Assembly: GCA_008330645.1 (NCBI GenBank) | Contig: VLTN01000032.1 | Span: 310,001-374,000 of the forward strand | Direction of reading: 5' to 3' | Source of the DNA: Cafeteria roenbergensis | Taxonomy: Eukaryota > Sar > Bigyra > Bicosoecida > Cafeteriaceae | Length of the DNA stretch: 64,000 nt | Shown: in pieces, positions 1 through 64,000 of the stretch | Position numbering within the stretch: the stretch's first letter is position 1 | How the letters are laid out: every line of letters begins with the position of its first letter | The notes under the pieces: model-generated | Told to the model about the DNA's origin: nothing | The model's input: the letters and a program-made list of their open reading frames with translations, nothing else | The model's database searches: none | Program-made: the position numbers and the translations under genes

Positions 1-3000
1 GCGGCGGCCGCGGTCGGCAGCCGGCCCTGCCCGCCACCAGCCCCCTCGCCCTCGCTCTCCGCGGCTGCCTCCGCCTCCGCCTCCGCCTCCGCCTCTGCGG
101 CCGCCCGCACCTCTCCCCACTCTGTCGCCGCGGCAGCTGCAGCCTCCGCCCGCGAAGCCGCCGCCTCCCGCATCGCCCCCACGAGCCTGCGCCGCGCCAC
201 CCGCCTGGCCAGCCGCTTGTCGCGAAGCTCCTCCCAGCCCTCGTCGTCGTCCGAGTCGACGCCCTCCGCCTCCTCCTCCTCCTCCCCCACAGCCTGCCCA
301 GACAGCCCCAGGCCCCACCTCTCCTCGACCGCGTCCGCCTCTTCCTCCTCGTCGTAGTCTGCCAGGGCAGGCGCGACGGGCGCAAAGGCCCGCGGGGCTG
401 TGACGAGGTCCACGGGCGCGTACACCCGCACGCCACGCCGGCGAGCCACGTTGGCCAGGCGACGGAGCGGCCCCACCGCAGCGGCGATGACGGACGGCAC
501 TCCCGCCAGCCCAGCGCCAGTGGCCTCAGCCCAGGCGTCATCCGTTGCGGCGAGGTCGACCCCTCCCACGACCGCCGCCCAGGCCACGCCAAGCGCACCT
601 CCAATCACGACCCGATCACACACCAGGGCAAGCGCGGCCGCCGTGGCGGCCGCCTTTGCCACAGAGGAGGGCCCCGCATCCAGCCCGCCGCCGACCACTC
701 CCACCACCGGCCGCCGGACCCCAGCGCCGGCGGCGGCCCCGCCAGCTGCTGCGATGCCGCCGCTGGCAGCCTCTGCCGAGGTGACGGCGCGGCTGGGGGC
801 AGGCACGGCCAGGAGGCGGCCGAGGACGCGCGCGAGGCCCTCCGTGGCAGGCCCGAGCACAGTCAAGCCGCTCGCCGCGCCCGCGCATTCGGCCTCTGCA
901 CCAGCGCCGCGGCTGCCGCCGGAATCGTCCCTACCGGGGCCGAGGGGGGCCGCGCCCGGCTGGACGCGGCGCAACCGCTCCGGTGAGGGCGAGAGCGGGA
1001 CCAGCAAGCCGGCGCCGGGCGGCGACGCCGGCCGCCGCTGGAGCCCTCTCCCGCCCCCGCTTGCTGCGGAGTCTGCGGCCGACACCACAGCAGCTGACGG
1101 GGTCGACGCCGCGCTTGCGGCGTCGTTGGCGGCGGTGGCCGCTGCCTGGCGCGATGCAGGCCGGCCCCTGCCCGAGCCGAGGAGGGCGGGGGACGGGTCC
1201 CACGCCCCCAGCGCCGTGGTGCCTCGGCCCGCGTCCCTCACAGTCGCTCGGTCCTGGACCTCGCGGCGCTCCTCCGCGAGGAGCTCCCGCACGAACGCGC
1301 AGGCGGACCGCTCGTGGGCAGAGGCTGCAACGGCGGCAGACGCCCCGGACGCCACCACCCCGGACAAGGCAAGGCCGGATCCTGCCAGGAGCGCCACGTC
1401 ATCCGCCACCACCACATCGCACAGTGCCCCCAGCCCCGCCCGCATCGCGGCAGCCTCGGCGCAAAGTCGGCCTCGGCTGCGAAGCTCCGCAGTGGACGCG
1501 GCTCGGGCGGCCTGCTGCTGCAGCGCGGCCCTTCCAGCGAGCTCGGCACAGGCCAGCGCAAGGCCAGCTGCGTCTCCCGGCGAGGCGCCGATGCCAGTCC
1601 AGAAGGCGCTGGAAGCACCCTCCGTGCAGAGCCGAGCGCCGCAGGCGCCCACCTGGGGCGCAGCAATGCCAGCCAGCCGCGACCAGCGCCAGGCAGCGGC
1701 GGCGTCGGGCCCTGCCAGACGCGACGCCGACACCGCGGCCCACGCAGCCGCCTCGCCCGGACCCCACGCGGCCACGCGGGAGTTGTCGAGGGCGGCGATG
1801 CCCGTGGCGGCCGGAAGGCGAGACGACGGGCATGCTGCGGGCCACCCGCCGGTCAAACGTTCAGCCGAAGGGTCCGAGGCCACTCCCGCTGCCGTGAGAC
1901 CGACGGCAGAGCCGCACACCAGCGGGTTTTCGAGAACCACCACCCGCGTGTGGGAGCCGCCCTCGGCCTGGCGGACAGCGCGGTCCAGCGCCTCGGCTGC
2001 CTTGGCCGCCGCCTTTGCCGCCCGCGCAGCAGCCCCGGTGGCGGACGTGGCGCCGGTGGCCGCGGTGCGCCCGGACCGGTGGGAGTGGGCCCCCGACCGG
2101 GTGGACGCGCCCCCGCTCACGTAGCCCCGCCCGGCCGCCCCGCGGCCTCCGCCGGCGCCGGCCTCGCCGTGCTCCGCTGCCGCATCGGCGTCCGCCTCGG
2201 TCCGAAGTCGCTCGACCAGCGCGCCCGCGGCCGCCAGCACATCGCTGAACTGGCCACCGGCGCCGCTGCAATCGCCGTCCCGTGCGCCGTCGCCGGCAGC
2301 GGTGGCGTCATCGGCAGCGGCTGGCACCTCCTCGCCTGTTCCGGCCGCGAAGCGTCTCGTCAGCCCCCCAGCCCCGACCAGCCACACGTCGCGACCGCAC
2401 TCCAGCGCCAGCGCCGCGCACACCGGCGCCAGCGAGCGTGGCGCGATCGCGACGGCGCCTGAGAGCCGGGCGGCTCTGCAGGCGGCGCCGCCCTCCGTGC
2501 CGGCGCGCTGCCGGAACACCTGCGCTGCCACCGCCTCGGCAGAGCCGGGCAGCGCCAGGGCAGAGAGCGGCGCGCCGATGGCCGCGGCGGCGTCAGCCGC
2601 CGCCCCAAGCCGCAGGCTGCGCCTCGCAGCGAGGGCCAGTGAGGCGCGGAGGAAGGCATCCTCGGCGGCGGAGGCGTCGGCGTCGGGCCCGCAGGCCGCC
2701 CTGGCCGCCTCGGCGGCGAGCGCGTCGGCCTCCTCCTCCGCGCCCAGAGCCGCCTCAGCGGCGTCGGTGTCCGCGTCCGTCCCCGCCACGGCAACGAGCG
2801 CGCCGGCAGAGCCGCCGGGTGAGCGGCCGGCACCGCCGGGTGAGCGGCCGGCAGAGCCGCCCTCCGCCGCTCCGCCAGCACTGCTCCCCGCGCCCGCGCA
2901 CGACCACTGCGCCGCCGTGCGCGGAGCAGTCACGGCCGCGCAGGCCCACTCCCCGGCGGTTGCGGGGCGGGGCTGCGAGGGCACCGGCACGGCCGGCAGC

Positions 3001-6000
3001 GACCCCTGCGACCCCGCCACCACGGCCACGGCGGCGCCCCTAGCGATGACCGCGCGCACTGCCCGCACAGTGGCCCGCACGGCGTGGTGCGCGGCCACGG
3101 CCGCCACGTCATCGGCGTCCACCCACGGGCCGTTGACCACGCCGAGCGCCGCACGCCTCCTGTTCTCCTCCGCCTCGTCGACGGCCGCACGGGCCTTGGC
3201 CAGAGCGGCGGCCTCTGCAGCAGCGGCGGCCTCGCTCCCGCGGGCCCCGTCGTCGCCAGCGCCGGCGCCCCCGCCGGCGCCCTCCCGGCCAAGCAGAGGC
3301 ACGTCCAGGTCCGCCAGCAGCAGCACGGTGCGCCCGGCCAGGGCGCCCTCCTTGTCCATCGCCGCGACGCCTCCGGGCGACGGCGCGGTCCACGACACGC
3401 ACGCGGCCGCTTCCAGGTCCAGCGCCAGGGCCTTCCGCCGGGAAACGGCGGCAGAGCTCCGGGCTGCCGATGCGGCAGAGCCGAAGGAGGCGGCTGCGAA
3501 GGCGAGCAGACGAGCGGTGCCCTGCAGCGCCGCTGCGACGGCGCCCGCGCTGGCCTCGGCCTCGCTGGGCAGCGCAGCGCCCGGACCCAGGCTGGCGGGG
3601 CCGGCAATGGGCCGCGGCTTGCCGAGGGAGAGCGGCGCCGCAAAGCCAAGCGCCTCAAGGCTCAGCGGCGGGCCAGACGGAGCGATAGCGGCAGAGGCAT
3701 CCGCAGCGGCAGCCGCATCGTCCGGGGCAGAGCCCGTGGCGGCGGCTGCTCGCACAGGCGCGGCGTCAGCGGCCGGCGCAGCGGCGGCATCTGTGGCCTC
3801 AGGCGCCGGCGGCGCGGGCGCCAGCGGGCGCAAGACCGCCTCCAGCGCGGGGGGCAGCGGTGAGCGACGCGGGGCGGAGTCACTCGAGGCGAGCGACTCC
3901 ATGACGGCAGCAACGGCCTTGGCCGCCTCGGCGTCCTCTTCGGCAGCCTCGGCGACAAGCCTCGCCGCCTCCGCCTGCGCCTCCTCCTCTTCCGACCCCA
4001 CGCCGCCCTTGCCGGCCCCGCCCTTCCCCTTGGCAGAGCTCTTCCCCTTGGCAGAGCCCTTGCCCTTGGCACCGCCCGCCTCGGCCAAGCGCTCCTCCTC
4101 GGCCTTGGCGGCGGCCCGCCGCCGCCGCAGCTCCGCCACAGCCGCTGCAGCCGCCGCCGCTGCCGCAGCCATGCCAGACCGAGCCGCATCCATCTGGCCG
4201 ACGTCGCCGCCGGGCACCTCGTCGTCGTCGTCGTCGTCCTCCTCGTCACCGTCCTCCTCCTCCTCGTCCTCGTCATCATCATCGTCATCGTCCTCGTCCA
4301 TGTCCGGCAGGGGCAGCGATTCGGGGTCCACGCCGCGCGCCTCTGCCTTCCGCCGCCGTCGCGCCTCGGCGGCAGCCAGCCGCGCGTCGCGCCGCTCCAG
4401 CACCCGCAGCCCGCGAGCCCCGCCGGCCCCAAGCGCAAGACGGATCACGCCTAGCGCCTGCACTCTCTCTGCATCCGCGTCCTCGTCCCCGTCCGCGTCC
4501 TCGTCGTCCTCCTCCGACTCTCCGGCACCTGCACCTGCACGGGATCGCGGCGCCCCCGAGGCCCCTGCCAGCCCGGCAGCAGCAGCAGCAGCGGAGTCTG
4601 CCTCTGCCTTGGCTGTGAGGGGAATCCACTCGCCGAGCTCTGCCCTGAGCGGGAGCCCAGCCAGCCGACGCGCCGCCGCCACGGCCACCGGCACCGCCTC
4701 CGCTGCCTGGCACAGCACCGCTCTGCCCAGGTCCCAGAGGTCGGACTCTTCCGGGACCGGCAGAGCCGCGTTGGACACTTCCCTCGCCAGCACGGAGCGC
4801 AGCTCCCGCGCGCGCGTCCGCGACAGCGCGTGACGCGTCACCGGCGCCGGTCGGCGGGGGAGCCCCTGTCTGGCAGAGCCGTCGTCCGCGGCGCCACCTC
4901 CCGAGTCCTTGCCCTTGCCCTTGGCAGAGCTCTTCGCCTTGGCAGAGCCCTTGCCCTTGGCAGCGGCCGCTCCCTTGCCCTTCTTGGCGCCCCCTGCCGT
5001 GGCCTCGTGCGCCCGCACCGCCGCCTCCACGGCCTTGACAGCGGCCCGGCGGGCGGCACGGGCGCGCATCTCGGCGGGAGAGGCCCTGGAGGCTGCGAGC
5101 GGCGCAAGCAGGGCGGACAGGGTCGACAGCTTGCCGTCCCACTGGAACGCCGCCCTGGCAGCCTCGCCCCGCTCCCTGGCCTCGGCAAGCTCCGCCTCCG
5201 CCTCCGCCTCCGCCTGCTCGGCCCGCGCGAGGAGCGCCGTCGCGGTGGCCGCCTCCTCCGTCTCTGCAGCCAGCGCCTCCTCCTCGGCGGCCCGCTTGGC
5301 AGCGGCGGCTGCTGCCGCCTCCGCCTCGTCCTCGTCATCCTCCCCGGCCGCTGCGTCCGCCGTGGCGTGCGAGGCGCCACCGCCCTTGCTGGCCTTCCCA
5401 CCCTTGCTGGAGGCCTCGGCCGCTGCAGCCGCCTCGGCCGCCGCCTTGGCCGCCTTGAAGCGGGCCTTCCACGCGGCCTGCGCCGCGGCGTCGCGCTCCG
5501 CCGCCTCGGCCTCAAGGCAGGCCCCCGCCGACGCCGCGATGGCAGCGGCTTCGGCCCCAGCGGCCTCCAGAGCGTCCCAGCGTTGCTCCGTGAAGACGAG
5601 GCCCGGGCAGTGGCGCTCCCAGCGCTGCCGCCGCAGCGCCCACAGCGCCTCGCCGCTCGGCGGGGGCGTGGGGGGCCTCGCCGCCTCCTCCTCCCGCTCC
5701 GCCTCCAGCTCGGCGGCTCGCTCTGCCATCCGCCGCTGCAGGCGCTCCTCGATGGCGCGGCGCTTCGGCCCCGCCTCGTCGGCCTCCGTGGCCACGCCGC
5801 GCAGCGCGATCCTCACCAGGGCCGCGCCGTTGGCTCCAGGCCGGGTGCGCAGCGCCCATGCCTCGCGGAACACCCCTGCCTGGGCCGACCGGAACAGCAC
5901 GGTGGCGGGGAGCTCCTCCCCAGGCAGGATGCTCCCCGACGTCGGCACGATCTGAAAGCGGGGGGCCTCCGCCACGCCGGCCGGCGCCGTATCGGCTCTG

Positions 6001-7766
6001 CTCAGCGGCGCCAGGTCGAAGTACAGGACCGTTGAGCCGGTGTTGCGCAGACCGAGGCGGGCCTCCGCGTGGCCGGCCGCGGCTGCGGCGGCCTCCATGG
6101 TGACGCGAGGCCAGCCGCGAGCGGCGTCCGCCGCAGAGCCGCTGGGGGCACCCACGGTGATGACCTCTCCCGGCGACACCGCCGGGTGGGCGGCATCGGC
6201 GCGCGCGGCACGGCGCACCCCTGCCTCGAGCGGCGCGCTTCCGCCCGGCTCGCCGGTCACCACGGCATCACGGCGAACCACCACGAGGAGGTGCGGGCCC
6301 GGGATGGGGGCGTCTGCCGCGGGGGGCGGCGGCGAGGGCGAGACCCCGCGCCGGCGCCTGTCAGCTGACGCCGAGGGCAGTCGGAAGGACTCCACATCGC
6401 CCAGCCCCAGCTGCAGCGGGGAGGCACGTCCCTGCAGGTCCGAGGGAGTCGGGGCGAGCACCGACCCGCTCTCCGTCCTGTCGAACCCGTCGCCGCCCGC
6501 TGAGCCGGGCGAGCGGGCCCCGCTGCCGCTGACGCCGCCGCCACCGCCGCCGCCGCCGGCGTTGTCGTCGTCGTGCCGCCACGATACGCGCGAAGCCAGG
6601 CGGGCGCGGCCAGCCGCGCTGTCACGGCCGGCCACCGCCCCGACGTCGCCCCTGGCGCCAGGCTCGTCCGCTAGAGGTGGCGAGGGCTGCATGGTCCGCT
6701 CACGGCCCGGGTGGTCGGCCTGGAACGCGGAGTACTCGCGAAACCGCAGGTCAGAAGTGGGGGGTCGGGCGCGAGCGGCCCCTGCGTCTGGGCGGAACCC
6801 TGCTCCAGCGTAGCCGCCGGCGCCGGTGCCGGCGCCATCGTCTCCTGCAAAGTCGTCGTCGAAGCCGTCGAAGCCCACGCCCCCCGCCCCGCCGGCCCGC
6901 GGAGGCGCGTGCGAGCGCCTCGCCCACTCCAGCAGGTCCTCTCCCACCACGCAGAGGGCGTCCGTGGCGTCCACGGGCACGTCGTGGGGGCGCAAGGTGC
7001 GGATGCGGCCCTTGAGCTCGCGGCGGCGGCGCCTGAGCGATGGCGCGTCTCTCCAGTTCTTGCCGTAGGCCAGCTGCCCGATGGCCTGCGTGGATGACGT
7101 CATCTGCGACTTCGTGGACGGCAGAGTGGTCGTCGCCCTGGCCCCGCCCAGCCTGCGCGGCCGCCGCACCACCTCCGCGAGGGGAGCTCCCTTGTCCTTG
7201 ACAGGCACGTAAAGTCCGTTGAAGATGTTCCCCACGAGCACGAACCGCTCGCCTCCGCCCCGAAGGCCCATGGCCCAGCCCTCCGGGCCGTGCCGCTCGT
7301 CGCTGGGCGCGGCCTTCTCGAGGAGGTCGTACTCCTCCACCACCTCCCGCCACTCGTCGGCGCGGGCGAGGACTGTCTTGCCCTCGTCTCGCCCCGAGCG
7401 GCGCGCCTGGCTCTGCCGGATGGAGGCCCACTGCCGCTGGCGCCGCTCCCACAGCGCCCTGGCGCGCTCCTCGCGCTGGAGAGAGAGGCGCTCGTGGGGC
7501 TGGAGGCCGGCGAGGTGGCGCGCCCGCACGCGCTCCTCCTTGCCGCGGGCGGCCTCTGCGCGGCGCTGGAGGTCCACGATGGAGGGGCCCTCCGACGGGG
7601 CCCTTGGGTCACGCGAGGACACGCGAGACTCCGCGTGGAACGAGGCCGCCGCGCCCGGCGGCCCTGGGCTGAGCTTCGAGCCGGCCAGCGTGTCGGGCAG
7701 CGAAAAGCCGACGCCGGTGCCGGGGCGCGAGCCTCCGTCGCTCTTTCCCTCCCGGGACCCGCCCAT
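1..7766 (-). CDS. MYCBPAP-like protein with C-terminal PGK-like domain (3' partial)
   Basis: One reading frame stays open from the ATG at 7764-7766 to the left edge, so at least 2588 codons without an intron. The N-terminal third resembles MYCBPAP, a ciliary central-apparatus protein: a charged helix, a block reading EKAAPSDERHGPEGW (about 7280), and an ASH-like beta domain (about 6060-5790) containing NTGSTVLYFDLAPL and a REAWALRTRPG strand. Then come Ala/Glu coiled coil, two KGKGSAKG-type basic stretches (4985-4905 and 4075-4010) and an Asp/Glu tract. From about 3359 the order of beta-strand motifs follows phosphoglycerate kinase: GRTVLLLADLDVPL, VVVLENPLV, CDVVVADD, FVRELLAEE, PVVGVVGGGLD, DRVVIGGALGVAW, with Ala-rich insertions. 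The PGK basic and catalytic positions are mostly replaced, so an inactive structural domain is inferred. The 3' end is outside the window. The start is tentative: the frame continues upstream and an acceptor-like site lies near 7928. MYCBPAP call moderate to good; PGK-like call moderate. Confidence 0.68.
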   Translation of the reverse strand, partial: MGGSREGKSDGGSRPGTGVGFSLPDTLAGSKLSPGPPGAAASFHAESRVSSRDPRAPSEGPSIVDLQRRAEAARGKEERVRARHLAGLQPHERLSLQREERARALWERRQRQWASIRQSQARRSGRDEGKTVLARADEWREVVEEYDLLEKAAPSDERHGPEGWAMGLRGGGERFVLVGNIFNGLYVPVKDKGAPLAEVVRRPRRLGGARATTTLPSTKSQMTSSTQAIGQLAYGKNWRDAPSLRRRRRELKGRIRTLRPHDVPVDATDALCVVGEDLLEWARRSHAPPRAGGAGGVGFDGFDDDFAGDDGAGTGAGGYAGAGFRPDAGAARARPPTSDLRFREYSAFQADHPGRERTMQPSPPLADEPGARGDVGAVAGRDSAAGRARLASRVSWRHDDDNAGGGGGGGGVSGSGARSPGSAGGDGFDRTESGSVLAPTPSDLQGRASPLQLGLGDVESFRLPSASADRRRRGVSPSPPPPAADAPIPGPHLLVVVRRDAVVTGEPGGSAPLEAGVRRAARADAAHPAVSPGEVITVGAPSGSAADAARGWPRVTMEAAAAAAGHAEARLGLRNTGSTVLYFDLAPLSRADTAPAGVAEAPRFQIVPTSGSILPGEELPATVLFRSAQAGVFREAWALRTRPGANGAALVRIALRGVATEADEAGPKRRAIEERLQRRMAERAAELEAEREEEAARPPTPPPSGEALWALRRQRWERHCPGLVFTEQRWDALEAAGAEAAAIAASAGACLEAEAAERDAAAQAAWKARFKAAKAAAEAAAAAEASSKGGKASKGGGASHATADAAAGEDDEDEAEAAAAAAAKRAAEEEALAAETEEAATATALLARAEQAEAEAEAELAEARERGEAARAAFQWDGKLSTLSALLAPLAASRASPAEMRARAARRAAVKAVEAAVRAHEATAGGAKKGKGAAAAKGKGSAKAKSSAKGKGKDSGGGAADDGSARQGLPRRPAPVTRHALSRTRARELRSVLAREVSNAALPVPEESDLWDLGRAVLCQAAEAVPVAVAAARRLAGLPLRAELGEWIPLTAKAEADSAAAAAAGLAGASGAPRSRAGAGAGESEEDDEDADGDEDADAERVQALGVIRLALGAGGARGLRVLERRDARLAAAEARRRRKAEARGVDPESLPLPDMDEDDDDDDDEDEEEEDGDEEDDDDDDEVPGGDVGQMDAARSGMAAAAAAAAAAVAELRRRRAAAKAEEERLAEAGGAKGKGSAKGKSSAKGKGGAGKGGVGSEEEEAQAEAARLVAEAAEEDAEAAKAVAAVMESLASSDSAPRRSPLPPALEAVLRPLAPAPPAPEATDAAAAPAADAAPVRAAAATGSAPDDAAAAADASAAIAPSGPPLSLEALGFAAPLSLGKPRPIAGPASLGPGAALPSEAEASAGAVAAALQGTARLLAFAAASFGSAASAARSSAAVSRRKALALDLEAAACVSWTAPSPGGVAAMDKEGALAGRTVLLLADLDVPLLGREGAGGGAGAGDDGARGSEAAAAAEAAALAKARAAVDEAEENRRRAALGVVNGPWVDADDVAAVAAHHAVRATVRAVRAVIARGAAVAVVAGSQGSLPAVPVPSQPRPATAGEWACAAVTAPRTAAQWSCAGAGSSAGGAAEGGSAGRSPGGAGRSPGGSAGALVAVAGTDADTDAAEAALGAEEEADALAAEAARAACGPDADASAAEDAFLRASLALAARRSLRLGAAADAAAAIGAPLSALALPGSAEAVAAQVFRQRAGTEGGAACRAARLSGAVAIAPRSLAPVCAALALECGRDVWLVGAGGLTRRFAAGTGEEVPAAADDATAAGDGARDGDCSGAGGQFSDVLAAAGALVERLRTEADADAAAEHGEAGAGGGRGAAGRGYVSGGASTRSGAHSHRSGRTAATGATSATGAAARAAKAAAKAAEALDRAVRQAEGGSHTRVVVLENPLVCGSAVGLTAAGVASDPSAERLTGGWPAACPSSRLPAATGIAALDNSRVAAWGPGEAAAWAAVSASRLAGPDAAAAWRWSRLAGIAAPQVGACGARLCTEGASSAFWTGIGASPGDAAGLALACAELAGRAALQQQAARAASTAELRSRGRLCAEAAAMRAGLGALCDVVVADDVALLAGSGLALSGVVASGASAAVAASAHERSACAFVRELLAEERREVQDRATVRDAGRGTTALGAWDPSPALLGSGRGRPASRQAAATAANDAASAASTPSAAVVSAADSAASGGGRGLQRRPASPPGAGLLVPLSPSPERLRRVQPGAAPLGPGRDDSGGSRGAGAEAECAGAASGLTVLGPATEGLARVLGRLLAVPAPSRAVTSAEAASGGIAAAGGAAAGAGVRRPVVGVVGGGLDAGPSSVAKAAATAAALALVCDRVVIGGALGVAWAAVVGGVDLAATDDAWAEATGAGLAGVPSVIAAAVGPLRRLANVARRRGVRVYAPVDLVTAPRAFAPVAPALADYDEEEEADAVEERWGLGLSGQAVGEEEEEAEGVDSDDDEGWEELRDKRLARRVARRRLVGAMREAAASRAEAAAAAATEWGEVRAAAEAEAEAEAEAAAESEGEGAGGGQGRLPTAAA
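4219..4299 (-). repeat. Asp/Glu codon tract in the MYCBPAP/PGK-like gene
   Basis: GTC, CTC and ATC triplets on the + strand encode a nearly pure run of Asp and Glu of about 27 residues on the - strand, separating the MYCBPAP-like half from the PGK-like half. It is probably a flexible acidic linker. Confidence 0.8.
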
Positions 7767-10109
7767 GCCTCCGCCAGCGAAGCCGTCGTCGGAGGCGTCG
7801 TCCGCCTCGGGGTCGCGAAGGACTGATGTGGCGGCGAGGCTGCCTGCCGCCTGCCTCAGCGCCCCGGAGCGCGTGGACCGGGAACCGTCCCGCGCCAGAA
7901 CGCCGCTGCCACGGCGCTCCACCGGGCCTGCGGGGCAGATACACACCAGCGGGGGAGGGGAGCGGCAGCGCAGTGGCAATGGGCCGGGCGAGCAACGAGC
8001 GGGCCGACGGATGCCAGAGCGACAGCTCGCTGCGGAGGGCAGCGCGGCCTGCCCCATTGACCGGTCGCATGCACACGCAACGGCCAAAGAGTGTTGCCCA
8101 ACTGGGAAGATCGCCAGACAAGCGCTCGGGGATGCTCGCGCGCAAAGGGCCCGAGCTTTCGGCGGCCGGCGTGGCAACGGCCAGGTCGGCAATTTGCCTG
8201 GTGGGCGTCCGTCCCGGCAGGAGACGGTGAAGACCCGCGCCAAAGGCGGGCTGGTTTTTGCCCGGAGGGCTGGACGATTGTGCCACGGGGGCTGCCATGG
8301 CCGCAGGTCACGGGGCGCGCGGCCAGGCGCTAGCTGTTGGGGGCAGGTCTGCGGCCGACTGGCTTTGCTCACCAAGGCTGCGCATCCCGGACTTGCTCGC
8401 CCGTCCGCTGATAACATGCGTGACCGGGTCGCCCGGCGCCCGCATCGGGTCCATCGCCGAGCCTGCGAGGGCGGGGACGGTGCCTTGCACTTGTGGCCTC
8501 GCGTGGCCAGGGCCGGCAGAGCCAGCTTGCCGCCGCCGCCGAGGCACGACGGTGTGCTGCTCGAGTTGTGCACACACACACAGCGCTGGGTCTGCGCGAG
8601 CGGCGAAGCACGCGACAGTCCGACGTATCACGGGTCAGTGTTTTGCTTGAGCGCTCGGCCGCGTTCGCGGGCCCTTGCAGCAGGCCGTGGCCAGCACCAG
8701 GCACGTTTCGTTCCAACCCCGCTCGTGGCTGCAGTCTCAGGCACAAAAGACTGCGCCAGGCGCAGACCAGGAAGTGATCCGCGTGCCTTGCATGCCGGCA
8801 ACCCGTTCACACCGCGTGGGAGCCCTTTCGTGCCGTCGAGGGTTGCACACTCCGGCTGCCGCCGACGGCTGGTTCAATTGTGCCGTGCAGCACCATTCGC
8901 TCGCGACAAACCATGAACGACGTCTTGGCAGGAGAGCATCTGGCTGCACACGAGGCACGCATGACTCAGAGGCAGCCCGCACGGGCACACAGGCAGCCTG
9001 CAAGAAAGCACTGCTGGCATTCTTGGTCGGGCATCAAGCAAAATTCTACGACGGCTGTCCGCCGCCGCTCGCAGCGCTCCGGCTGGAGCGTGCGGCTGCT
9101 GGCATTGGAATGCGTGCCGATTGGCGGGAAGATGCTTCCCGGGGATGCACGGGGCAGGCGGGGAAACGGCAGCGACGAGTCGTGGGCGGTATCGCGGCGC
9201 GCCGGTCAACGTGTTCTGCCGCCGTGCGTCCACCGCCTCAACCGCTTCTGGGGGTCAACTGGCCAGCCCGCATCCAAGCCGCGGAGCGGGCGCTCGAGTT
9301 GTCAAGGCGGGTCCCACGCAACTGGAGCTGCACAGCTCGCGCTGCGCCAGGATTGCCCAACAAGCCGTGACGTCACGGGGAAAGCGGTCGCTGGAAGCAG
9401 CAACAGCCGCCCAGCTGGCAAGCTGTTCGGGTTCCCGTCTTGTGGCCCATGGCAGCGGTCCCCGGCAAGACGAACACAGCGAGCAACACCCATGTCGCCC
9501 TGACTCCCATGCGCACTCATCGGGGGCAGCCCGCACTGGGTCGACCGGAATGCCTGGCGGGCAAGCCTCGGATCTGCGGCCGCGAGCCCGCGCAAGCCAG
9601 CTGAGATTCGTCGCCGCCGCCCTCCGCTGCTGGTCCAGCCAGGGGACGGGTTGCTCGCGTCCGACTCGTAGGCCGTCGGGGTCCTGCCTCTTGTATCCGC
9701 GCGCGCGCAGCGCGGAGGGATTTGGGGGACTGAGCCGCAGGGCGAGAGTGCCATCCAGGATGCACGCGCCAAGGGCGAGCTCGAGCCCGATGGCGATGCA
9801 TTCTCCACAGATCAGCAGTGCTCCAAGAGGCGTGCCCTGCTGGCCCATGGCGAGCGGCGCACGACGGCAGGGCGCTTCCCTCTTGGGGGATCAAGTCTCC
9901 GTCCCGTCCTGCTGTTCTATTCGGTTTTCGCTCCCTTTGCTGAGCGACGCAGGTTGACCGGTTCCCTTGCCGCGACACTGCGCCTTGCCCCTGCAAGCTG
10001 CAGACGCCCAGAGCCCGCCGAGTGAGCCGCATCGGCAACAGGGCAGCGACAGCCCAGGGCCTTTCTCGCCTCGGGTGACCCGGCCCCGAGCTTCGGAGCG
10101 ACCGAGGAA
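7767..10109. other. Long divergent intergenic region, lower G+C
   Basis: This 2.3 kb lies between the 5' ends of two divergent genes; the other divergent spacers here are 0.2-0.64 kb. Base composition drops to roughly 55-63% G+C in many lines. I see a (CA)6 run at 8571-8582, one copy of the GGCAGAGCC motif at 8515, a short GC hairpin followed by five T near 8230-8255, and an acceptor-like TATCTGCCCCGCAG on the - strand ending near 7928. None of the open frames shows a recognisable domain. The region probably holds both promoters and perhaps unplaced 5' exons of either gene. Confidence 0.5.
8571..8582. repeat. (CA)6 microsatellite
   Basis: Six CA units in the divergent spacer, preceded by GTG so that the purine-pyrimidine alternation extends slightly further. 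Unlike the three longer TG/CA tracts in the window it is not between convergent genes. Confidence 0.85.
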
Positions 10110-13100
10110 ATGTGCTGGTGCAGTCCACGCGGCGTGCCGCCTGCAAGTCGAGCGAGCACGAGCGGCGAGCCGCCGCAGCCGGCAGCGCAAGGCGCCCGGC
10201 AGCCGGTCAGCCCCCCCAGGGCAAGGCAGGCGCACGTGCCGGACCATGCCTTCACGGAGCTGGAGGCGAGGGTCCCTGCGTCGACACGCGAGGCGCTGCT
10301 GCGCGCCGTGGTGAGCGGAGTGGTGGCGCTCCGAGACTCCCCTCGGCTCCCGCACGACGAATGGCGCGGCCACTACCCCCCCGAACTTTTGGAAGTATTT
10401 TTGTCAAGCCAAAGAGACCGTCCGCCAAGTGCTTGGGACGCTGCTGCCGGAATCGCCTCGCCCGGGGGCCACGGCCAAGGCAGCTCGCAAACGCCCGACG
10501 CGAGCGGTCCCCTTGTCACCCTGGTGGCCTGCCCGGCCGTCAGCGAGGCTGCGAGGCGCGTCCGGGCGTGGGCCAGGTGGCCCGGGTTCGTGTACCACTG
10601 CTTCCTGGCGAATGCCCTCGCGCGCGGCGCGAGGGCTGACTCGGACCGCTCCGAGGCGCTGGCCGAAGCCGCACGAGCCGCACTTGCCGGCGTCGCCCTG
10701 CCCCCGGCATCCGGGCCGCAAGCGAGCGCAGCAGCTGCCAGGTGGCTGTGGACAGTGGCGGATCGGCTTGGGGCAGCAGCGCAAGCGCTTGATCGCCAAG
10801 GCGGCGCCGGAGGGGGGATGCAGCGACGTGCCGAGAAGCCGCCCGTGTCAACTACTCAGTTCGCGCCGTGGATGGCCGCCAAAGCCAGCGCCGCCCTCGC
10901 TCGGCCGGGCCGGCCCTCACCCGGGCCCTGCGCCGCTGATGGCCCCGCCACTGGCCCCCCGCTGCGCAGCACCCCCCGGGGCGGCGGCTGCCGGCTTGGT
11001 CAATCGCTGCCGCTCGTTCTGCAGCGAGCCGTTTGGCTCGCGCTGCCAGGCGGATCCGGGGCCCAGGATCGCGCGAGTGAGGGGGGCAAGGCTGCGAGCG
11101 GATTGCCGGGTTCAGGCGCGCAAGGCCTGCATCCTCGCGAGTCGGGCTCGCTCCAGGCTGCCATGGCGGCGGCTGTCGCGGCAGGTGGAGCTCTCGCTTG
11201 CGGGTTCGGCGACGAGACCCTGACTCCTGTGGCAGTGGGACAAAGCCTTCTCTGCTGGGCGCTGGCAATGCCGGAGTCATTCGCTGCCGCGCGGGCAACG
11301 CAACTGGCGGCTCTGGAGCCCCAGCCGCGGTTCGCCGGTGACGTGGTTAAGCCCCCGCCCTTGATCGAAGCCGCGCTTCTGGATGTGCTGCTGCTGTGGG
11401 GTCCGCGGATGCTCGCGAGCCCGAGCTCGAGGCACGCGGTCGGATTGGGAGGCTCCAGTCCGCTCGCCGCTTCGGGCCATGCCCGGCGGCCAAGGCTCTC
11501 GCTGGGGCTTGTGCTTCCAGGGGCTTCCGAGCACGCCAGCTGGGCCGCGGGCGTTGTTGACCCGTGGCACTGGAGCGGGCGCCGTCGGGGACAGCTGGCC
11601 ACGATTTCCGGCGGAACTGCAGCCGCCGCATCCGCTCGCCCAACAGCACATCCCAACGCGCTGACAGCCAGGAGGGCTGTCCTATTGATGCGCAGGCGCG
11701 TGCTGGGCGACTTTGGCGCTGCAACATCGACCCCTTTCAACGAGGGCTTGCGGCAGCTCAAAATTGTCGGCGTGCCGCCGCATATGGCAAGCCCACCGCC
11801 ACGCTGGCCGCCTGCCATCGAAGACGCGCGCCAGCTGACCTCTGAGGACTTTTTGGAGTACGTACGGCTGCTGCAGCGGCTCAACACCTCCAAGCGGGCC
11901 GCAATGGACAGCGCATCCCTCGGACCGCCGTTTGCAGGCGTGTTCCAGCGCTCCGGCCTTGCGCCCGAGCACTGGTACCACTCGCCCGACGCCGCTTCGG
12001 GATGGGGGGTCCGGGGTCGCTCCCGCGGCACCGGTGATCACCAGGGGGGCGACTGTGCACTCCAGTCCCGTCTGGTGCGCGCAAACAAGCATGCCGCTGC
12101 CGCAGGCGACAGCACCCGGCAAGAGCGCGCCGAGCCGTTGCTCGAGGCCCTCTCGAGCCGCAGCCTTGGAACCGCTGCAGTTGTCACACTCGCTGATCTG
12201 CGGGCCCTGTCTGAGAGCCTGGTGGACGCCCACCCGGTGCTAGAGTGGCCGTGGCGGCACGACGCCAGGCTTCGCTCTGCCTACGTTACAGCAACCGTGA
12301 CGTACATTGTGTGCAAGGGCGCAGGCCCGCACGCTCGCTGGCTCACGGCAGCGCAGGTGCGCAAGAGCGGCCTGCTGGAGATTTGCGCACAGTGCCGGAG
12401 CGCGAGCCTCGACGGCGTCGTCCCGTTCGCGCCTCGCTGGGTCACGTCGTTGCTGCTCAGATTTGACGCCCTGGACGCTGACGGGGACGGCCTCCTGACG
12501 CTCAAGGACTTCCCGTTCGTGCCCAGCTCGGATGATTCGCGCTTTCGCCGCTCGCAGAGTACCGCAGACCGCAGGGGCCCAAGTGCTCGAGACGCGCCTT
12601 CGTTCCTTGCCGATGCAACGCCGGCGCCTCGATTGGACACGGTGATGCCGGCTGCGATCGGGGCTCCCGTGGAGCATGCACGCAACACAGGCCTTGCGTC
12701 TGCGACTGCACCGGTGCGAGCCGGCGGGAGCCACGGCGGTGGCTCGCCAAGAGTGGCAGCAGGTTCTGGGAGCGAGCAAGGCGACTCGCCCCGGGCTCAC
12801 TGCGAGCAAGGGCTGCTCGACGTGAACCCTGCCGTCGTGCAGCTGGAAGCCGACCTTGCAAGCACCTTTGGCCGCAGTGGCAGCCACGGCGGCCGCTCCC
12901 CCGCGGGCCTTGACAGCCACAGCTCGATCGCAAGGGGCAGTCATGGCGGCGGCGACGACGGCGACGACGGCGAGGACGACGACGCAACAGCAGGGATAAG
13001 CCCCCCCAATGCGCTGCCCGGGTCGCCCAGCAGTGCCCGGCCCGGGCCATGGCGTCAGCCCCGCGAAAAGCGAGGACTAGCGAGCGAGCTGTCAAGGGAG

Positions 13101-15701
13101 CGGGACGCGACCCGGATTGTCCACCTCGGTGGAATCGGCGTAGCCCCACCGTGGCAGTCTCCCCCACGGCCATCGCGGGGGTCAGAGCCAGGCGCTCACG
13201 AGCGGTCTGCGTCAGTTCCACCACGTGCCGCGGCCGCAAGGCAGCGCCAGCATGGCCGGCGAAGCGGGCCAACCACCGCCACGGCCGGCGCTGATGGCGA
13301 CGCGACAGCGAGTCCCCACGCTGCTGCGAGTGGCAGGCATGACGGGGACGGATCCCAAGGGTGGCGAAGCGGCACAGGCCGTCGAGTTTCGCTGCCAAGC
13401 GATGATGTGGTGCGGCCCCGCACTGCGCCAGACGCGGAGAGCGCCTCGTCGCGGGACTCGCAGGATGGAGCCGGCGGTGCTGACGGGCACGCGCCGGCGA
13501 CCACAGGAGGCGTTCTGTCGCAGCTCATGAGAAAGTCCTGCGAGCCAGACCTGCTGCATGAGGCAGACGCACCCTGCAGCAACCCCGCGGCCCGTGCCAG
13601 GCGGCGGCGATCGGAGGACTTCGCCACTGACAACATGTCCCCGACGGCCTCGATCCCGGCCGCCAAGCGACTGTCTCCCCAGAGCCCTTGCGACACCCTC
13701 GCCACCGAGTCCCTTTGGGAGAGGGGCGTCCACGCCAGCGGTATTTCGTTTGCGTACGAGCATTGCTCCTGCGGGCCTGCGAGCGTGGTTTCCGCAGCGG
13801 TGCTGCGTCATATCATGCACGGTGCAGGCGGCGCCAGGCCGTGCTCCGGCGTGCGTGGCGTTTTCAACTTCGAGGACTTCGTCCGGTTCAGCCTGGCCCA
13901 GGCCGACCGCATGCGGACCACTTCATGCATCTACTGGATGCGTGCGCTTGACCTAGACCACGACGGGGTTGTTGGGGCTCGGGACCTCGAGCAGGTGCAC
14001 TCCTTGCGCCAGCAAGAAGCGGAGTTTCGCTATGGTTGCGGCTGGGAGCAGTGCAGCTCGCTCAGCCCTTGGGCGAAAATTCCAACCGGGCCCTTTCTGC
14101 ACGGAATGGCTGTGTTCGCGAGGGGGCGGGAGCGCTTCCAGCCTGGCGGCGCGCACGACGACGGCGGAGGAGGTGCTGGCGACAAGGACGACTTCCCAAA
14201 GCTGACTGCTGCCAGTCTGCTTCGCCGGCGACCGGGCGGCACCGAGCGTGGGTGGACGTTCTTCTCCTCCGTGCTGGCCGTAGACGGGTGCAACGGTCTG
14301 CAGGACGCGCTGCGCTTCCTTCACGAGGAGGCCGACTTTGCAGCCTCCAGCGAGGCGGACCAAGGCCAGATGCAAGAGGCTCCTGGAGCTGCACGGGTCG
14401 CGTCCGCAGGGGTTGCACTGGCTGCGACGTCTGTTGCTGCAGCTGCCGACGCCCGACAGTTGCCTGTTGTGGCAACCGACGCCCGCTCGCTGGCCATGCG
14501 CGATCTCGAGAATGGAGCAGCCGTCGGGACTGCTGCCAGCGGCGCTGCAGCCGCAGCCGGACGTGACAGGCCCGGAGCTGCAGGCGAGCGGGAGCGTGCA
14601 CGTCGCTCATCAGCCGCGCTTGCAGCTGCCGCTGGCGATCCTGGCACTGCCACTCCCAGCGCCAGCCGCCCAAAAGTCAGCCTTGAGCCCTTCGAGCCGG
14701 TGCAGCTGCTCTCTCACAGCCACGAGCCCGCTCCAGCCGGCTTTTGTGATGGTCGCGGCTGCGAGTCCAAGAGTCCAGACGAGGAGTCTGCTGGGGGAGC
14801 CCGTCGACATGCGAGCTCCTCCCCGTCTCCCCCTGCCCTCCCAGCTATGTTCACCTTCCCCGAGATGGCTGACGAGGCACAGGCAGCCTGGGGGCCAACG
14901 TCCCACTCAGCATCTGCTTCACCCAAGCGCACTTCGCCAAGGAGCAAGCAGCCGCCAACCCCGCCGCGGTCCCAGTCCGCGAGGCGCAGGGTGGCCCACT
15001 CTGCCACAGGCTCGTCGTCACCCGGCAGGGCTGCGTCGCGGAGCACCAGCGGCTCAGAGGGAGGGGACAGTTCGCAGCGTGCGGGGCCAAGCGGTTCTCC
15101 TCGCCGCAACTTGTCGGCAAGCCCGACTGCAGTTTTCAAGTTCCACACGGGGGGGGCAAGGTCGCGCTCGTTCCATGACGAAGGTTTCGGAGCCGACGAT
15201 GCCGCGGTACCGGGGGCAGCGTCAGAGGGCAGCGAGGCTGAAGCCAGCGCGGCGGAGAGGCCTGCCGGTGCCTCCTCCGCGGGCGACCTCTTCGGCAGCG
15301 CCGGCGACTTTGCGTCCCCAGCGCTGCCCCTGCACCGGCCAGTAGAGCTACAGCAGTCGCCAAGTGGCGTGGTCCTGCTGCACAACTCTCACGGCCACGC
15401 CGGCGCGAGTGTCGGAGACGAGTCCTCCCGGCGAGCTCCAGCCAGCCCCGAGAAGGGCATGCTTGTCATCGGCCACGGGACCAGCTCCGCGTCCGGGGCA
15501 ACGCTGCCGGGTCCCTCCTGGACCCTTGTACCTGCCTCGTCAGGGGGGTGCTCCACGGCTCCGGTGTCGGGGGGCGGCAGCGGCAGCACCGGGTTCTCGC
15601 CCATGACAAGCGGTTCTGGCCATTCCATTGTGCTCTCTGCCAAGCACCAGTCCCGCCGTCTGCCCGTGGAGATGCCGGCGACGATTGCTGAGGGCGATTG
15701 A
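10110..15701 (+). CDS. PP2A regulatory subunit B''-like (EF-hand) protein
   Basis: B'' subunits steer protein phosphatase 2A to substrates and bind calcium through two EF-hands. The 1863-residue frame contains the B'' signatures in order: a stretch after HMASPPPRWPPAI (about 11780), the helical block with VTYIVCKG and LTAAQVRKSGLLEI (about 12290-12380), EF-hand 1 DADGDGLLTLKD (12475-12510), the FEDFVRFSLAQADRMRTTS block (about 13870-13925), then EF-hand 2 DLDHDGVVGARD (about 13950-13985) and a final WTFFSSVL element. Both calcium loops keep Asp at positions 1, 3, 5 and 12. About 410 Ser/Gly/Arg-rich residues are inserted between the two EF-hand halves, and about 550 N-terminal and 450 C-terminal residues have no recognisable fold. 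The start at 10110 (ATGT) does not match the ATGG context of the other genes, so the true N-terminus may be elsewhere or in an upstream exon. Confidence 0.72.
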   Translation: MCWCSPRGVPPASRASTSGEPPQPAAQGARQPVSPPRARQAHVPDHAFTELEARVPASTREALLRAVVSGVVALRDSPRLPHDEWRGHYPPELLEVFLSSQRDRPPSAWDAAAGIASPGGHGQGSSQTPDASGPLVTLVACPAVSEAARRVRAWARWPGFVYHCFLANALARGARADSDRSEALAEAARAALAGVALPPASGPQASAAAARWLWTVADRLGAAAQALDRQGGAGGGMQRRAEKPPVSTTQFAPWMAAKASAALARPGRPSPGPCAADGPATGPPLRSTPRGGGCRLGQSLPLVLQRAVWLALPGGSGAQDRASEGGKAASGLPGSGAQGLHPRESGSLQAAMAAAVAAGGALACGFGDETLTPVAVGQSLLCWALAMPESFAAARATQLAALEPQPRFAGDVVKPPPLIEAALLDVLLLWGPRMLASPSSRHAVGLGGSSPLAASGHARRPRLSLGLVLPGASEHASWAAGVVDPWHWSGRRRGQLATISGGTAAAASARPTAHPNALTARRAVLLMRRRVLGDFGAATSTPFNEGLRQLKIVGVPPHMASPPPRWPPAIEDARQLTSEDFLEYVRLLQRLNTSKRAAMDSASLGPPFAGVFQRSGLAPEHWYHSPDAASGWGVRGRSRGTGDHQGGDCALQSRLVRANKHAAAAGDSTRQERAEPLLEALSSRSLGTAAVVTLADLRALSESLVDAHPVLEWPWRHDARLRSAYVTATVTYIVCKGAGPHARWLTAAQVRKSGLLEICAQCRSASLDGVVPFAPRWVTSLLLRFDALDADGDGLLTLKDFPFVPSSDDSRFRRSQSTADRRGPSARDAPSFLADATPAPRLDTVMPAAIGAPVEHARNTGLASATAPVRAGGSHGGGSPRVAAGSGSEQGDSPRAHCEQGLLDVNPAVVQLEADLASTFGRSGSHGGRSPAGLDSHSSIARGSHGGGDDGDDGEDDDATAGISPPNALPGSPSSARPGPWRQPREKRGLASELSRERDATRIVHLGGIGVAPPWQSPPRPSRGSEPGAHERSASVPPRAAAARQRQHGRRSGPTTATAGADGDATASPHAAASGRHDGDGSQGWRSGTGRRVSLPSDDVVRPRTAPDAESASSRDSQDGAGGADGHAPATTGGVLSQLMRKSCEPDLLHEADAPCSNPAARARRRRSEDFATDNMSPTASIPAAKRLSPQSPCDTLATESLWERGVHASGISFAYEHCSCGPASVVSAAVLRHIMHGAGGARPCSGVRGVFNFEDFVRFSLAQADRMRTTSCIYWMRALDLDHDGVVGARDLEQVHSLRQQEAEFRYGCGWEQCSSLSPWAKIPTGPFLHGMAVFARGRERFQPGGAHDDGGGGAGDKDDFPKLTAASLLRRRPGGTERGWTFFSSVLAVDGCNGLQDALRFLHEEADFAASSEADQGQMQEAPGAARVASAGVALAATSVAAAADARQLPVVATDARSLAMRDLENGAAVGTAASGAAAAAGRDRPGAAGERERARRSSAALAAAAGDPGTATPSASRPKVSLEPFEPVQLLSHSHEPAPAGFCDGRGCESKSPDEESAGGARRHASSSPSPPALPAMFTFPEMADEAQAAWGPTSHSASASPKRTSPRSKQPPTPPRSQSARRRVAHSATGSSSPGRAASRSTSGSEGGDSSQRAGPSGSPRRNLSASPTAVFKFHTGGARSRSFHDEGFGADDAAVPGAASEGSEAEASAAERPAGASSAGDLFGSAGDFASPALPLHRPVELQQSPSGVVLLHNSHGHAGASVGDESSRRAPASPEKGMLVIGHGTSSASGATLPGPSWTLVPASSGGCSTAPVSGGGSGSTGFSPMTSGSGHSIVLSAKHQSRRLPVEMPATIAEGD

Positions 15702-16077
15702 CAAGCTGGCATAGCGAAGCAGCGGCTCTGCGACAGCTGGCGCCTGAAACCTCAGTCGCGCCCACCAACAAGCCTTCGACGATGGCAAACTCGCTTTGCG
15801 ATTCTGCAGAGCTGACTCTTGTGGCGCAAGCCGTTGCGACATATTGCGTGAATGCGCCGCGGTCATTCTTGAGCGCTAGATACATGTGCACTTGCTCGGG
15901 CAGCAGCCACCTTGGCGCCAACACCACGCGCCTGCCTTTGTTTCGCTGCGTCACCGCTTGGAAGCTGGCCCGGTCATCTCCAGGCCAGCCGGTCGCTCGA
16001 AACCGGCACACGCAACGCGAATGACGACAGCTCGCATTGTGCACGCATGGGCACACCGGGCACTAACACGCCGCTCA
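15702..16077. other. Convergent intergenic spacer
   Basis: The 376 bp between the stop codons of the B''-like and Aquarius genes must hold both 3' ends. I see no coding frame with a domain, no canonical AATAAA and no TG/CA tract. Confidence 0.6.
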
Positions 16078-19000
16078 TCACTCCTCCGTCTGGCCCGATG
16101 CGCTTCCTCCAGGTGCGGCCTCGGCGCTGCCCGCCTCAGGCGAGGCCTCAGGGCCATCGTCGTCCTGCTCCTGCTCCTCAGGCTCTTGGGCTGCGGGCGA
16201 GTCGTCAGCTCCAGCAAGTGTGCCCTGCTCCGCACCGGCCGTGCCCTGCTTCGCCCAGTGGCGCATGGCCTCGGTCCGCAGCTTCTCGTTCATGTCCAGC
16301 ACCAGGCGGCCCATGTCTGTGCAGTTGCTCACGTGAACGATGGAGGCCTCGTCCGGCAGGTCATCCGCCGCCCTTGTCGCGGGCCACTTCTCCGTGGGGT
16401 CGATTGCGAGCTCGGTGGGGCGCGCCAGCAGCGTGTCAAACGACTCGGAGAGCTCCAGGCAGCCCTCGAACACGGCCTTTCGCCCGAACACGTACAGGCC
16501 GAGCCTCGCCCGGGAGAGCGCCACCACGAGTCGCCGCACGTCCCGCAGGTGACCCACAGCGCGCGTGCGCACCAGCGAGAGCAGCACGTAGTCGTTCTGG
16601 GAGCCCTGGTACTTGTCCACCGTCTCGATGGCGTGGGGCTCCCCGAACTGCGGGAAGGGCGTGCAGCGGCGCGCCACCACGTCGCGAAGGAGGGACTTCT
16701 GCCCGTTGTAGGTGGTGAGCATGGTGATGGAGCGCGCGGGGTAGCCGATGAGCCGCATGTACTGGTAGGTGGCCACGAGGTACTCGGCCTCCGAGAGGTT
16801 CTGGTAAAAGTGCGCGGTGGGCGTGGACTCGCCAACCCCGTCCAGGTCGGGGCACTCCACGAACTGGAACGGGTGCGCGAAGCCGGCGTTGGCCATGGCG
16901 TGCCGCGCGGGCGCAGGCGCCGTGACGTTCGGGAGGTCGTCGAGCTGGTTGTAGCGCCAGCTGTAGAGCGAGGCCATGCCCGGGCGGGCGCGGCCCTGGG
17001 CGTCGAGCTGCACGTGCGGCACGCCCAGGCGAACCAGGCGGGCGAAGAGGCTCTGCTCTAGCCTCGCGTAGCGCTGCAAGGCGGAGTTGACGATGACGGG
17101 CGGCAGCTGGCGGTGGTCGCCGATGAGCGTGACGCGCTTGAGGCGGCAGCCACGGTCGCCGGCCCCCGCCGCAGGGTCGATGTCCTGCAGCAGGAGGGGT
17201 GTTAGCGTCTCGACCTCCATCACCTGCGCTGCCTCCTCCATCACCAGCGTGTCAAAGTGGAATCCGATCGACAGCAGGTGCCTGCGGGCCATGGCAGCGT
17301 GCGTGCAGGTCATGGCCACGATGCGAGCCTGCTTGACGAGCATGAAGTCCACGCGCTGGCGCTGCGTCCGGAGGAGCTCGAAGGGGCGGAACGACGCCAC
17401 GTCGTCGAACAGCTCGTCTACGTGGCGGAGGCAGCGCTGGGCGGCGGCCAGGTCCTCCGCGAAGCTCTGCATCCTGAACAGCGGAGACGGCCCCGCCGCG
17501 CCGCCCGCAGCAGACGACGCGGCAGCCGCCGTTGCTGCCGCCTCCGACCCTGACGAGGACGACCCCGACGACGACGCGGGCGCCTCAGCGCCGTCGGACC
17601 CAGCGGCAGGGGCCGGGGCTGGGGTGAGTCCTCCGGGCACGTCGGCGAAGAAGGCCGCAAAGGGGAAGCACTTGAGCGGCGTGTCCGCTGGCGGCAGAGC
17701 CTCCGAGGCCTTGGATTCGTCCGGCACAGCGTCGCGCGCCGCAGCCTTTGCCGCCCGGATGGCCGCGGCGAAGGCGTCCACGGCCGGCTGCACGTGCTTG
17801 GCGCGGAAGTACTCTGCGTGCTCGCACGAGTAGGAGGCGTTGGCGACGTCGGCCTCGGTCAGACCCAGCGCCCTGGCCAGCGCCGCGACGCGCTGCAGGG
17901 CAGCCATTCGCAGGGCGAGGGTGTGCTCCACGCGGCCGGCGCGGCTGAAGTCGCCCTCGGACTTGAGGTCCCGCTCGCCGCGGCCGAGGCGCAGGAGGTG
18001 CCTGGGGTCGACGTCCCCTCTGTCCGCGATCTTGTCGAAGAGGTCGTTCAGGGCCTGGTTGCTGTGCGTGACCAGCAGCACTGTCTCTGTGGGGTGCGAG
18101 CGGTACAGGTTTGCCACGATCTGCACGGCAACGTCCGTCTTGCCGGTGCCGGGAGGCCCCACCACGAGGTTCAGGCCGGGCAGGACCCCGGCGCGGATGG
18201 CCTCGATCTGCGTGGGGGTGAAGCGGACGCGGTTGCCGGGGCCAGCGGCGTCGCCGTAGGGGCCCGCGGGGCGGCGGGGGGCCTCCCGGATGACCACGCG
18301 GCCGGTGGCTCCAGCGGACACTGACCCGGGCGCCGTCGCGTCCGGCGCGTCGAAGATCACGCGGAAGGGCCGGCGGAGGCGGCCGTCCGCCTCGGCCAGC
18401 GGCACGGCCTTGCCCCAGCTGTCCTGCAGCTCCACGGCGGAGGCCTTGGGGAAAGAGGCGGCGGCGTGCGAGGCAGAGACGAAGGTGTCGTGGAAGGCGA
18501 CGGGTCCCTTGGGCGCAGCGAGCCGAGAGTGGTGGGCGGTGGACGGGTCCCCCCGGCCGAGAAGCACGTTCTCGAGCCAGCGCGGAACGGCTCTGTTGAC
18601 AGCGGCGTGGTTGAGCAGGTCCCGCAGCATCTGCAAGACCGCCTTGAAGTTGTTGCCCCGGGCCTCGCGCCGGAGCAGCACGTTGATGGACGAGTAGGCG
18701 CCGTCGGCAGGCACGCCCTCGGTCACCGGCCCATCAGCGTCCGCCTCCCAGGCGGCACTGCTGAGCGGGTCGGCGCGTGCGGCGGCGGCCGCAGCCCCTC
18801 CCGCGGCCTGCATGTCAGCGTGGTACTGCACGGGGTCCAGGCTGAGAACCACGGTGCGGCGCCACTGGGCGCCCCGCGGCATGGGAGCGCCGTCTGCGGC
18901 CGAGGAAGAGGACGATGAGGACGAGGAGGAGGAGGAGCCGCTGGGGCGGCCGGGCCCGCCCCTGCCTGCCCGGTAGGGGTCGCTGATGACGCTGCCGTTC

Positions 19001-21816
19001 GCGTCCCGCACCTGAATCACCTCTGCGCCGCGCACCACGCGCACACCGTAGCGTCGCGGAAATGACGGGCCGGCCTCAGCGGACCTGCCACCCTTGCCTC
19101 CGGCGCCGGAGCGGGCCTCAGCGGCGGCCCGCTGGCGCCTCTCCTCCTCGTCGATCGCCTCCACCTCGTGCGCCGGCGGCGCCGCGATGCCCAGCAGGAA
19201 GATCGCGTCGCCCTCGCGGAGGGAGTCCCACTCCTCCCGGATGTGGGGCGCGTACGCGGACAGGTCCACGTCCAGGCGGGCCCGCACGGCGGCCGGGTGC
19301 TCGTCGCCCAGACGCGGCGGTTTCACGTCGATGATGCGGAGGCCCGGCGGGGGAAGCGGCAGAGCCATCTTGCTCCAGCCCACGAACCGCGTCGACGTTT
19401 CCGCGCGACCGGCGGCAGACACGGTGCTGACCGGCTGCGGCTGCAGGCGCCTGACCGCCTCGATGATGTCGTCGCGGATCGCGTAGGCGCTCTCCAGGCG
19501 GAAGAGCTCGTAGTTCCGGGTGAGCAGGTCGCTGAGCGTGAGGAAGGCGAGGTTGAGGCGCGGCAGAGCCAGGGGCCGCGAGATGGACGATGCCGCGCGC
19601 GCCTGGGCCGGAAACGGGAGGCGGTCCGCGTCGAAGAGGAGGGCCTCCGAGGGGAAGAGGGGGGCGGCGTTGAGGGCGTCGACGGACGAGGGCCGGGCGG
19701 CGTGCGCGTCCAGGATGGCTGAGAGCAGCAGCGAGCGGGTCGGGCAGCACGGGTCGGGGACGCCGCCGACGCCGTCGCCGCCCGCCTCGTCGCCGGCGGC
19801 CGACGCCTTGGCGGCCGAGCCGCTGTCGAGCAAGGCTGCCACGGCAGCCGGGAGGAGCTGGCCCTTGCGGTCGACCAGCTTGTCCGTGCCGGCCGCGCCG
19901 GAGGCCTCCTCATCGTCCTCGTCGTCGTCCTCGTCCTCCCCGGCAGAGCCGTCGGCGGCGCGACGCGCCCTCTTGGCTGCGTCGGACGTCTCCGTCCAGT
20001 GCGCTGGCGGCGGGACCAGGCAGAGCCGCACAGCGACGTCGTGAAGCGCCGAGTCGCTCAGCCGGTCGAGGTGCGCGGCGAGGTCTTCCCGGCGGGCGAT
20101 GGAGCCCACCGAGGCGAGCGCGAGGTCGTCCAGGGCCGGGCGGTACCTCAGATACGCCAGGCGCTGCAAGCCTTGCAGGCGCTCGTACTGGGCTGCTGCG
20201 GCGTCCTCGGGGGAGAGGGCCTCGCCTGTGGCCTCGTCGACGTCCATGTCCACTGCAGCCGATACTTGCTGCGTCAGCTGGCGGAAGAGCTTGCCCTCGA
20301 GGGGGCGCCTCCAGAGCGCACAGGCCCGAAGCCGGGGCAGGAGGAGGCGGCCCACGACGATGGCGCGGAAGAACTGCCTTGTGGCGCGCTGAAGCAGCAG
20401 CTCCCGGAAGAGCTCCAGGTGGCGCTCCAGCAGCAGTACGGGGCCGGCGGGGGCCACGGCGGGCGGCGGCGGCACCAGGGCTGCGAGGCCGAGAGCGTCG
20501 TCCACCACGCCCGCCGCGTACGTGGCTGGCAGCATTCCGGCACCCGACCGGGTCGGGGAGGCCCCGGCTCCGGTGGCAGCGTCGCCGTCGGAGCGAGGCC
20601 GCTTTTTGCTGCCGCTGCTGGCGTGGTCGACCGCGTCCGCCGGGGCGGGCGGGGCCGGGGCGAACCGGGCGCGGACACGCTGCCACTTCCGCTCCAGCGC
20701 CGGAGACTCCAGCACCTGCAGGGCCACGACGCCTTCCGGCAGCGCGGTCCAGCTGGCAAGGTTGAACGCGCGCACGACGGAGTAACGGACCGCCTTGGTT
20801 TCAAGGGAGCGCGACGCCACGGTGATGGCTTCAAGGACGGTGCCAGCCTCGACCGTGGTGAGGGGGCGCGACGCGGCCGGGCCAGCGCCGTCCGCTGCGG
20901 CGTCCGTCGCCGCTGATGCCCCCGCTGCCGACGACGACGATGATAACGACGACGGAGCTGACTCTGCCGGCGAGGCTCCGCCCGGCAGGCCCCGCTCCCG
21001 CGTGAGCATGAGGCCCGCGAGGACGGCGCTCACGGCCCACGGCCGCTCACTGGCGCCAGCCCAGACGTCGACCCCTGTCCTGTCCTTCTCCGTTATGAGG
21101 AGCGCAGCGCACATGAGGAGGTCGTGGGGCAGCGAGGCGGCCACGGCGTCGGCAGCGGCGGCCCCAGCGGCCGGCTTTGGGACCGACGGCCAGATGTACA
21201 GCTCGAGGAAGCCGGAGAGCTCGAGGATCTGGAGGCGGGAGCGCGGGAAGGGGCGCCGACCGCCGCCCAGCTCGTCGTGGTAGACTCGCCGCAGCAGCTC
21301 CGGGTCCGCGGTCACGTCCGCCCCTGGGTCCAGCTGCGGGGAACAAGCGAGTCGCGGGAACCGCGCGTCCGCACCAAACACGAGTGGCGAGGGTGCGCAC
21401 AGGGGCGCGGCGGGCTGCGTGGCGGGCGCTGGCAGCGGCGGCTGCGGCACACTCGCTCGCGCTGCTTTCGCCCGGCCGGCCCGCTGCCCGCAAACGGGCC
21501 CTGGCCCGCCCGAGCCGGGCGCAGCATTCAAACAGCAAGCCGAGACCGTCCGTCCCATTGGACAACTCACAGATCGCCATTTCTCGGCTGCCAGGCGCGT
21601 CAGAGGGTCGGCCAAGAGATCGCTCATGGTCAGCGGCCCTGCCGAGCGGGGCTTGGGCCTCCCTCCGGGGCTCGCACCAGCGCGAGACGCGCCGCGTGAA
21701 CCGCCACGGCCCCGCCCGCCCCTGCCGCTGTGGCCGCCTCGGCCCGCGCGGCCTCCTCGGCCCTTCGGGGCGGCCGACTTTGCTCGCGCAGCCACGGCGC
21801 CGGACGAGTCTGCCAT
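16078..21816 (-). CDS. AQR: RNA helicase aquarius (intron-binding protein of the spliceosome)
   Basis: Aquarius is a superfamily 1 RNA helicase that binds the intron upstream of the branch point in active spliceosomes. Exon 1 is 21571-21816 and exon 2 is 16078-21333; the intron 21334-21570 starts GTGAGT and ends CCCCGCAG. The predicted protein has 1833 residues. The N-terminal helical part (for example LELYIWPSVPK) is followed by the beta-barrel region, then the helicase core: RFTPTQIEAIRAG, Walker A GPPGTGKTDV, VTHSNQALNDLFDKI, motif II VMEEAAQVMEVE, motif III GDHRQLPPVI, motif V VDKYQGSQNDYVLLSLVRT and motif VI VALSRARLGLYVFGR. These match Aquarius closely. ATG at 21814-21816 is the first ATG of the frame and has the usual ATGG context. 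Acidic and Ala-rich stretches interrupt the conserved parts. The 237-nt intron is a multiple of three and has no stop, so unspliced RNA would still be read through. Confidence 0.93.
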   Translation of the reverse strand: MADSSGAVAARAKSAAPKGRGGRAGRGGHSGRGGRGRGGSRGASRAGASPGGRPKPRSAGPLTMSDLLADPLTRLAAEKWRSVSCPMGRTVSACCLNAAPGSGGPGPVCGQRAGRAKAARASVPQPPLPAPATQPAAPLCAPSPLVFGADARFPRLACSPQLDPGADVTADPELLRRVYHDELGGGRRPFPRSRLQILELSGFLELYIWPSVPKPAAGAAAADAVAASLPHDLLMCAALLITEKDRTGVDVWAGASERPWAVSAVLAGLMLTRERGLPGGASPAESAPSSLSSSSSAAGASAATDAAADGAGPAASRPLTTVEAGTVLEAITVASRSLETKAVRYSVVRAFNLASWTALPEGVVALQVLESPALERKWQRVRARFAPAPPAPADAVDHASSGSKKRPRSDGDAATGAGASPTRSGAGMLPATYAAGVVDDALGLAALVPPPPAVAPAGPVLLLERHLELFRELLLQRATRQFFRAIVVGRLLLPRLRACALWRRPLEGKLFRQLTQQVSAAVDMDVDEATGEALSPEDAAAAQYERLQGLQRLAYLRYRPALDDLALASVGSIARREDLAAHLDRLSDSALHDVAVRLCLVPPPAHWTETSDAAKRARRAADGSAGEDEDDDEDDEEASGAAGTDKLVDRKGQLLPAAVAALLDSGSAAKASAAGDEAGGDGVGGVPDPCCPTRSLLLSAILDAHAARPSSVDALNAAPLFPSEALLFDADRLPFPAQARAASSISRPLALPRLNLAFLTLSDLLTRNYELFRLESAYAIRDDIIEAVRRLQPQPVSTVSAAGRAETSTRFVGWSKMALPLPPPGLRIIDVKPPRLGDEHPAAVRARLDVDLSAYAPHIREEWDSLREGDAIFLLGIAAPPAHEVEAIDEEERRQRAAAEARSGAGGKGGRSAEAGPSFPRRYGVRVVRGAEVIQVRDANGSVISDPYRAGRGGPGRPSGSSSSSSSSSSSSAADGAPMPRGAQWRRTVVLSLDPVQYHADMQAAGGAAAAAARADPLSSAAWEADADGPVTEGVPADGAYSSINVLLRREARGNNFKAVLQMLRDLLNHAAVNRAVPRWLENVLLGRGDPSTAHHSRLAAPKGPVAFHDTFVSASHAAASFPKASAVELQDSWGKAVPLAEADGRLRRPFRVIFDAPDATAPGSVSAGATGRVVIREAPRRPAGPYGDAAGPGNRVRFTPTQIEAIRAGVLPGLNLVVGPPGTGKTDVAVQIVANLYRSHPTETVLLVTHSNQALNDLFDKIADRGDVDPRHLLRLGRGERDLKSEGDFSRAGRVEHTLALRMAALQRVAALARALGLTEADVANASYSCEHAEYFRAKHVQPAVDAFAAAIRAAKAAARDAVPDESKASEALPPADTPLKCFPFAAFFADVPGGLTPAPAPAAGSDGAEAPASSSGSSSSGSEAAATAAAASSAAGGAAGPSPLFRMQSFAEDLAAAQRCLRHVDELFDDVASFRPFELLRTQRQRVDFMLVKQARIVAMTCTHAAMARRHLLSIGFHFDTLVMEEAAQVMEVETLTPLLLQDIDPAAGAGDRGCRLKRVTLIGDHRQLPPVIVNSALQRYARLEQSLFARLVRLGVPHVQLDAQGRARPGMASLYSWRYNQLDDLPNVTAPAPARHAMANAGFAHPFQFVECPDLDGVGESTPTAHFYQNLSEAEYLVATYQYMRLIGYPARSITMLTTYNGQKSLLRDVVARRCTPFPQFGEPHAIETVDKYQGSQNDYVLLSLVRTRAVGHLRDVRRLVVALSRARLGLYVFGRKAVFEGCLELSESFDTLLARPTELAIDPTEKWPATRAADDLPDEASIVHVSNCTDMGRLVLDMNEKLRTEAMRHWAKQGTAGAEQGTLAGADDSPAAQEPEEQEQDDDGPEASPEAGSAEAAPGGSASGQTEE

Positions 21817-22028
21817 TCCAAGGCGGCTTGGCAAGAGAGAGGACGCCGCTCGCGCTTGCTGCGAGCCCTCCTGGTCCGGGAGCCGTGTGGCGGTCGGCGG
21901 GGCGGCCCGCTACGCTTGCCCTCTGGCAAGCTGTTGACCACTGCCGGGCGGCAGAGCCCGGTCCAGCCGGCCGGCCGGCCGGCCGGCTCATCGCCGCCGA
22001 GAGGTCGCCACTTGCTGCTCCCCCGGCC
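21817..22028. promoter_or_regulatory. Bidirectional promoter region AQR / MAP kinase
   Basis: Only 212 bp separate the divergent start codons of the Aquarius and MAP kinase genes, so both core promoters must share this stretch. It contains five CCGG units in a row (21967-21986) and one GGCAGAGCC (21950). No TATA box is evident. Confidence 0.55.
21967..21986. repeat. (CCGG)5 palindromic run
   Basis: Five tandem CCGG units lie about 40 bp upstream of the MAP kinase ATG. The run is self-complementary and could form a cruciform, or be a dense CpG methylation target. Confidence 0.8.
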
Positions 22029-24170
22029 ATGGCTGCCGCGGCGCCCAGCGCTGCGAGCGCTGTTGTTCCCGTCCCCAGGGAGACAGCCCGCACAATTGTG
22101 TCTGGCCACGAATTCAAGTGCGATCTCTGGCGGGCCGCGACGGTTGCTCAGATCGGCCGCTTGCGCCAACGCTTCCGGCAGCTCCAGCCTCCGCACCGGG
22201 ACTTGGCGGCCCGGCTGCTCTCCCCCACCCCGCGTGCGACCGGGACTGAGCCGCGGGCCACCCACGCTCGTTTGTGGTGCGCTTGATTCCGCCCCACCCA
22301 CCCCGCAGGATTCACCCGCGCTATCGCGTGCTCAAGGCAATCGGCTCGGGCGCCTACGGACTGGTTGTGTGAGACCGGCGCCGCGCCGAGGCCGGCACCA
22401 GCGCCGCACTCGCCCCCGGTGCGCCCTCGCGGGCGGCGTGCTGCCCGGCACGCTGTGCTGGCGGCGCCGCGCGCGACTCGACCAGCCGCTTGCAAACACC
22501 CTTGGTCGCAACGCCGGTTGCTTCCCCTCGCCAACGCTCCGTGCGACGGCGCGCTCGCAGCGCGGCCCAAGACAGCGAGACTGGCAGGAAGCTTGCCATC
22601 AAGAAGATCACCAACGTCTTCCGCGGTGAGAGCGAGGCGCAGCGCACGGGCGCGGCCGCGGTCAGTGCCTCCTTCGCGATGACACACCCTGCGCCACCTC
22701 GCCATCGGCGCGCCCCTCTCCCGCGCACCGTCGCGCAGACATCATCGACGCCCGCCGCATCCTCCGCGAGCTCAAGATCCTGGGCTTCTTGAGGAAGAAC
22801 GCCCCAGCGTCGGCCATCGAGGATGGGTTCGAGGGGCACGAAAACGTGAGGGCGCATCAGACCGGGCAACTGCACCGCTGCTGCCTCGTTTTGCCGCCCG
22901 TGCCGCCCGGAGCGCAGCCCCCACTCGTTTTGCCGCTGCCGCCAGCGCTTCCCGCCTGATCGCCCGCTGCAGCTGATTTCCATCATTGACATCGAGCCGC
23001 CCAGCGGCGTGGACTTCAAGGACTTGTACATCATGACTGACTTGATGGAGACGGACCTGCACCGCATCATCCACTCGCGCCAGGACCTGTCGGACGACCA
23101 CGTGCAGTACTTCGTGTACCAAATTCTCCGGGGCCTCAAGTTCTTGCACACCTCGGGCGTGCTCCACCGGTGAGACTGACTTGCTCCGCTTGCGCCGCGT
23201 GCGGGCTGGCTGGCCAAGACCTCCCAGACTTGGTTCACCCCGGCGTCGCGGTTGCCCCCTGCCCCTCGTCCGCACGAATGCAGCGACCTCAAGCCTTCCA
23301 ACATTCTGGTGAACAGCAACTGCGACCTCAAGATTTGCGACTTCGGCCTGAGCCGCGGCGTTGCTGACGAGGGCGAGGAGGAGCTCACCGCGTACGTCGT
23401 GACTCGCTGGTACCGCGCGCCCGAGATCATGCTCGCCTGCAAGAACTACACCAGCAAGGTAGACGTCTGGGCGGTGGGCTGCATCATGGCGGAGCTGGTG
23501 CGTCGCAAGGTGCTCTTCCCGGGGCGAGACTACCTCGACCAGCTGCGCCTGATCATGGAGCTGCTCGGTGAGCGTTGCCGCCCTCGCCACTAGCTGCCGC
23601 GGCTGCAGGGAATGGGGCACGCTGCGGTGCGCTTTGCACTTTCGCTCCTCGAGGGTCCAGCCGCGAGAGCAGCCCCGCCTCCCTCGTGCCGCGACTCGTT
23701 CAACCCGCCCCGCCCTCTCACCCCCTCCGCCGCGTGGTTGCCCCGCAGGCACCCCCCGCCCCGAGGAGTACGAGTTCGTCACCAGCAAGCGCGCCCGCGA
23801 CTGGCTGCAGAAGCAGAAGCCCAAGCCCCGTGGCGACTTCCCCGCGATCTTCGCCAAAACGTCGGCGGAAGGGCGCGATCTGCTCGCGCGCATGCTGGAG
23901 TTCGACCCCGAGAAGCGCATCAGTGTCGAGGAAGCGCTTGCGCACCCCTACATGGCCTCCCTTCACAGCCCCGACGACGAGCCCGGCTGCACGGCCGCGT
24001 TTGACTTTTCCTTCGAGGACGGCATTAAGGAGGAATCCGGAATCCGCCTCGGAATCTTCCAGACCGCCACCGACATCCACCCCGAGCTGCAGCCGGAGAT
24101 GGACGCGGCCAAGGCAGTGGCGGAGGCGGAGGCCGCAGCAAAGGCTGCTGCCAAGCCCGCTGCCGTCTGA
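22029..24170 (+). CDS. ERK-type mitogen-activated protein kinase, seven exons, TAY activation motif
   Basis: Exons are 22029-22117, 22309-22368, 22561-22625, 22739-22845, 22973-23169, 23284-23567 and 23749-24170; all junctions are GT-AG and keep frame, giving 407 residues. The kinase domain is complete: Gly loop [10 protein letters not shown], catalytic Lys in [35 protein letters not shown], the MAPK-specific [13 protein letters not shown], the MAPK insert region, [14 protein letters not shown] with the acidic common-docking site, and an Ala/Glu C-terminal tail. The activation loop reads [10 protein letters not shown], so the dual phosphorylation motif is T208-A-Y210 (codons 23387-23395) where ERKs have TEY, p38 has TGY and many plant MAPKs TDY. 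Such kinases act at the end of a MAPKKK-MAPKK-MAPK cascade. The ATGG start sits between the Aquarius 5' end and a well-placed first donor. Confidence 0.93.
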
Positions 24171-24618
24171 CTTGTGCGCGATTCCCTGCCCCCCCCCCCC
24201 ACCTCGCCCTCGCCCGCCTGGTAGCCAGCTTGCATGTCCCTCGTTGCATCGTGCCAGCAAGGCCCGCGAATCGCTGTTTTGGTGAGCGCGTCTCGCGTTG
24301 CGCTCAAACAGCGCACATGCTCACAGACATCCCACCGCAAGTGCGCCCCACCGCCCTCAGCACGCACGCGCCGGCTTTCAGAACACCCGCGTTGGCCAGG
24401 CCGTGAGGCGCGCCACCCTCCCAAGGAGCGCCAGCCACCCGCGTCCCCCCCCCCACTCACCCCAGCGCACAGCTGCAACGGCCCCCAGCGCCGGGGGCTC
24501 GGCAGCAAGGCTCCACGGTGGCCGAGCTTACGGCCAAGCGCGGCCATAGGGGCCTGGGTGGCTCGTCAAGCGAAGCACGCGCCACCCGCTCCCCGCCGCG
24601 CTGCCATAGGCGCAACGC
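24171..24618. other. Convergent intergenic spacer
   Basis: This 448-bp spacer between two stop codons has two C-runs (about 24190-24201 and 24446-24456). I see no coding feature, no TG/CA tract and no AATAAA. Confidence 0.6.
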
Positions 24619-27600
24619 TCACGCCGCCAGCCCCAGGGAGCGCGCGGCATCCAGCCCGAGTGTGAGCGCGAGCGCGCCCTGCAGCTGCGGAGGCATTCGC
24701 CGCCGCTCGGCCGCCCAACCCTCCGGTCCAAGCGACGCCGCCACGCCGCCAACGATGGCGCCAGCAGTCGCGCGGAGCCGTCCTGCAGCCTCCCGCACGC
24801 GCGGCGGCACGGTGGCAGCCGGCGACAGCGGCGTCGCAACGTTGGGCCCCAAGCTCGCCAGCGCCCCCACCACCGTCTCAGTGACGCCCTCGTGCTTGGC
24901 CGTGGCCGGGGCCGCGCGGAGCACCGCCAGCAGCGTTGCCGCCGCGTCCGCGCACGCCTCCACGGACATGGATGACGTGACCGCGGTGGCCAGCGCGCGA
25001 GCCGTCGCCAGCGGGAACCTCCCCGCCGCCGCCGTCACCGGCTCCGGGTTGGCCGCAGAGAAGAGAGCCACTGCAGAGCCGCTCTCTGCCGTGACCACGG
25101 GCGCAGGGGATGACATGGCGGCCAGCAGCGGCTCCACCAGGGCGCCAGCCGCGTCCTTGGCCGCCTCCGGGGCGACGCGCGCGAGCGTTCCGGCCGCCAC
25201 CGCCGCGTTGGCCTTGACCATGAACAGCGGCGAGGCCAACCCCACCGCCAGCAGCTTGCAGAGCTGAGGCAGAGCCGGGGAGGCGGAGGCGGGCCGGCCG
25301 GCGAGCAGCGCGCCCACGAGCATGCAAGCCTCCGCCTGCACGCTTACGGCGCGGGGCCGCTCCAGGCAGGCCCAGGCAACGCCAAAGCCGCCCACGGCCT
25401 CCACGGCCGAGGCGCACTCCCCTCCGTCAGGAGCGGGCCGCGCCGCGCCCGGGCCGCTGGCCGCCGCCGGCGCGCCGCCACAGAGTGAGGATAGGCAGCG
25501 GAGCGCGGACGAGGTCACCTCGCCGGCGTCGTCGTGCGCCCGTTCGAACTGCCTTCGGTTCTCGGCGTCAACCGTGAGCCCAGTGGCGGCCGCGGCGGCG
25601 GCCAGTCGCGCGATGGCGGGGGCGCTGGCCGCAAGGACCCTCGTGCCGCCCCCGGCGTCGCAAACAGCTGCCAGCGCCCCCAGCAGCGGCTGCACCAGCG
25701 CGTGCGAGACAAGCGCCTCCTTCTGGTCGAGCGACGCCGACCCCGCCGTGGCGCCCGCAGCGATGGTGTCCCACGCGCGGCAGAGCGACGCGGCACACCC
25801 AGCTACAAGGTCGCCCGGGCCGGCCTCGCCTGGCGAGCCGGCAGCAGCGGCGGCGGGCCCGGCGCCCAGCGCCGCCTCCCGGCCCAGCCCGCGGCAGGCG
25901 CCGCCCAGAAGTGAGAGCAGCGACGGCATAGCCGCTTGCCCGCACGTCGGCAGAGCCAGCGAGGCCGAACGCAGCGCCGACAGAGCCGCGCTGGACCGAG
26001 CGGCGGCCGCGGCGGCGGACAGCTTGTCAGCCTCGGGACTGCCCTCCCTGTCCGCCGCCACGCCTGCGACGACGGTGGCAGCCGATAGGCACGTCTCCGC
26101 CGCCTCGAACGCGGCGCGCAGCCTGATCGACGGCACGCCGGCTCCCGCGCCGCCGCCGCCGCCACCGCCGCCACCGCCGCCGCCGGCAGCCACGCCCGCC
26201 GCCAGGGCCGCCCGGAGCCCCTCCAGAGCCGCCGACGCGGCTCTGCCGGTGAGCTCGACCAGCGCGGATGACGCCGCGGCGGCTCTGCCGGCGGCCGTCC
26301 GGACCGCCTCGGGCGGGGCGCCCCGTGCCTCGGCGATGGCTGCCCCTGTCTGCAGCTGGGCGGCGGTCTCTGCCACGGTGCGCAGCGAGCCGGACCAAGC
26401 CCTGACGGTGCGGCCCATGGCCCAGGCGGCGGCGGCGCGCACTGCGGACGCGTCCGACGCGGAGGCCGCGAGCGTCGTCAGGCCGCTGCGGATGGGATCG
26501 GCATCGGCCACCGCCGCGGCCACGCTGCCGACGTCCCCAGAGGGGGCAACAGGCAGCGGCGCGAGCACGTCGGCGAGGCACCCGGCGGCCACGCACCCAG
26601 CCTCCAGAGCGCGCCACGCGCTGCCCCCTCCCGCGCCGCCCGCGCCGCCGCCCCCGGCGCTGCCCCCCGTGCCGGGAGCCGTGGCCGCTGCGCCCGGCGC
26701 CGGCGGCAGCGTGCCTCGCAGCAGGCTCATCATGGCCGGGGTCGCGGCAGCGCGGAGCGTCGACGGCGAAACCGCTCTGGCCGCTGCCTGAAGCACCACT
26801 GCCGCCTGCGGCCGCAAACCGTCCCAGGCCCCCTCGGCGGCAGACACGTCCCTGGCGGCGGCTGCAGCGACTGCCCCCGCCGTGGCCGCCGCCATGGCCG
26901 GGTTCTGCGCCGCCCAGGCCTCTGCCGCCCTGTCAGGCTCCACCTCCGGAAGCGGCGACCACGGCTGCCAGCGGCCCCCGCCCGGCCCCCGCGGCCGGGA
27001 CACCCCGCCGCCCCCAGCGGCACCGCTCTCGTCCCCGCCGTCGCCAAACGCGGCGTCATCGTCAAAGCCGTCGTCGTCCTCCTCCTCGCCGAGCGCGTCC
27101 GTGTCAGGCTGAGCCGCCGCCCCCGCCATGGACAGACCCGAGGCGGCCCCGGGGTGGGCCCCACCCACGGACGAGCCGGCCGCTTCCGCCGCGCACACCG
27201 CCTCCACGCCGCGCGCCGCTGCCTCGGGGAGCACGAGACAGCGAACCAGGCTGGGCGCCGCCGCCGCCACTGCCGCCTCCGCCTCCGCGGCGAAGGCGGG
27301 GTCTCGCTCCCACGCCCCGTCGCACACCGCGAGAAGAAACGCCATCGCCTCCAGCGCCGCGCGCGCCCACGGCCCCGTCCGGCCGGCGGCGCGCCCGCCA
27401 GCCTGCTGCCGCCCCCCCTCCGCCTCCAGCGCTGCCCGGGTGACCACGGCGCCGGCCCAGTCCCCCAGGCGGCCAAGCCGGCCCACCAGGCAGTCCCCCG
27501 CGGACTCGGCCAGGCTGGCGAGGCAGCGGCACACCGCGGCGGCGCGCGCGGCCGAATCGGCGTCAGTGGCGGCGGCGGCGGCGGCGTCAGCGGCGGCGTC

Positions 27601-28407
27601 TGGTCGGAGGTTGACAGCCGCGGCGAGGCGTTCCAGCGCGTCGAGCAGGGCGGGGGCGCGCCGCGCCAGCGCGGGGGGCAGGAACGCGCACAGGTGGGCC
27701 AGGCTCCGAGCTGCGGGCAGGTGCACAGCGGCACTCGGATGGCTCGCGCATGCCAGCAGCGCCTCGCACAGACCCTCGACGGCCGCGTGCACGCGCCGCT
27801 CCGAGGAGCCTGGAGCAGCCTCGCGGGGGGCGTCCCTGTCCATCTGGTCGGCGCTGTCGTCGCAAATCATCTCCGCGGCCGCCAGCGCGCCACTGAGGGC
27901 AGACATGCCCTCTGGGCTGCCGCCGCTCACGCGCGCTGCAGCCCCGCGGATGGCGGCCACGAGCGCCTCCACCACGCGCACGCAGCGGTCCAGGCCCAGC
28001 TTCCGCACCAGCGCGCTGAGGTTGGAGGCGGCCTGGCGCCGCACGTCCGCCGGGGCGCGCGGGTCGGCAAGGCAGGCAGTTGCCCCGTCGGCGATGGCCT
28101 CCAGCAGGTCGCCGGGCAGGGCCTCGTCCTGCACGTCCACGAAGCGCTTCACGAGCACTGCTGCCATGTGACGGGCGGCCGAGTCCTGCTCCTCTGACAC
28201 GCTCGCCAGGTGCGGCGAGCTGGCCTTGCCGTGGCCGGCCATGATGGCAAGCGCCACGCGAGGCAGGGCCTCCGTGTCCAGCATCTCCTCGGCCTGGCGG
28301 ATGCTGGCCCGCATGTGGGCCGTCTGCTCTTGCGGCGCGACGCCCGGCACCGGCATCCCGGCGGCGCTGAGGCACATCACATAGGCAGTCGCCAGCTGGG
28401 AGGCCAT
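24619..28407 (-). CDS. Importin-beta superfamily (karyopherin) HEAT-repeat protein
   Basis: Importin-beta proteins carry cargo through nuclear pores under Ran control. The 1262-residue frame is almost entirely helical and Ala-rich, in the manner of tandem HEAT repeats. The N-terminal block contains RHMAAVLVKRFVD, like the importin N-terminal (Ran-binding) domain in which subunits are described by their AAVLLK-type helix. An acidic loop with EEEDDDGFDDDAAF lies near residues 450-480 (about 27040-27090), comparable to the acidic H8 loop of karyopherins. The C-terminus, with GWAAERRRMPPQLQGAL, resembles the last helix pair of transportins. The start at 28405-28407 (ATGGCC) was chosen over an upstream in-frame extension because that extension overlaps the neighbouring gene and is low-complexity. 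A poly-Gly tract lies at 26149-26186. The family is fairly secure; the exact importin is not resolved (importin-4/transportin-like is most plausible). Confidence 0.65.
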   Translation of the reverse strand: MASQLATAYVMCLSAAGMPVPGVAPQEQTAHMRASIRQAEEMLDTEALPRVALAIMAGHGKASSPHLASVSEEQDSAARHMAAVLVKRFVDVQDEALPGDLLEAIADGATACLADPRAPADVRRQAASNLSALVRKLGLDRCVRVVEALVAAIRGAAARVSGGSPEGMSALSGALAAAEMICDDSADQMDRDAPREAAPGSSERRVHAAVEGLCEALLACASHPSAAVHLPAARSLAHLCAFLPPALARRAPALLDALERLAAAVNLRPDAAADAAAAAATDADSAARAAAVCRCLASLAESAGDCLVGRLGRLGDWAGAVVTRAALEAEGGRQQAGGRAAGRTGPWARAALEAMAFLLAVCDGAWERDPAFAAEAEAAVAAAAPSLVRCLVLPEAAARGVEAVCAAEAAGSSVGGAHPGAASGLSMAGAAAQPDTDALGEEEDDDGFDDDAAFGDGGDESGAAGGGGVSRPRGPGGGRWQPWSPLPEVEPDRAAEAWAAQNPAMAAATAGAVAAAAARDVSAAEGAWDGLRPQAAVVLQAAARAVSPSTLRAAATPAMMSLLRGTLPPAPGAAATAPGTGGSAGGGGAGGAGGGSAWRALEAGCVAAGCLADVLAPLPVAPSGDVGSVAAAVADADPIRSGLTTLAASASDASAVRAAAAWAMGRTVRAWSGSLRTVAETAAQLQTGAAIAEARGAPPEAVRTAAGRAAAASSALVELTGRAASAALEGLRAALAAGVAAGGGGGGGGGGGGAGAGVPSIRLRAAFEAAETCLSAATVVAGVAADREGSPEADKLSAAAAAARSSAALSALRSASLALPTCGQAAMPSLLSLLGGACRGLGREAALGAGPAAAAAGSPGEAGPGDLVAGCAASLCRAWDTIAAGATAGSASLDQKEALVSHALVQPLLGALAAVCDAGGGTRVLAASAPAIARLAAAAAATGLTVDAENRRQFERAHDDAGEVTSSALRCLSSLCGGAPAAASGPGAARPAPDGGECASAVEAVGGFGVAWACLERPRAVSVQAEACMLVGALLAGRPASASPALPQLCKLLAVGLASPLFMVKANAAVAAGTLARVAPEAAKDAAGALVEPLLAAMSSPAPVVTAESGSAVALFSAANPEPVTAAAGRFPLATARALATAVTSSMSVEACADAAATLLAVLRAAPATAKHEGVTETVVGALASLGPNVATPLSPAATVPPRVREAAGRLRATAGAIVGGVAASLGPEGWAAERRRMPPQLQGALALTLGLDAARSLGLAA
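26149..26186 (-). repeat. Poly-Gly codon tract in karyopherin gene
   Basis: GCC and ACC triplets on the + strand encode about 13 consecutive Gly residues on the - strand, between two HEAT-like segments. Confidence 0.8.
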
Positions 28408-28858
28408 CGGGCGCAGCGCGAGGCCGAGCACTCGAGGGTCAGGCGTTCGAGCGGAGCCGGCCTGGGCGGACGCGCCAGGTTCCGCCTCCTCCTCCTCCGC
28501 AGTGCGGCGTGCGGTTGCACGCACTCCGGGCGGCAGGGCGCCCTGGCCAGCAAGCTTGCAGCTTTTCGGTGTCGTGGCCGGCAGAGCGCCGATTCTCGGC
28601 AGCGCCAAAACGCGCTGCCGACGCCCGCAGCCGACGCCCACAGCCTCCGCGCGGCTCCGCCCCCACCGAAAGCCTCGCTCCCAGGCGCACGCGGGTGACC
28701 TCGTCGAGGGGCCGAGCCAGCAACGCACCGGCGCGCCTTCGCTCGCGCTCGCTGCCCGCCCTGCTCCCGCGCATTTCGCGGCGCGCTGTGCCGGGCGCGT
28801 CCCTGCCGTCGCTCCCCCCGCCTCCTCGCCTCGGCCCGCGCGTGGCCAGGCTCTCGCC
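28408..28858. promoter_or_regulatory. Bidirectional promoter region karyopherin / DMT transporter
   Basis: The 451 bp between divergent ATGs is open in several frames, but none shows a conserved domain. It must contain both promoters. No TATA box or repeated element is evident. Confidence 0.5.
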
Positions 28859-30310
28859 ATGGACAGCACCACCGTTGCGTCGTCTCTCGTGTATCTCGTG
28901 ACCGGGGTGCTGACCACGGTGGCCCACCAGATCCTGGTGTACCAGGGGGTGGGTTCCCCAAACACGCTGCTTGTTCCGTTCTTCAATTACTGCGGCATGG
29001 CGCTCGTGGAGCTGGTTCCGTCGGCCTGCGGCGGGCTAGAGTCTGCGGCAGATGCCAGCGCGGCCCGCAAGGCGAAGCAGGGCGCCTCAGCGGAGCGCAC
29101 GGTGGTGGGCGACCTTGGTGCGGCTCCCTCAGGCCGCCCCGCCCGCGCCGACAGCGCATCCCGCGCCGCTCGCCGAGGCGCCGTCAGCGGTAGCGAGCGG
29201 GCCAGCCCCACTCTGGCCGACGACGCCAACGACACGGCCTCCGCGGCCTCGGCGGCGGGCGCGCCCGAGCCGCGCAGCGACGCGCCCACGGGCCCGCGCG
29301 ACAACGAGGTCGTCTTGTGCCCCACAGGCGGCCGCATCGGCCCCTGCATGCCCCGCTCCATCGCCGCCGCCCTCTCGCGGCCCGTTTCCACCTGGACCGT
29401 CATCGCCGCCTCCGTGGCGCTCGACCTGTGTGGCTTCACGGCGGGCAACGCGGGCCTCTCGCTTGCGGGATCGGGCGTGTTCCAAGTGGTTCACGCCTCC
29501 GTGGTGGTGTTCGCAGCCCTCTTCGCTTGGCTCCTGCGCGGGCGGAGCATCTCCTCCCGCCAGTGGATCGCAATCGCCCTCATCACGGCCGGCCTCGTCA
29601 TCTCCGCGACCGGCTCGGGGGGCACGGCGCACGCGCCTCCGCCGGAGGCTGCAGCCGCGGTCGCTGCGCCGGATGCGGCCGTTCCCGCCGAGGCGCCAGA
29701 GGCCGACGCTGGCACGGCCGATGCGGCGTCAGGCGGCGTGGTCGAGGCCGACATGGGTGCCACTGCCGCGGCCGACGACGCCGCCGCCGCGGCCGGCATC
29801 GGCGCGGGAATCGTCTTCACGCTGCTGGGCTCCGTGCTGTACGGTCTCAACTACTCCCTCCTGGACGCTCTCTCGTCCGCGCCCACTGCCCCGCCCCAGG
29901 GCCGGCTGGCCAGCTCCATCGGCTCCTGGGCAGCGGCCGCCGTTGCGCTCTGGGTGGCAGGGTACACGCTGCCCCGCTGGGGCGAGCTCATCGAGGAGCC
30001 CGCCGCCCGCGCCGGGGGCGACCAGTCCATCATGGTCACCGGCTTCGTCCTCATTGCAGTGTCGGCGCTGGCGCACTCGCTAGCCTACTTTCGCCTCCTG
30101 CGGGGGCACGGCGCCGTCGTCATCGGCGTGCTCCAGGCCCTCCGCGCCGCGGCCGTGTTCCTCGTCGGCTCTGCCCTCTTCTGCGGCTTCCAGGAGAGCC
30201 AGTGCCTCACCGTGCCCCGGGGCGGAGCCGTCGTTCTCGTGTCGATCGGAGTGGTCATCTTCGCGTCAGCAAAGGTCAAGACGGAAACGGCACCCACACC
30301 CGCAGACTGA
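28859..30310 (+). CDS. Drug/metabolite transporter superfamily (EamA/SLC35-like) membrane protein
   Basis: The 483-residue protein has about nine or ten hydrophobic segments, consistent with the ten-helix DMT fold. TM1 is VYLVTGVLTTVAHQILVYQG; after a loop of about 120 polar residues come TM2-4 (VIAASVALDLCGFTAG, FQVVHASVVVFAALFAWLL, WIAIALITAGLVISATG), a second polar loop, then IVFTLLGSVLYGLNYSLLDA, SWAAAAVALWVAGYTL, ITGFVLI-type and LVSIGVVIFASA segments. The stretch SGVFQVVHASVVVFAALFAWLLRGR followed by QWIAI is typical of SLC35 and related EamA proteins, which move nucleotide sugars, triose phosphates or other metabolites across Golgi, plastid or plasma membranes. The substrate cannot be read from sequence. 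The ATG at 28859 (GCCATGG) is followed directly by TM1. It is divergent from the karyopherin gene. Confidence 0.75.
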   Translation: MDSTTVASSLVYLVTGVLTTVAHQILVYQGVGSPNTLLVPFFNYCGMALVELVPSACGGLESAADASAARKAKQGASAERTVVGDLGAAPSGRPARADSASRAARRGAVSGSERASPTLADDANDTASAASAAGAPEPRSDAPTGPRDNEVVLCPTGGRIGPCMPRSIAAALSRPVSTWTVIAASVALDLCGFTAGNAGLSLAGSGVFQVVHASVVVFAALFAWLLRGRSISSRQWIAIALITAGLVISATGSGGTAHAPPPEAAAAVAAPDAAVPAEAPEADAGTADAASGGVVEADMGATAAADDAAAAAGIGAGIVFTLLGSVLYGLNYSLLDALSSAPTAPPQGRLASSIGSWAAAAVALWVAGYTLPRWGELIEEPAARAGGDQSIMVTGFVLIAVSALAHSLAYFRLLRGHGAVVIGVLQALRAAAVFLVGSALFCGFQESQCLTVPRGGAVVLVSIGVVIFASAKVKTETAPTPAD

Positions 30311-30787
30311 GCTGCCCTGGTCGAGGCCCGAGGCTGGCTTCTTGGCGGCGCGCGGGCGACGGACCAAGCAGGGGCAACCCTTGCGCGCTGTCGGGGTGTC
30401 CGCATGTGCCGGGGCACTCGCGCAAGCGGGGCGGCGTCTCGTGAGAGCAGGCCTGTGACATCACCACGTGTGTGTGTATGTGCGCGCGCGTGTGTGTGTC
30501 TATCTCTCGCTCTGTGAGCGGCTATATGTGTGTGTCGGTGTGGGTGCGTGCGCAGGTGCGCGACGGGTGCGTGCATTTGCGCGCGTGTGCTTTTGTGAGA
30601 ACGCGTCGTGTGCGGCAACAGTTGCAGACAACTCGGCTGTCTTTGGCCGGAAGCGGCGCCGCCGCGGCCAGCGGCCATGAGCTGTTGGGGCTCACAGACG
30701 CGGCTGCAGCAAAGTGGCGGCGGCGCTGTCTCCGGGGTCCACACGTGTCACGCGCTAGTCCGCGCGGCATCACGCGCCAATCTGCAC
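30311..30787. other. Convergent intergenic spacer with GT-rich tract
   Basis: This 477-bp spacer between two stop codons contains the alternating TG/CG tract at 30467-30565, about 155 bp after the DMT stop. Read on the DMT transcript strand this is GU-rich, as in downstream polyadenylation elements. Nothing else is recognisable. Confidence 0.6.
30467..30565. repeat. Imperfect (GT)n/(GC)n alternating tract
   Basis: Long runs of TG and CG dinucleotides (from CACGTGTGTGTGTATG onward) make nearly continuous purine-pyrimidine alternation over about 100 bp, broken by one TCTATCTCTCGCTC segment. It is Z-DNA-prone. Confidence 0.85.
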
Positions 30788-31316
30788 TCAACGGCGCCGC
30801 GCCGCGGCGGCGCGGCGGCGGCGGGCCGGGCGCTCGCCCGCAGCGGCGGCGGATGACGCCGCGCTGGAAGAGTCGCTGGCCACGCTGGCGGCGCGGGTGG
30901 CGCGCGAGCGCTTCGAGCGGGCGCGGGGCCCCACGCTCTCCTCCGCCTCGCTCCCGCCGTCCTCGTCCTCCTTGGCGTCGCCGTCCGCCTGCTCATCATC
31001 GTCGTCCTCGTCGTCGTCCTCGTCGTCGTCCTCGCTCGAGTCTTGCACGGCCGCTCGGCGGCGCGAGCCAGTGCGGCGCGAGCCAGCCGTCGCCGCCCCG
31101 GGCGCCTTGCGACGGCGCGAGGCGGCCTTGGCGCCGCGAGTGGGCTCCTCGTCCGCGACTGCAGCGCCGGTGCTGGACGCGTCGTCGTCCTCGTCGCCGC
31201 TCAGCTCAGCTGGGCCGGCGTCGCCATTGGCGCTGTCAGTCTCGTCCTTCGCGGCGCCGCTGCGGCCGCCTCGGCCCTTGGTGCCGCTGTGCCGTCCAGT
31301 GCCAGCCGCTCCAGAA

Positions 31317-31354
<38 letters not shown>

Positions 31355-34300
31355 TGCACGGACTGCCGCCATCGCCGCCGCTGCCGCGGCGGATGCCTGG
31401 AGGCTGGCTGCCGTCACGACGACCGGAGATCCGAATCCGCTGAGAGAAGCGGCAGACTCGGGCTGGCCCTTGTCGGAGCCGCTGCCTTCCCCGGCGGGGT
31501 CGTCCCCGGCTGCAGCATCCGACGAGGCCGCGGAGGCGGCGCCGCCCGACGACGCGCGCGCGCGGCGCCTCGCCGAGTGGTGGTCGTCGCCACTGCTCCC
31601 CGCTCCCGCGCCCCCCTCTGGGATGGATGGTGCGGGGAGCGCGCAAGAGGAGCTGGAGGAGAGGGCTCGCGGGCGCTGCAGGTGCGGCGCCGAGAGGGCG
31701 ACGCGGCGGGGCACTTCGGGCCCTCCTGCTGCCGAGGAGGCGGAGGAGGAGGCGGAGGAGGAGCGCAGGCCGAGGCCGGCGCGGGAGCCGGGGAGGCTGA
31801 GGAGGACGTCGTCGTCCTCCCCGGGCCTGCTGATGGCTGGGTCGCTGTTGGGGCACGCGCCCGCCGCCCACGGGGCCATGATGGGCACGGGGGGCCGCGG
31901 GAGGAGCGAGCAGGGCAGGGCGCCGAGGGAGAAGGTGGCCGGCGCAGCGCTGCTGGGGCGGCCCCCGGCGAGGGCGTGGGACGTGGGCCCGAAGTCGCTC
32001 TCTGATGCCACGCTGGTCGAGCGGCGGCGGAGCGCGGAGCGGAGCTGGGCCGGGTCGAGCGGCGCGGCCTCGGTGATGTCGGACGTGGCGGCGGGGCCTG
32101 CCCGGGAGGCGGCGGGGGGAGCCTTCCGGCCGATGCCGTGCACGTCGAGGCCGAGCTTGAAGGCGCCGGTGCCGAGGCCGCAGGGGCGTCCCACGACGAT
32201 GCACTCCGACACGCCCTTGATGTGGTCCTGACGGGAGTGCACCGCGGCGTCGAAGAGGTGGTCGGGCGTCTTCTCGAAGGACGCGAGCATTACGACGCTG
32301 TCCTTCATCTTGGCGATGCCGAAGCGCGTGATGCCGAGCACCTCCCCGCGGTAGGTCATCACGTCGGCGAGGAGCATGAGGTGGCGGGGGTCGATGTCGA
32401 TGCCGTACGAGCCGTAGGTCTTCTCCAGCTCTCGCATGATCATCACCCGGGCGGCCTCGATACCGAGCACGCGCTCCACCTCGGCGATGTGGTTTGACTT
32501 GGTGTGGCGGGGCTCGATGCCCGGCGTGCCCATCACCTCCAGCAGGCCCTCGCCCTCCACCAGCAGCTGGAAGCGGCGCTTGCCGCCGGCGGCCTTGGTG
32601 GCGGCCTCGTCCTCCGTGATGACGGCCCGGCTGACCGTGGGGATGCCGCAGACGATGATGCCGGGGAGGCGCGTCTTGAGGGACTGCAGGGAGAGGTGCG
32701 CCTTGCCGCGGGAGTGCGTGTCCGCCATGTCGGCCGGCACGAGCAGGCCCGCGTGCTTGGGGGCCTTGCGGCGCCCGGCCGTCTTCTTGAGCCCGGGGGC
32801 CTTGACGATGATGACGTCGTCGCCGCCCATGGACACGCTGTCCTTGAGGTTGAGCTTGGGGGCCTCGCTGATGGCGCGCGCCACGGCGCCGATGTCCACC
32901 TCGAGCTGCAGCTTCTGGATGGCCCGGAGGTCCAGGCGCACCTCCAGGTGGGAGGAGGTTTGCGTGTGGACCTCGGTGATGGTCCGGGCGAGCTCGCCGA
33001 GCGTGGTCTTTTCAATGCGCCCCTTGACGAAGCGGGCGGCAACCTCCGAGTTGTTCGTCTGCAGCGCCGCCTCCAGGATGGGCGTGGAGATGTTCTTGGA
33101 GGCGTTGATGATCTCCTTGATGCGCGGAACGCCCAGGGTCACGTTCATCGACGCCACGCCGGCGAAGTGGAACGTCTTGAGGGTCATCTGGGTGGCGGGC
33201 TCGCCCATGGAGTGCGCGGCGAGCGCGCCAACCGCCTCGCCTGGCTGGATGTGGGCGAGCTCGAACCGCCGCAGCGCCTCCTCGAGGAGGGAGGCCACCT
33301 GCGCCGGGGTCACGCGGAAGGCGGACGCGAGGATCACCTCGCCGAAGAGGGGGTCCTCGGGCGGGCCGGACGCGCTCGCCTCCAGGGCGGACGCCGCCTC
33401 GGCCTGCACGGTGGCGTGCCCGCGCAGGTAGACGGCGCGGGCCGCCGGGCTGAGGCGCCGCAGCTGCGCCAGGCGGGACCTGGCGGAGCTGCCGGAGCCA
33501 AAGGCGGCCTGGCGGCCAGAGGAGGAGGAAGACGACGTGGTGGTGACGACGACGTCGGCGGCGGCGGCGGCGTCGACCGCGCCCGGGGGAGGCGGCAGCG
33601 AGGTGGGGGCGTCGTCGTCGGGGAGCAGGCCGAGGTCGCGACGCTGCGCCCGCATGGCGTCGGTGAGCCCGGCCACGAAGGCCCGGACCTCTGCGACGAA
33701 CATGGCCCCGGCGCCAGAGCTGGCCGGGCTGCCCGGTCCGCCGGCGCCGCTGCGCACGGGGGCGCCCACCTCGGCGGCGCGGGTGTCCGCCTCGAGGATG
33801 CGGCGCCAGGGCGCCGTGGCGAGGATCGCCTCCACGGAGGCGTCCACCTCCTTAGGGAGCATTCCCTCGCAGCCCCAGTCCGGGTCGCGCACCCGCACGG
33901 TGAGCAGGAGCTTCTCGAACTCGACGGGGCGGCCGGACGCCATCATGCGCGACGGGTCCAGGCTGTCGTCGCCGTAGCGGAACTGAACGACGTCGCCGGC
34001 GGAGGTGCGCACGGTGTCGTCGTACTGGACACTCAGGTCCTCGAGGGCCTTCATCATGCGCCGCTGCATGTACCCCGTCTCGGCGGTCTTGACTGCCGTG
34101 TCGACGAGCCCCTCGCGGCCGCCCATGGTGTGGAAGAAGAACTCGGTGGCGGTCAGGCCCGTGAAGAAGGAGTTGGCCACGAAGCCCTTGGCGTTGGGCT
34201 CCTTTGAGAAGGGGAGGAAGATGGGCAGGGTGCGGCTGACGAAGCCCTCGGGGATGCGGGAGCCGCCCACGGCCTGCTGCCCGACGCAGGCGACCATCTG

Positions 34301-37104
34301 GCAAATGTTGAGGGTGGAGCCCTTGGAGCCACAGGCCGCCATGACGCGAGGGGCGTTGTGGAAGGGGAGCTCACGAACGCACATGGAGCCGATGGTGTCG
34401 CGCAGCTTGCCGAGAATGCCGTTGAGCGCGGCCTCGAGGGACTCCTCCTCGTTGCAGCCCGGCTGCAGGGGCATCTGGCCGCGGCGGAAAAGGCCGATGT
34501 TGTCGGCGCACTTGTCGTACCCCTCGCCCACCATGTCGTCCTTGCGGCCGGCCACGGCGCGGGACGGCATGACGTCCTCGATGCCGATGCTGAAGCCGTA
34601 CTCGGTGAGCCAGCGGGTGCACATGCGGGTGAGCCGGAGCATGCAGCGAGCGGCGGCCCTCCCGTCAATGTCCCGCACCAGAGCGTGGATGACGCCCTTC
34701 TTGTTGGACCCCAGCGCGCTCTTGCAGAGGTTGCCGCACATGAGGTCGCCTCCCCGGATCACGACCCAGCCCTCGTCCGGGTCGAGGGGGCCCCAGTCCT
34801 CGCCGACGGCGGGCGCGGCGCCCCCCCACGGGTCCGGGTGCCCGCGCGCAGCGCCGGGCCACGTGTCCCCGCGCTTGCCCGAGTAGTTCCTCGCCTTGAA
34901 CTGGATGGTGATGGCCATGGTGGCGGCGCGGGAGCCCTGGCGCTGCCCCGGCGCCATGAGGAGCCCGAAGAGCTGCTTGCCCGTCCAGAGGCGCGCCGGG
35001 TGGATCACGGCGGGCTCGGGGAGGACGATCTCCTCCTCCGCCTCGCCGAGGGCCGCGGCAGCCTGCATCATCTGCGCCTCGGAGAGGAAGATGTTGCGCT
35101 GCGTGAGGAGGAATGAGGCCGTGATGAAGTCCTGGCACGCGGCCACCAGCGGCTCGCCGGAGCGGGGCGTGACGAGGTTTTCGCGCACGTCCATCAGCAG
35201 GCCGGCCTCCGCCCGCGCCTCCTCCGTCTGGGGCAGGTGCATGTTCATCTCGTCGCCGTCGAAGTCGGCGTTGTAGGGCGAGCAGACGCACTCGTTGAAG
35301 CGGAAGGTGCGCCAGGGGCGGACGCGGGCGCGGTGGGCCATGATTGACATCTTGTGGAGGGACGGCTGCCGGTTGAAGAGCACCACGTCGTCGTCCTGGA
35401 GGTGCCGCTCGACCACGTCGCCCACGCGGAGGCGCTCCACGGCGCGCTCCCGACTCGCGAAGGCCAGCGCCATGATGCGGCCGTCGGCCGACCGCACGAA
35501 GTTGGCGCCGGGGTAGGTGCTTCCGTTGCTGACGAGGCGCTTCATGCGCTCCAGGTTGTGGGACGTGACTCGCTCCGGGAAGGTGAGGATCTTCGCGACC
35601 CGCTGGGGGACTGCCACGCAGTGCACTGGGAGGTTGGGGTCCGGGGAGATGACCGTTCGGGCGGAAAAGTCCACGCGCTTTCCCGAGAGGTTTCCGCGGA
35701 AGCGGCCCTGCTTCCCCTTGAGCCGCTGGCAGAGCGCCCGGATGGGGCGGCGGGGCCGCATCGCAGGGGGCAGGCCCGGCAGCTCGCCGTTGATGTAGGC
35801 GCCCACCTCCACCTGCAGGAGGTCCCAGCACTCGGCGAGCGCGCGGGGCGCCGCGCCGCGGTCGATGGCCACTCTGAGCGCCACGTTGATGCCGACGATC
35901 TCCTGCAGCTTCACGGTGAGGTCGTCCTCGTTCGACCCGCCCCCGGCGTCCATGGCCACGGAGGGGCGGATGCAGAGCGGCGGGACGGCGAGGTGGGTGA
36001 GGATGAGGCTGTCCGGGCGGCCCACGCGAGAGTCGACCCACAGCAGGTCGCTGTCGGCGTCGGGCACCGCACGCAGCAGCCGCAGGCAGCGGACGGGCGT
36101 GAGCACCTCGGCGGCGCCGTCGTCCGTGTGGGCCTTCACCTCGGGGTTGAGGCGGGCTGCCTCGGCCACGCTCGCGCGGAGGGCGTCCGTGTGCGCGTCG
36201 CCCAGCTTGTGGACGTCGTGCACGATGCGGAACGAGGGCGCGCCGGGCACGCGCTTCACCTGGGCGTTGGAGCTCTTGCAGAAGGGGCAGATGCGCGTCT
36301 TCTTGCAGGCCGCGATGATGAGCTTCCGCAGCTTCACCTTGCGCAGCGCGTCGGTGCCAGGGGCCCGCATGCGCTTCAGCATGCGCGACCGCATCGGCTC
36401 GCTCAGCAGCACGCGGCTGCAGGTCTTGCAGATGCACTGCATCGTGGCGATGGTGGCCTTGAAGAACCCGATGTGGAACACGGGCAGCGCGAGCTCGATG
36501 TGGCCGAACCTGCCGACGGGGTCAATTTCCTTTGCCGCGCCCAGCCTCGGGTCGAGGACTCCCCAGCGGACCGGCGTCCGCTGCGGCAGCGAGTACAGCT
36601 GCCGGGACACCACAGGCAGGTGCGACGCCTGCACGATCTCCTTGCCGGACATGAGCCCGAAGCGGATCGTGGACACAGCCTGCGGCCGCTCGCACTCCTG
36701 CGAGAATAGGGGTGCATCCGCGGCGGCACACAGGCAGGCGCCGGCAGCACGAGCATCGGTCGCGGGGCGCGGGGGCACGCGACAAGGCCAGCAGCGCAGG
36801 AAGCAGGCGCCATTGCCGAGCGCCCCGCGCTCGCGGCGTCGCGAGCGCCCGCCGCGGCCAGCGCGCCGAGCAGCGCCACTGACCGCGCAGCAGCGAGCAA
36901 AGAGAAACCAGCGACCCTGCTGCCCTGCCCAGCGCTGGCCGCTCGGGCGGGCCGGCGCGCAGCCCTGGCCCCGCGCCGCGTGCTCCACCCTGCGCTGGGA
37001 ACCTGCCCCCGGCGCTCGGCTGCGCTGCGGCTCACCTTGACTGCGGCCTTGACGAGGAAGTCTTGGACCTCATGGCGCCCGCCAAAGTAGCCGGCGGCGG
37101 CCAT
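30788..37104 (-). CDS. POLR3A: RNA polymerase III largest subunit (RPC1)
   Basis: Exon 1 is 37036-37104 (23 codons) and exon 2 is 30788-36697; the 338-nt intron begins GTGAGC and ends TTCTCGCAG. The protein has about 1992 residues; RPC1 is usually about 1400. It makes 5S rRNA, tRNA and U6 RNA in the nucleus. Pol III-type signatures are plain: ICKTCSRVLL, KGKQGRFRGNLSGKRVDFSA, TVISPDPNL, the catalytic NADFDGDEMN (about 35240-35270), GSKGSTLNICQMVACVGQQA, AKGFVANSFFTGL, GREGLVDTAVKTAETGYMQR (bridge helix and trigger-loop region), and HSMGEPATQMTLKTFHFAG. Two oddities stand out. The first zinc-binding segment of the clamp, normally C-x2-C-x6-C-x2-H, is missing between LDPRLGAAKEID and RFGHIEL, while the second Cys site (CICKTC, CPFC) is kept. 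After the usual end at GTGAFKLGLDVHG (about 32130) the frame continues for about 445 Ser, acidic and basic residues. Confidence 0.94.
31317..31352 (-). repeat. (CCGGAG)6 hexamer tandem repeat
   Basis: Six exact hexamers encode a Gly-Ser repeat in the C-terminal extension of RPC1. Confidence 0.9.
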
Positions 37105-37742
37105 CGCAGAGGGTTCCCGCGCGCGCAAACAAGAGCAGCGATCGGGGGCTGCTTGTGGCGCGCAGCGGCGCCCGCTCGCAGTCGATGTGGGGGGAGCGAC
37201 AGGTGCGGGGCGCCCGGGGCTGCCGACGAGCCGGCGAGGCTTGCAACCTGCCCCTCGCCCAACTCTGCGGTCGGCTCTGCTCGTAGTTGGGGGGCCAACG
37301 ATTGCTTTGCCCGATTTGGGGGCGACTGAGACAAAGCCTGTGACGGGCGGCGGGCTCTGCACCGGGTAACTCGGCTGTCGCACAACCCGCAACCGGGGCT
37401 GCGCGCGCGACCACCACAGCACAAGGCACTCGGAGGCAAGCGGGAGGTGCTGCGCAACAGTTCCGGGCGCCCCCCCGCAACGCAGCGCCTGCGCCACAAC
37501 GACAGCGTTGGCGCTGACTCACGCGCCGGTCCCGTCACCATTGGCAGTGAGACCGCGCTGATGTGCCCTCGCCGGCCCGCGTGCTTGGGCCGCATCGTCG
37601 CGCGTGACGGGCTGCGCTCGGTGAAAGTCGGGGGCTTCTTGTTGGGCGGGGAGTATTGTGTCTGCAGGCGCGGGGCCAGCGCCAGCGCCACGGCCGAGGG
37701 CGGACGATTCGCTTCTCGCCGCGCACCTTGCTGCTCGCAGGT
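37105..37742. promoter_or_regulatory. Bidirectional promoter region RPC1 / ABCC transporter
   Basis: The 638-bp divergent spacer has G+C locally lower than in the genes. Two acceptor-like sites (TTGTGTCTGCAG ending near 37667 and TTGCTGCTCGCAG ending near 37740) lie just upstream of the ABCC ATG, so a noncoding or short coding 5' exon of that gene may be hidden here. Confidence 0.5.
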
Positions 37743-40700
37743 ATGGACAAGGCAGGAATCAACTCTGAGGCCGTCGGCACGGAGAGCTTTGCGGATGCCG
37801 CGTTCTACCTGCGCATCGCCAGCGTGCTCAAGCTCGGGACGGAGCGCCGCGTGGAGATGGCCGACCTGCCGCCCCTGCTGCGGATGGACACGACCGGCGG
37901 CCTTGCCCACGAGCTCGCGGGAACCGATCCCGCCCACCCCCTGTGGTGGCGCCTGTACGTCTCCATGCGCGACCGCGTGTCCCTGGCGGCCGTGGGCGCC
38001 GTGCTCCACGCGGGGCTCAGCGTCGCCGTGCCCATGGCCGTGCGGCTCATTGTGGACGGCGTGCAGCAGCGCCGCCCGGAGGCCGTGTGGTACCCGTTCG
38101 TGGCCTTTGCGCTGCACGTGAGCTCCACCTTCTGCAACCAGCAGGCCCAGGGCATCGGTTTCCGCGTCGGCCAGCGCGCCCGCGCGATCCTCACGTCCCT
38201 CATTTACGACGCCGCCGCCAAACTGCGTCAGGGCGAGTGGGCAGCGGTGGGCTCCAGCCAGGGCGCCGTGGGCACCATGCTCTCCAACGACGCCACCAAG
38301 CTCTTCGAGCTGGGCCCCTTCATGCACGCCGTCTGGGTGGCCCCCTGCATGATCATCGTGGCCTGCGCCTTGCTATACACCGCTCTGGGCGTCGGCGCCA
38401 TCGCCGCGCTCGTCGTCATGGCCGGGCTCGTGCCCCTCAGCGCCATGGTCGCCCGCGCGGTGCAGTCCGCCCGCCTCCATCACCTGCGCGTCACCGACCA
38501 GCGCCTCAAGGCAGTGAACGAGTTTCTCGGCTCGGTCAAGACAAGCAAGCTCTACAGCTGGGAGCGCGCCTGGCGAGACCGCATTGACGCCCTCCGCGCC
38601 CAGGAAATGTCCTGGATGTTCCGCGAAAACGTCTTCTTCGGCCTCGCCATCGCCTTGCTGATCATGGGCCCCGTGCTCGGCGCGCTCGCGGCCTTTGCAA
38701 CGCACACCTTGACCGGGGGCGAGCTCTCCTCCGGCCTCGCCTTCCAGTCGCTCGGCCTCATCTCCGTGCTGCGGTTCCCCCTGCAGCAGATGGCCAACGC
38801 AATGACCTCGGCCACGCACGCCAGGGCGGCGCTGGGACGCATCGAGGGGTTCCTCAGAAGCGTGGACAGGGTGGTGGCGGCCAGGGGCGCCGCTGCGGCC
38901 GAGGCAGAGGCCGTGCTCACGCCGGCCGAGACCGTGGCTGTGGCGCCAGTTCGCTATTCTTGGCCCCGCTCGGCGCACGCGGCTGCAGCCTCAGCCGCCG
39001 CGGCGAAGTCGGCAGCGGGGACGGCCGGCGGGCGCCGCAACGACAAGGCGGGCACACCGGGCCCGGCGCCCACCCGCGCTGCCGCCCGCGGTGGCGAGGA
39101 CGACGACGGGCGGGCGGAGGGCGGCTTCGCGGTCACGCTGCCGTCAGGCCTAAGCGTGCGCCCGGGGGAGCTGCTCCTGGTGTGCGGGCGAGTGGCCAGC
39201 GGCAAGTCAACCCTGCTTGCAGGCTTGCTCGGCGAGGCCGAGGCGGAGGCGCTCGCGACTGCGGACAGCTGCCCTGCCGCCGCCGCGGACGGCTCCCCTG
39301 CTGCCGCCGCCGAAGCCGCCGAGGCCGCTGCGAGCCTCGCCCTGCGCGGGGGCTGCGCCTTCGCCGCCCAAACCGCCTTCCTGCTCTCCGCGTCAGTGCG
39401 CGAGAACATCGTCTTCGGTCGCAGCTGGCACGAGGGGCGGTACCGCCGCGCAGTGTGGGCCGCCTGCCTGGCGGAGGACTTGGTGGAGATGCCCGCGGGC
39501 GACGCCACGGCGGTGGGCGAGGAGGGGCTGGTGACCAGCGGCGGCCAGCGCGCCCGCATCGCGCTCGCTCGGGCGCTTTACGAGGACATTGGCGTGTGCA
39601 TCGCGGATGACGTCATCAGTGCGCTCGATGCCGGCACTGCGTCGCGTGTCGCGCGGCGCGCCCTGGGCCCCCGCGGCATCCTCCGTCGTTCGGCCAGGGT
39701 GCTGGCCACCCACGCCGTGCACCTCGGGTGCCTCGCGGACCAGGTGCTCGCGCTCGACGGCGGGAGGGTCATCTACCAGGGCCCTTGGTCGGGGTTCGAG
39801 GGCACGGACGCGCACAGGAGCCTGCTGGAGGCGGAGGCTGAGGAGGACGGCGTGTCCGTGGACCAGCTGAGCGCCGCGGGGAGCGCCGCGGCGGGCGGGG
39901 GCGAGGTCTCTCACGAGGGCAGAGCCGCCGCCAAGGACGCAGCGGACGAGGCAGCCGCCGACGCCGCGGCCTGCCTTCTCGATCCCTCGGACGAGTCGGC
40001 GGCGTGGTGGGCCGTCGACCTCTCGGGGGGGCGGGGCAGCGCGTCGGGCATCGGACACGACGCCACCGGCGTCACGGCCAGGCTTCTGGCGCCCGAGACG
40101 GCGGCCCCCGCCACCGCCGCTGCCGCCGCGAGCGCCCCGCCGCGCGACGACGAGGCCAGCGCTGCCGCCATCGAGCTGGCTCCGGTCGGAGGCGGGGCCG
40201 CTTCCCGGGCCGACGCCGCCGCGAAGCCGCTTACCGCGCCGGGCGGCGAGGCCGCGGCCCCCGTGGGCTCCAAGATCATGACGGAGGAGGCGCGCGAGCG
40301 CGGCCGCACCTCCTGCGCCTCCATCTGCCTCTGGCTTCGCGGCGCGGGGGGCTGGTGGTGGGCCGGGGCCGCCGTGCTCGCGCTCTCTCTGGAGCGTGTG
40401 TCCTTCGTGTCCGCGGACTTTTGGCTGTCCAACTGGGCCACGCAGGCTGACGTGGCGGCGGGCCGGGAGCCCGCCTCCAGCGCCACGGCCGGCCTCGTGC
40501 AGCTCAACCTGCCGCCGCTCACGCCCGAGTCGGCCCAGTCCGTGTACCTGGCAGGGTACTCCGGCATCGTCGCCGTCACTCTGCTCGCCGTGCTCTGCCG
40601 AACCCTCGTCTTCCCGCTGATGTGCTGGGTCGCCGCGGGCTCCTCCTTCCGCTGGATCCTCTGGGCCGTCCTCCGCGCCCCGTTCCGCTTCTTCGAGACC

Positions 40701-42464
40701 ACCCCGCGCGGCCGCATCCTCTCGCGGCTCTCATACGACGTGGAGATCGTCGACTTCGTGCTCCAGACCAAGCTGCAGCCGGCCGTGGCGTCAGTGGGGT
40801 GGCTCGCCTCGGGCCTCGGCGTGCTCGCCGGGGTGATGCCCTGGATGGCGGTCGCGTTCGTGCCCCTCGGGGCCCTGTGGGGGTGGCTGCAGCAGCGATT
40901 CTCGCACGCGGTGCGCGACCTCCAGCGCCTCGACAGCGCGTCCCGCTCCCCCGTGCAGACCCACTTCGGGGAGACCATATCCGGCGCCCCCACCATCCGC
41001 GCCTACCGGAAGCTAGATCGGTTCGCCGCCGCCGCGTCAGCCCTCATCGACGCCAACAGCCGCGCCGTCTGCGGCTTCGTCGACGCCAACCGTTGGCTCG
41101 GCATCCGCGTGGACGCCCTCGGCTCCCTCGTCCTCCTCACCGCTGGGCTCCTCGCCGTGGCCATGCAGAGCCAGCTCACGGGCGGCATGGTCGGCCTGGC
41201 CCTCACGTGGTGCTTCAACATGACCATCTCGCTCAACTTCTGCATCGTATACTTCACGGAACTGGAGGCCAGGCTGACGTCGGTGGAGCGCCTCTGCGAG
41301 TTTGTCACCAGCATCCCAAGGGAGCCGGCGCTGGGCGGGGACGAGGCAGCGGACGCCGCCTTCGACCCGCCCCCGCCGGGCTGTCTCGACTGCGCCTGCC
41401 TCTGTCCCCGGGCCTCGCGCCCGGTGCCGCGGGGCGTCGCCGCGGAGCGCGCGGCCAAGAGATCCCCCGCCGCGGCTCCGCCCCCCGGCTGGCCCTCCGA
41501 GGGCCGCGTCGTGTTCGACAAGGCGGTGATGCGCTACCGACCCGAACTTGACCCCGCGCTGAAGGGCATGGACCTCGAGGTAGCCCCCGGCCGGCGCGTG
41601 GGCATCGTGGGTAAAACCGGCAGCGGCAAGAGCAGCACTCTCGCCGCCCTGTTCCGCTCCGTGGAGCTAGACAGCGGGAGCATCCTCGTGGACGGCGTGG
41701 ACGTCGCCACGATCGGCCTCTCCAGCGTGCGCGGCGCCACCGGCGGGCTGGTGATCATCCCCCAGGAGCCGTCGCTCTTCGAGGGGTCGCTCAGGGAGTC
41801 GCTCGACCCCTTCGGCGCCTTCAGCGACGCCGCGGTCTGGAGGGCCATCTGCCAGGCCGGCCTCGGGGCCTACATCCTGCACAGAGAGGAGCAGGAGCGC
41901 AGCGATCCCGCCCGCCGCCGCGCCGTCGCGGCAGTGTCCATCAGCTCGATTCTCGGCCCCTCGCCCGCCGCGGAGGCCGCCCCCGCCGAGCGCGTGGCGG
42001 CGGCGCTGGCTCTGCACGTGGAGGACGGCGGGTCCAACTTCTCCGCGGGCACGCGGCAGCTCGTGTGTCTGGCCCGGGCGCTGCTGCGGGCGCCCAAGGT
42101 GCTGGTGCTGGACGAGGCGACGGCCAGCGTGGACCCGGCCACGGACCAGCTGTTCCAGGGCGTGCTGCGGTCGCGGTTTCGCGGCACGACGTGTCTCATC
42201 GTGGCGCACCGGCTCGACACCATCATGGACTGCGACACCGTTTGCGTCGTCAGCGCAGGCCTAGCGGCCGAGGCGGGCTCCCCGCTCGACCTGCTGCTGG
42301 ACCCAGCCTCGCTATTCCACGCGCTGGTGCATGCGCGCGGGTCTGAGGAGGCGGCCCGCCTGCTAGAGGTGGCCAAGGCGGCCTCGGAGGGCAGCGTGGC
42401 GGGGGAGGCCGCGGCACTGGCCACCTCGGTGCGCGCGGCGGAGGCTGCAGCCTCGAGGGGGTAG
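37743..42464 (+). CDS. ABCC/MRP-type full ABC transporter
   Basis: The 1573-residue protein has the MRP order TMD1-NBD1-TMD2-NBD2 and lacks an extra N-terminal TMD0. TMD1 runs from VSLAAVGAVLHAGL to about 38870, with the MRP-typical SVKTSKLYSWERAW. NBD1 has Walker A GRVASGKSTLL (about 39187), signature TSGGQRARIALARAL, Walker B CIADDVISALDA with Asp after the Walker B Asp, as in the degenerate site of other ABCC proteins, and an H-loop ATHAVH. TMD2 contains FRFFETTPRGRILSRLSYD, a hallmark of the family. NBD2 has Walker A GKTGSGKSSTLAALF, Q-loop IIPQEPSLFEG, signature FSAGTRQLVCLARAL, Walker B VLVLDEATASVDP and IVAHRLDTI. Ala/Glu-rich linkers lie within NBD1 and between the halves. Such proteins export glutathione conjugates and other organic anions. 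The ATG at 37743 directly follows an acceptor-like CTCGCAG, so an upstream exon is possible. Confidence 0.9.
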   Translation: MDKAGINSEAVGTESFADAAFYLRIASVLKLGTERRVEMADLPPLLRMDTTGGLAHELAGTDPAHPLWWRLYVSMRDRVSLAAVGAVLHAGLSVAVPMAVRLIVDGVQQRRPEAVWYPFVAFALHVSSTFCNQQAQGIGFRVGQRARAILTSLIYDAAAKLRQGEWAAVGSSQGAVGTMLSNDATKLFELGPFMHAVWVAPCMIIVACALLYTALGVGAIAALVVMAGLVPLSAMVARAVQSARLHHLRVTDQRLKAVNEFLGSVKTSKLYSWERAWRDRIDALRAQEMSWMFRENVFFGLAIALLIMGPVLGALAAFATHTLTGGELSSGLAFQSLGLISVLRFPLQQMANAMTSATHARAALGRIEGFLRSVDRVVAARGAAAAEAEAVLTPAETVAVAPVRYSWPRSAHAAAASAAAAKSAAGTAGGRRNDKAGTPGPAPTRAAARGGEDDDGRAEGGFAVTLPSGLSVRPGELLLVCGRVASGKSTLLAGLLGEAEAEALATADSCPAAAADGSPAAAAEAAEAAASLALRGGCAFAAQTAFLLSASVRENIVFGRSWHEGRYRRAVWAACLAEDLVEMPAGDATAVGEEGLVTSGGQRARIALARALYEDIGVCIADDVISALDAGTASRVARRALGPRGILRRSARVLATHAVHLGCLADQVLALDGGRVIYQGPWSGFEGTDAHRSLLEAEAEEDGVSVDQLSAAGSAAAGGGEVSHEGRAAAKDAADEAAADAAACLLDPSDESAAWWAVDLSGGRGSASGIGHDATGVTARLLAPETAAPATAAAAASAPPRDDEASAAAIELAPVGGGAASRADAAAKPLTAPGGEAAAPVGSKIMTEEARERGRTSCASICLWLRGAGGWWWAGAAVLALSLERVSFVSADFWLSNWATQADVAAGREPASSATAGLVQLNLPPLTPESAQSVYLAGYSGIVAVTLLAVLCRTLVFPLMCWVAAGSSFRWILWAVLRAPFRFFETTPRGRILSRLSYDVEIVDFVLQTKLQPAVASVGWLASGLGVLAGVMPWMAVAFVPLGALWGWLQQRFSHAVRDLQRLDSASRSPVQTHFGETISGAPTIRAYRKLDRFAAAASALIDANSRAVCGFVDANRWLGIRVDALGSLVLLTAGLLAVAMQSQLTGGMVGLALTWCFNMTISLNFCIVYFTELEARLTSVERLCEFVTSIPREPALGGDEAADAAFDPPPPGCLDCACLCPRASRPVPRGVAAERAAKRSPAAAPPPGWPSEGRVVFDKAVMRYRPELDPALKGMDLEVAPGRRVGIVGKTGSGKSSTLAALFRSVELDSGSILVDGVDVATIGLSSVRGATGGLVIIPQEPSLFEGSLRESLDPFGAFSDAAVWRAICQAGLGAYILHREEQERSDPARRRAVAAVSISSILGPSPAAEAAPAERVAAALALHVEDGGSNFSAGTRQLVCLARALLRAPKVLVLDEATASVDPATDQLFQGVLRSRFRGTTCLIVAHRLDTIMDCDTVCVVSAGLAAEAGSPLDLLLDPASLFHALVHARGSEEAARLLEVAKAASEGSVAGEAAALATSVRAAEAAASRG

Positions 42465-42811
42465 CCGCCCGTCGATCCGGCAGCGGCGGGCGGCACCGGC
42501 CCGCTCCTGGCCGCCGCTTGCACGCGCTTACGCCTGCGGATCGAGCCGAGACATGCGGCGCAGTTGTTCGCAGAGCCTGAGAGCTGCGGGCGTTGCGATC
42601 CGCTGTGAGGGCTGGCTGGTTCCGGCGCGGGCCCCTGCCTTGCGAGCCGGTCGTTGCGGCATCGGGGCCCTGAGAGCACCAGCAAAGCGGACACCCCGAT
42701 GAACTCGCCGTTGTGCTCGGAAAACACGCGCGCGCGCGCGCGCGCGCGCAAGCACACACATGCACCGATACGCACGCAAACGCACCCGCGCGCCCAAGCG
42801 GCTTCCGTCGT
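42465..42811. other. Convergent intergenic spacer with CG/CA tract
   Basis: The 347-bp spacer between the ABCC and TAF6 stop codons contains the alternating CG/CA tract at 42727-42760. No other feature is recognisable. Confidence 0.6.
42727..42760. repeat. (CG)11 followed by (CA)4 alternating tract
   Basis: Eleven CG dinucleotides are followed after AAG by CACACACA, with further CACG and CGCA steps to about 42790. The tract strongly favours Z-DNA and is TG-rich on the TAF6 transcript strand, downstream of its stop. Confidence 0.9.
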
Positions 42812-44570
42812 TCATGCAACCGGGCCTGAGCGCGCGGTGCCGCCAGCCGCGGCGGGGTCCAGCACGGCACGGCAGCGCTGCAGGAACAGGTCCGTCCACA
42901 GCGCGTTGCACCCTGAGAATGGCCTGGCGTCTGCCGGCGCAACTGCCTCAACCAGCGCCAGGAGGCGGCCGGCGTGCGGCTGCAGCACCGTCTCTCGCAC
43001 CGCCGACCCGAGCTTCGACAGCGTGGTCAGCGCGCCGAACAGCATGGCGACGTCTGTGGCGACGTCGGCAGAGACGTCGTCCCCGGAAGATCCCTTGATC
43101 CCTCCATTGGCCTCGAGGGCCTCGAGGGACTGCAGGCCCGTCTGCATCTGGCGCTCCATCACGGCCACTGCGCGGGGCAGGAGGGAGCGGTGCTCGTCCG
43201 CGAAGGCCACGCAGAGGCGCAGCACGAGGACGGCGCCGCAGTGGCGGACGTCGGCGGAGGCACGGGCAGCCGCCAGCGCGGCGACGTCTGCGTCGGTCAC
43301 GGCCGGCGGAGCACGCGAATCCGCTGCCGCCGACGAGGAGGACGAGGACGAGGAGGAGGAGGAGGAGGAGGAAGAGGAGGGCGCGGCGGAAGCTGCTGGC
43401 GCTGCTGCGGCCGCTGCCGTGCCGGCGATAGCTGCTGCCCGCCTGGCTTCGAGAGTGGCGCGCGCGGATTCCATCTGAGCGCTGGGAGGCGCTGGTGCCG
43501 AGGACGGGCCTTGGCCGGGGGGCGTGTTCCCGCCGCCGCCCAGGGCCACCGACACGCCCACGGGCACGGCGTGGTGGAGATAGAGAGAGAGCGTGGAGGC
43601 GTCGGCGTTGCGCGCCAGCGCCTCTAGGAGCTCTGCCGCGGCTGATGCGCGGGCAGGCACCGACACGAAGCGGCTGACGGTGGCGCCGGCCACGCGGACG
43701 AGGTGCGGCACGAGGATGGCGAGGCCCTTGTCGGCGGCGAGCGAGGTGAGCACGCCGCGCCACACGACCGTGTCCGGCTGAAGCAGAGCCATTGTCACCA
43801 CGTTGAGATACTGCTGCTGCTCGTGCGTCAGAACGGCCGCGGCGCGAGGCTTGAGGGTCTGAACTGCCGCGATGGACTCGTCCACGCCGTCGGTGGAGGA
43901 CTGGGCGCCGGGCGCCGCGCCGGGCGCGGCCGAATCGGCAGCGGCGGGCGCCGGGAGCGAAGGGTTTTCAGGCACGTCTGGCTGCTCCCCGCGAACGAGC
44001 AGCCAGTGGGCGTAGAGGCTCGGGCCTGCCTGCGCGGCTGGGAGCCCCTCCTCCATGGCGTCCGCCAAGCTGACCGTGGCGGTGCGGGCAGCAAACAGGC
44101 CTTCGCCCGCCGAGTGCCGGACGCCGACGAACGACGCCGCCGGGGCGCCGCGAGGTCTCCTGACACGAAACTGCGGACGCCGCAAGGTGCTTGCGCGGGC
44201 ACACAAACGCTGTCGGCGCGGCCTGCGAGGGCGGCGGGAGGGGGGGGGGCGCTGAAGCGGCGCCAGCCCGGCGCCGGCCAACAGGACCGAACTGGGGCGG
44301 CGGTTGTGCTCGGCCGGCCTTGCGCGCACTGCGAGGCCCCGAGGCACCCTGTCTCACAGGCAGTGCGTGTTGCTTCAGAGCGGCCATCACGTGTGCCCCC
44401 GTCAGGCGCGGCTCGAGCGTGTGCCGCTGAACATCCACGGCCTCGGAAACGATCTGGCGAACCCTGGACTCGAGCTCGCTAGAGATCACAGAGGCCGCAA
44501 ACGTGTCGACAGACTCCACGCCTGCTGCCGCCGCAAGCCCTTGCGCGACCCTGGGCTCGATCAGCGCCAT
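42812..44570 (-). CDS. TAF6: TFIID subunit TAF6
   Basis: Exon 1 is 44358-44570 and exon 2 is 42812-44170; the 187-nt intron starts GTGAGA and ends GTCCGCAG, and the product has 523 residues. TAF6 is a histone-fold subunit of TFIID (and SAGA-type complexes) that pairs with TAF9. Exon 1 is the histone fold: VESVDTFAASVISSELESRV, IVSEAVDVQRH, LTGAHVMAALKQHAL. Exon 2 opens with PFRV and then the TAF6 middle region ending in HWLLVRGEQPDVPENP (about 44015-43965), a close match to the family's HWL...GVQPAIPENP block. The HEAT-repeat domain follows: LTHEQQQYLNVVTMALLQP, LAILVPHLVRVAGATVSRF, and VRHCGAVLVLRLC-like helices. A poly-Ser stretch at 43333-43380 interrupts the HEAT region. The ATG at 44568-44570 has ATGG context and begins immediately before the histone fold. 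Confidence 0.92.
43333..43380 (-). repeat. Poly-Ser codon tract in TAF6
   Basis: GAG and GAC triplets on the + strand encode about 16 Ser in a row on the - strand, inserted between two HEAT-like helices. Confidence 0.85.
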
Positions 44571-45760
44571 CTGGTCCGCCTTCGGTGTGCGCTTGCTGCG
44601 CTCGGCTTTGGCGGAGTTCTGCCTGAGTTGCTGACAAAATGTCCGTAATTCAGGCGGCTAGATTCAGAGGGCAGCAGCTTGATTGACAGCGCTTGGTCCC
44701 CACCACCTCTGGCATTGGGAAGCGCCTGCCCGAGAAATGCAGCTTGGTGAAGGCACGCGGTGTGTGTGGAGGGGGCGCTCTTCAGGTCTGGCAGGGACGA
44801 CGCCCGCAGTCGGGCCAAAGGGCGTGGCGGACAGGTCATGGCTCTGCAGCACCGCCGCCGCCCCCTCGACCCCAACAAGCTGGGCTGGTCTGAGCGCAGT
44901 TTCTGCTGGACTGGAGGCGCGTAGAATCGCTGCTTGGCACGGCTCGGCGCGCGTGGCCACGATGTCGGAGGACCACCGAGCCAAATTGGACACACAAGGC
45001 AAAGCTGTCCCGACGATGTTCATTCATTCCCGCCGAAAAACCAAAATCACGCCGCAGCTGGACTTTGTCAAAAAGAGGATGGACCCGTGAACGTGAAGGG
45101 CAGACATTGTCAGGCGAGGCGGTTTGGGGTTTCGCACTGCTTGATGGACATAACTCATGCTGATCTGGCATGTACACAGGCACCGCCCCCACAGCGAACG
45201 CGGTACAATCCACGGCACTCTGTCCATCGCGGCACGGCTGTTTGCGTCTTAACAATCTTGTCTGCCTCCCCGGGTGCGTCGGAGGAACTTATTGCGAATT
45301 TTCATTTCATTGGGCGTGCAGATGCCATGAATGGCACATGAGTTGTATAACATGAGTCGCTCGCCAGAATGGACGAGGAGCGCCACAGAGAATTGCCCCA
45401 AGGCACGAAACAGAGCAGCCCAAGCTCTGTGCGAACTTCCCGAGATTCGCGCCGAGCCAGCGGGGTGATACTGCGGCACTGCGAGGTCAATGCGACAGCA
45501 CGAGAGCGCTGGGCTGTGAAGAGTGACCCTTTGGCCCAAACGAAACCAAGTCTTCGCTCTCCAGCCCCGCGCATGCCGAGAAGGCCTTTGGAGCGCTTGC
45601 CGCAGGTGTCATCGCAAGTGCGTAAGCTGCATCCTCAGCGCGCTGCGAACGAGTGATTGGCCTGCCGTTGGATTGGAACCAGCACAGCGCACAACAACAG
45701 TCTCGACGCCAAAGCCCACACTGCGGCAACGGACGACGGCTCGCACCCCGCCCACACATC
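44571..45760. other. 1.2-kb intergenic region with G+C dip
   Basis: This lies upstream of TAF6 and downstream of the ankyrin-RCC1 gene, both on the - strand. Composition falls to about 45-50% G+C around 45240-45360, the lowest in the window. A 6-bp inverted repeat with a 2-bp gap (TGCCAT/ATGGCA) lies at 45323-45336. Several short open frames exist on both strands, but none shows a domain or an ATGG start with a plausible splice pattern. It should contain the TAF6 promoter; I cannot support any RNA gene here. Confidence 0.5.
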
Positions 45761-48700
45761 TCAAGGCTTGGTCGGCCCCGGTCTTCCGCCGCTGCGCTGC
45801 TGGGCTGAGGCACGCGACTGACCGCGTCTGCCTCGGGTCCCCCTGGCTGGCTTTGGCGATGGCGCGGCGGCAGCAGCTTCCGCCTTGGCCAGGCGAGCCG
45901 CGAGGGCAGCGTCGTCGCGCGCCCGCTGCTCTTCTGCTGCCTTCGCTTGCTGTGCGGCCATCACGCTTTCGAGCCCGGCGCTGGCCGCGCCACCGCCCGA
46001 CCACGCGCCACCTAGCGTGGCAGTGCCCCCTCTGCGACGGGGCTTGGCGCCAGGCGACTGGGCAGCGGCCGACAGGATCGACCCGAGCGCTGGCACGGAG
46101 CCCGCCGACGCCGATGCGCCAAGCCGCGAGCTCGCCCCTCCACCACGGCCGCTGCCTGCGCTCGCCCCTGCCCCGCGGGCAGGCCCCCACCCCCCGCTGG
46201 CGGCGGCGGCACGGCGCGCGGCAGCCGTTCGCTCTGCCGACTGCTCCGCCGCCGCCCGCTGCGCGGCAGCCTTCAGCGCAGCCGCCTGCCGCGTCGCTGC
46301 CTCCTTGTCCTTGGCGCGCTGCGAAACCGCTTGGGTGGCCAGGATGCTGCCCAGCGACGGGGCGGCCGCCCGCGCGACCGGGGCAGGGGCTGCGGCGGTC
46401 GCTGGTGCTGGATGCCGATGGTTCACAGCAGGCTGCGTGGTCGCGATCCCGCGCCCCAGAGGCTGGCTGTGCCCCGCCCCTGCACCAGGACCCAAGCGCG
46501 GCTGGGCAGAGCCGCCCACGGCACTCGATCCTGCCAGTGATCCTGCCGGAGACGCGGCTCCTCGCCCCTTACGGCCCTTGCGGCGGGAGCCTCCGGACGG
46601 CGCTGCTGTCGGCACGGCGAGGCCGAGGCCAAGAGCAGCCGCTGGCGAGGCCAGGGAGCCAGCACCAGCAGGCGCCGTCGAGCCCCGAGCAGGCCCTGTG
46701 GTCGCGCTGCGGCCCGGCTCGAACACTTGAGCCGATGAGCCCCCACCAGCCGGCAGGGCGCCTGATCGAGCCGGTGTCGTAGCCCCGTGCTGCAGCCGCG
46801 GCGACACCGCTGCTGCGGCTGCGGACTGAGGCTTCGCCCCTCCCCACGGGGCCGCCCGACCGCCTGTCCAGCTGCCATCGGCGCCGCGGACCGCGCCGCC
46901 GGGTGGCGTGACGCCCGGTGGCAGCGGCGGCGGCGGCGGCGGCGGCGGGGACGATGCCATCGGCCCCGCCTCCGAACGCCTCGGATCCGCCCCGGCGCCC
47001 TCCTCCGCTGCGAGCTGGATGGCCTTGTGAAGGCCTGACCCCAGCACGAGGGCGGGCTCCAGAGCGGCGGCCGCGGCAGCTACGTCCCACGTGAGTGCCT
47101 CGCCGTCGGCAGCCGCCGCTCCCGCCCCGGCCGCCGCCCCTGGCGCCGCTGGGAACGCTCCACGGCCGAGACCGCCTGCGTCCAGGCGACGGGCGAGCGA
47201 GGCGCCCGCAGCGGCCCCGCGCGCCACAGTGGCGCGCTGCTCTGCCGAAACGCCCTCCGCTGCGGCTGCGGCGGCAGCGACCCTGCCCATCGAAGGCCGG
47301 AGCGCCACCGCGCAGAGCTCAAGCAGGGCGCCCCATCTGCCCACTTCGCGGCAAAGGCTGGCTCTGCCGCGCACTTGCCTCATCTGCTGCCTGTCCAAGC
47401 CTCTCAGCGCGACCCGACCACCCCCAGTCGAGGCCATGAAACCGCCCATGCGGGCAGCCGCGGCCATGGTGGCCTCCACACAGCGCAGGCAGATGCCCGT
47501 GGCGTCATCGAGGCGCCTCACCGCGCTGCCCAGCCGCCGGCAGAGCACAGCAGCAGCAGCCACGGCCGCCGCCTCCGACACCTCCACGGGCGCGCTGGCT
47601 GGCTCCGCCGCAGGCCGGGCAGCTCCTGCTGGCGCCTCTAACGGGTCCCCTGCCCGGGCCAAGCCCGCCGCCTCCATCGTGAGCGGGGCCGCCCCCGACA
47701 GCGCCCAGCCCTGCCGAGCGCTCGCGAGCCACTGGCGAACCACGTCCTCCGCGGTGGAGCCGTCGCCCGATCGCTCCCATGCGCTCTGCGCTGCAGCCCC
47801 AGAGGCGTCGCTCGGCGTGTCGGCGGGCGGCGCATTGGCTTGGCTGCCAGTGGCTCTGCCAGTGGCTCTGCCAGCAGCTCTGTCGGTGGCCTTGCCTCGG
47901 CTTCGCTTCCCCTTGCGTGGCTTGGACGCGGCCCCTTCCGCCGCCTGCGGGCTGGCCCTGCCGGGGTGCTTGCCGCCGGGAGCGCTCTTGCCCGAGGCCG
48001 TAGCCGTGAGAGACGCCGCATCGCTCACGGCCTGCTCGTCCGCGCGCCACCCGCCGCTCACGTAGCCAGCGATGGAGATTGCTCCTTCGGCCGCGGCCTC
48101 GGCGCTGGCGGCCGCCGCTCCGCCGTCCCCGGAAGAACCAGCCGCCGCGTCTACGGCCGAAGCCGCAGCAGCCGCCGCAGCAGCGGCCCTCGCGATGTCC
48201 GCCTCCTCCGGCCACGTGAAGAGCAGCTGGCAGCGACGCGCCGCCTCGTCCTCTGCGAGCGCCCCGGCGGCCACGGCCGCCGCCCTGGCCTCAGCCGCGG
48301 CCTCTCTGGCCCGCTGTCGCGCCGCGCGGCTCTGCCGGAGCCTTGCCCGGCCGCGCTCGCCGAGCCACCCGCCCGCCTCCACCTGCGCCGCTCCTCTGGC
48401 CAGGGCGTGCCGCCGAGCGTCGTCCCAGCCGCCGCCGCACTTGCTGTCCGTGAGGGCGAGGATCGTGTCGAGGTTGCTGGTGGCCCAGGCCGCGGCAGCC
48501 GCGCCCAGGTGGCGGCTCTGCCCGGCGGCGGCAGCCTCCATGGCAGGCCCAACCTGCGACAGCGTCAGAGCGCCCCCCGCCACCAGCGCCGCCCCAGCAA
48601 GCGCTCGGAGGCTGGGAACCGCATGAGAAGCCCCCGGCCCGTGAATCGCCTTCCAGCCACCCAGCTCAGCGCCGCGACCGCGCGCTCCAGAGAGCAGGCC

Positions 48701-51700
48701 GCCCGAGGCAGAGACGGCGGCGGAGGAGGCCTCTGCGGCACGAGCGGCGGCGGCGGCCGCTGCAGCGGCAGAGGCGGCATCCGCAGCCCCGCCTCCGAGG
48801 GCGGGCTCGGACCTCACGGCGCCGAGGCCTCCTCCTCCTCCTCCTCCTCCTCCTTCCGCCCGACCTGCAGCGGCGGCGTCACCCACCCGTCTGCGAGCGC
48901 GCGAGGCGGTTGAGGCGGTCGACGCGACGGGCCGCGAGCCGGGCACGGACCACTCCAGCTCTGCAATCCGCAGCTCTGCCACTTCGTTGGCTGAAACGAG
49001 GGACATGCCGATCCCGCCGGCCCAGTCAGCGTCCTCGCGCCTATGCGTGGCAGGCCCACGGGCAGGCGAGGCGCCCGGGACGAACCCTTCCGGACAGCTG
49101 TGACTCCTGCCGAGACCCGCAGACGCGTCTCTGGGAGTGGGTTCGCGACCAGAGGGGTGCAGTGCGCCGGCGGCGCATCGTTCCACCGACAGGAGCGTGT
49201 CGGTCCCGAGCGCGGCCGCCGCGGCCGCCTCCGCCTCCGCCCTGCATCGCTCCAGCGAGGGCAGCGGAGGGGGGGCCACTGGCGGCTCCGCAGTCGCCAC
49301 CAGGACGATGCTGTGCCGGCCACCCGCTGCCACGGCGAGCGCCCGACGCACGCCGGGAAGCTGCGTCACCGCCCCGGGAACAGCCACCCCTCCGGCCGTC
49401 ACTCCGGGGCCAGCCCCAAGCGCCCCCGTTCCAGCGTGGCCCAGAGCAAAGACGCAGCCGTCCCGGGCCAGCACCAGTGCGTGCCCGCCGGCACCGCCGG
49501 CTGCCGCCACGCTGTCCGCCCTCACACCCGCCAGCCACAGAGCCGCGTCGCGCCTGGCCACGGGGGCGCTGCGCCTGGCAGAGCCACCGGCATCGCCGCC
49601 CCCGCTGCCGCCCGGCGACGCCGACCCAGCGAGCCGTGGTGACGCCGACCCACCGAGCCGTGGCGACGCCGACCCAGCCCCGCCGCCGCGCCGGCCGCCG
49701 CTGCCACGGCTGCCCCCTCCCCACGTCCAGACGCCGCCGTTGACGTCCACTGCGACACACATCCCCTCCGACGCCGCAACAGCGGCGAACCGCGCCCGAC
49801 CCCCTGCCGCTCCAGCGCGGCCCCCTGCAGAGCCGCGGGCAGAGCCAGCGTCGGGTCCAGCCAGAGACAGCCCCAGCTCCAGCTCCGGCGGGTTCCGGCC
49901 GGCAGAGCCGCTCGGCTCCAGCGGCGTGGACCGCGGCTCTGGCGAGCCCCGCGGAGACCGATCGCCGGCCCGCCCGCCCGCGCCTGGGGAGCGCCGCCCG
50001 CCCGCGCCTGGGGAGCGCCGCCCGCCCGCGCCGTCCCCGCTGCCGCTGCCAGCACGCCGTCTGCCGCCGCCGCCCCGGGGGCCGCCTCCCTGCCCGCCTG
50101 CCCCGTCTCGCGCCTTCTGCTGGGGCGGCAGAGCCCTCTCTGCCGCGTCGCTCGGCGCCAGACGCCCTTCCATCAGCGCGCGGTTTCGCAGCTCTGCTGC
50201 CTCGCGCGCCTGCGCGGGCGCGGCCCACATCGGCCGCTTGGCGGCCCGTTTGGCGGCGAGCTTGACCGTCTGGACGGCGGCCGCTCCGAGGTCCGCAACG
50301 ACCTTCATCGGCTCCGCGGCGCCGACGCCCCACTGCCACGCCGTGCCGGCGGCTGTGAGCGCGATTGCGCAGCGACCGCCTGCTGACACGCTCACGACCC
50401 GGCCCGAGTCCTCGGCGGTTTCGCGGTCGTGCCTGCCTTTCGCGGACTTTGCCCACCCCGCGGTTGACCACACCGGCGAAACCGCAGTGGGCGGCAGAGC
50501 CACGCCCCCCTTGCCGGCACCGGCCCCGCCGCACTGGCCGGCCTCGTCGTTCCCCCAGGCCACGGCCTCGCCGCCCGCCGTGGCCGCCAGAGCGAAGTCG
50601 TCCCCTGCAGCGACGGCCACAGCGTGCTGGCGGCGCAGGGCACCCGCGTCGACGCAGCGGGGGGTCAGCACTCCTGCCGGCCGGCCGTCTCTGCCCCCGC
50701 CGCCGCCGCGGCGCGAGGGTGGCTGCACGCCGCACTGCCCGGACGAGTTGTCTCCAAATGCCCACACAGCGCCTCGCCGGCTCAGCACGAGGGAGAAGCC
50801 TGCCCCGCACGCGGCGTCCACGGCCCCGCCGCCCCAGCTGCCGGGCACCTCCACAGGGGTGAGAGACGCGGTTTCGCTGCCGAGACCCAGCCTCCCAGAC
50901 CGCCCCGACCCCCACGCAAAGACCCTTCCGTCAGCCGACACGGCCAGGCCGTGGTCCGGGCCGACTGCGACCCTGGCCACGCGCACTCCGGAGCCCGCGG
51001 CGAGCCCCACGAGCGGCCGGGGAAAGGCCGCGCCCCCTGCGCCTCGGATGGGCAGCGCCAGGCCGCTCTGACCGCAGCCCAGCACAGAGGTGGATACGCC
51101 CGCCTGCGAGTCGTCCGAACGCCCCAGGCGGAGCGAGAGCGCCTCCGCCTCTGCCGCGGCCGCCTCGGCGTCGGCAGCGTCGCTCTCGCCGTCCCAGCGC
51201 CAGGGCGGGCCAGCGGCCACGGCGGCGGCCCACCCGCCAGCGCCGGCCGACCCGGCGGCCAGCTGCGACATCGCCGCCAGCGCCATCGCCGCCGAGGGAC
51301 CCTCCTCCCCGGCTCCCGCCCCCGCCCCTGTGTCTCGGCTTCCGCCCCCCGCCCCGCCGCGCTGACGATTTGCCGCCGCCGATGAAGCCCCAGCGACGCC
51401 CCCTGCAGAGTCGATGACGTCATCGAGGCTGCCCGCGCTGGAGCCGCGGCGCCGACGCGCCGACGCCGGGGGCGAAAACACCGGCATCGATCCTGCCAGC
51501 TCTGCAGAATCCGGAAGGATCGATCCCGGACCGGTGCAGCGCAGCGTGGCGGAGTGTTCAGGGGAGGCCGCGACGGCTGCGGCGTGAGCGTCTGCGGCCA
51601 GACCGGCAATCGCGTCCGCTGCCGCCGCGACGGACACGGGGCGGAGCAGGCGCGCCCTGGCGAGCGCTAGGGGCGCGCGCTGCTGCAGTCTGGCCAGCCC

Positions 51701-52249
51701 CAGCGCGGCGGCGCATGCGGGGGACGACGTCGCCAGGTCGAGCGGAGTGACGCCGTCACGGTCAGGGGCGTGGGCGGGGGCGCCCGCGGCCACCAGCACG
51801 GCGGCCACGCCCACGTTGCCGGCGTAGACTGCGCGGTGGAGGGGCGTCCACCACGACTCGTCGTCCACGGCGCACGGGTCCGCGCCCGCGCCAAGCAGCG
51901 CTGCCGCGTCCTCTGCAGACCCGTGCGACGCAGCAACCATCAAGGCGGTAGCCCCGGTGGAATCGCGGTCGTCCACGATGGCGGACCGCCCAACGCGACC
52001 GCTGCGCAGCCGCGCCGACCCCAGGGCCGGCCCGGAAAGCAGCGAGACCACGTCCTCGGGCCGAGACAGAACGACATCCTCCTCCTTGCCAGGGCCCGAC
52101 GCCGCGCCACTCTCCGTCCCCCTGGAGCCAGGAGTCTGGGCCTGGCCGCCCTGCGTCGCGGGGTCTGCGCGGGCGGCGTCAGCCCACAGCAGGCTTTGCA
52201 ATCGCTCCGGACCGTCAAACCTGACTGCGTCCCACACGGTGGTTGCCAT
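45761..52249 (-). CDS. Ankyrin-repeat and RCC1-repeat protein, IBtk-like
   Basis: The 2162-residue frame begins MATTVWDAVRFDGPERLQSL. Ankyrin repeats follow: TGATALMVAASHGSAEDAAA, WTPLHRAVYAGNVGVAAVLV and DGVTPLDLATS (52000-51720). Next come RCC1 blades with the GxDHxLA and VxxWGxGxxGxLG pattern: VGPDHGLAVSADGRVFAWGS (about 51000), FSLVLSRRGAVWAFGDNSSG, DDFALAATAGGEAVAWGNDE, GGRCAIALTAAGTAWQWGVG, GMCVAVDVNGGVWTWGGG and GGHALVLARDGCVFALGHAG (to about 49430). Ankyrin followed by RCC1 is the order in the IBtk family (cullin-3 adaptors), but I find no BTB domain. The C-terminus has three SLGSIL-like peptides (APSLGSILAT, VPALGSILSA, GLESVMAAQQ), comparable to the terminal motif of some RCC1-BTB proteins. 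Much of the rest is Ala/Gly/Ser-rich. ATG at 52247-52249 fits ATGG; the frame extends a further 38 codons upstream without an ATG. Confidence 0.7.
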   Translation of the reverse strand: MATTVWDAVRFDGPERLQSLLWADAARADPATQGGQAQTPGSRGTESGAASGPGKEEDVVLSRPEDVVSLLSGPALGSARLRSGRVGRSAIVDDRDSTGATALMVAASHGSAEDAAALLGAGADPCAVDDESWWTPLHRAVYAGNVGVAAVLVAAGAPAHAPDRDGVTPLDLATSSPACAAALGLARLQQRAPLALARARLLRPVSVAAAADAIAGLAADAHAAAVAASPEHSATLRCTGPGSILPDSAELAGSMPVFSPPASARRRRGSSAGSLDDVIDSAGGVAGASSAAANRQRGGAGGGSRDTGAGAGAGEEGPSAAMALAAMSQLAAGSAGAGGWAAAVAAGPPWRWDGESDAADAEAAAAEAEALSLRLGRSDDSQAGVSTSVLGCGQSGLALPIRGAGGAAFPRPLVGLAAGSGVRVARVAVGPDHGLAVSADGRVFAWGSGRSGRLGLGSETASLTPVEVPGSWGGGAVDAACGAGFSLVLSRRGAVWAFGDNSSGQCGVQPPSRRGGGGGRDGRPAGVLTPRCVDAGALRRQHAVAVAAGDDFALAATAGGEAVAWGNDEAGQCGGAGAGKGGVALPPTAVSPVWSTAGWAKSAKGRHDRETAEDSGRVVSVSAGGRCAIALTAAGTAWQWGVGAAEPMKVVADLGAAAVQTVKLAAKRAAKRPMWAAPAQAREAAELRNRALMEGRLAPSDAAERALPPQQKARDGAGGQGGGPRGGGGRRRAGSGSGDGAGGRRSPGAGGRRSPGAGGRAGDRSPRGSPEPRSTPLEPSGSAGRNPPELELGLSLAGPDAGSARGSAGGRAGAAGGRARFAAVAASEGMCVAVDVNGGVWTWGGGSRGSGGRRGGGAGSASPRLGGSASPRLAGSASPGGSGGGDAGGSARRSAPVARRDAALWLAGVRADSVAAAGGAGGHALVLARDGCVFALGHAGTGALGAGPGVTAGGVAVPGAVTQLPGVRRALAVAAGGRHSIVLVATAEPPVAPPPLPSLERCRAEAEAAAAAALGTDTLLSVERCAAGALHPSGREPTPRDASAGLGRSHSCPEGFVPGASPARGPATHRREDADWAGGIGMSLVSANEVAELRIAELEWSVPGSRPVASTASTASRARRRVGDAAAAGRAEGGGGGGGGGLGAVRSEPALGGGAADAASAAAAAAAAARAAEASSAAVSASGGLLSGARGRGAELGGWKAIHGPGASHAVPSLRALAGAALVAGGALTLSQVGPAMEAAAAGQSRHLGAAAAAWATSNLDTILALTDSKCGGGWDDARRHALARGAAQVEAGGWLGERGRARLRQSRAARQRAREAAAEARAAAVAAGALAEDEAARRCQLLFTWPEEADIARAAAAAAAAASAVDAAAGSSGDGGAAAASAEAAAEGAISIAGYVSGGWRADEQAVSDAASLTATASGKSAPGGKHPGRASPQAAEGAASKPRKGKRSRGKATDRAAGRATGRATGSQANAPPADTPSDASGAAAQSAWERSGDGSTAEDVVRQWLASARQGWALSGAAPLTMEAAGLARAGDPLEAPAGAARPAAEPASAPVEVSEAAAVAAAAVLCRRLGSAVRRLDDATGICLRCVEATMAAAARMGGFMASTGGGRVALRGLDRQQMRQVRGRASLCREVGRWGALLELCAVALRPSMGRVAAAAAAAEGVSAEQRATVARGAAAGASLARRLDAGGLGRGAFPAAPGAAAGAGAAAADGEALTWDVAAAAAALEPALVLGSGLHKAIQLAAEEGAGADPRRSEAGPMASSPPPPPPPPLPPGVTPPGGAVRGADGSWTGGRAAPWGGAKPQSAAAAAVSPRLQHGATTPARSGALPAGGGSSAQVFEPGRSATTGPARGSTAPAGAGSLASPAAALGLGLAVPTAAPSGGSRRKGRKGRGAASPAGSLAGSSAVGGSAQPRLGPGAGAGHSQPLGRGIATTQPAVNHRHPAPATAAAPAPVARAAAPSLGSILATQAVSQRAKDKEAATRQAAALKAAAQRAAAEQSAERTAAARRAAAASGGWGPARGAGASAGSGRGGGASSRLGASASAGSVPALGSILSAAAQSPGAKPRRRGGTATLGGAWSGGGAASAGLESVMAAQQAKAAEEQRARDDAALAARLAKAEAAAAAPSPKPARGTRGRRGQSRASAQQRSGGRPGPTKP
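49617..49679 (-). repeat. 24-bp tandem repeat, 2.6 copies
   Basis: The unit GACGCCGACCCAGCGAGCCG plus four bases is repeated with few changes and encodes SASPRLGG-type octapeptides in an RCC1 loop of the ankyrin-RCC1 protein. Confidence 0.85.
49981..50032 (-). repeat. 24-bp tandem repeat, about 2.2 copies
   Basis: Two identical 24-bp units plus a partial third encode GAGGRRSP octapeptides in a loop of the ankyrin-RCC1 protein. The unit differs from the one at 49617. Confidence 0.85.
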
Positions 52250-52528
52250 GCGTTCCGCGCCAGCGAGATATGCGCGCGCTCCTAGGGCGCCCGCGTCACG
52301 TGGGGCGGCTCTGGCGCCTCCAGGTGCGAGGCTGAATGCGGGGCGTGGAGGCGCGGAACTCAAAATTCAGCTCTGCGCGCGGGCGCACCTTGGCCGTCCA
52401 CGCCAATGGCTCAGGCCGGTGCTTTGTCCGTTTTTGGCAGTGCGATGTGCAGGTTTTGTGTGCGCAAACGAAACGCGCACCCCGTGCGCTGATTCGTTGC
52501 AGGGGCGGACTGGGCCTCAGCGCGCTCG
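52250..52528. other. Short spacer upstream of the ankyrin-RCC1 gene
   Basis: These 279 bp lie between the stop of the Abraxas-like gene and the ATG of the ankyrin-RCC1 gene, both on the - strand. Composition around 52360-52500 is lower in G+C. The spacer presumably combines a 3' end and a promoter. Confidence 0.5.
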
Positions 52529-54100
52529 TCACACAATTGACAGCGGCGCTCCTGCCCGCTCGGCCGACGCGACGCTCTCCAATTCGCCGAAGATCGCAGC
52601 CTCAGCCTCCCGCAGCGTCGACAGGGCCGCTTCCACAGCCCGGGAGCTCGCCATCGCGGCCGCTTCGCCGCCCGGGCCGTCAAGCAACAGCGGCTGAAAG
52701 CCTGGTCGCGGCGCCGCCGCGCCAGCTTGCCCCGCAACAACCGCCACCTCCACCGCGACCGAGCGCAGCTCGTCTTGCAAAATTGTGGCCCACGCGCTCT
52801 CTGTGTTGCGCCGGTGCTCGGCACCGAGCCGGCCGCTCATTCCGCGAGGACGGCTCCGCAGGGCTGCGGGCCGCTCAGGCGTGCTTGCCCCGGCAGCATC
52901 CGAGGCGACAGCGGGGTCGGTCCCAGCCGAACCGCCGGGGGAGGTCTCCTGGGCTGCTGCCGGCGCAACCGGCTCCGCCTCAGAGGCGGCAGCCGCCTCC
53001 GGATCGAGGCCAGACGTCACGGGCTTGGGCGCGGCTCCAGCTTGCATCGCGTCAGCGGCACCCGCTCTCTCGTCGGTATCTCCGGCCGCCGCTGGGCGCG
53101 CCGCTGGGCCCGCCGCAACGGGGGAGGCGTCTGCGGCGCCCGCATCGTCATCCTGTCCAGAAACTGCCGCCGCCGCCGCCATCGTCTCCGGCGTCTCCGC
53201 CGCCGCCGCCGCCGTCTCCGCCGCCGCCGCCGCCGTCTCCGCCGCCGCCGCCGCCGTCTCCGCCGCCGCCGCGACCAGCAAGTCTGGCGCCCGGCGCTGC
53301 AGCGCCGCCAGCTCCTTCCTCAGCGCCGCGGCCCCGAACTCGCACACCCAGGCTCCGTACCAGCCGCCCTGGGTGGCGCTGCCGCCGCCGTTATCGTCAG
53401 CCACTGCGGGGATACTGCTCTCAAGCAGCGGCAGGCAGTCCCCCCCAGCGCGCAGCCAGAGCGGCCCGGGCATGGCGGCGGCGGCCCCGGCCCCCCAGGC
53501 CAGCGGCAGCGGCAGCGCGGCCAGTGCGGCGGCCGCCGGGAGCCCAGGGTCTCCCTCCGGCTCGGGGAGCGCGACGGACGCAAGGTCCTGTCCTGTTGCG
53601 TGACTGGCCCAGCAAGTCTGCAGCGCCGGGGCCAGGCGGACACGGCCGCCGTCGGCGCTGGTGCAGAGGCTGCCGAGAACGGCCATGTGCTTGTGGGCCA
53701 TGGCCTCACGAAGCCGCAGTGCGGTCGGCACGCCGCGGTCGACGGCCCACGCGCCGAGAATCACGCGCCCCTCGCCGGCCACTCCCGACTGCTCGATGCT
53801 TGCCCGCCAGGCGCTAAGGTCGGGCCGTCCCACTGCGTCAAAGAGCGGCCGCCGCCACGGCTCGCGCGCGGAGGGCGCGCCTGCCCAAGGCGCGGCCGTC
53901 AGGGCCTCCACAACGGCGCGACGGCGAACCTCGACCGTGGCGTGCTCCGCGTCCGTCACGGTGCGCGTGGTGCGCTCGTCCACACGGCCCACAAGCAGGC
54001 CGACCCCGGAGGCTCCCCGCGCCATGGCCGCGGCGACCAGCTCGGCCATCGCCGGCGCCTCGATGAGAAACTGGTCTGCCGGAGCCGACGCCTCCGCCAT
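52529..54100 (-). CDS. Abraxas/FAM175-like MPN-domain protein
   Basis: The 523-residue protein starts MAEASAPADQFLIEAP at the ATG 54098-54100 (ATGG). Its first 230 residues resemble the MPN domain of Abraxas/ABRO1, the scaffold that activates the BRCC36 deubiquitinase in BRCA1-A and BRISC complexes: GVGLLVGRVDE followed by VTDAEHATVEV (like GLLLG...ITDSQ...NVEV), VILGAWAVDRGVPTALRLRE, then HKHMAVLGSLCTS (like VVGWYKFRR...FRE..LHKNL...LLLTS). No JAMM metal-binding residues are visible, as expected for Abraxas. A disordered Ala/Glu/Thr-rich middle with a 21-bp tandem repeat leads to a short C-terminal helix, TLREAEAAIFGELESVA, where Abraxas has its coiled coil. No SPxF-type end is seen. The similarity is partial, so another MPN-minus protein is possible. 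Confidence 0.55.
   Translation of the reverse strand: MAEASAPADQFLIEAPAMAELVAAAMARGASGVGLLVGRVDERTTRTVTDAEHATVEVRRRAVVEALTAAPWAGAPSAREPWRRPLFDAVGRPDLSAWRASIEQSGVAGEGRVILGAWAVDRGVPTALRLREAMAHKHMAVLGSLCTSADGGRVRLAPALQTCWASHATGQDLASVALPEPEGDPGLPAAAALAALPLPLAWGAGAAAAMPGPLWLRAGGDCLPLLESSIPAVADDNGGGSATQGGWYGAWVCEFGAAALRKELAALQRRAPDLLVAAAAETAAAAAETAAAAAETAAAAAETPETMAAAAAVSGQDDDAGAADASPVAAGPAARPAAAGDTDERAGAADAMQAGAAPKPVTSGLDPEAAAASEAEPVAPAAAQETSPGGSAGTDPAVASDAAGASTPERPAALRSRPRGMSGRLGAEHRRNTESAWATILQDELRSVAVEVAVVAGQAGAAAPRPGFQPLLLDGPGGEAAAMASSRAVEAALSTLREAEAAIFGELESVASAERAGAPLSIV
53193..53271 (-). repeat. 21-bp tandem repeat, about 3.8 copies
   Basis: The + strand unit is GTCTCC followed by five GCC. 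On the coding strand it gives AAAAAET heptapeptides in the linker of the Abraxas-like protein. Confidence 0.88.
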
Positions 54101-54393
54101 CGGGCCCGGTCCACTGCGGAGGCCAGCGACGGGCGCGCCTCTCTCGCCAACCAGAGCGGGATGCCCGCTGCAGCGCACGCCACGGCTTCCACGGAAGGTG
54201 GGGTGCGGGGTCCGCGGCAGCGGCGGGCGTCGATCTGCGCACGGCAACAAGCGCCCGCGGCCTCTGCCGGCTCTGCCGGGCCGCCGTTTGGCGCCCGTTG
54301 CTCGCGGGAGGGCTCTCACTCGCTGCGCCCCTCTGGCTGCAGCGTGACAGAGGGAGAACCGCGGCCCCGGCACGTGACCTCTTGCTCCGTTCT
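54101..54393. promoter_or_regulatory. Bidirectional promoter region Abraxas-like / kinesin-5
   Basis: The 293 bp between divergent ATGG starts contains one GGCTCTGCC at 54269. No TATA box is evident. Confidence 0.5.
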
Positions 54394-57300
54394 ATGGCAG
54401 CAGCGCCCGCAGCAGCCGCTGCGGCGGCCGCCTCGACGGCCCCGGCGGCCACCCCTGCCAGCGCGGACGACTCCAAGTCCGTGGTGCCAGTGCGGGTGGT
54501 CGTGCGCGCAAGGTGAGTCCGCCCGGCCCCCCACAGCCGGCCCGCCGCCAGCCAGCAAAGCACACGACTGGGCGCAGATCCGAAGACGCATGGCTGGCGC
54601 GAGGCAAGGCGGCAGCGCCCCCAACGCGTGCATGTTTGTGCTGCTGACTGCATCGGTGGCTGCAGACCGCTGAGCTCGTCCGAGCAGTCGCGTGGCGAGC
54701 CCGTGGTCATCGCCGTCAAGGGCAACCGCGTGGTGGTCCGCAACACTGTAGGCAAGGCCACTGGGGCGGGGTCGTTGAGCCTCGACAAGGCCTACGCCTA
54801 CGACAAGGTGAGGAGGATTGCAGGCGGTGAATGTCGGAATCAATCATGCCCGGCCGCTGCTGCGCCCGACGCCCCCACAATGGCCGGCCGTAGTCCCCGC
54901 AGCCCCACATCAGTCGCTCGGGCTGCGGCGTGCGGCAGGCTCGTGCGGCAGGCTTTGCTGTGGGGCTGCTTTGGGCGCACTCGACTCGGCGCCCGTTGCC
55001 GAGCCAGGTGCAGGTCATGGTGCCTGTGCTCCACGCCCCGTTCCCTGCGCCCCGCGCCAACGGACGCCCTCTCCACTGCTGATGGAGTACACCCCCCCCT
55101 CGCTGCCGTGCCGTCACCGCTTTTGCCCGCAGGCTTACAACCAGTTTGCCAAGCAGTCGGAGGTGTTTGACGAGTGCGCCATGCCCGTCATCGAGGAGGT
55201 CCTCCTTGGCTACAGCGCCACCATCTTCGCCTACGGGCAGACCGGCACTGGAAAGACGTTTACCATGGAGGGCGAGATGTCAGACGGCCCGTCCGCGGGC
55301 ATCATTCCTCGCTCGATCACCCGCATCTTCGAGCGCCTCGAGGCCCGCTCCGCGTCGGAGGACGAGTTCGAGTACAGCGTGCGCCTGAGCTTCCTCGAGG
55401 TGTACAATGAGCAGCTCTTTGACCTCTTTGGCTCGTCGGCGGACGACCTGCCCGACGACAGCAGCGCAGCCGCGTACAACCCGCGGCTGGCTGCCTCGCG
55501 CAAGCCGGCCAAGGCGAGCGAGCGACTGAAGCTTGTCGAGGACAGCCGCAAGGGCCTCGTCAAGGTGCAAAACCTTGAAGAGGTTGTTGTTCACTCCGCC
55601 GAGGAGGCGTTTGAGCGCGTCAAGACGGGCCTTGCGAAGCGGCAGGTCGCAGAGACCAAGTGCAACGCGTTTTCGTCGCGCTCGCACGGCATCTTCACCC
55701 TCCAGATCCACTCCAAGGAGAAGACCGTCGAGGGGGAGGACCTCATCCGCGTGGGCAAGCTCTTCCTCGTGGACCTCGCGGGCTCCGAGAACGTGGGCCG
55801 GTCCGGAGCCAAGGACAAGCGCCTTCGCGAGGCCGGCAACATCAACCAGTCCCTCCTCACGCTGGGCCGCGTCATCACCGCGCTCGTGGAGCAGCGGGGC
55901 CACGTCCCGTACCGCGACTCCAAGCTGACCCGCCTGCTGCGGGACAGCCTCGGCGGCCGCACCAAGACGACCATCATCGCGACGGTCAGCCCGTCCGCGT
56001 GCTCCATCGAGGAGACGCTCTCCACGCTCGACTACGCGCTGAGGGCGCGCTCCATCAAGAACCGGCCCGAGGCCAACCAGCGCATGACCAAGCGCCAGCT
56101 GCTGCGCGATTTCAGCACAGAGATCGACCACCTGCGCTCCATGCTGCAGGCGGCACGTGACAAGGACGGCGTGTACCTGCCCGCGGGCACCTACGAGGAG
56201 ATCACAAACGCGCGCGCCTCGGCGGAGATGCAGCTGGAGGAGCTCAAGGAGCTGCACGCCGTTCACGAGGAGGAAGCGGCACGCATGCAGGAGGAGCTGG
56301 CCTCTCTCAGCGCCGAGGTGGAGGCGCTCACGGCCAGGGCCGAGGAGGCGGAGGCGAGCCTCGAGGCGGCCAAGGAGGACATCGAGGCCAAGGAGGGCAC
56401 CATCGCCGGGCAGGAGGCCGTCATCGAGGGGCAGGAGGCCGCCCACCGCGAGCTGGCCCAGCAGGCGGGAGGCGCCCTCACCCAGGCCGTCACCGAGGCG
56501 GCGGAGGACGTGGCCGGCCTCAGGGCCAAGGTGGCTCGCCAGGCCCGCCACGCGCGCGAGGTGCAGGCGGGCGTGAGCGGCGTTCAGGCCTCGCTCGACC
56601 AGGCGCTCGAGGCGGTTGCGGCCGACGCCGAGGCCACCTCCAGCCAGCGCGCTGACGAGGCCAGGTCAGCGGCGGCGGCCATGCGCGCAGCGGCCGCTGC
56701 CGCGGCGGAGCAGGCGGACGCGGCCGTGGCGGCGCTGAACGAGGCCCGCATCGCGGCCGTGGCTGCCGGCACCGCCGTTGCCGACTCGTCCTCTGCCGCG
56801 GCCGCGGAGAGCGCATCCGCCTGGTCTGCCGCCGCCGACGCTGCGACGGGCCCCGGCGCCGCGGCAGTGAGCGACGCAGCGTCCGCGGCCGCCACCGCCG
56901 TGCAGAGCGCACTGGACAGAGCCGAGGCTGCGTCGAGGGAGCAGGCGGCTGTGGTGGCGGCCTGGGCGGAACGCGCCGCCGCCAGCGCCGAGGCGTCGGC
57001 AGCCGCGTGGGAGGCCTTTGCCAACTCGCACACCGCAGCCATCGCGCGCTGCAGGGACAGGGCGGTCGCGGGCATCGACGCGGCGGGGGCGGCGCTGCGC
57101 TCGCAGGCCGACGCCTCGGCGGCCTTCGCTGCGGAGCGAGCCTCGGCAGAGGAGGCCCTCCTCTCGAACGTGCAGACGGCCGTGGCCAAGCTCGTGAGCG
57201 ACGCCTTTGCGGAGATTCGCTCGGCGCGCGAGGCCGCAAGCGAAGGGTCCCAGGCCGCCGCGCGCGCCGCGGCGGAGGAGGCGGCGTCGGCGGGCAAGGA

Positions 57301-58570
57301 GGTGCGCATGGCGGCCGCCGGGCTGGCGGCCAAGGCCTCGGAGGCGGCCCGCTCGGGTGCCGGGGCTGCCCGCGCGGAGGCCAAGGCCGCGGTGGAGTCG
57401 GCAGAGGCGTCGGTGGCGGCCGGGGAGCAGGTGGCGGAGGCGCTGTGCGGCGAGGACGCTGGCTCAGCGTCGTCGGCCGCCGCTGCCGGGGCAGCCAGCG
57501 TGAGCGACGCAGTGTCGCGCATGGCTGGGGCTGTGGCCGTGGCGGCCCGCCAGGCGACGGAGCGCGACGCCGAGGCGGCGGGCGCGGTGGGCAGCGCCGC
57601 CAAGGCGTCTGCCGCTGCCGTGGACAGGGCAGTCGCAGAGCAGACGGCGGCGGTGGCGGCCGCGGCGCGGGCGGCCTCGGAGGCCCTGGCGAGCGGTGCC
57701 AGCGCCAGCGCGGCCTCGGCAGACGCTGCGGCCGCCTTTGGCAGCCACGTGAGCGGCTGGGCGGCGCAGCAGCGGCGCACGACGGCGAAGCTCGCGCCCG
57801 CAGTGGCTGCCCCCGCCCCCACCGGAGCCACCCCTGCCAAGCGCGCGTACATGGTGCCCCGAGCCCTGGCCGCGCCCTCGCCCCGGGCGCGCGTCGTGGC
57901 CAGGGTGGAGGCGCGCCGGGCCGCCGGCGCGGACATCACGCCCACCGTGGCGCGATCCAGGGAGGCAGCGGCCCGCGCCGCGGAGATGACGCCGGTGCGC
58001 ATGCCCGACGTGGACGATGCGCTGCAGGAGGACTCCCCGCGAGAGGCAGCCGACGCTGCCGATGTGCGCCACCGCCACGCGGCCAGCCCGCCCCCCGTGC
58101 CCTCGTCCATCACCGCCAGCAGCTCGCCGGGCGCAGTCTCGCGCGGGCGGCCTTCGGAGGCCGCGTCGGAGACGTCGACGTCGGCGGCCTCGGTGGCGTC
58201 GGGCCGCACCTCGTCCGTGGCCGGCTCGCTCGGCCGCCTCATCAGCAAGGTGCCGTCGTCGGCGAGCATCCTGGGCGACGCTGCGGCGGCGGCGGCGGCG
58301 GACAGCGGCACGCCCGAGGCCACGGAGGGCGCTGGGGACGCCCCCCGTAGGCCGGCCAGGCGCGGCCGCACTCTCGGCTCCGCGCCGCGCAGCTCCCGCC
58401 GGGGATCGTCACGCTCGACGTCGAGGGCCAGCGAGCGGACCACTTCCACCGGCGGCTCGCGCAGCCGCGTCAGCGGCATCCCGGCCCCGGGGTCGAAGCG
58501 TCCTGTCCGCCGGGCAGCCCGCGCCGCCACGGCCGCGCTCAGGGACACGACCGATGGCAACGCCGAGTGA
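54394..58570 (+). CDS. Kinesin-5 (BimC/Eg5 family) mitotic motor
   Basis: Exons are 54394-54512, 54666-54807 and 55133-58570; introns of 153 and 325 nt begin GTGAGT and GTGAGG and both end GCAG, giving 1232 residues. Kinesin-5 tetramers slide antiparallel microtubules apart in the spindle. The motor starts VRVVVRARPLSSSEQ and has the P-loop GQTGTGKTFTMEGE, VYNEQLFDLFG, switch I NAFSSRSHGIFTLQI, switch II VDLAGSENVGRSGA, then NINQSLLTLGRVITALVE, HVPYRDSKLTRLLRDSLGG and the Eg5-like IIATVSPSACSIEETLSTL. The neck keeps RPEANQRMTKRQLLRDF and ARDKDGVYLP, both characteristic of kinesin-5. After a Glu-rich coiled coil comes a stalk of about 490 residues dominated by Ala. The BimC box, PTGATPAKRAYMVPRAL, is at about 57818-57868, its likely CDK-site Thr encoded at 57830-57832. 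It ends in a basic Ser/Arg tail. Confidence 0.94.
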
Positions 58571-59044
58571 GGCCGCATCGCCCTGACGGGAGGCGGGCGG
58601 CGGACGAGGGCGGGCGGGGGAAGGGGGGGGGGGACCGCTGCTCTGGCCGCGTGTCTGACTCGGGCCACGACGACGAACGGTGAGGATTTGACTTTGAGTG
58701 TGCTTGGCTGCGCCCGGTGGTTATGGCTCGGACCCACTTTGCTCTGATGCATGCCACGACGGCACTCGGTCCCTGCGGGCCCGTGCTTGCACACACACAG
58801 ACAGACACACGCACGCCAGGGCCAAGCAAGGACAGTCTGACATTCGGCAGCGACGCGCTTTTGGCAGCGCCGCGCACGGACGCTCGCTTGCTCAAGCAGT
58901 TGCCCAGGCGCTGCCGAGCAAGCGCCGCGCACGGCCGCTTCGCAGGGGTCGCGGGCCGAGCCCGCGCTGCCGGCGTTGGCGTTGGGCGCACGGGCTTTGC
59001 CTCGCTAGCGGACGCCGCTGGTCAGGGCCCACGCACGCCAGCGG
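58571..59044. other. Convergent intergenic spacer with CA tract
   Basis: The 474-bp spacer between two stop codons has a G-run near 58624-58633, a CA/CAGA tract at 58790-58812, and no recognisable coding or RNA feature. Confidence 0.6.
58790..58812. repeat. CA/CAGA alternating tract
   Basis: CACACACA, CAGACAGA and CACACGCACG follow one another. On the strand of the nuclease gene to the right this is a TG-rich stretch about 235 bp after its stop. Confidence 0.8.
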
Positions 59045-61111
59045 CTACGAGAGCGCGCGGAGCGCCTCCATGGTCCTTGCAACGGCCTCGAAGGGGTCCT
59101 CGAGCAGCTGTGCCGCTGCCGGGGCAGCGGCTACGGCCGGGCGTGCTCCGGCCAGCGTGGCTCGAATGGGCAGCGCGACTTGCACGGCCACCATGTCCGG
59201 CGGGTCGTACACCGGCACTCGGAGCCTTGTCTGGAGGGCGAGCCGCGCGGAGGAGAGCACGGCCGTGTCCGAGAGGCCTCCCCGTTCGCCTGCCCCGGCC
59301 TCGGTCCCGTGAACCAGGACCACACCGGCCCGGGGGCGGAGGCGGTCGCACATTGCAACGAGCTCGTCGCCGTCGGCGTGCGCGGACAGCGACACCGTCT
59401 CCACGCGGCACCTGACGCGGAGCCGCTGGCGCGCCTGGCCCGGCCCTGCCGCCGGCAGCTCCACGGCCAGCGCTCCGTCCTGCATGGCGCGCCCGGGCGA
59501 GCCAGCGGGGCAGCGGCCGGTGAAGACGACTCGGCTGTTGGGCGCGCCGGCGCAGCGCTGGAGCTCGGAGAGCGCCGCACCGCGGGTGAGGCCCAGCGGC
59601 GCTGTGATGGTGACTTTGCTCGGCCGGCGGGCGGCCTGGCGGGGCGGGTCAGACGCTGCCGCGGCCGCCAGAGCGGCCACCGCCGCGCCGTAGCCAGGGG
59701 CGAAGGCCGCTGAGTGGTCAGCGTACACGCGGCCGAAGCGGGCGGTGAGCCCTGCGGCCGGGCTGTCGCAGGGCGGCCTGAGAACGGAGGCGCCCCGAGC
59801 CCTCAGAGCCGCAAGCGACGGCGCAGCCCCGTCCGCCTGCGCGCTGGGGCCGGCTGGGCGGTGCAGAGGGCTGGACCCGAGCCAGAGGCTCGCTCCGCGC
59901 CTCAGCGCGGCGTTGCTCGCGAACTGGGCGGCGACGAGCGACGCCACCTCTTGGGCTCTACCGAGAGCAAAGGCCGGGATCAGGACGTCGCCCCCGGCCT
60001 CCACAGCGTCGCTCACTGACGTTAGAAGGCGGGCCACGGCCAGCCCCCTGGCCTCGCGGTGAACGGGTAGGTAGGTGGACTCGGTCACGAGGACGTCGGG
60101 CCGCAGGGGCAGTCGCAGCGGCAGCGGCGGGGGCAGGGCGTGCTCGCCCAGGGCGCCGACGTCCCCCGTGTAAACGAGCGTCGCGGCCGTACCCGGCCAG
60201 GCCTGAGTTGCAGGCTGACGGGGCGCCAGGAGAGCGGACTGCGGGGGCGCGGCAGCGGTTTCGTCGCCAGTCAGGGGGGGCTGCGCCTCGGAGGCGGAGC
60301 GAGCGGGCGCTGCGGCGGGTGGCGCCGATGCAGCCGACTCAGACGAAGACGACGAGGACGAGGACGAGGACGAGGGCGCGGACACGGGCGGCGCTGCCGC
60401 GGGCGGCCGGGACGCTGCTGCTGCTGCTGCTGCTGCTGGTGACGATGAGGGTGGCTGAGGCGGTCGAGGCTCCGGCTTGACGGCGGCAGCAGCCGAGGGC
60501 TCGGACGCGCGCGCTGACGAGGCGCCGTGCGTGGCTGCTTGGTCCTCCTCCGGTCCCGAGGGCCTGGGCACGGCCGGACGGGCGTCCTTCCAGCTGCGGG
60601 GGGCCTCGCTCATCCGAGGCGCAGACGCGAACTCAACCAGCCACCCGCAGGCCCCGATGACGTGGCCCGCTGGCAGGGCGGTGACGCGCACCCGGCCGCC
60701 TGCCAGCACGCGCCGCTCCCCGAGCTCCAACGGCGCGACGCGGGCAAGGGCGGCAGCCGTCGCCGAGGGCGTCGCTCCGGGAAGGTCGCCAGCCGCTGCC
60801 GCGTCCGCAATCGTCCAGGCTGCGGCGTCGCGAGTCGCGCTGGTTGCCACGACGTCGCAGGCTACCGGGAGCGTCGGCAGCATTGCCGGCAGCCCCCCGA
60901 CATGGTCCACGTGGGCGTGTGAGATGAGCACGCAGCACGGACGCCGCTCTCGCAGCAGCGCTGCGTCGGGAAGCGCCTCTGCTCCGGGCGCCGACACGTC
61001 CGCCCCACAGTCAAGCATGACAGTTGCTCCTTGAAACGTGGCCAGAATGCACGAGCGCCCAACGCGCTGCCCGGCGCCCAGCGGCAAGACCTCGACATGG
61101 CCACACTCCAT
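59045..61111 (-). CDS. Metallo-beta-lactamase/beta-CASP RNA endonuclease (CPSF73/INTS11 family)
   Basis: The 688-residue protein starts MECGHVEVLPLGAG at the ATG 61109-61111 (ATGG). The opening PLGAGQRVGRSCIL and VMLDCGAD are diagnostic for the CPSF73/INTS11 group, which cuts pre-mRNA (cleavage and polyadenylation) or snRNA and other nascent RNAs (Integrator). Catalytic motifs are intact: HAHVDH within VLISHAHVDHVGGLP (about 60900-60925), His in PAGHVIGACG, Asp in VYTGDVG, beta-CASP motif A VTESTYLPVHRE, VLIPAFALGRAQE, motif B SLSAHADGDE and motif C VLVHGTE. An insertion of about 150 Ser/Ala/Pro residues separates the GHVIGA strand from VYTGDVG. FTGRCPAGSPGRAMQDG resembles the GYCVQGTVG segment of INTS11 slightly more than CPSF73, but I cannot separate the two firmly. 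Confidence 0.83.
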   Translation of the reverse strand: MECGHVEVLPLGAGQRVGRSCILATFQGATVMLDCGADVSAPGAEALPDAALLRERRPCCVLISHAHVDHVGGLPAMLPTLPVACDVVATSATRDAAAWTIADAAAAGDLPGATPSATAAALARVAPLELGERRVLAGGRVRVTALPAGHVIGACGWLVEFASAPRMSEAPRSWKDARPAVPRPSGPEEDQAATHGASSARASEPSAAAAVKPEPRPPQPPSSSPAAAAAAAASRPPAAAPPVSAPSSSSSSSSSSSESAASAPPAAAPARSASEAQPPLTGDETAAAPPQSALLAPRQPATQAWPGTAATLVYTGDVGALGEHALPPPLPLRLPLRPDVLVTESTYLPVHREARGLAVARLLTSVSDAVEAGGDVLIPAFALGRAQEVASLVAAQFASNAALRRGASLWLGSSPLHRPAGPSAQADGAAPSLAALRARGASVLRPPCDSPAAGLTARFGRVYADHSAAFAPGYGAAVAALAAAAASDPPRQAARRPSKVTITAPLGLTRGAALSELQRCAGAPNSRVVFTGRCPAGSPGRAMQDGALAVELPAAGPGQARQRLRVRCRVETVSLSAHADGDELVAMCDRLRPRAGVVLVHGTEAGAGERGGLSDTAVLSSARLALQTRLRVPVYDPPDMVAVQVALPIRATLAGARPAVAAAPAAAQLLEDPFEAVARTMEALRALS

Positions 61112-61446
61112 GGCTGGCCCCGGCCTTCGCCCAGGCCCGCTCGCCGCGCCGCGGCTGGCCACTCCAGAGCCTTGAGTCCAGGCAGGGGACCCTTGGCGCC
61201 CCCTCCGCCTGCTCCGCGATCGCTGGTCCCGCCCCGGTTCGCGCGGCGCTGGCGGACTGTGCCCGCAGCGGGCTGCCGGCAGAGCCGACCAAACTCAAAG
61301 CTGCGGCAGTTGGCCGACCCCGCGCGAGCGCGCTGGCGACCCGCACTCAGGATCCCACGGACTGAGGCCGCGCGGGCGGAGCAAAGGGCGACCCAAGCAT
61401 CTGGCAGGGGCGTTGTCAGGGCTGGTGCGTCGGTGCCGGGGGAAAG
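61112..61446. promoter_or_regulatory. Bidirectional promoter region nuclease / BRE1-like
   Basis: The 335 bp between divergent ATGG starts contains one GGCAGAGCC at 61278. No TATA box is evident. Confidence 0.5.
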
Positions 61447-64000
61447 ATGGCCTCGAGGGCCAAGCGCCAGCGCGGCGAGGACCATGCGGATGCATCTTCG
61501 GACTCGGTGAGCCCGCCGCAGCCCGCAGCTGCCCCGAGACCCGCTCTTGGCTTGTTCAGTGCGCCGGTTCGGGTGCCTTGGCGCTGCGCCACGTGGGCTG
61601 GCGTCGTCCCGAGCACGCCTCAGGCACCTTGACCGGCCGATCTGCCCAACCAGCTGGTGCCGCTTGCGGCTGCCCCCCCCCGCCCCTTGTGGCCGCTTTG
61701 GTCGCTTGCGATCCGTGTTGCCTTGGATTCTGTGTCATGCTCCGTCGCAGATGGTGTCCCTGGTGCTGAAGAACAGGCAAGCAGTCGCCGCTGCGCAACG
61801 CTTCAGGCACAAGCTGCGCGACACGCAAACGCGCCTGGGAGCGGCCGAGCGCCGCGCCAGCGCGCTCGCCGGCGTGCTGGCAGCCGTAGACCGATCCATG
61901 GGGGCGTTCGAGCACGACGTTGTGGCTGCTGCCAGCTCGCTCGGCGCAGTGGTGCCGCCTGACGTGGCAGCAGCGGCGGCGGAGGCTGTCGCCGCTGCGG
62001 GCACGGGAACACCGGGCGCGGCGGAGCGGGCCGGTCTGGCCGGCCTGGTGGCGTCGCTGGTGCGCGCGGACCTCCCCTCGCAGCTGCGGGCCGACCTCGT
62101 GGCCGGCCGTGCCGGCGATCGAGCGAGAGGCGCTGCGGCGGCGGAGGCTGCGCCAGCGGAGGAGGCCGGTCCCTCTGCCGCTGGGAGGACATACGAGGCG
62201 GGCAGGGACAGCGGGAGCAGCGGCGCGGACACGGCAGCGCCTCCTCACGCGAGCGCGACGCAGCCGGTGGCCGACGTCCCTGCAGCGCTGGCCCCTGTCG
62301 TGGAGGCGGCGCAGCGGCGCATGGGGCTGGCGCGGCAGGCAGCGGCCCTGGCAGTCGCAGCCGCGACCTCCGCGCCGGCATCCGGCGGCGCCCCGCGCCC
62401 GCCCCCAGTGCGCCCCTCGGAGGCGGAGTGGCGCGAGCGCGCCAGGCAGGCCGAGCAGGCCGCCGCGGCTGCCCTGGACCGGGCCGAGGGGTGGAAGCGC
62501 GAGGCCGTGTCCAGCCGCCGCAGGGCCCGCCGCGCCTGCCTGGCCCTGCTGGAGGCGGCGGGGGAGGCGCCGGTGTCGCTTTCGGCCGCCCGCCAGATGG
62601 CTGCGGACGGCGATCTCATGCCCGCCGCGGACGGGCTCGACGAGGCGCGGGCAGCCGTGGTGCCCAACGGCCATGCCCCTGTTGCGGCCCCGCGCACCGC
62701 CTCGTCGTCATCGTCGTCGTCCTCCTCCTCCTCCTCGTCCTCCTCGTCCGCGTCGGGAGCGGCCGGGCTTGCGGCGGGGGCGTCCTCCGGCGTTCCTGCC
62801 GCCGCCGCGGCGGCCGCGGCAGCAGCGGGAGCCCACGGCCCGCGGACTGACGAGCTGGTGTCCCTGCGCGCCCAGCTGGCGGCGGCACAGTCGGAGGCCG
62901 AGGCGGCCAAGCAGGCCCTGCTGGACGAGGAGGACAACTGCAGCACCATGGCCACCGCGCTCCAAGACGTGGAGGAGGAGCGGTCCAAGTGCCTGAAGGA
63001 GCTGGCGGAGGCGCGCAGGAAGGCAGAGGAGACGGCGGCAGTCGGCGTGTCCCCGGATGCGGTTCGAGCCAGCCAGGTGTTCGCGGAGGCGGAGGCCAGG
63101 GCGGCGGCCGCGGAGCGAGCGCAGGACGCGCTCAAGGCCGAGACGATCACGCTTCGGCAGCAGCTCGAGGATCGTGGGCAGGCGCTGGCCGCCGCGGAGG
63201 CCGCGGCTCGCGACGCAGCCGCCGCCGCCCGGAAGGCCAACGCAGCCGCGCTCACGGACCTGCAGCAGCGCGCGGGCGAGCTGGCCACCGCTCTGGACGA
63301 GGCGCGCCTCCGCGCCTCTCACAGGGAGGAGGAGGCGAAGCAGGTTGGCTCGCTCCGCCGCTCGCTGGAGCAGCTCCGCGCAGAAGCCACGGCGGCGGCC
63401 TCTCGCGCCAGCTCGCTGTCCGGCCGGTCCGCTGCGGAGGCCCTGCGGGCGGGGCTGGCGAACCCGCAGGTGGCCGCCCACGTGGAGAAGCTTGAGACCA
63501 AGTGCCACAACCTGCAGGCCGCGCTGGCCCGCGCCGAGGGCGCGGGGCAGGAGGCCAAGGCAGAGGCCCGCGACGCGACGAGACTGGCCCGCGTGGAGGC
63601 CGCGCTTGCGGCTGCGACCGCGGCGGGAGGGCCGACAGCCGAAACCGCGGCGGCCCTGAGCGAGCTGCGGCTGGAAGCGGAGCGGCTGACGCAGGCCGTG
63701 GCAGCCGCGCGGCAGCAGGCAATCGAGCGGTCCGAGCGGCTGGACGCGGCGTCGGTCGAGGTGACCCGGCTGCGAGCCGAAGCGGAAGCGGCCCGCGCAG
63801 ACGCCGCGGCGCTCACAGACGAGCTCGGCGAGGCGCTGGACGAGCTGGACCGGTCCGGCGGGGCCCGCCGCGAGCTGCTGGCAGAGCTGGCCGCGAAGGA
63901 CTCCCGCGTGCAGGAGATGGCCGCCTCCCTGGCGCGGGCCCGCACCGAGGCGGAGGTGCAGCGCAAACGGGCGGAGGAGGCCGAGGCACGGCTCTCAGCG
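61447..64000 (+). CDS. BRE1-like coiled-coil protein (3' partial)
   Basis: Exon 1 is 61447-61506 (20 codons, MASRAKRQRGEDHADASSDS); a 244-nt intron begins GTGAGC and ends CGTCGCAG; exon 2 runs from 61751 to the right edge, open, for 750 codons. Nearly the whole product is predicted alpha-helical coiled coil. It starts with a helix LVLKNRQAVAAAQRFRHKL, has a poly-Ser/Ala break at 62702-62820, and continues with LQDVEEERSKCLKELAEARR, TLRQQLEDRGQALAAAE and ALDELDRSGGARRELLAELA. The basic N-terminus, coiled-coil order and last segment recall BRE1/RNF20-40, the E3 ligase for histone H2B ubiquitination, whose RING domain would lie beyond the window. Because the RING is not visible, an unrelated long coiled-coil protein is equally possible. 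Start context ATGG and the clean phase-0 splice support the gene model. Confidence 0.6.
62702..62751 (+). repeat. Poly-Ser codon tract in BRE1-like gene
   Basis: TCG, TCC and TCA triplets encode about 16 consecutive Ser, followed within 25 codons by a poly-Ala run. Confidence 0.85.

Follow-up and report, generated by a model that had tools for sequence, protein, structure and literature searches.

The window, by which we mean the whole 64,000-nt stretch of DNA that was analysed, contains a first (-) gene in which Pfam confirms a MYCBPAP domain, as the earlier note on this DNA had proposed, a (-) gene for Aquarius, an RCC1/ankyrin-repeat (-) gene, and three further coding-labelled segments that concern us here. 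Spread over them is a 9-base word, GGCAGAGCC, which occurs in 37 exact copies, 27 on the (+) strand and 10 on the (-) strand, spanning positions 1905 to 61286. The coding labels come from a home-made, self-trained HMM with three-base periodicity rather than from an annotation. By these labels, 33 of the 37 copies lie in six coding segments and 4 lie outside; the four copies in spacers thus agree with the earlier note, while its five genes become six segments. The stretch from 8524 to 17692, in which the earlier note puts RPC1, is free of copies; the gene names RPC1, TAF6 and kinesin are those of that note. The copies are listed below, one per line, with their coordinates, their strand and the segment in which they lie.

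1905-1913, (+) strand, MYCBPAP-like (-) gene segment 3-7931
2538-2546, (+) strand, MYCBPAP-like (-) gene segment 3-7931
2805-2813, (+) strand, MYCBPAP-like (-) gene segment 3-7931
2850-2858, (+) strand, MYCBPAP-like (-) gene segment 3-7931
3474-3482, (+) strand, MYCBPAP-like (-) gene segment 3-7931
3726-3734, (+) strand, MYCBPAP-like (-) gene segment 3-7931
4050-4058, (+) strand, 18-bp tandem repeat (4014-4077) in the MYCBPAP-like (-) gene
4759-4767, (+) strand, MYCBPAP-like (-) gene segment 3-7931
4872-4880, (+) strand, MYCBPAP-like (-) gene segment 3-7931
4941-4949, (+) strand, 18-bp tandem repeat (4911-4963) in the MYCBPAP-like (-) gene
7409-7417, (-) strand, MYCBPAP-like (-) gene segment 3-7931
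8515-8523, (+) strand, noncoding-labelled segment
17693-17701, (+) strand, Aquarius (-) gene, longer stretch unaligned to solved Aquarius, read EALP
19358-19366, (+) strand, Aquarius (-) gene, aligned block, read MALP (MAQP in solved Aquarius)
19562-19570, (+) strand, Aquarius (-) gene, aligned block, read LALP (identical in solved Aquarius)
19942-19950, (+) strand, Aquarius (-) gene, longer unaligned stretch, read GSA
20019-20027, (+) strand, Aquarius (-) gene, aligned block, read RLCL (YLCL in solved Aquarius)
21950-21958, (+) strand, noncoding-labelled segment
25268-25276, (+) strand, (-) gene segment 24622-28500
25949-25957, (+) strand, (-) gene segment 24622-28500
26239-26247, (-) strand, (-) gene segment 24622-28500
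26281-26289, (-) strand, (-) gene segment 24622-28500
30167-30175, (-) strand, (+) gene segment 28856-30283
39918-39926, (+) strand, (+) gene segment 37743-42461
46505-46513, (+) strand, RCC1/ankyrin-repeat (-) gene 45863-52192
47360-47368, (-) strand, RCC1/ankyrin-repeat (-) gene 45863-52192
47852-47860, (-) strand, RCC1/ankyrin-repeat (-) gene 45863-52192
47864-47872, (-) strand, RCC1/ankyrin-repeat (-) gene 45863-52192
48328-48336, (-) strand, RCC1/ankyrin-repeat (-) gene 45863-52192
48514-48522, (-) strand, RCC1/ankyrin-repeat (-) gene 45863-52192
49577-49585, (+) strand, RCC1/ankyrin-repeat (-) gene 45863-52192
49838-49846, (+) strand, RCC1/ankyrin-repeat (-) gene 45863-52192
49901-49909, (+) strand, RCC1/ankyrin-repeat (-) gene 45863-52192
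50127-50135, (+) strand, RCC1/ankyrin-repeat (-) gene 45863-52192
50493-50501, (+) strand, RCC1/ankyrin-repeat (-) gene 45863-52192
54269-54277, (-) strand, noncoding-labelled segment
61278-61286, (+) strand, noncoding-labelled segment

The base composition of the window predicts 2.0 copies of GGCAGAGCC, giving an observed/expected ratio of 18, and Markov models of order 1 to 3 predict 3.4-3.8 (3.4 at order 3). The earlier estimate of about 36 exact copies where two to three are expected is therefore sound. Higher orders raise the expectation, to 12.3 (order 5) and 34.7 (order 7), because the sub-words then carry the excess themselves. Separately, we observed that a few copies sit within short tandem repeats, at 4014-4077, 4911-4963 and 47844-47896.

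The excess extends over the nuclear genome, which we counted in full (36,303,456 bases, or 36.3 Mb, in 167 contigs). The light-harvesting profile PF00504 gave 0 matches in this genome, in keeping with a heterotroph rather than a haptophyte, but the profile was positive in 1 of 14 control genomes and the result is weak by itself. GGCAGAGCC occurs there in 10,998 copies, or 303 per Mb, against about 1,055-1,103 expected from base composition, so that the genome-wide count lies about tenfold above expectation. The copies are split between the strands as 5,553 and 5,445, and the reversed word, used as a control, occurs only 994 times. Copies are about twice as dense in the window (0.58 per kb) as in the genome (0.30 per kb). 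Additionally, we took 20 other 10-kb stretches, picked blind at positions 100001-110000 of contigs 1-20, which together with the window form a 264-kb sample. These 20 stretches hold 68 copies against 9.0 expected at order 3, while seven control words occur in them at or below expectation. Among all 9-mers that occur 30 times or more in the 264 kb, only two GAC trinucleotide repeats have a higher ratio to the order-3 expectation than GGCAGAGCC.

The word has a strict core and tolerant edges. Specifically, the core variants GGC[CGT]GAGCC (6,025 copies genome-wide against about 6,000-6,700 expected) and GGCA[CT]AGCC (1,263 copies, that is 12,261 minus the word, against about 1,500) stand at 0.8-1.0 of expectation, showing that a core change abolishes the excess. 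Five of the 18 possible one-base changes of the core (positions 2-7) are covered by these genome-wide counts. The complete set of 18 was counted in the 264-kb sample, where 17 stand at 0.3-1.5 of the masked order-3 expectation and one stands out, with 3 copies against 0.8, a ratio of 3.9. The edge variants GGCAGAGCT (5,077 copies genome-wide against about 438-450 expected) and TGCAGAGCY (3,584 against about 612-642) keep the excess. Since the edges are tolerant and the core is strict, the word is best written as the asymmetric KGCAGAGCY, of which GGCAGAGCC is the best form; it has 19,659 sites genome-wide, one per 1.85 kb or 541 per Mb. A C directly precedes the word in 68% of 105 sampled copies. 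The 11-mer CGGCAGAGCCG is indeed carried by many copies, as had been reported, but it is merely a sub-class (3,210 of 10,998). A depletion of near-words in our first table was mostly gone once the word had been masked, and we therefore build no claim upon it.

The earlier description of the word as a near-palindrome with hairpin-forming arms does not hold. GGCAGAGCC is not self-complementary, and the bases flanking it show no covariation (43 of 106 complementary pairs against 42.0 expected). Compensatory changes in the arms were likewise absent, since changes at positions 1 and 9 that restore pairing are not enriched in the 264-kb sample. The remaining GGCNNNGCC all stay at or below 1.7 times expectation. 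Moreover, GGCAGAGCT, which breaks the arm, is as enriched as GGCAGAGCC. We therefore rejected a hairpin element.

The copies share the word and little else. Only 1 of 5,460 pairs of copy flanks reaches 30 of 50 identical bases (60%), and flank conservation is limited to about one base on either side of the word; flanks so unrelated indicate that the word is not a dispersed repeat. The Aquarius gene illustrates how the copies are placed. Its five copies are read EALP, MALP, LALP, GSA and RLCL, in agreement with the GSA, ALP and LCL readings given earlier, and three of the five lie, in this one gene, within blocks that phmmer aligns to the solved Aquarius 5MQF, which we take to be the human Aquarius entry. 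LALP is identical in the solved protein, RLCL faces YLCL with LCL identical, and MALP faces MAQP, while EALP and GSA lie in longer unaligned stretches. The presence of some copies in short tandem repeats could be taken to mean that the word is what remains of a transposable or tandem repeat scattered through the genome. The unrelated flanks, the copies within aligned protein blocks and the lack of excess among core-mutated relics make such an origin most improbable. Using one 3.6-kb stretch as query in a search of the same genome returned the stretch itself and 13 matches of at most 93 bases, with no allelic copy of that stretch.

To separate the word from the proteins in which it is read, we compared its occurrence with synonymous-codon shuffles within segments, using the HMM labels, which assign 193 kb to coding and 70 kb to other DNA. 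GGCAGAGCC occurs in coding DNA 33 times in sense and 56 times in antisense orientation, against 5.0 and 5.9 after shuffling, and noncoding DNA holds 16 copies against 3.2 expected. The full motif KGCAGAGCY behaves in the same way: its 67 sense and 82 antisense sites compare with shuffle means of 11.7 and 11.1, respectively, and noncoding DNA has 26 sites where 8.3 are expected. By codon phase, the coding copies of GGCAGAGCC number 15, 6 and 12 in sense and 33, 2 and 21 in antisense. The excess is clear in five of the six phase classes, the sixth being antisense phase 2 (reading RLC, 2 copies against 1.4), so the copies do not trace to Ala/Gly/Ser codon tracts in one phase. An RNA-level element, such as an mRNA or splicing signal, would fit the higher density in coding DNA (0.46 per kb, 89 copies in 193 kb) than in the other segments (0.23 per kb, 16 copies in 70 kb), and also the tendency of neighbouring copies toward the same strand (60 of 87). 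Enrichment in both gene orientations and in noncoding DNA nevertheless renders a signal in RNA highly improbable.

The tripeptides spelled by the word are not generally inflated. Compared with shuffled proteins, GSA is somewhat raised (137 against 112, s.d. 10.5), while GRA (104 against 108), ALP (74 against 73) and AEP (51 against 47) remain near their shuffled frequencies. The codons behind them are shifted: the word spells GSA in 33 of 137 cases against 2.6 expected, GRA in 15 of 104 against 0.6, G-ALP in 21 of 39 against 2.3 and G-AEP in 12 of 25 against 2.6. TCT supplies 45 of 137 serine codons in GSA compared with 28 of 462 where GS precedes a different residue, and TCT, AGA, GCT and GCA are all minority codons that are raised in the context of the word. 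With tripeptides not inflated and codons shifted, the coding excess arises from synonymous choice. In segments longer than 600 bp, we further scored four contexts in which a single remaining choice, itself silent, decides whether the word is completed; 78 of the 116 opportunities that they offer are used for the word, against a background of 10-20%. Occupancy is 17 of 31 (55%) in genes with low GC at second codon positions (GC2) and 61 of 85 (72%) in high-GC2 genes, with one exception in the opposite direction, the AEP context in low-GC2 genes (1 of 5). The log-odds of the silent sites correspond to a scaled strength of 2.1-2.9, and position 4 gives 2.3-2.4 genome-wide. What is kept seems to be the word as DNA and not the proteins. 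Together, the two orientations, the noncoding excess and the synonymous shift uphold the earlier view that this is not a protein repeat.

Word density differs between genes, following GC2 with a Spearman coefficient of 0.51 over 73 segments, from 0.22 per kb in low-GC2 genes to 0.71 per kb in high-GC2 genes, which are of low complexity and rich in Ala, Gly and Pro. The relation arises largely because constrained proteins offer fewer chances for the word. The ratio of words to near-words also varies among loci (p 0.003) and, together with the dependence on GC2, indicates that opportunity and gene type shape the map. The association with Ala/Gly/Pro-rich genes is what an artefact of codon usage, peptides or base composition would produce. 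Neither the synonymous shuffles nor Markov controls up to order 3 reproduce the excess, however, and the codons that become more frequent within the word are minority ones, so that we regard an artefact of this kind as refuted.

The copies are clustered, with 43 adjacent pairs closer than 500 bp against 24 expected, and three 10-kb stretches from the sparse part of contig 1, one of them mostly a tandem array, hold 1 copy in 30 kb, which equals background. Within genes, the word is scarce at the 5' ends of coding segments. In complete coding segments longer than 900 bp (n=42), the first fifth contains 0 of 47 exact words (0 of 22 in the window and 0 of 25 at the other loci) compared with 13 of 74 near-words, giving a Fisher value of 0.023 outside the window and 0.11, which is not significant, within it. 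Of the full-motif sites, 5 of 82 fall in the first fifth, compared with 35 of 172 for the near-words (Fisher 0.003). When only the initial 300 bp of each coding segment are taken (17.1 kb together), 2 full-motif sites are left, and near-words are also somewhat low there (22). As the 5' scarcity was spotted post hoc and rests on starts called by the HMM, it is suggestive.

The earlier note had likened the word to HIP1 of cyanobacteria, and the genome counts, the excess in both orientations and in noncoding DNA, the synonymous shift, the unrelated flanks and the strict core with tolerant edges all favour a genome-wide DNA word of that type. According to PMC4390886, HIP1 (GCGATCGC) and the alternative HIPs are perfect palindromes; HIP1 is found at 300-2700 per Mb, with an observed/expected ratio of 55-228 in most cyanobacteria outside group C1, and has a strict core with deviations at the outer bases, cognate methyltransferases are generally present, and its cause is unsettled. 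The word described here is likewise short and scattered at hundreds per Mb (303, or 541 for KGCAGAGCY), with a strict core and tolerant ends. Unlike HIP1, KGCAGAGCY is asymmetric, its best form reaches observed/expected ratios of about 10 genome-wide and 18 in the window, and its host is a eukaryote, in whose nuclear genome it lies within such genes as that of the spliceosomal helicase Aquarius. By analogy, the word can be said to work like a HIP, while it is not a HIP by definition.

The analogy raises DNA methylation, as proposed for HIP1, in which a methyltransferase would mark the word and repair would keep it. Deviations that are tolerated at the edges and not in the core, and a density within the HIP1 range, are consistent with this. 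The C5 DNA methyltransferase profile PF00145 gave 0 matches here in a six-frame search that ignores introns and so is not proof; the profile was positive in 10 of 14 control genomes. We consider methylation improbable. The MT-A70 profile (PF05063) was positive in none of the control genomes and is uninformative.

Chi, KOPS and the DNA-uptake words of bacteria are over-represented, recognised as DNA and tolerated within genes. The present word shares the over-representation and the tolerance within genes. None of our observations suggests a part in DNA uptake. Chi and KOPS are strand-biased along replichores, unlike the 11-mer: among its 77 copies on contig 1, 40 of 76 neighbouring pairs share a strand (p 0.39), so that there are neither strand runs nor a long-range bias. 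Transcription-factor and recombination-hotspot motifs of eukaryotes resemble the word in having, as a protein binding site should, a core of 7-9 bp and soft edges. To our knowledge, none of them shows a tenfold excess in coding DNA at large that is brought about by silent codon choice, as the word does, and the scarcity of the word at gene starts also sets it apart. We found no eukaryotic counterpart among the titles and abstract openings of the open-access literature on HIP1 and over-represented oligonucleotides, and a search for the word itself gave, among the matches listed, titles that we judged unrelated. The available part of the Cafeteria genome paper (PMC6972860) mentions neither methylation nor motifs; in the parts seen of other Cafeteria papers methylation is unmentioned, and 'motif' refers to virophage promoters, protein motifs and a reference title.

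The main rival to the reading that we prefer is a mutation or repair bias coupled to recognition: either biased gene conversion or shielding of the bound word would let the word accumulate as a by-product, without benefit. On its side are Elhai's repair ratchet, proposed for HIP1 (PMC4390886), and the diploid genome with haplotype-specific k-mers reported for strain E4-10P (PMC6972860). The lack of excess in the core variants counted genome-wide (5 of 18) is as predicted by a bias acting on the whole word. A regional signal points in the same direction: on the forward strand of the first 1.22 Mb of contig 1, taking the first 100 words and 89 near-words listed, words and position-4 near-words stand in a ratio that changes along the contig (p 0.0003). 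This variation fades, however, once clusters have been thinned to 2 kb (p 0.085), and we know of no mechanism in eukaryotes by which a bias would act on a 9-base word. A by-product of this kind is possible but, in our judgement, doubtful.

The reading we prefer, with confidence and doubt in about equal measure, is that KGCAGAGCY acts as a recognition word of duplex DNA, maintained either by weak selection or by biased repair and similar to HIP1 in behaviour. Copies would arise and persist in place through point changes, most of which would be silent within coding DNA, and sequence fitting the word would be favoured about tenfold over one-base core variants, as the odds ratios suggest (scaled strength of about 2.1-2.9). 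A putative sequence-specific nuclear protein would recognise the word in gene bodies. The favour would most likely come from weak selection for binding, or else from repair or conversion bias coupled to recognition. A mutational hotspot is unlikely, as it must drive many different neighbours to the same word, and recognition of the entire word by one reader is the simpler assumption. More tentatively, we suggest that this asymmetric 9-base site, present about twice per gene, may be the first word of the HIP type in the nuclear genome of a eukaryote. Binding by a dedicated protein, with a role in chromatin, repair or self-recognition, would then be selected for in gene bodies, strongly enough to reshape silent codons genome-wide, while gene starts would be spared.

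Why one short word should be sprinkled across genomes is an open question even for HIP1. According to PMC6972860, four Cafeteria strains have published assemblies with PacBio and Illumina reads. An asymmetric word in a eukaryote, the four strain assemblies and the strong signature at silent sites together make the question testable, because selection, biased repair and shielding from mutation each predict a different polymorphism among strains. Studies of codon usage and motif finding in Cafeteria should allow for the word.

Within the MYCBPAP-like gene, which lies on the reverse strand of the window, the word recurs in two short tandem arrays with an 18-bp unit, which contain the word together with its T-ended form:
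Window 4014-4077, 18-bp tandem array
Window 4911-4963, 18-bp tandem array
Such arrays may provide a local route to multiplying word copies in this gene. Two word copies also lie head to head without a gap at 9919-9936 of L021, one of the 10-kb stretches, forming an 18-base perfect palindrome; a second pair of this kind, made of 11-mer copies, is located on contig 2 at 116484-116503. Two other words, neither of them a simple repeat, are likewise over-represented in the window and the 20 other stretches (L009-L028): CGAAACCG (33 copies versus 6.9 by the third-order Markov model) and CGCAAGCGA (32 versus 7.5 expected).

Two further stretches carry long open frames:
L034 (contig 1), 536-6710, opposite strands, two overlapping frames of 1,206 and 1,064 aa
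L035, 15-9947, forward strand, one frame of 3,310 aa
The overlapping frames, for neither of which a Pfam match was found at E 0.001, lie in a region of contig 1 that is poor in the word and lower in GC. On the same contig, tandem repeats extend over at least 8 kb (431992-440000; L033:1992-10000), running to the end of the stretch analysed, with best units of 231 and 339 bp plus a shorter 108-bp form; this array is possibly a satellite or a repeat-protein gene. The 3,310-aa frame fuses phospholipid-translocating P-type ATPase domains with adenylate/guanylate cyclase catalytic domains, and resembles the ATPase-cyclase fusions of alveolates.
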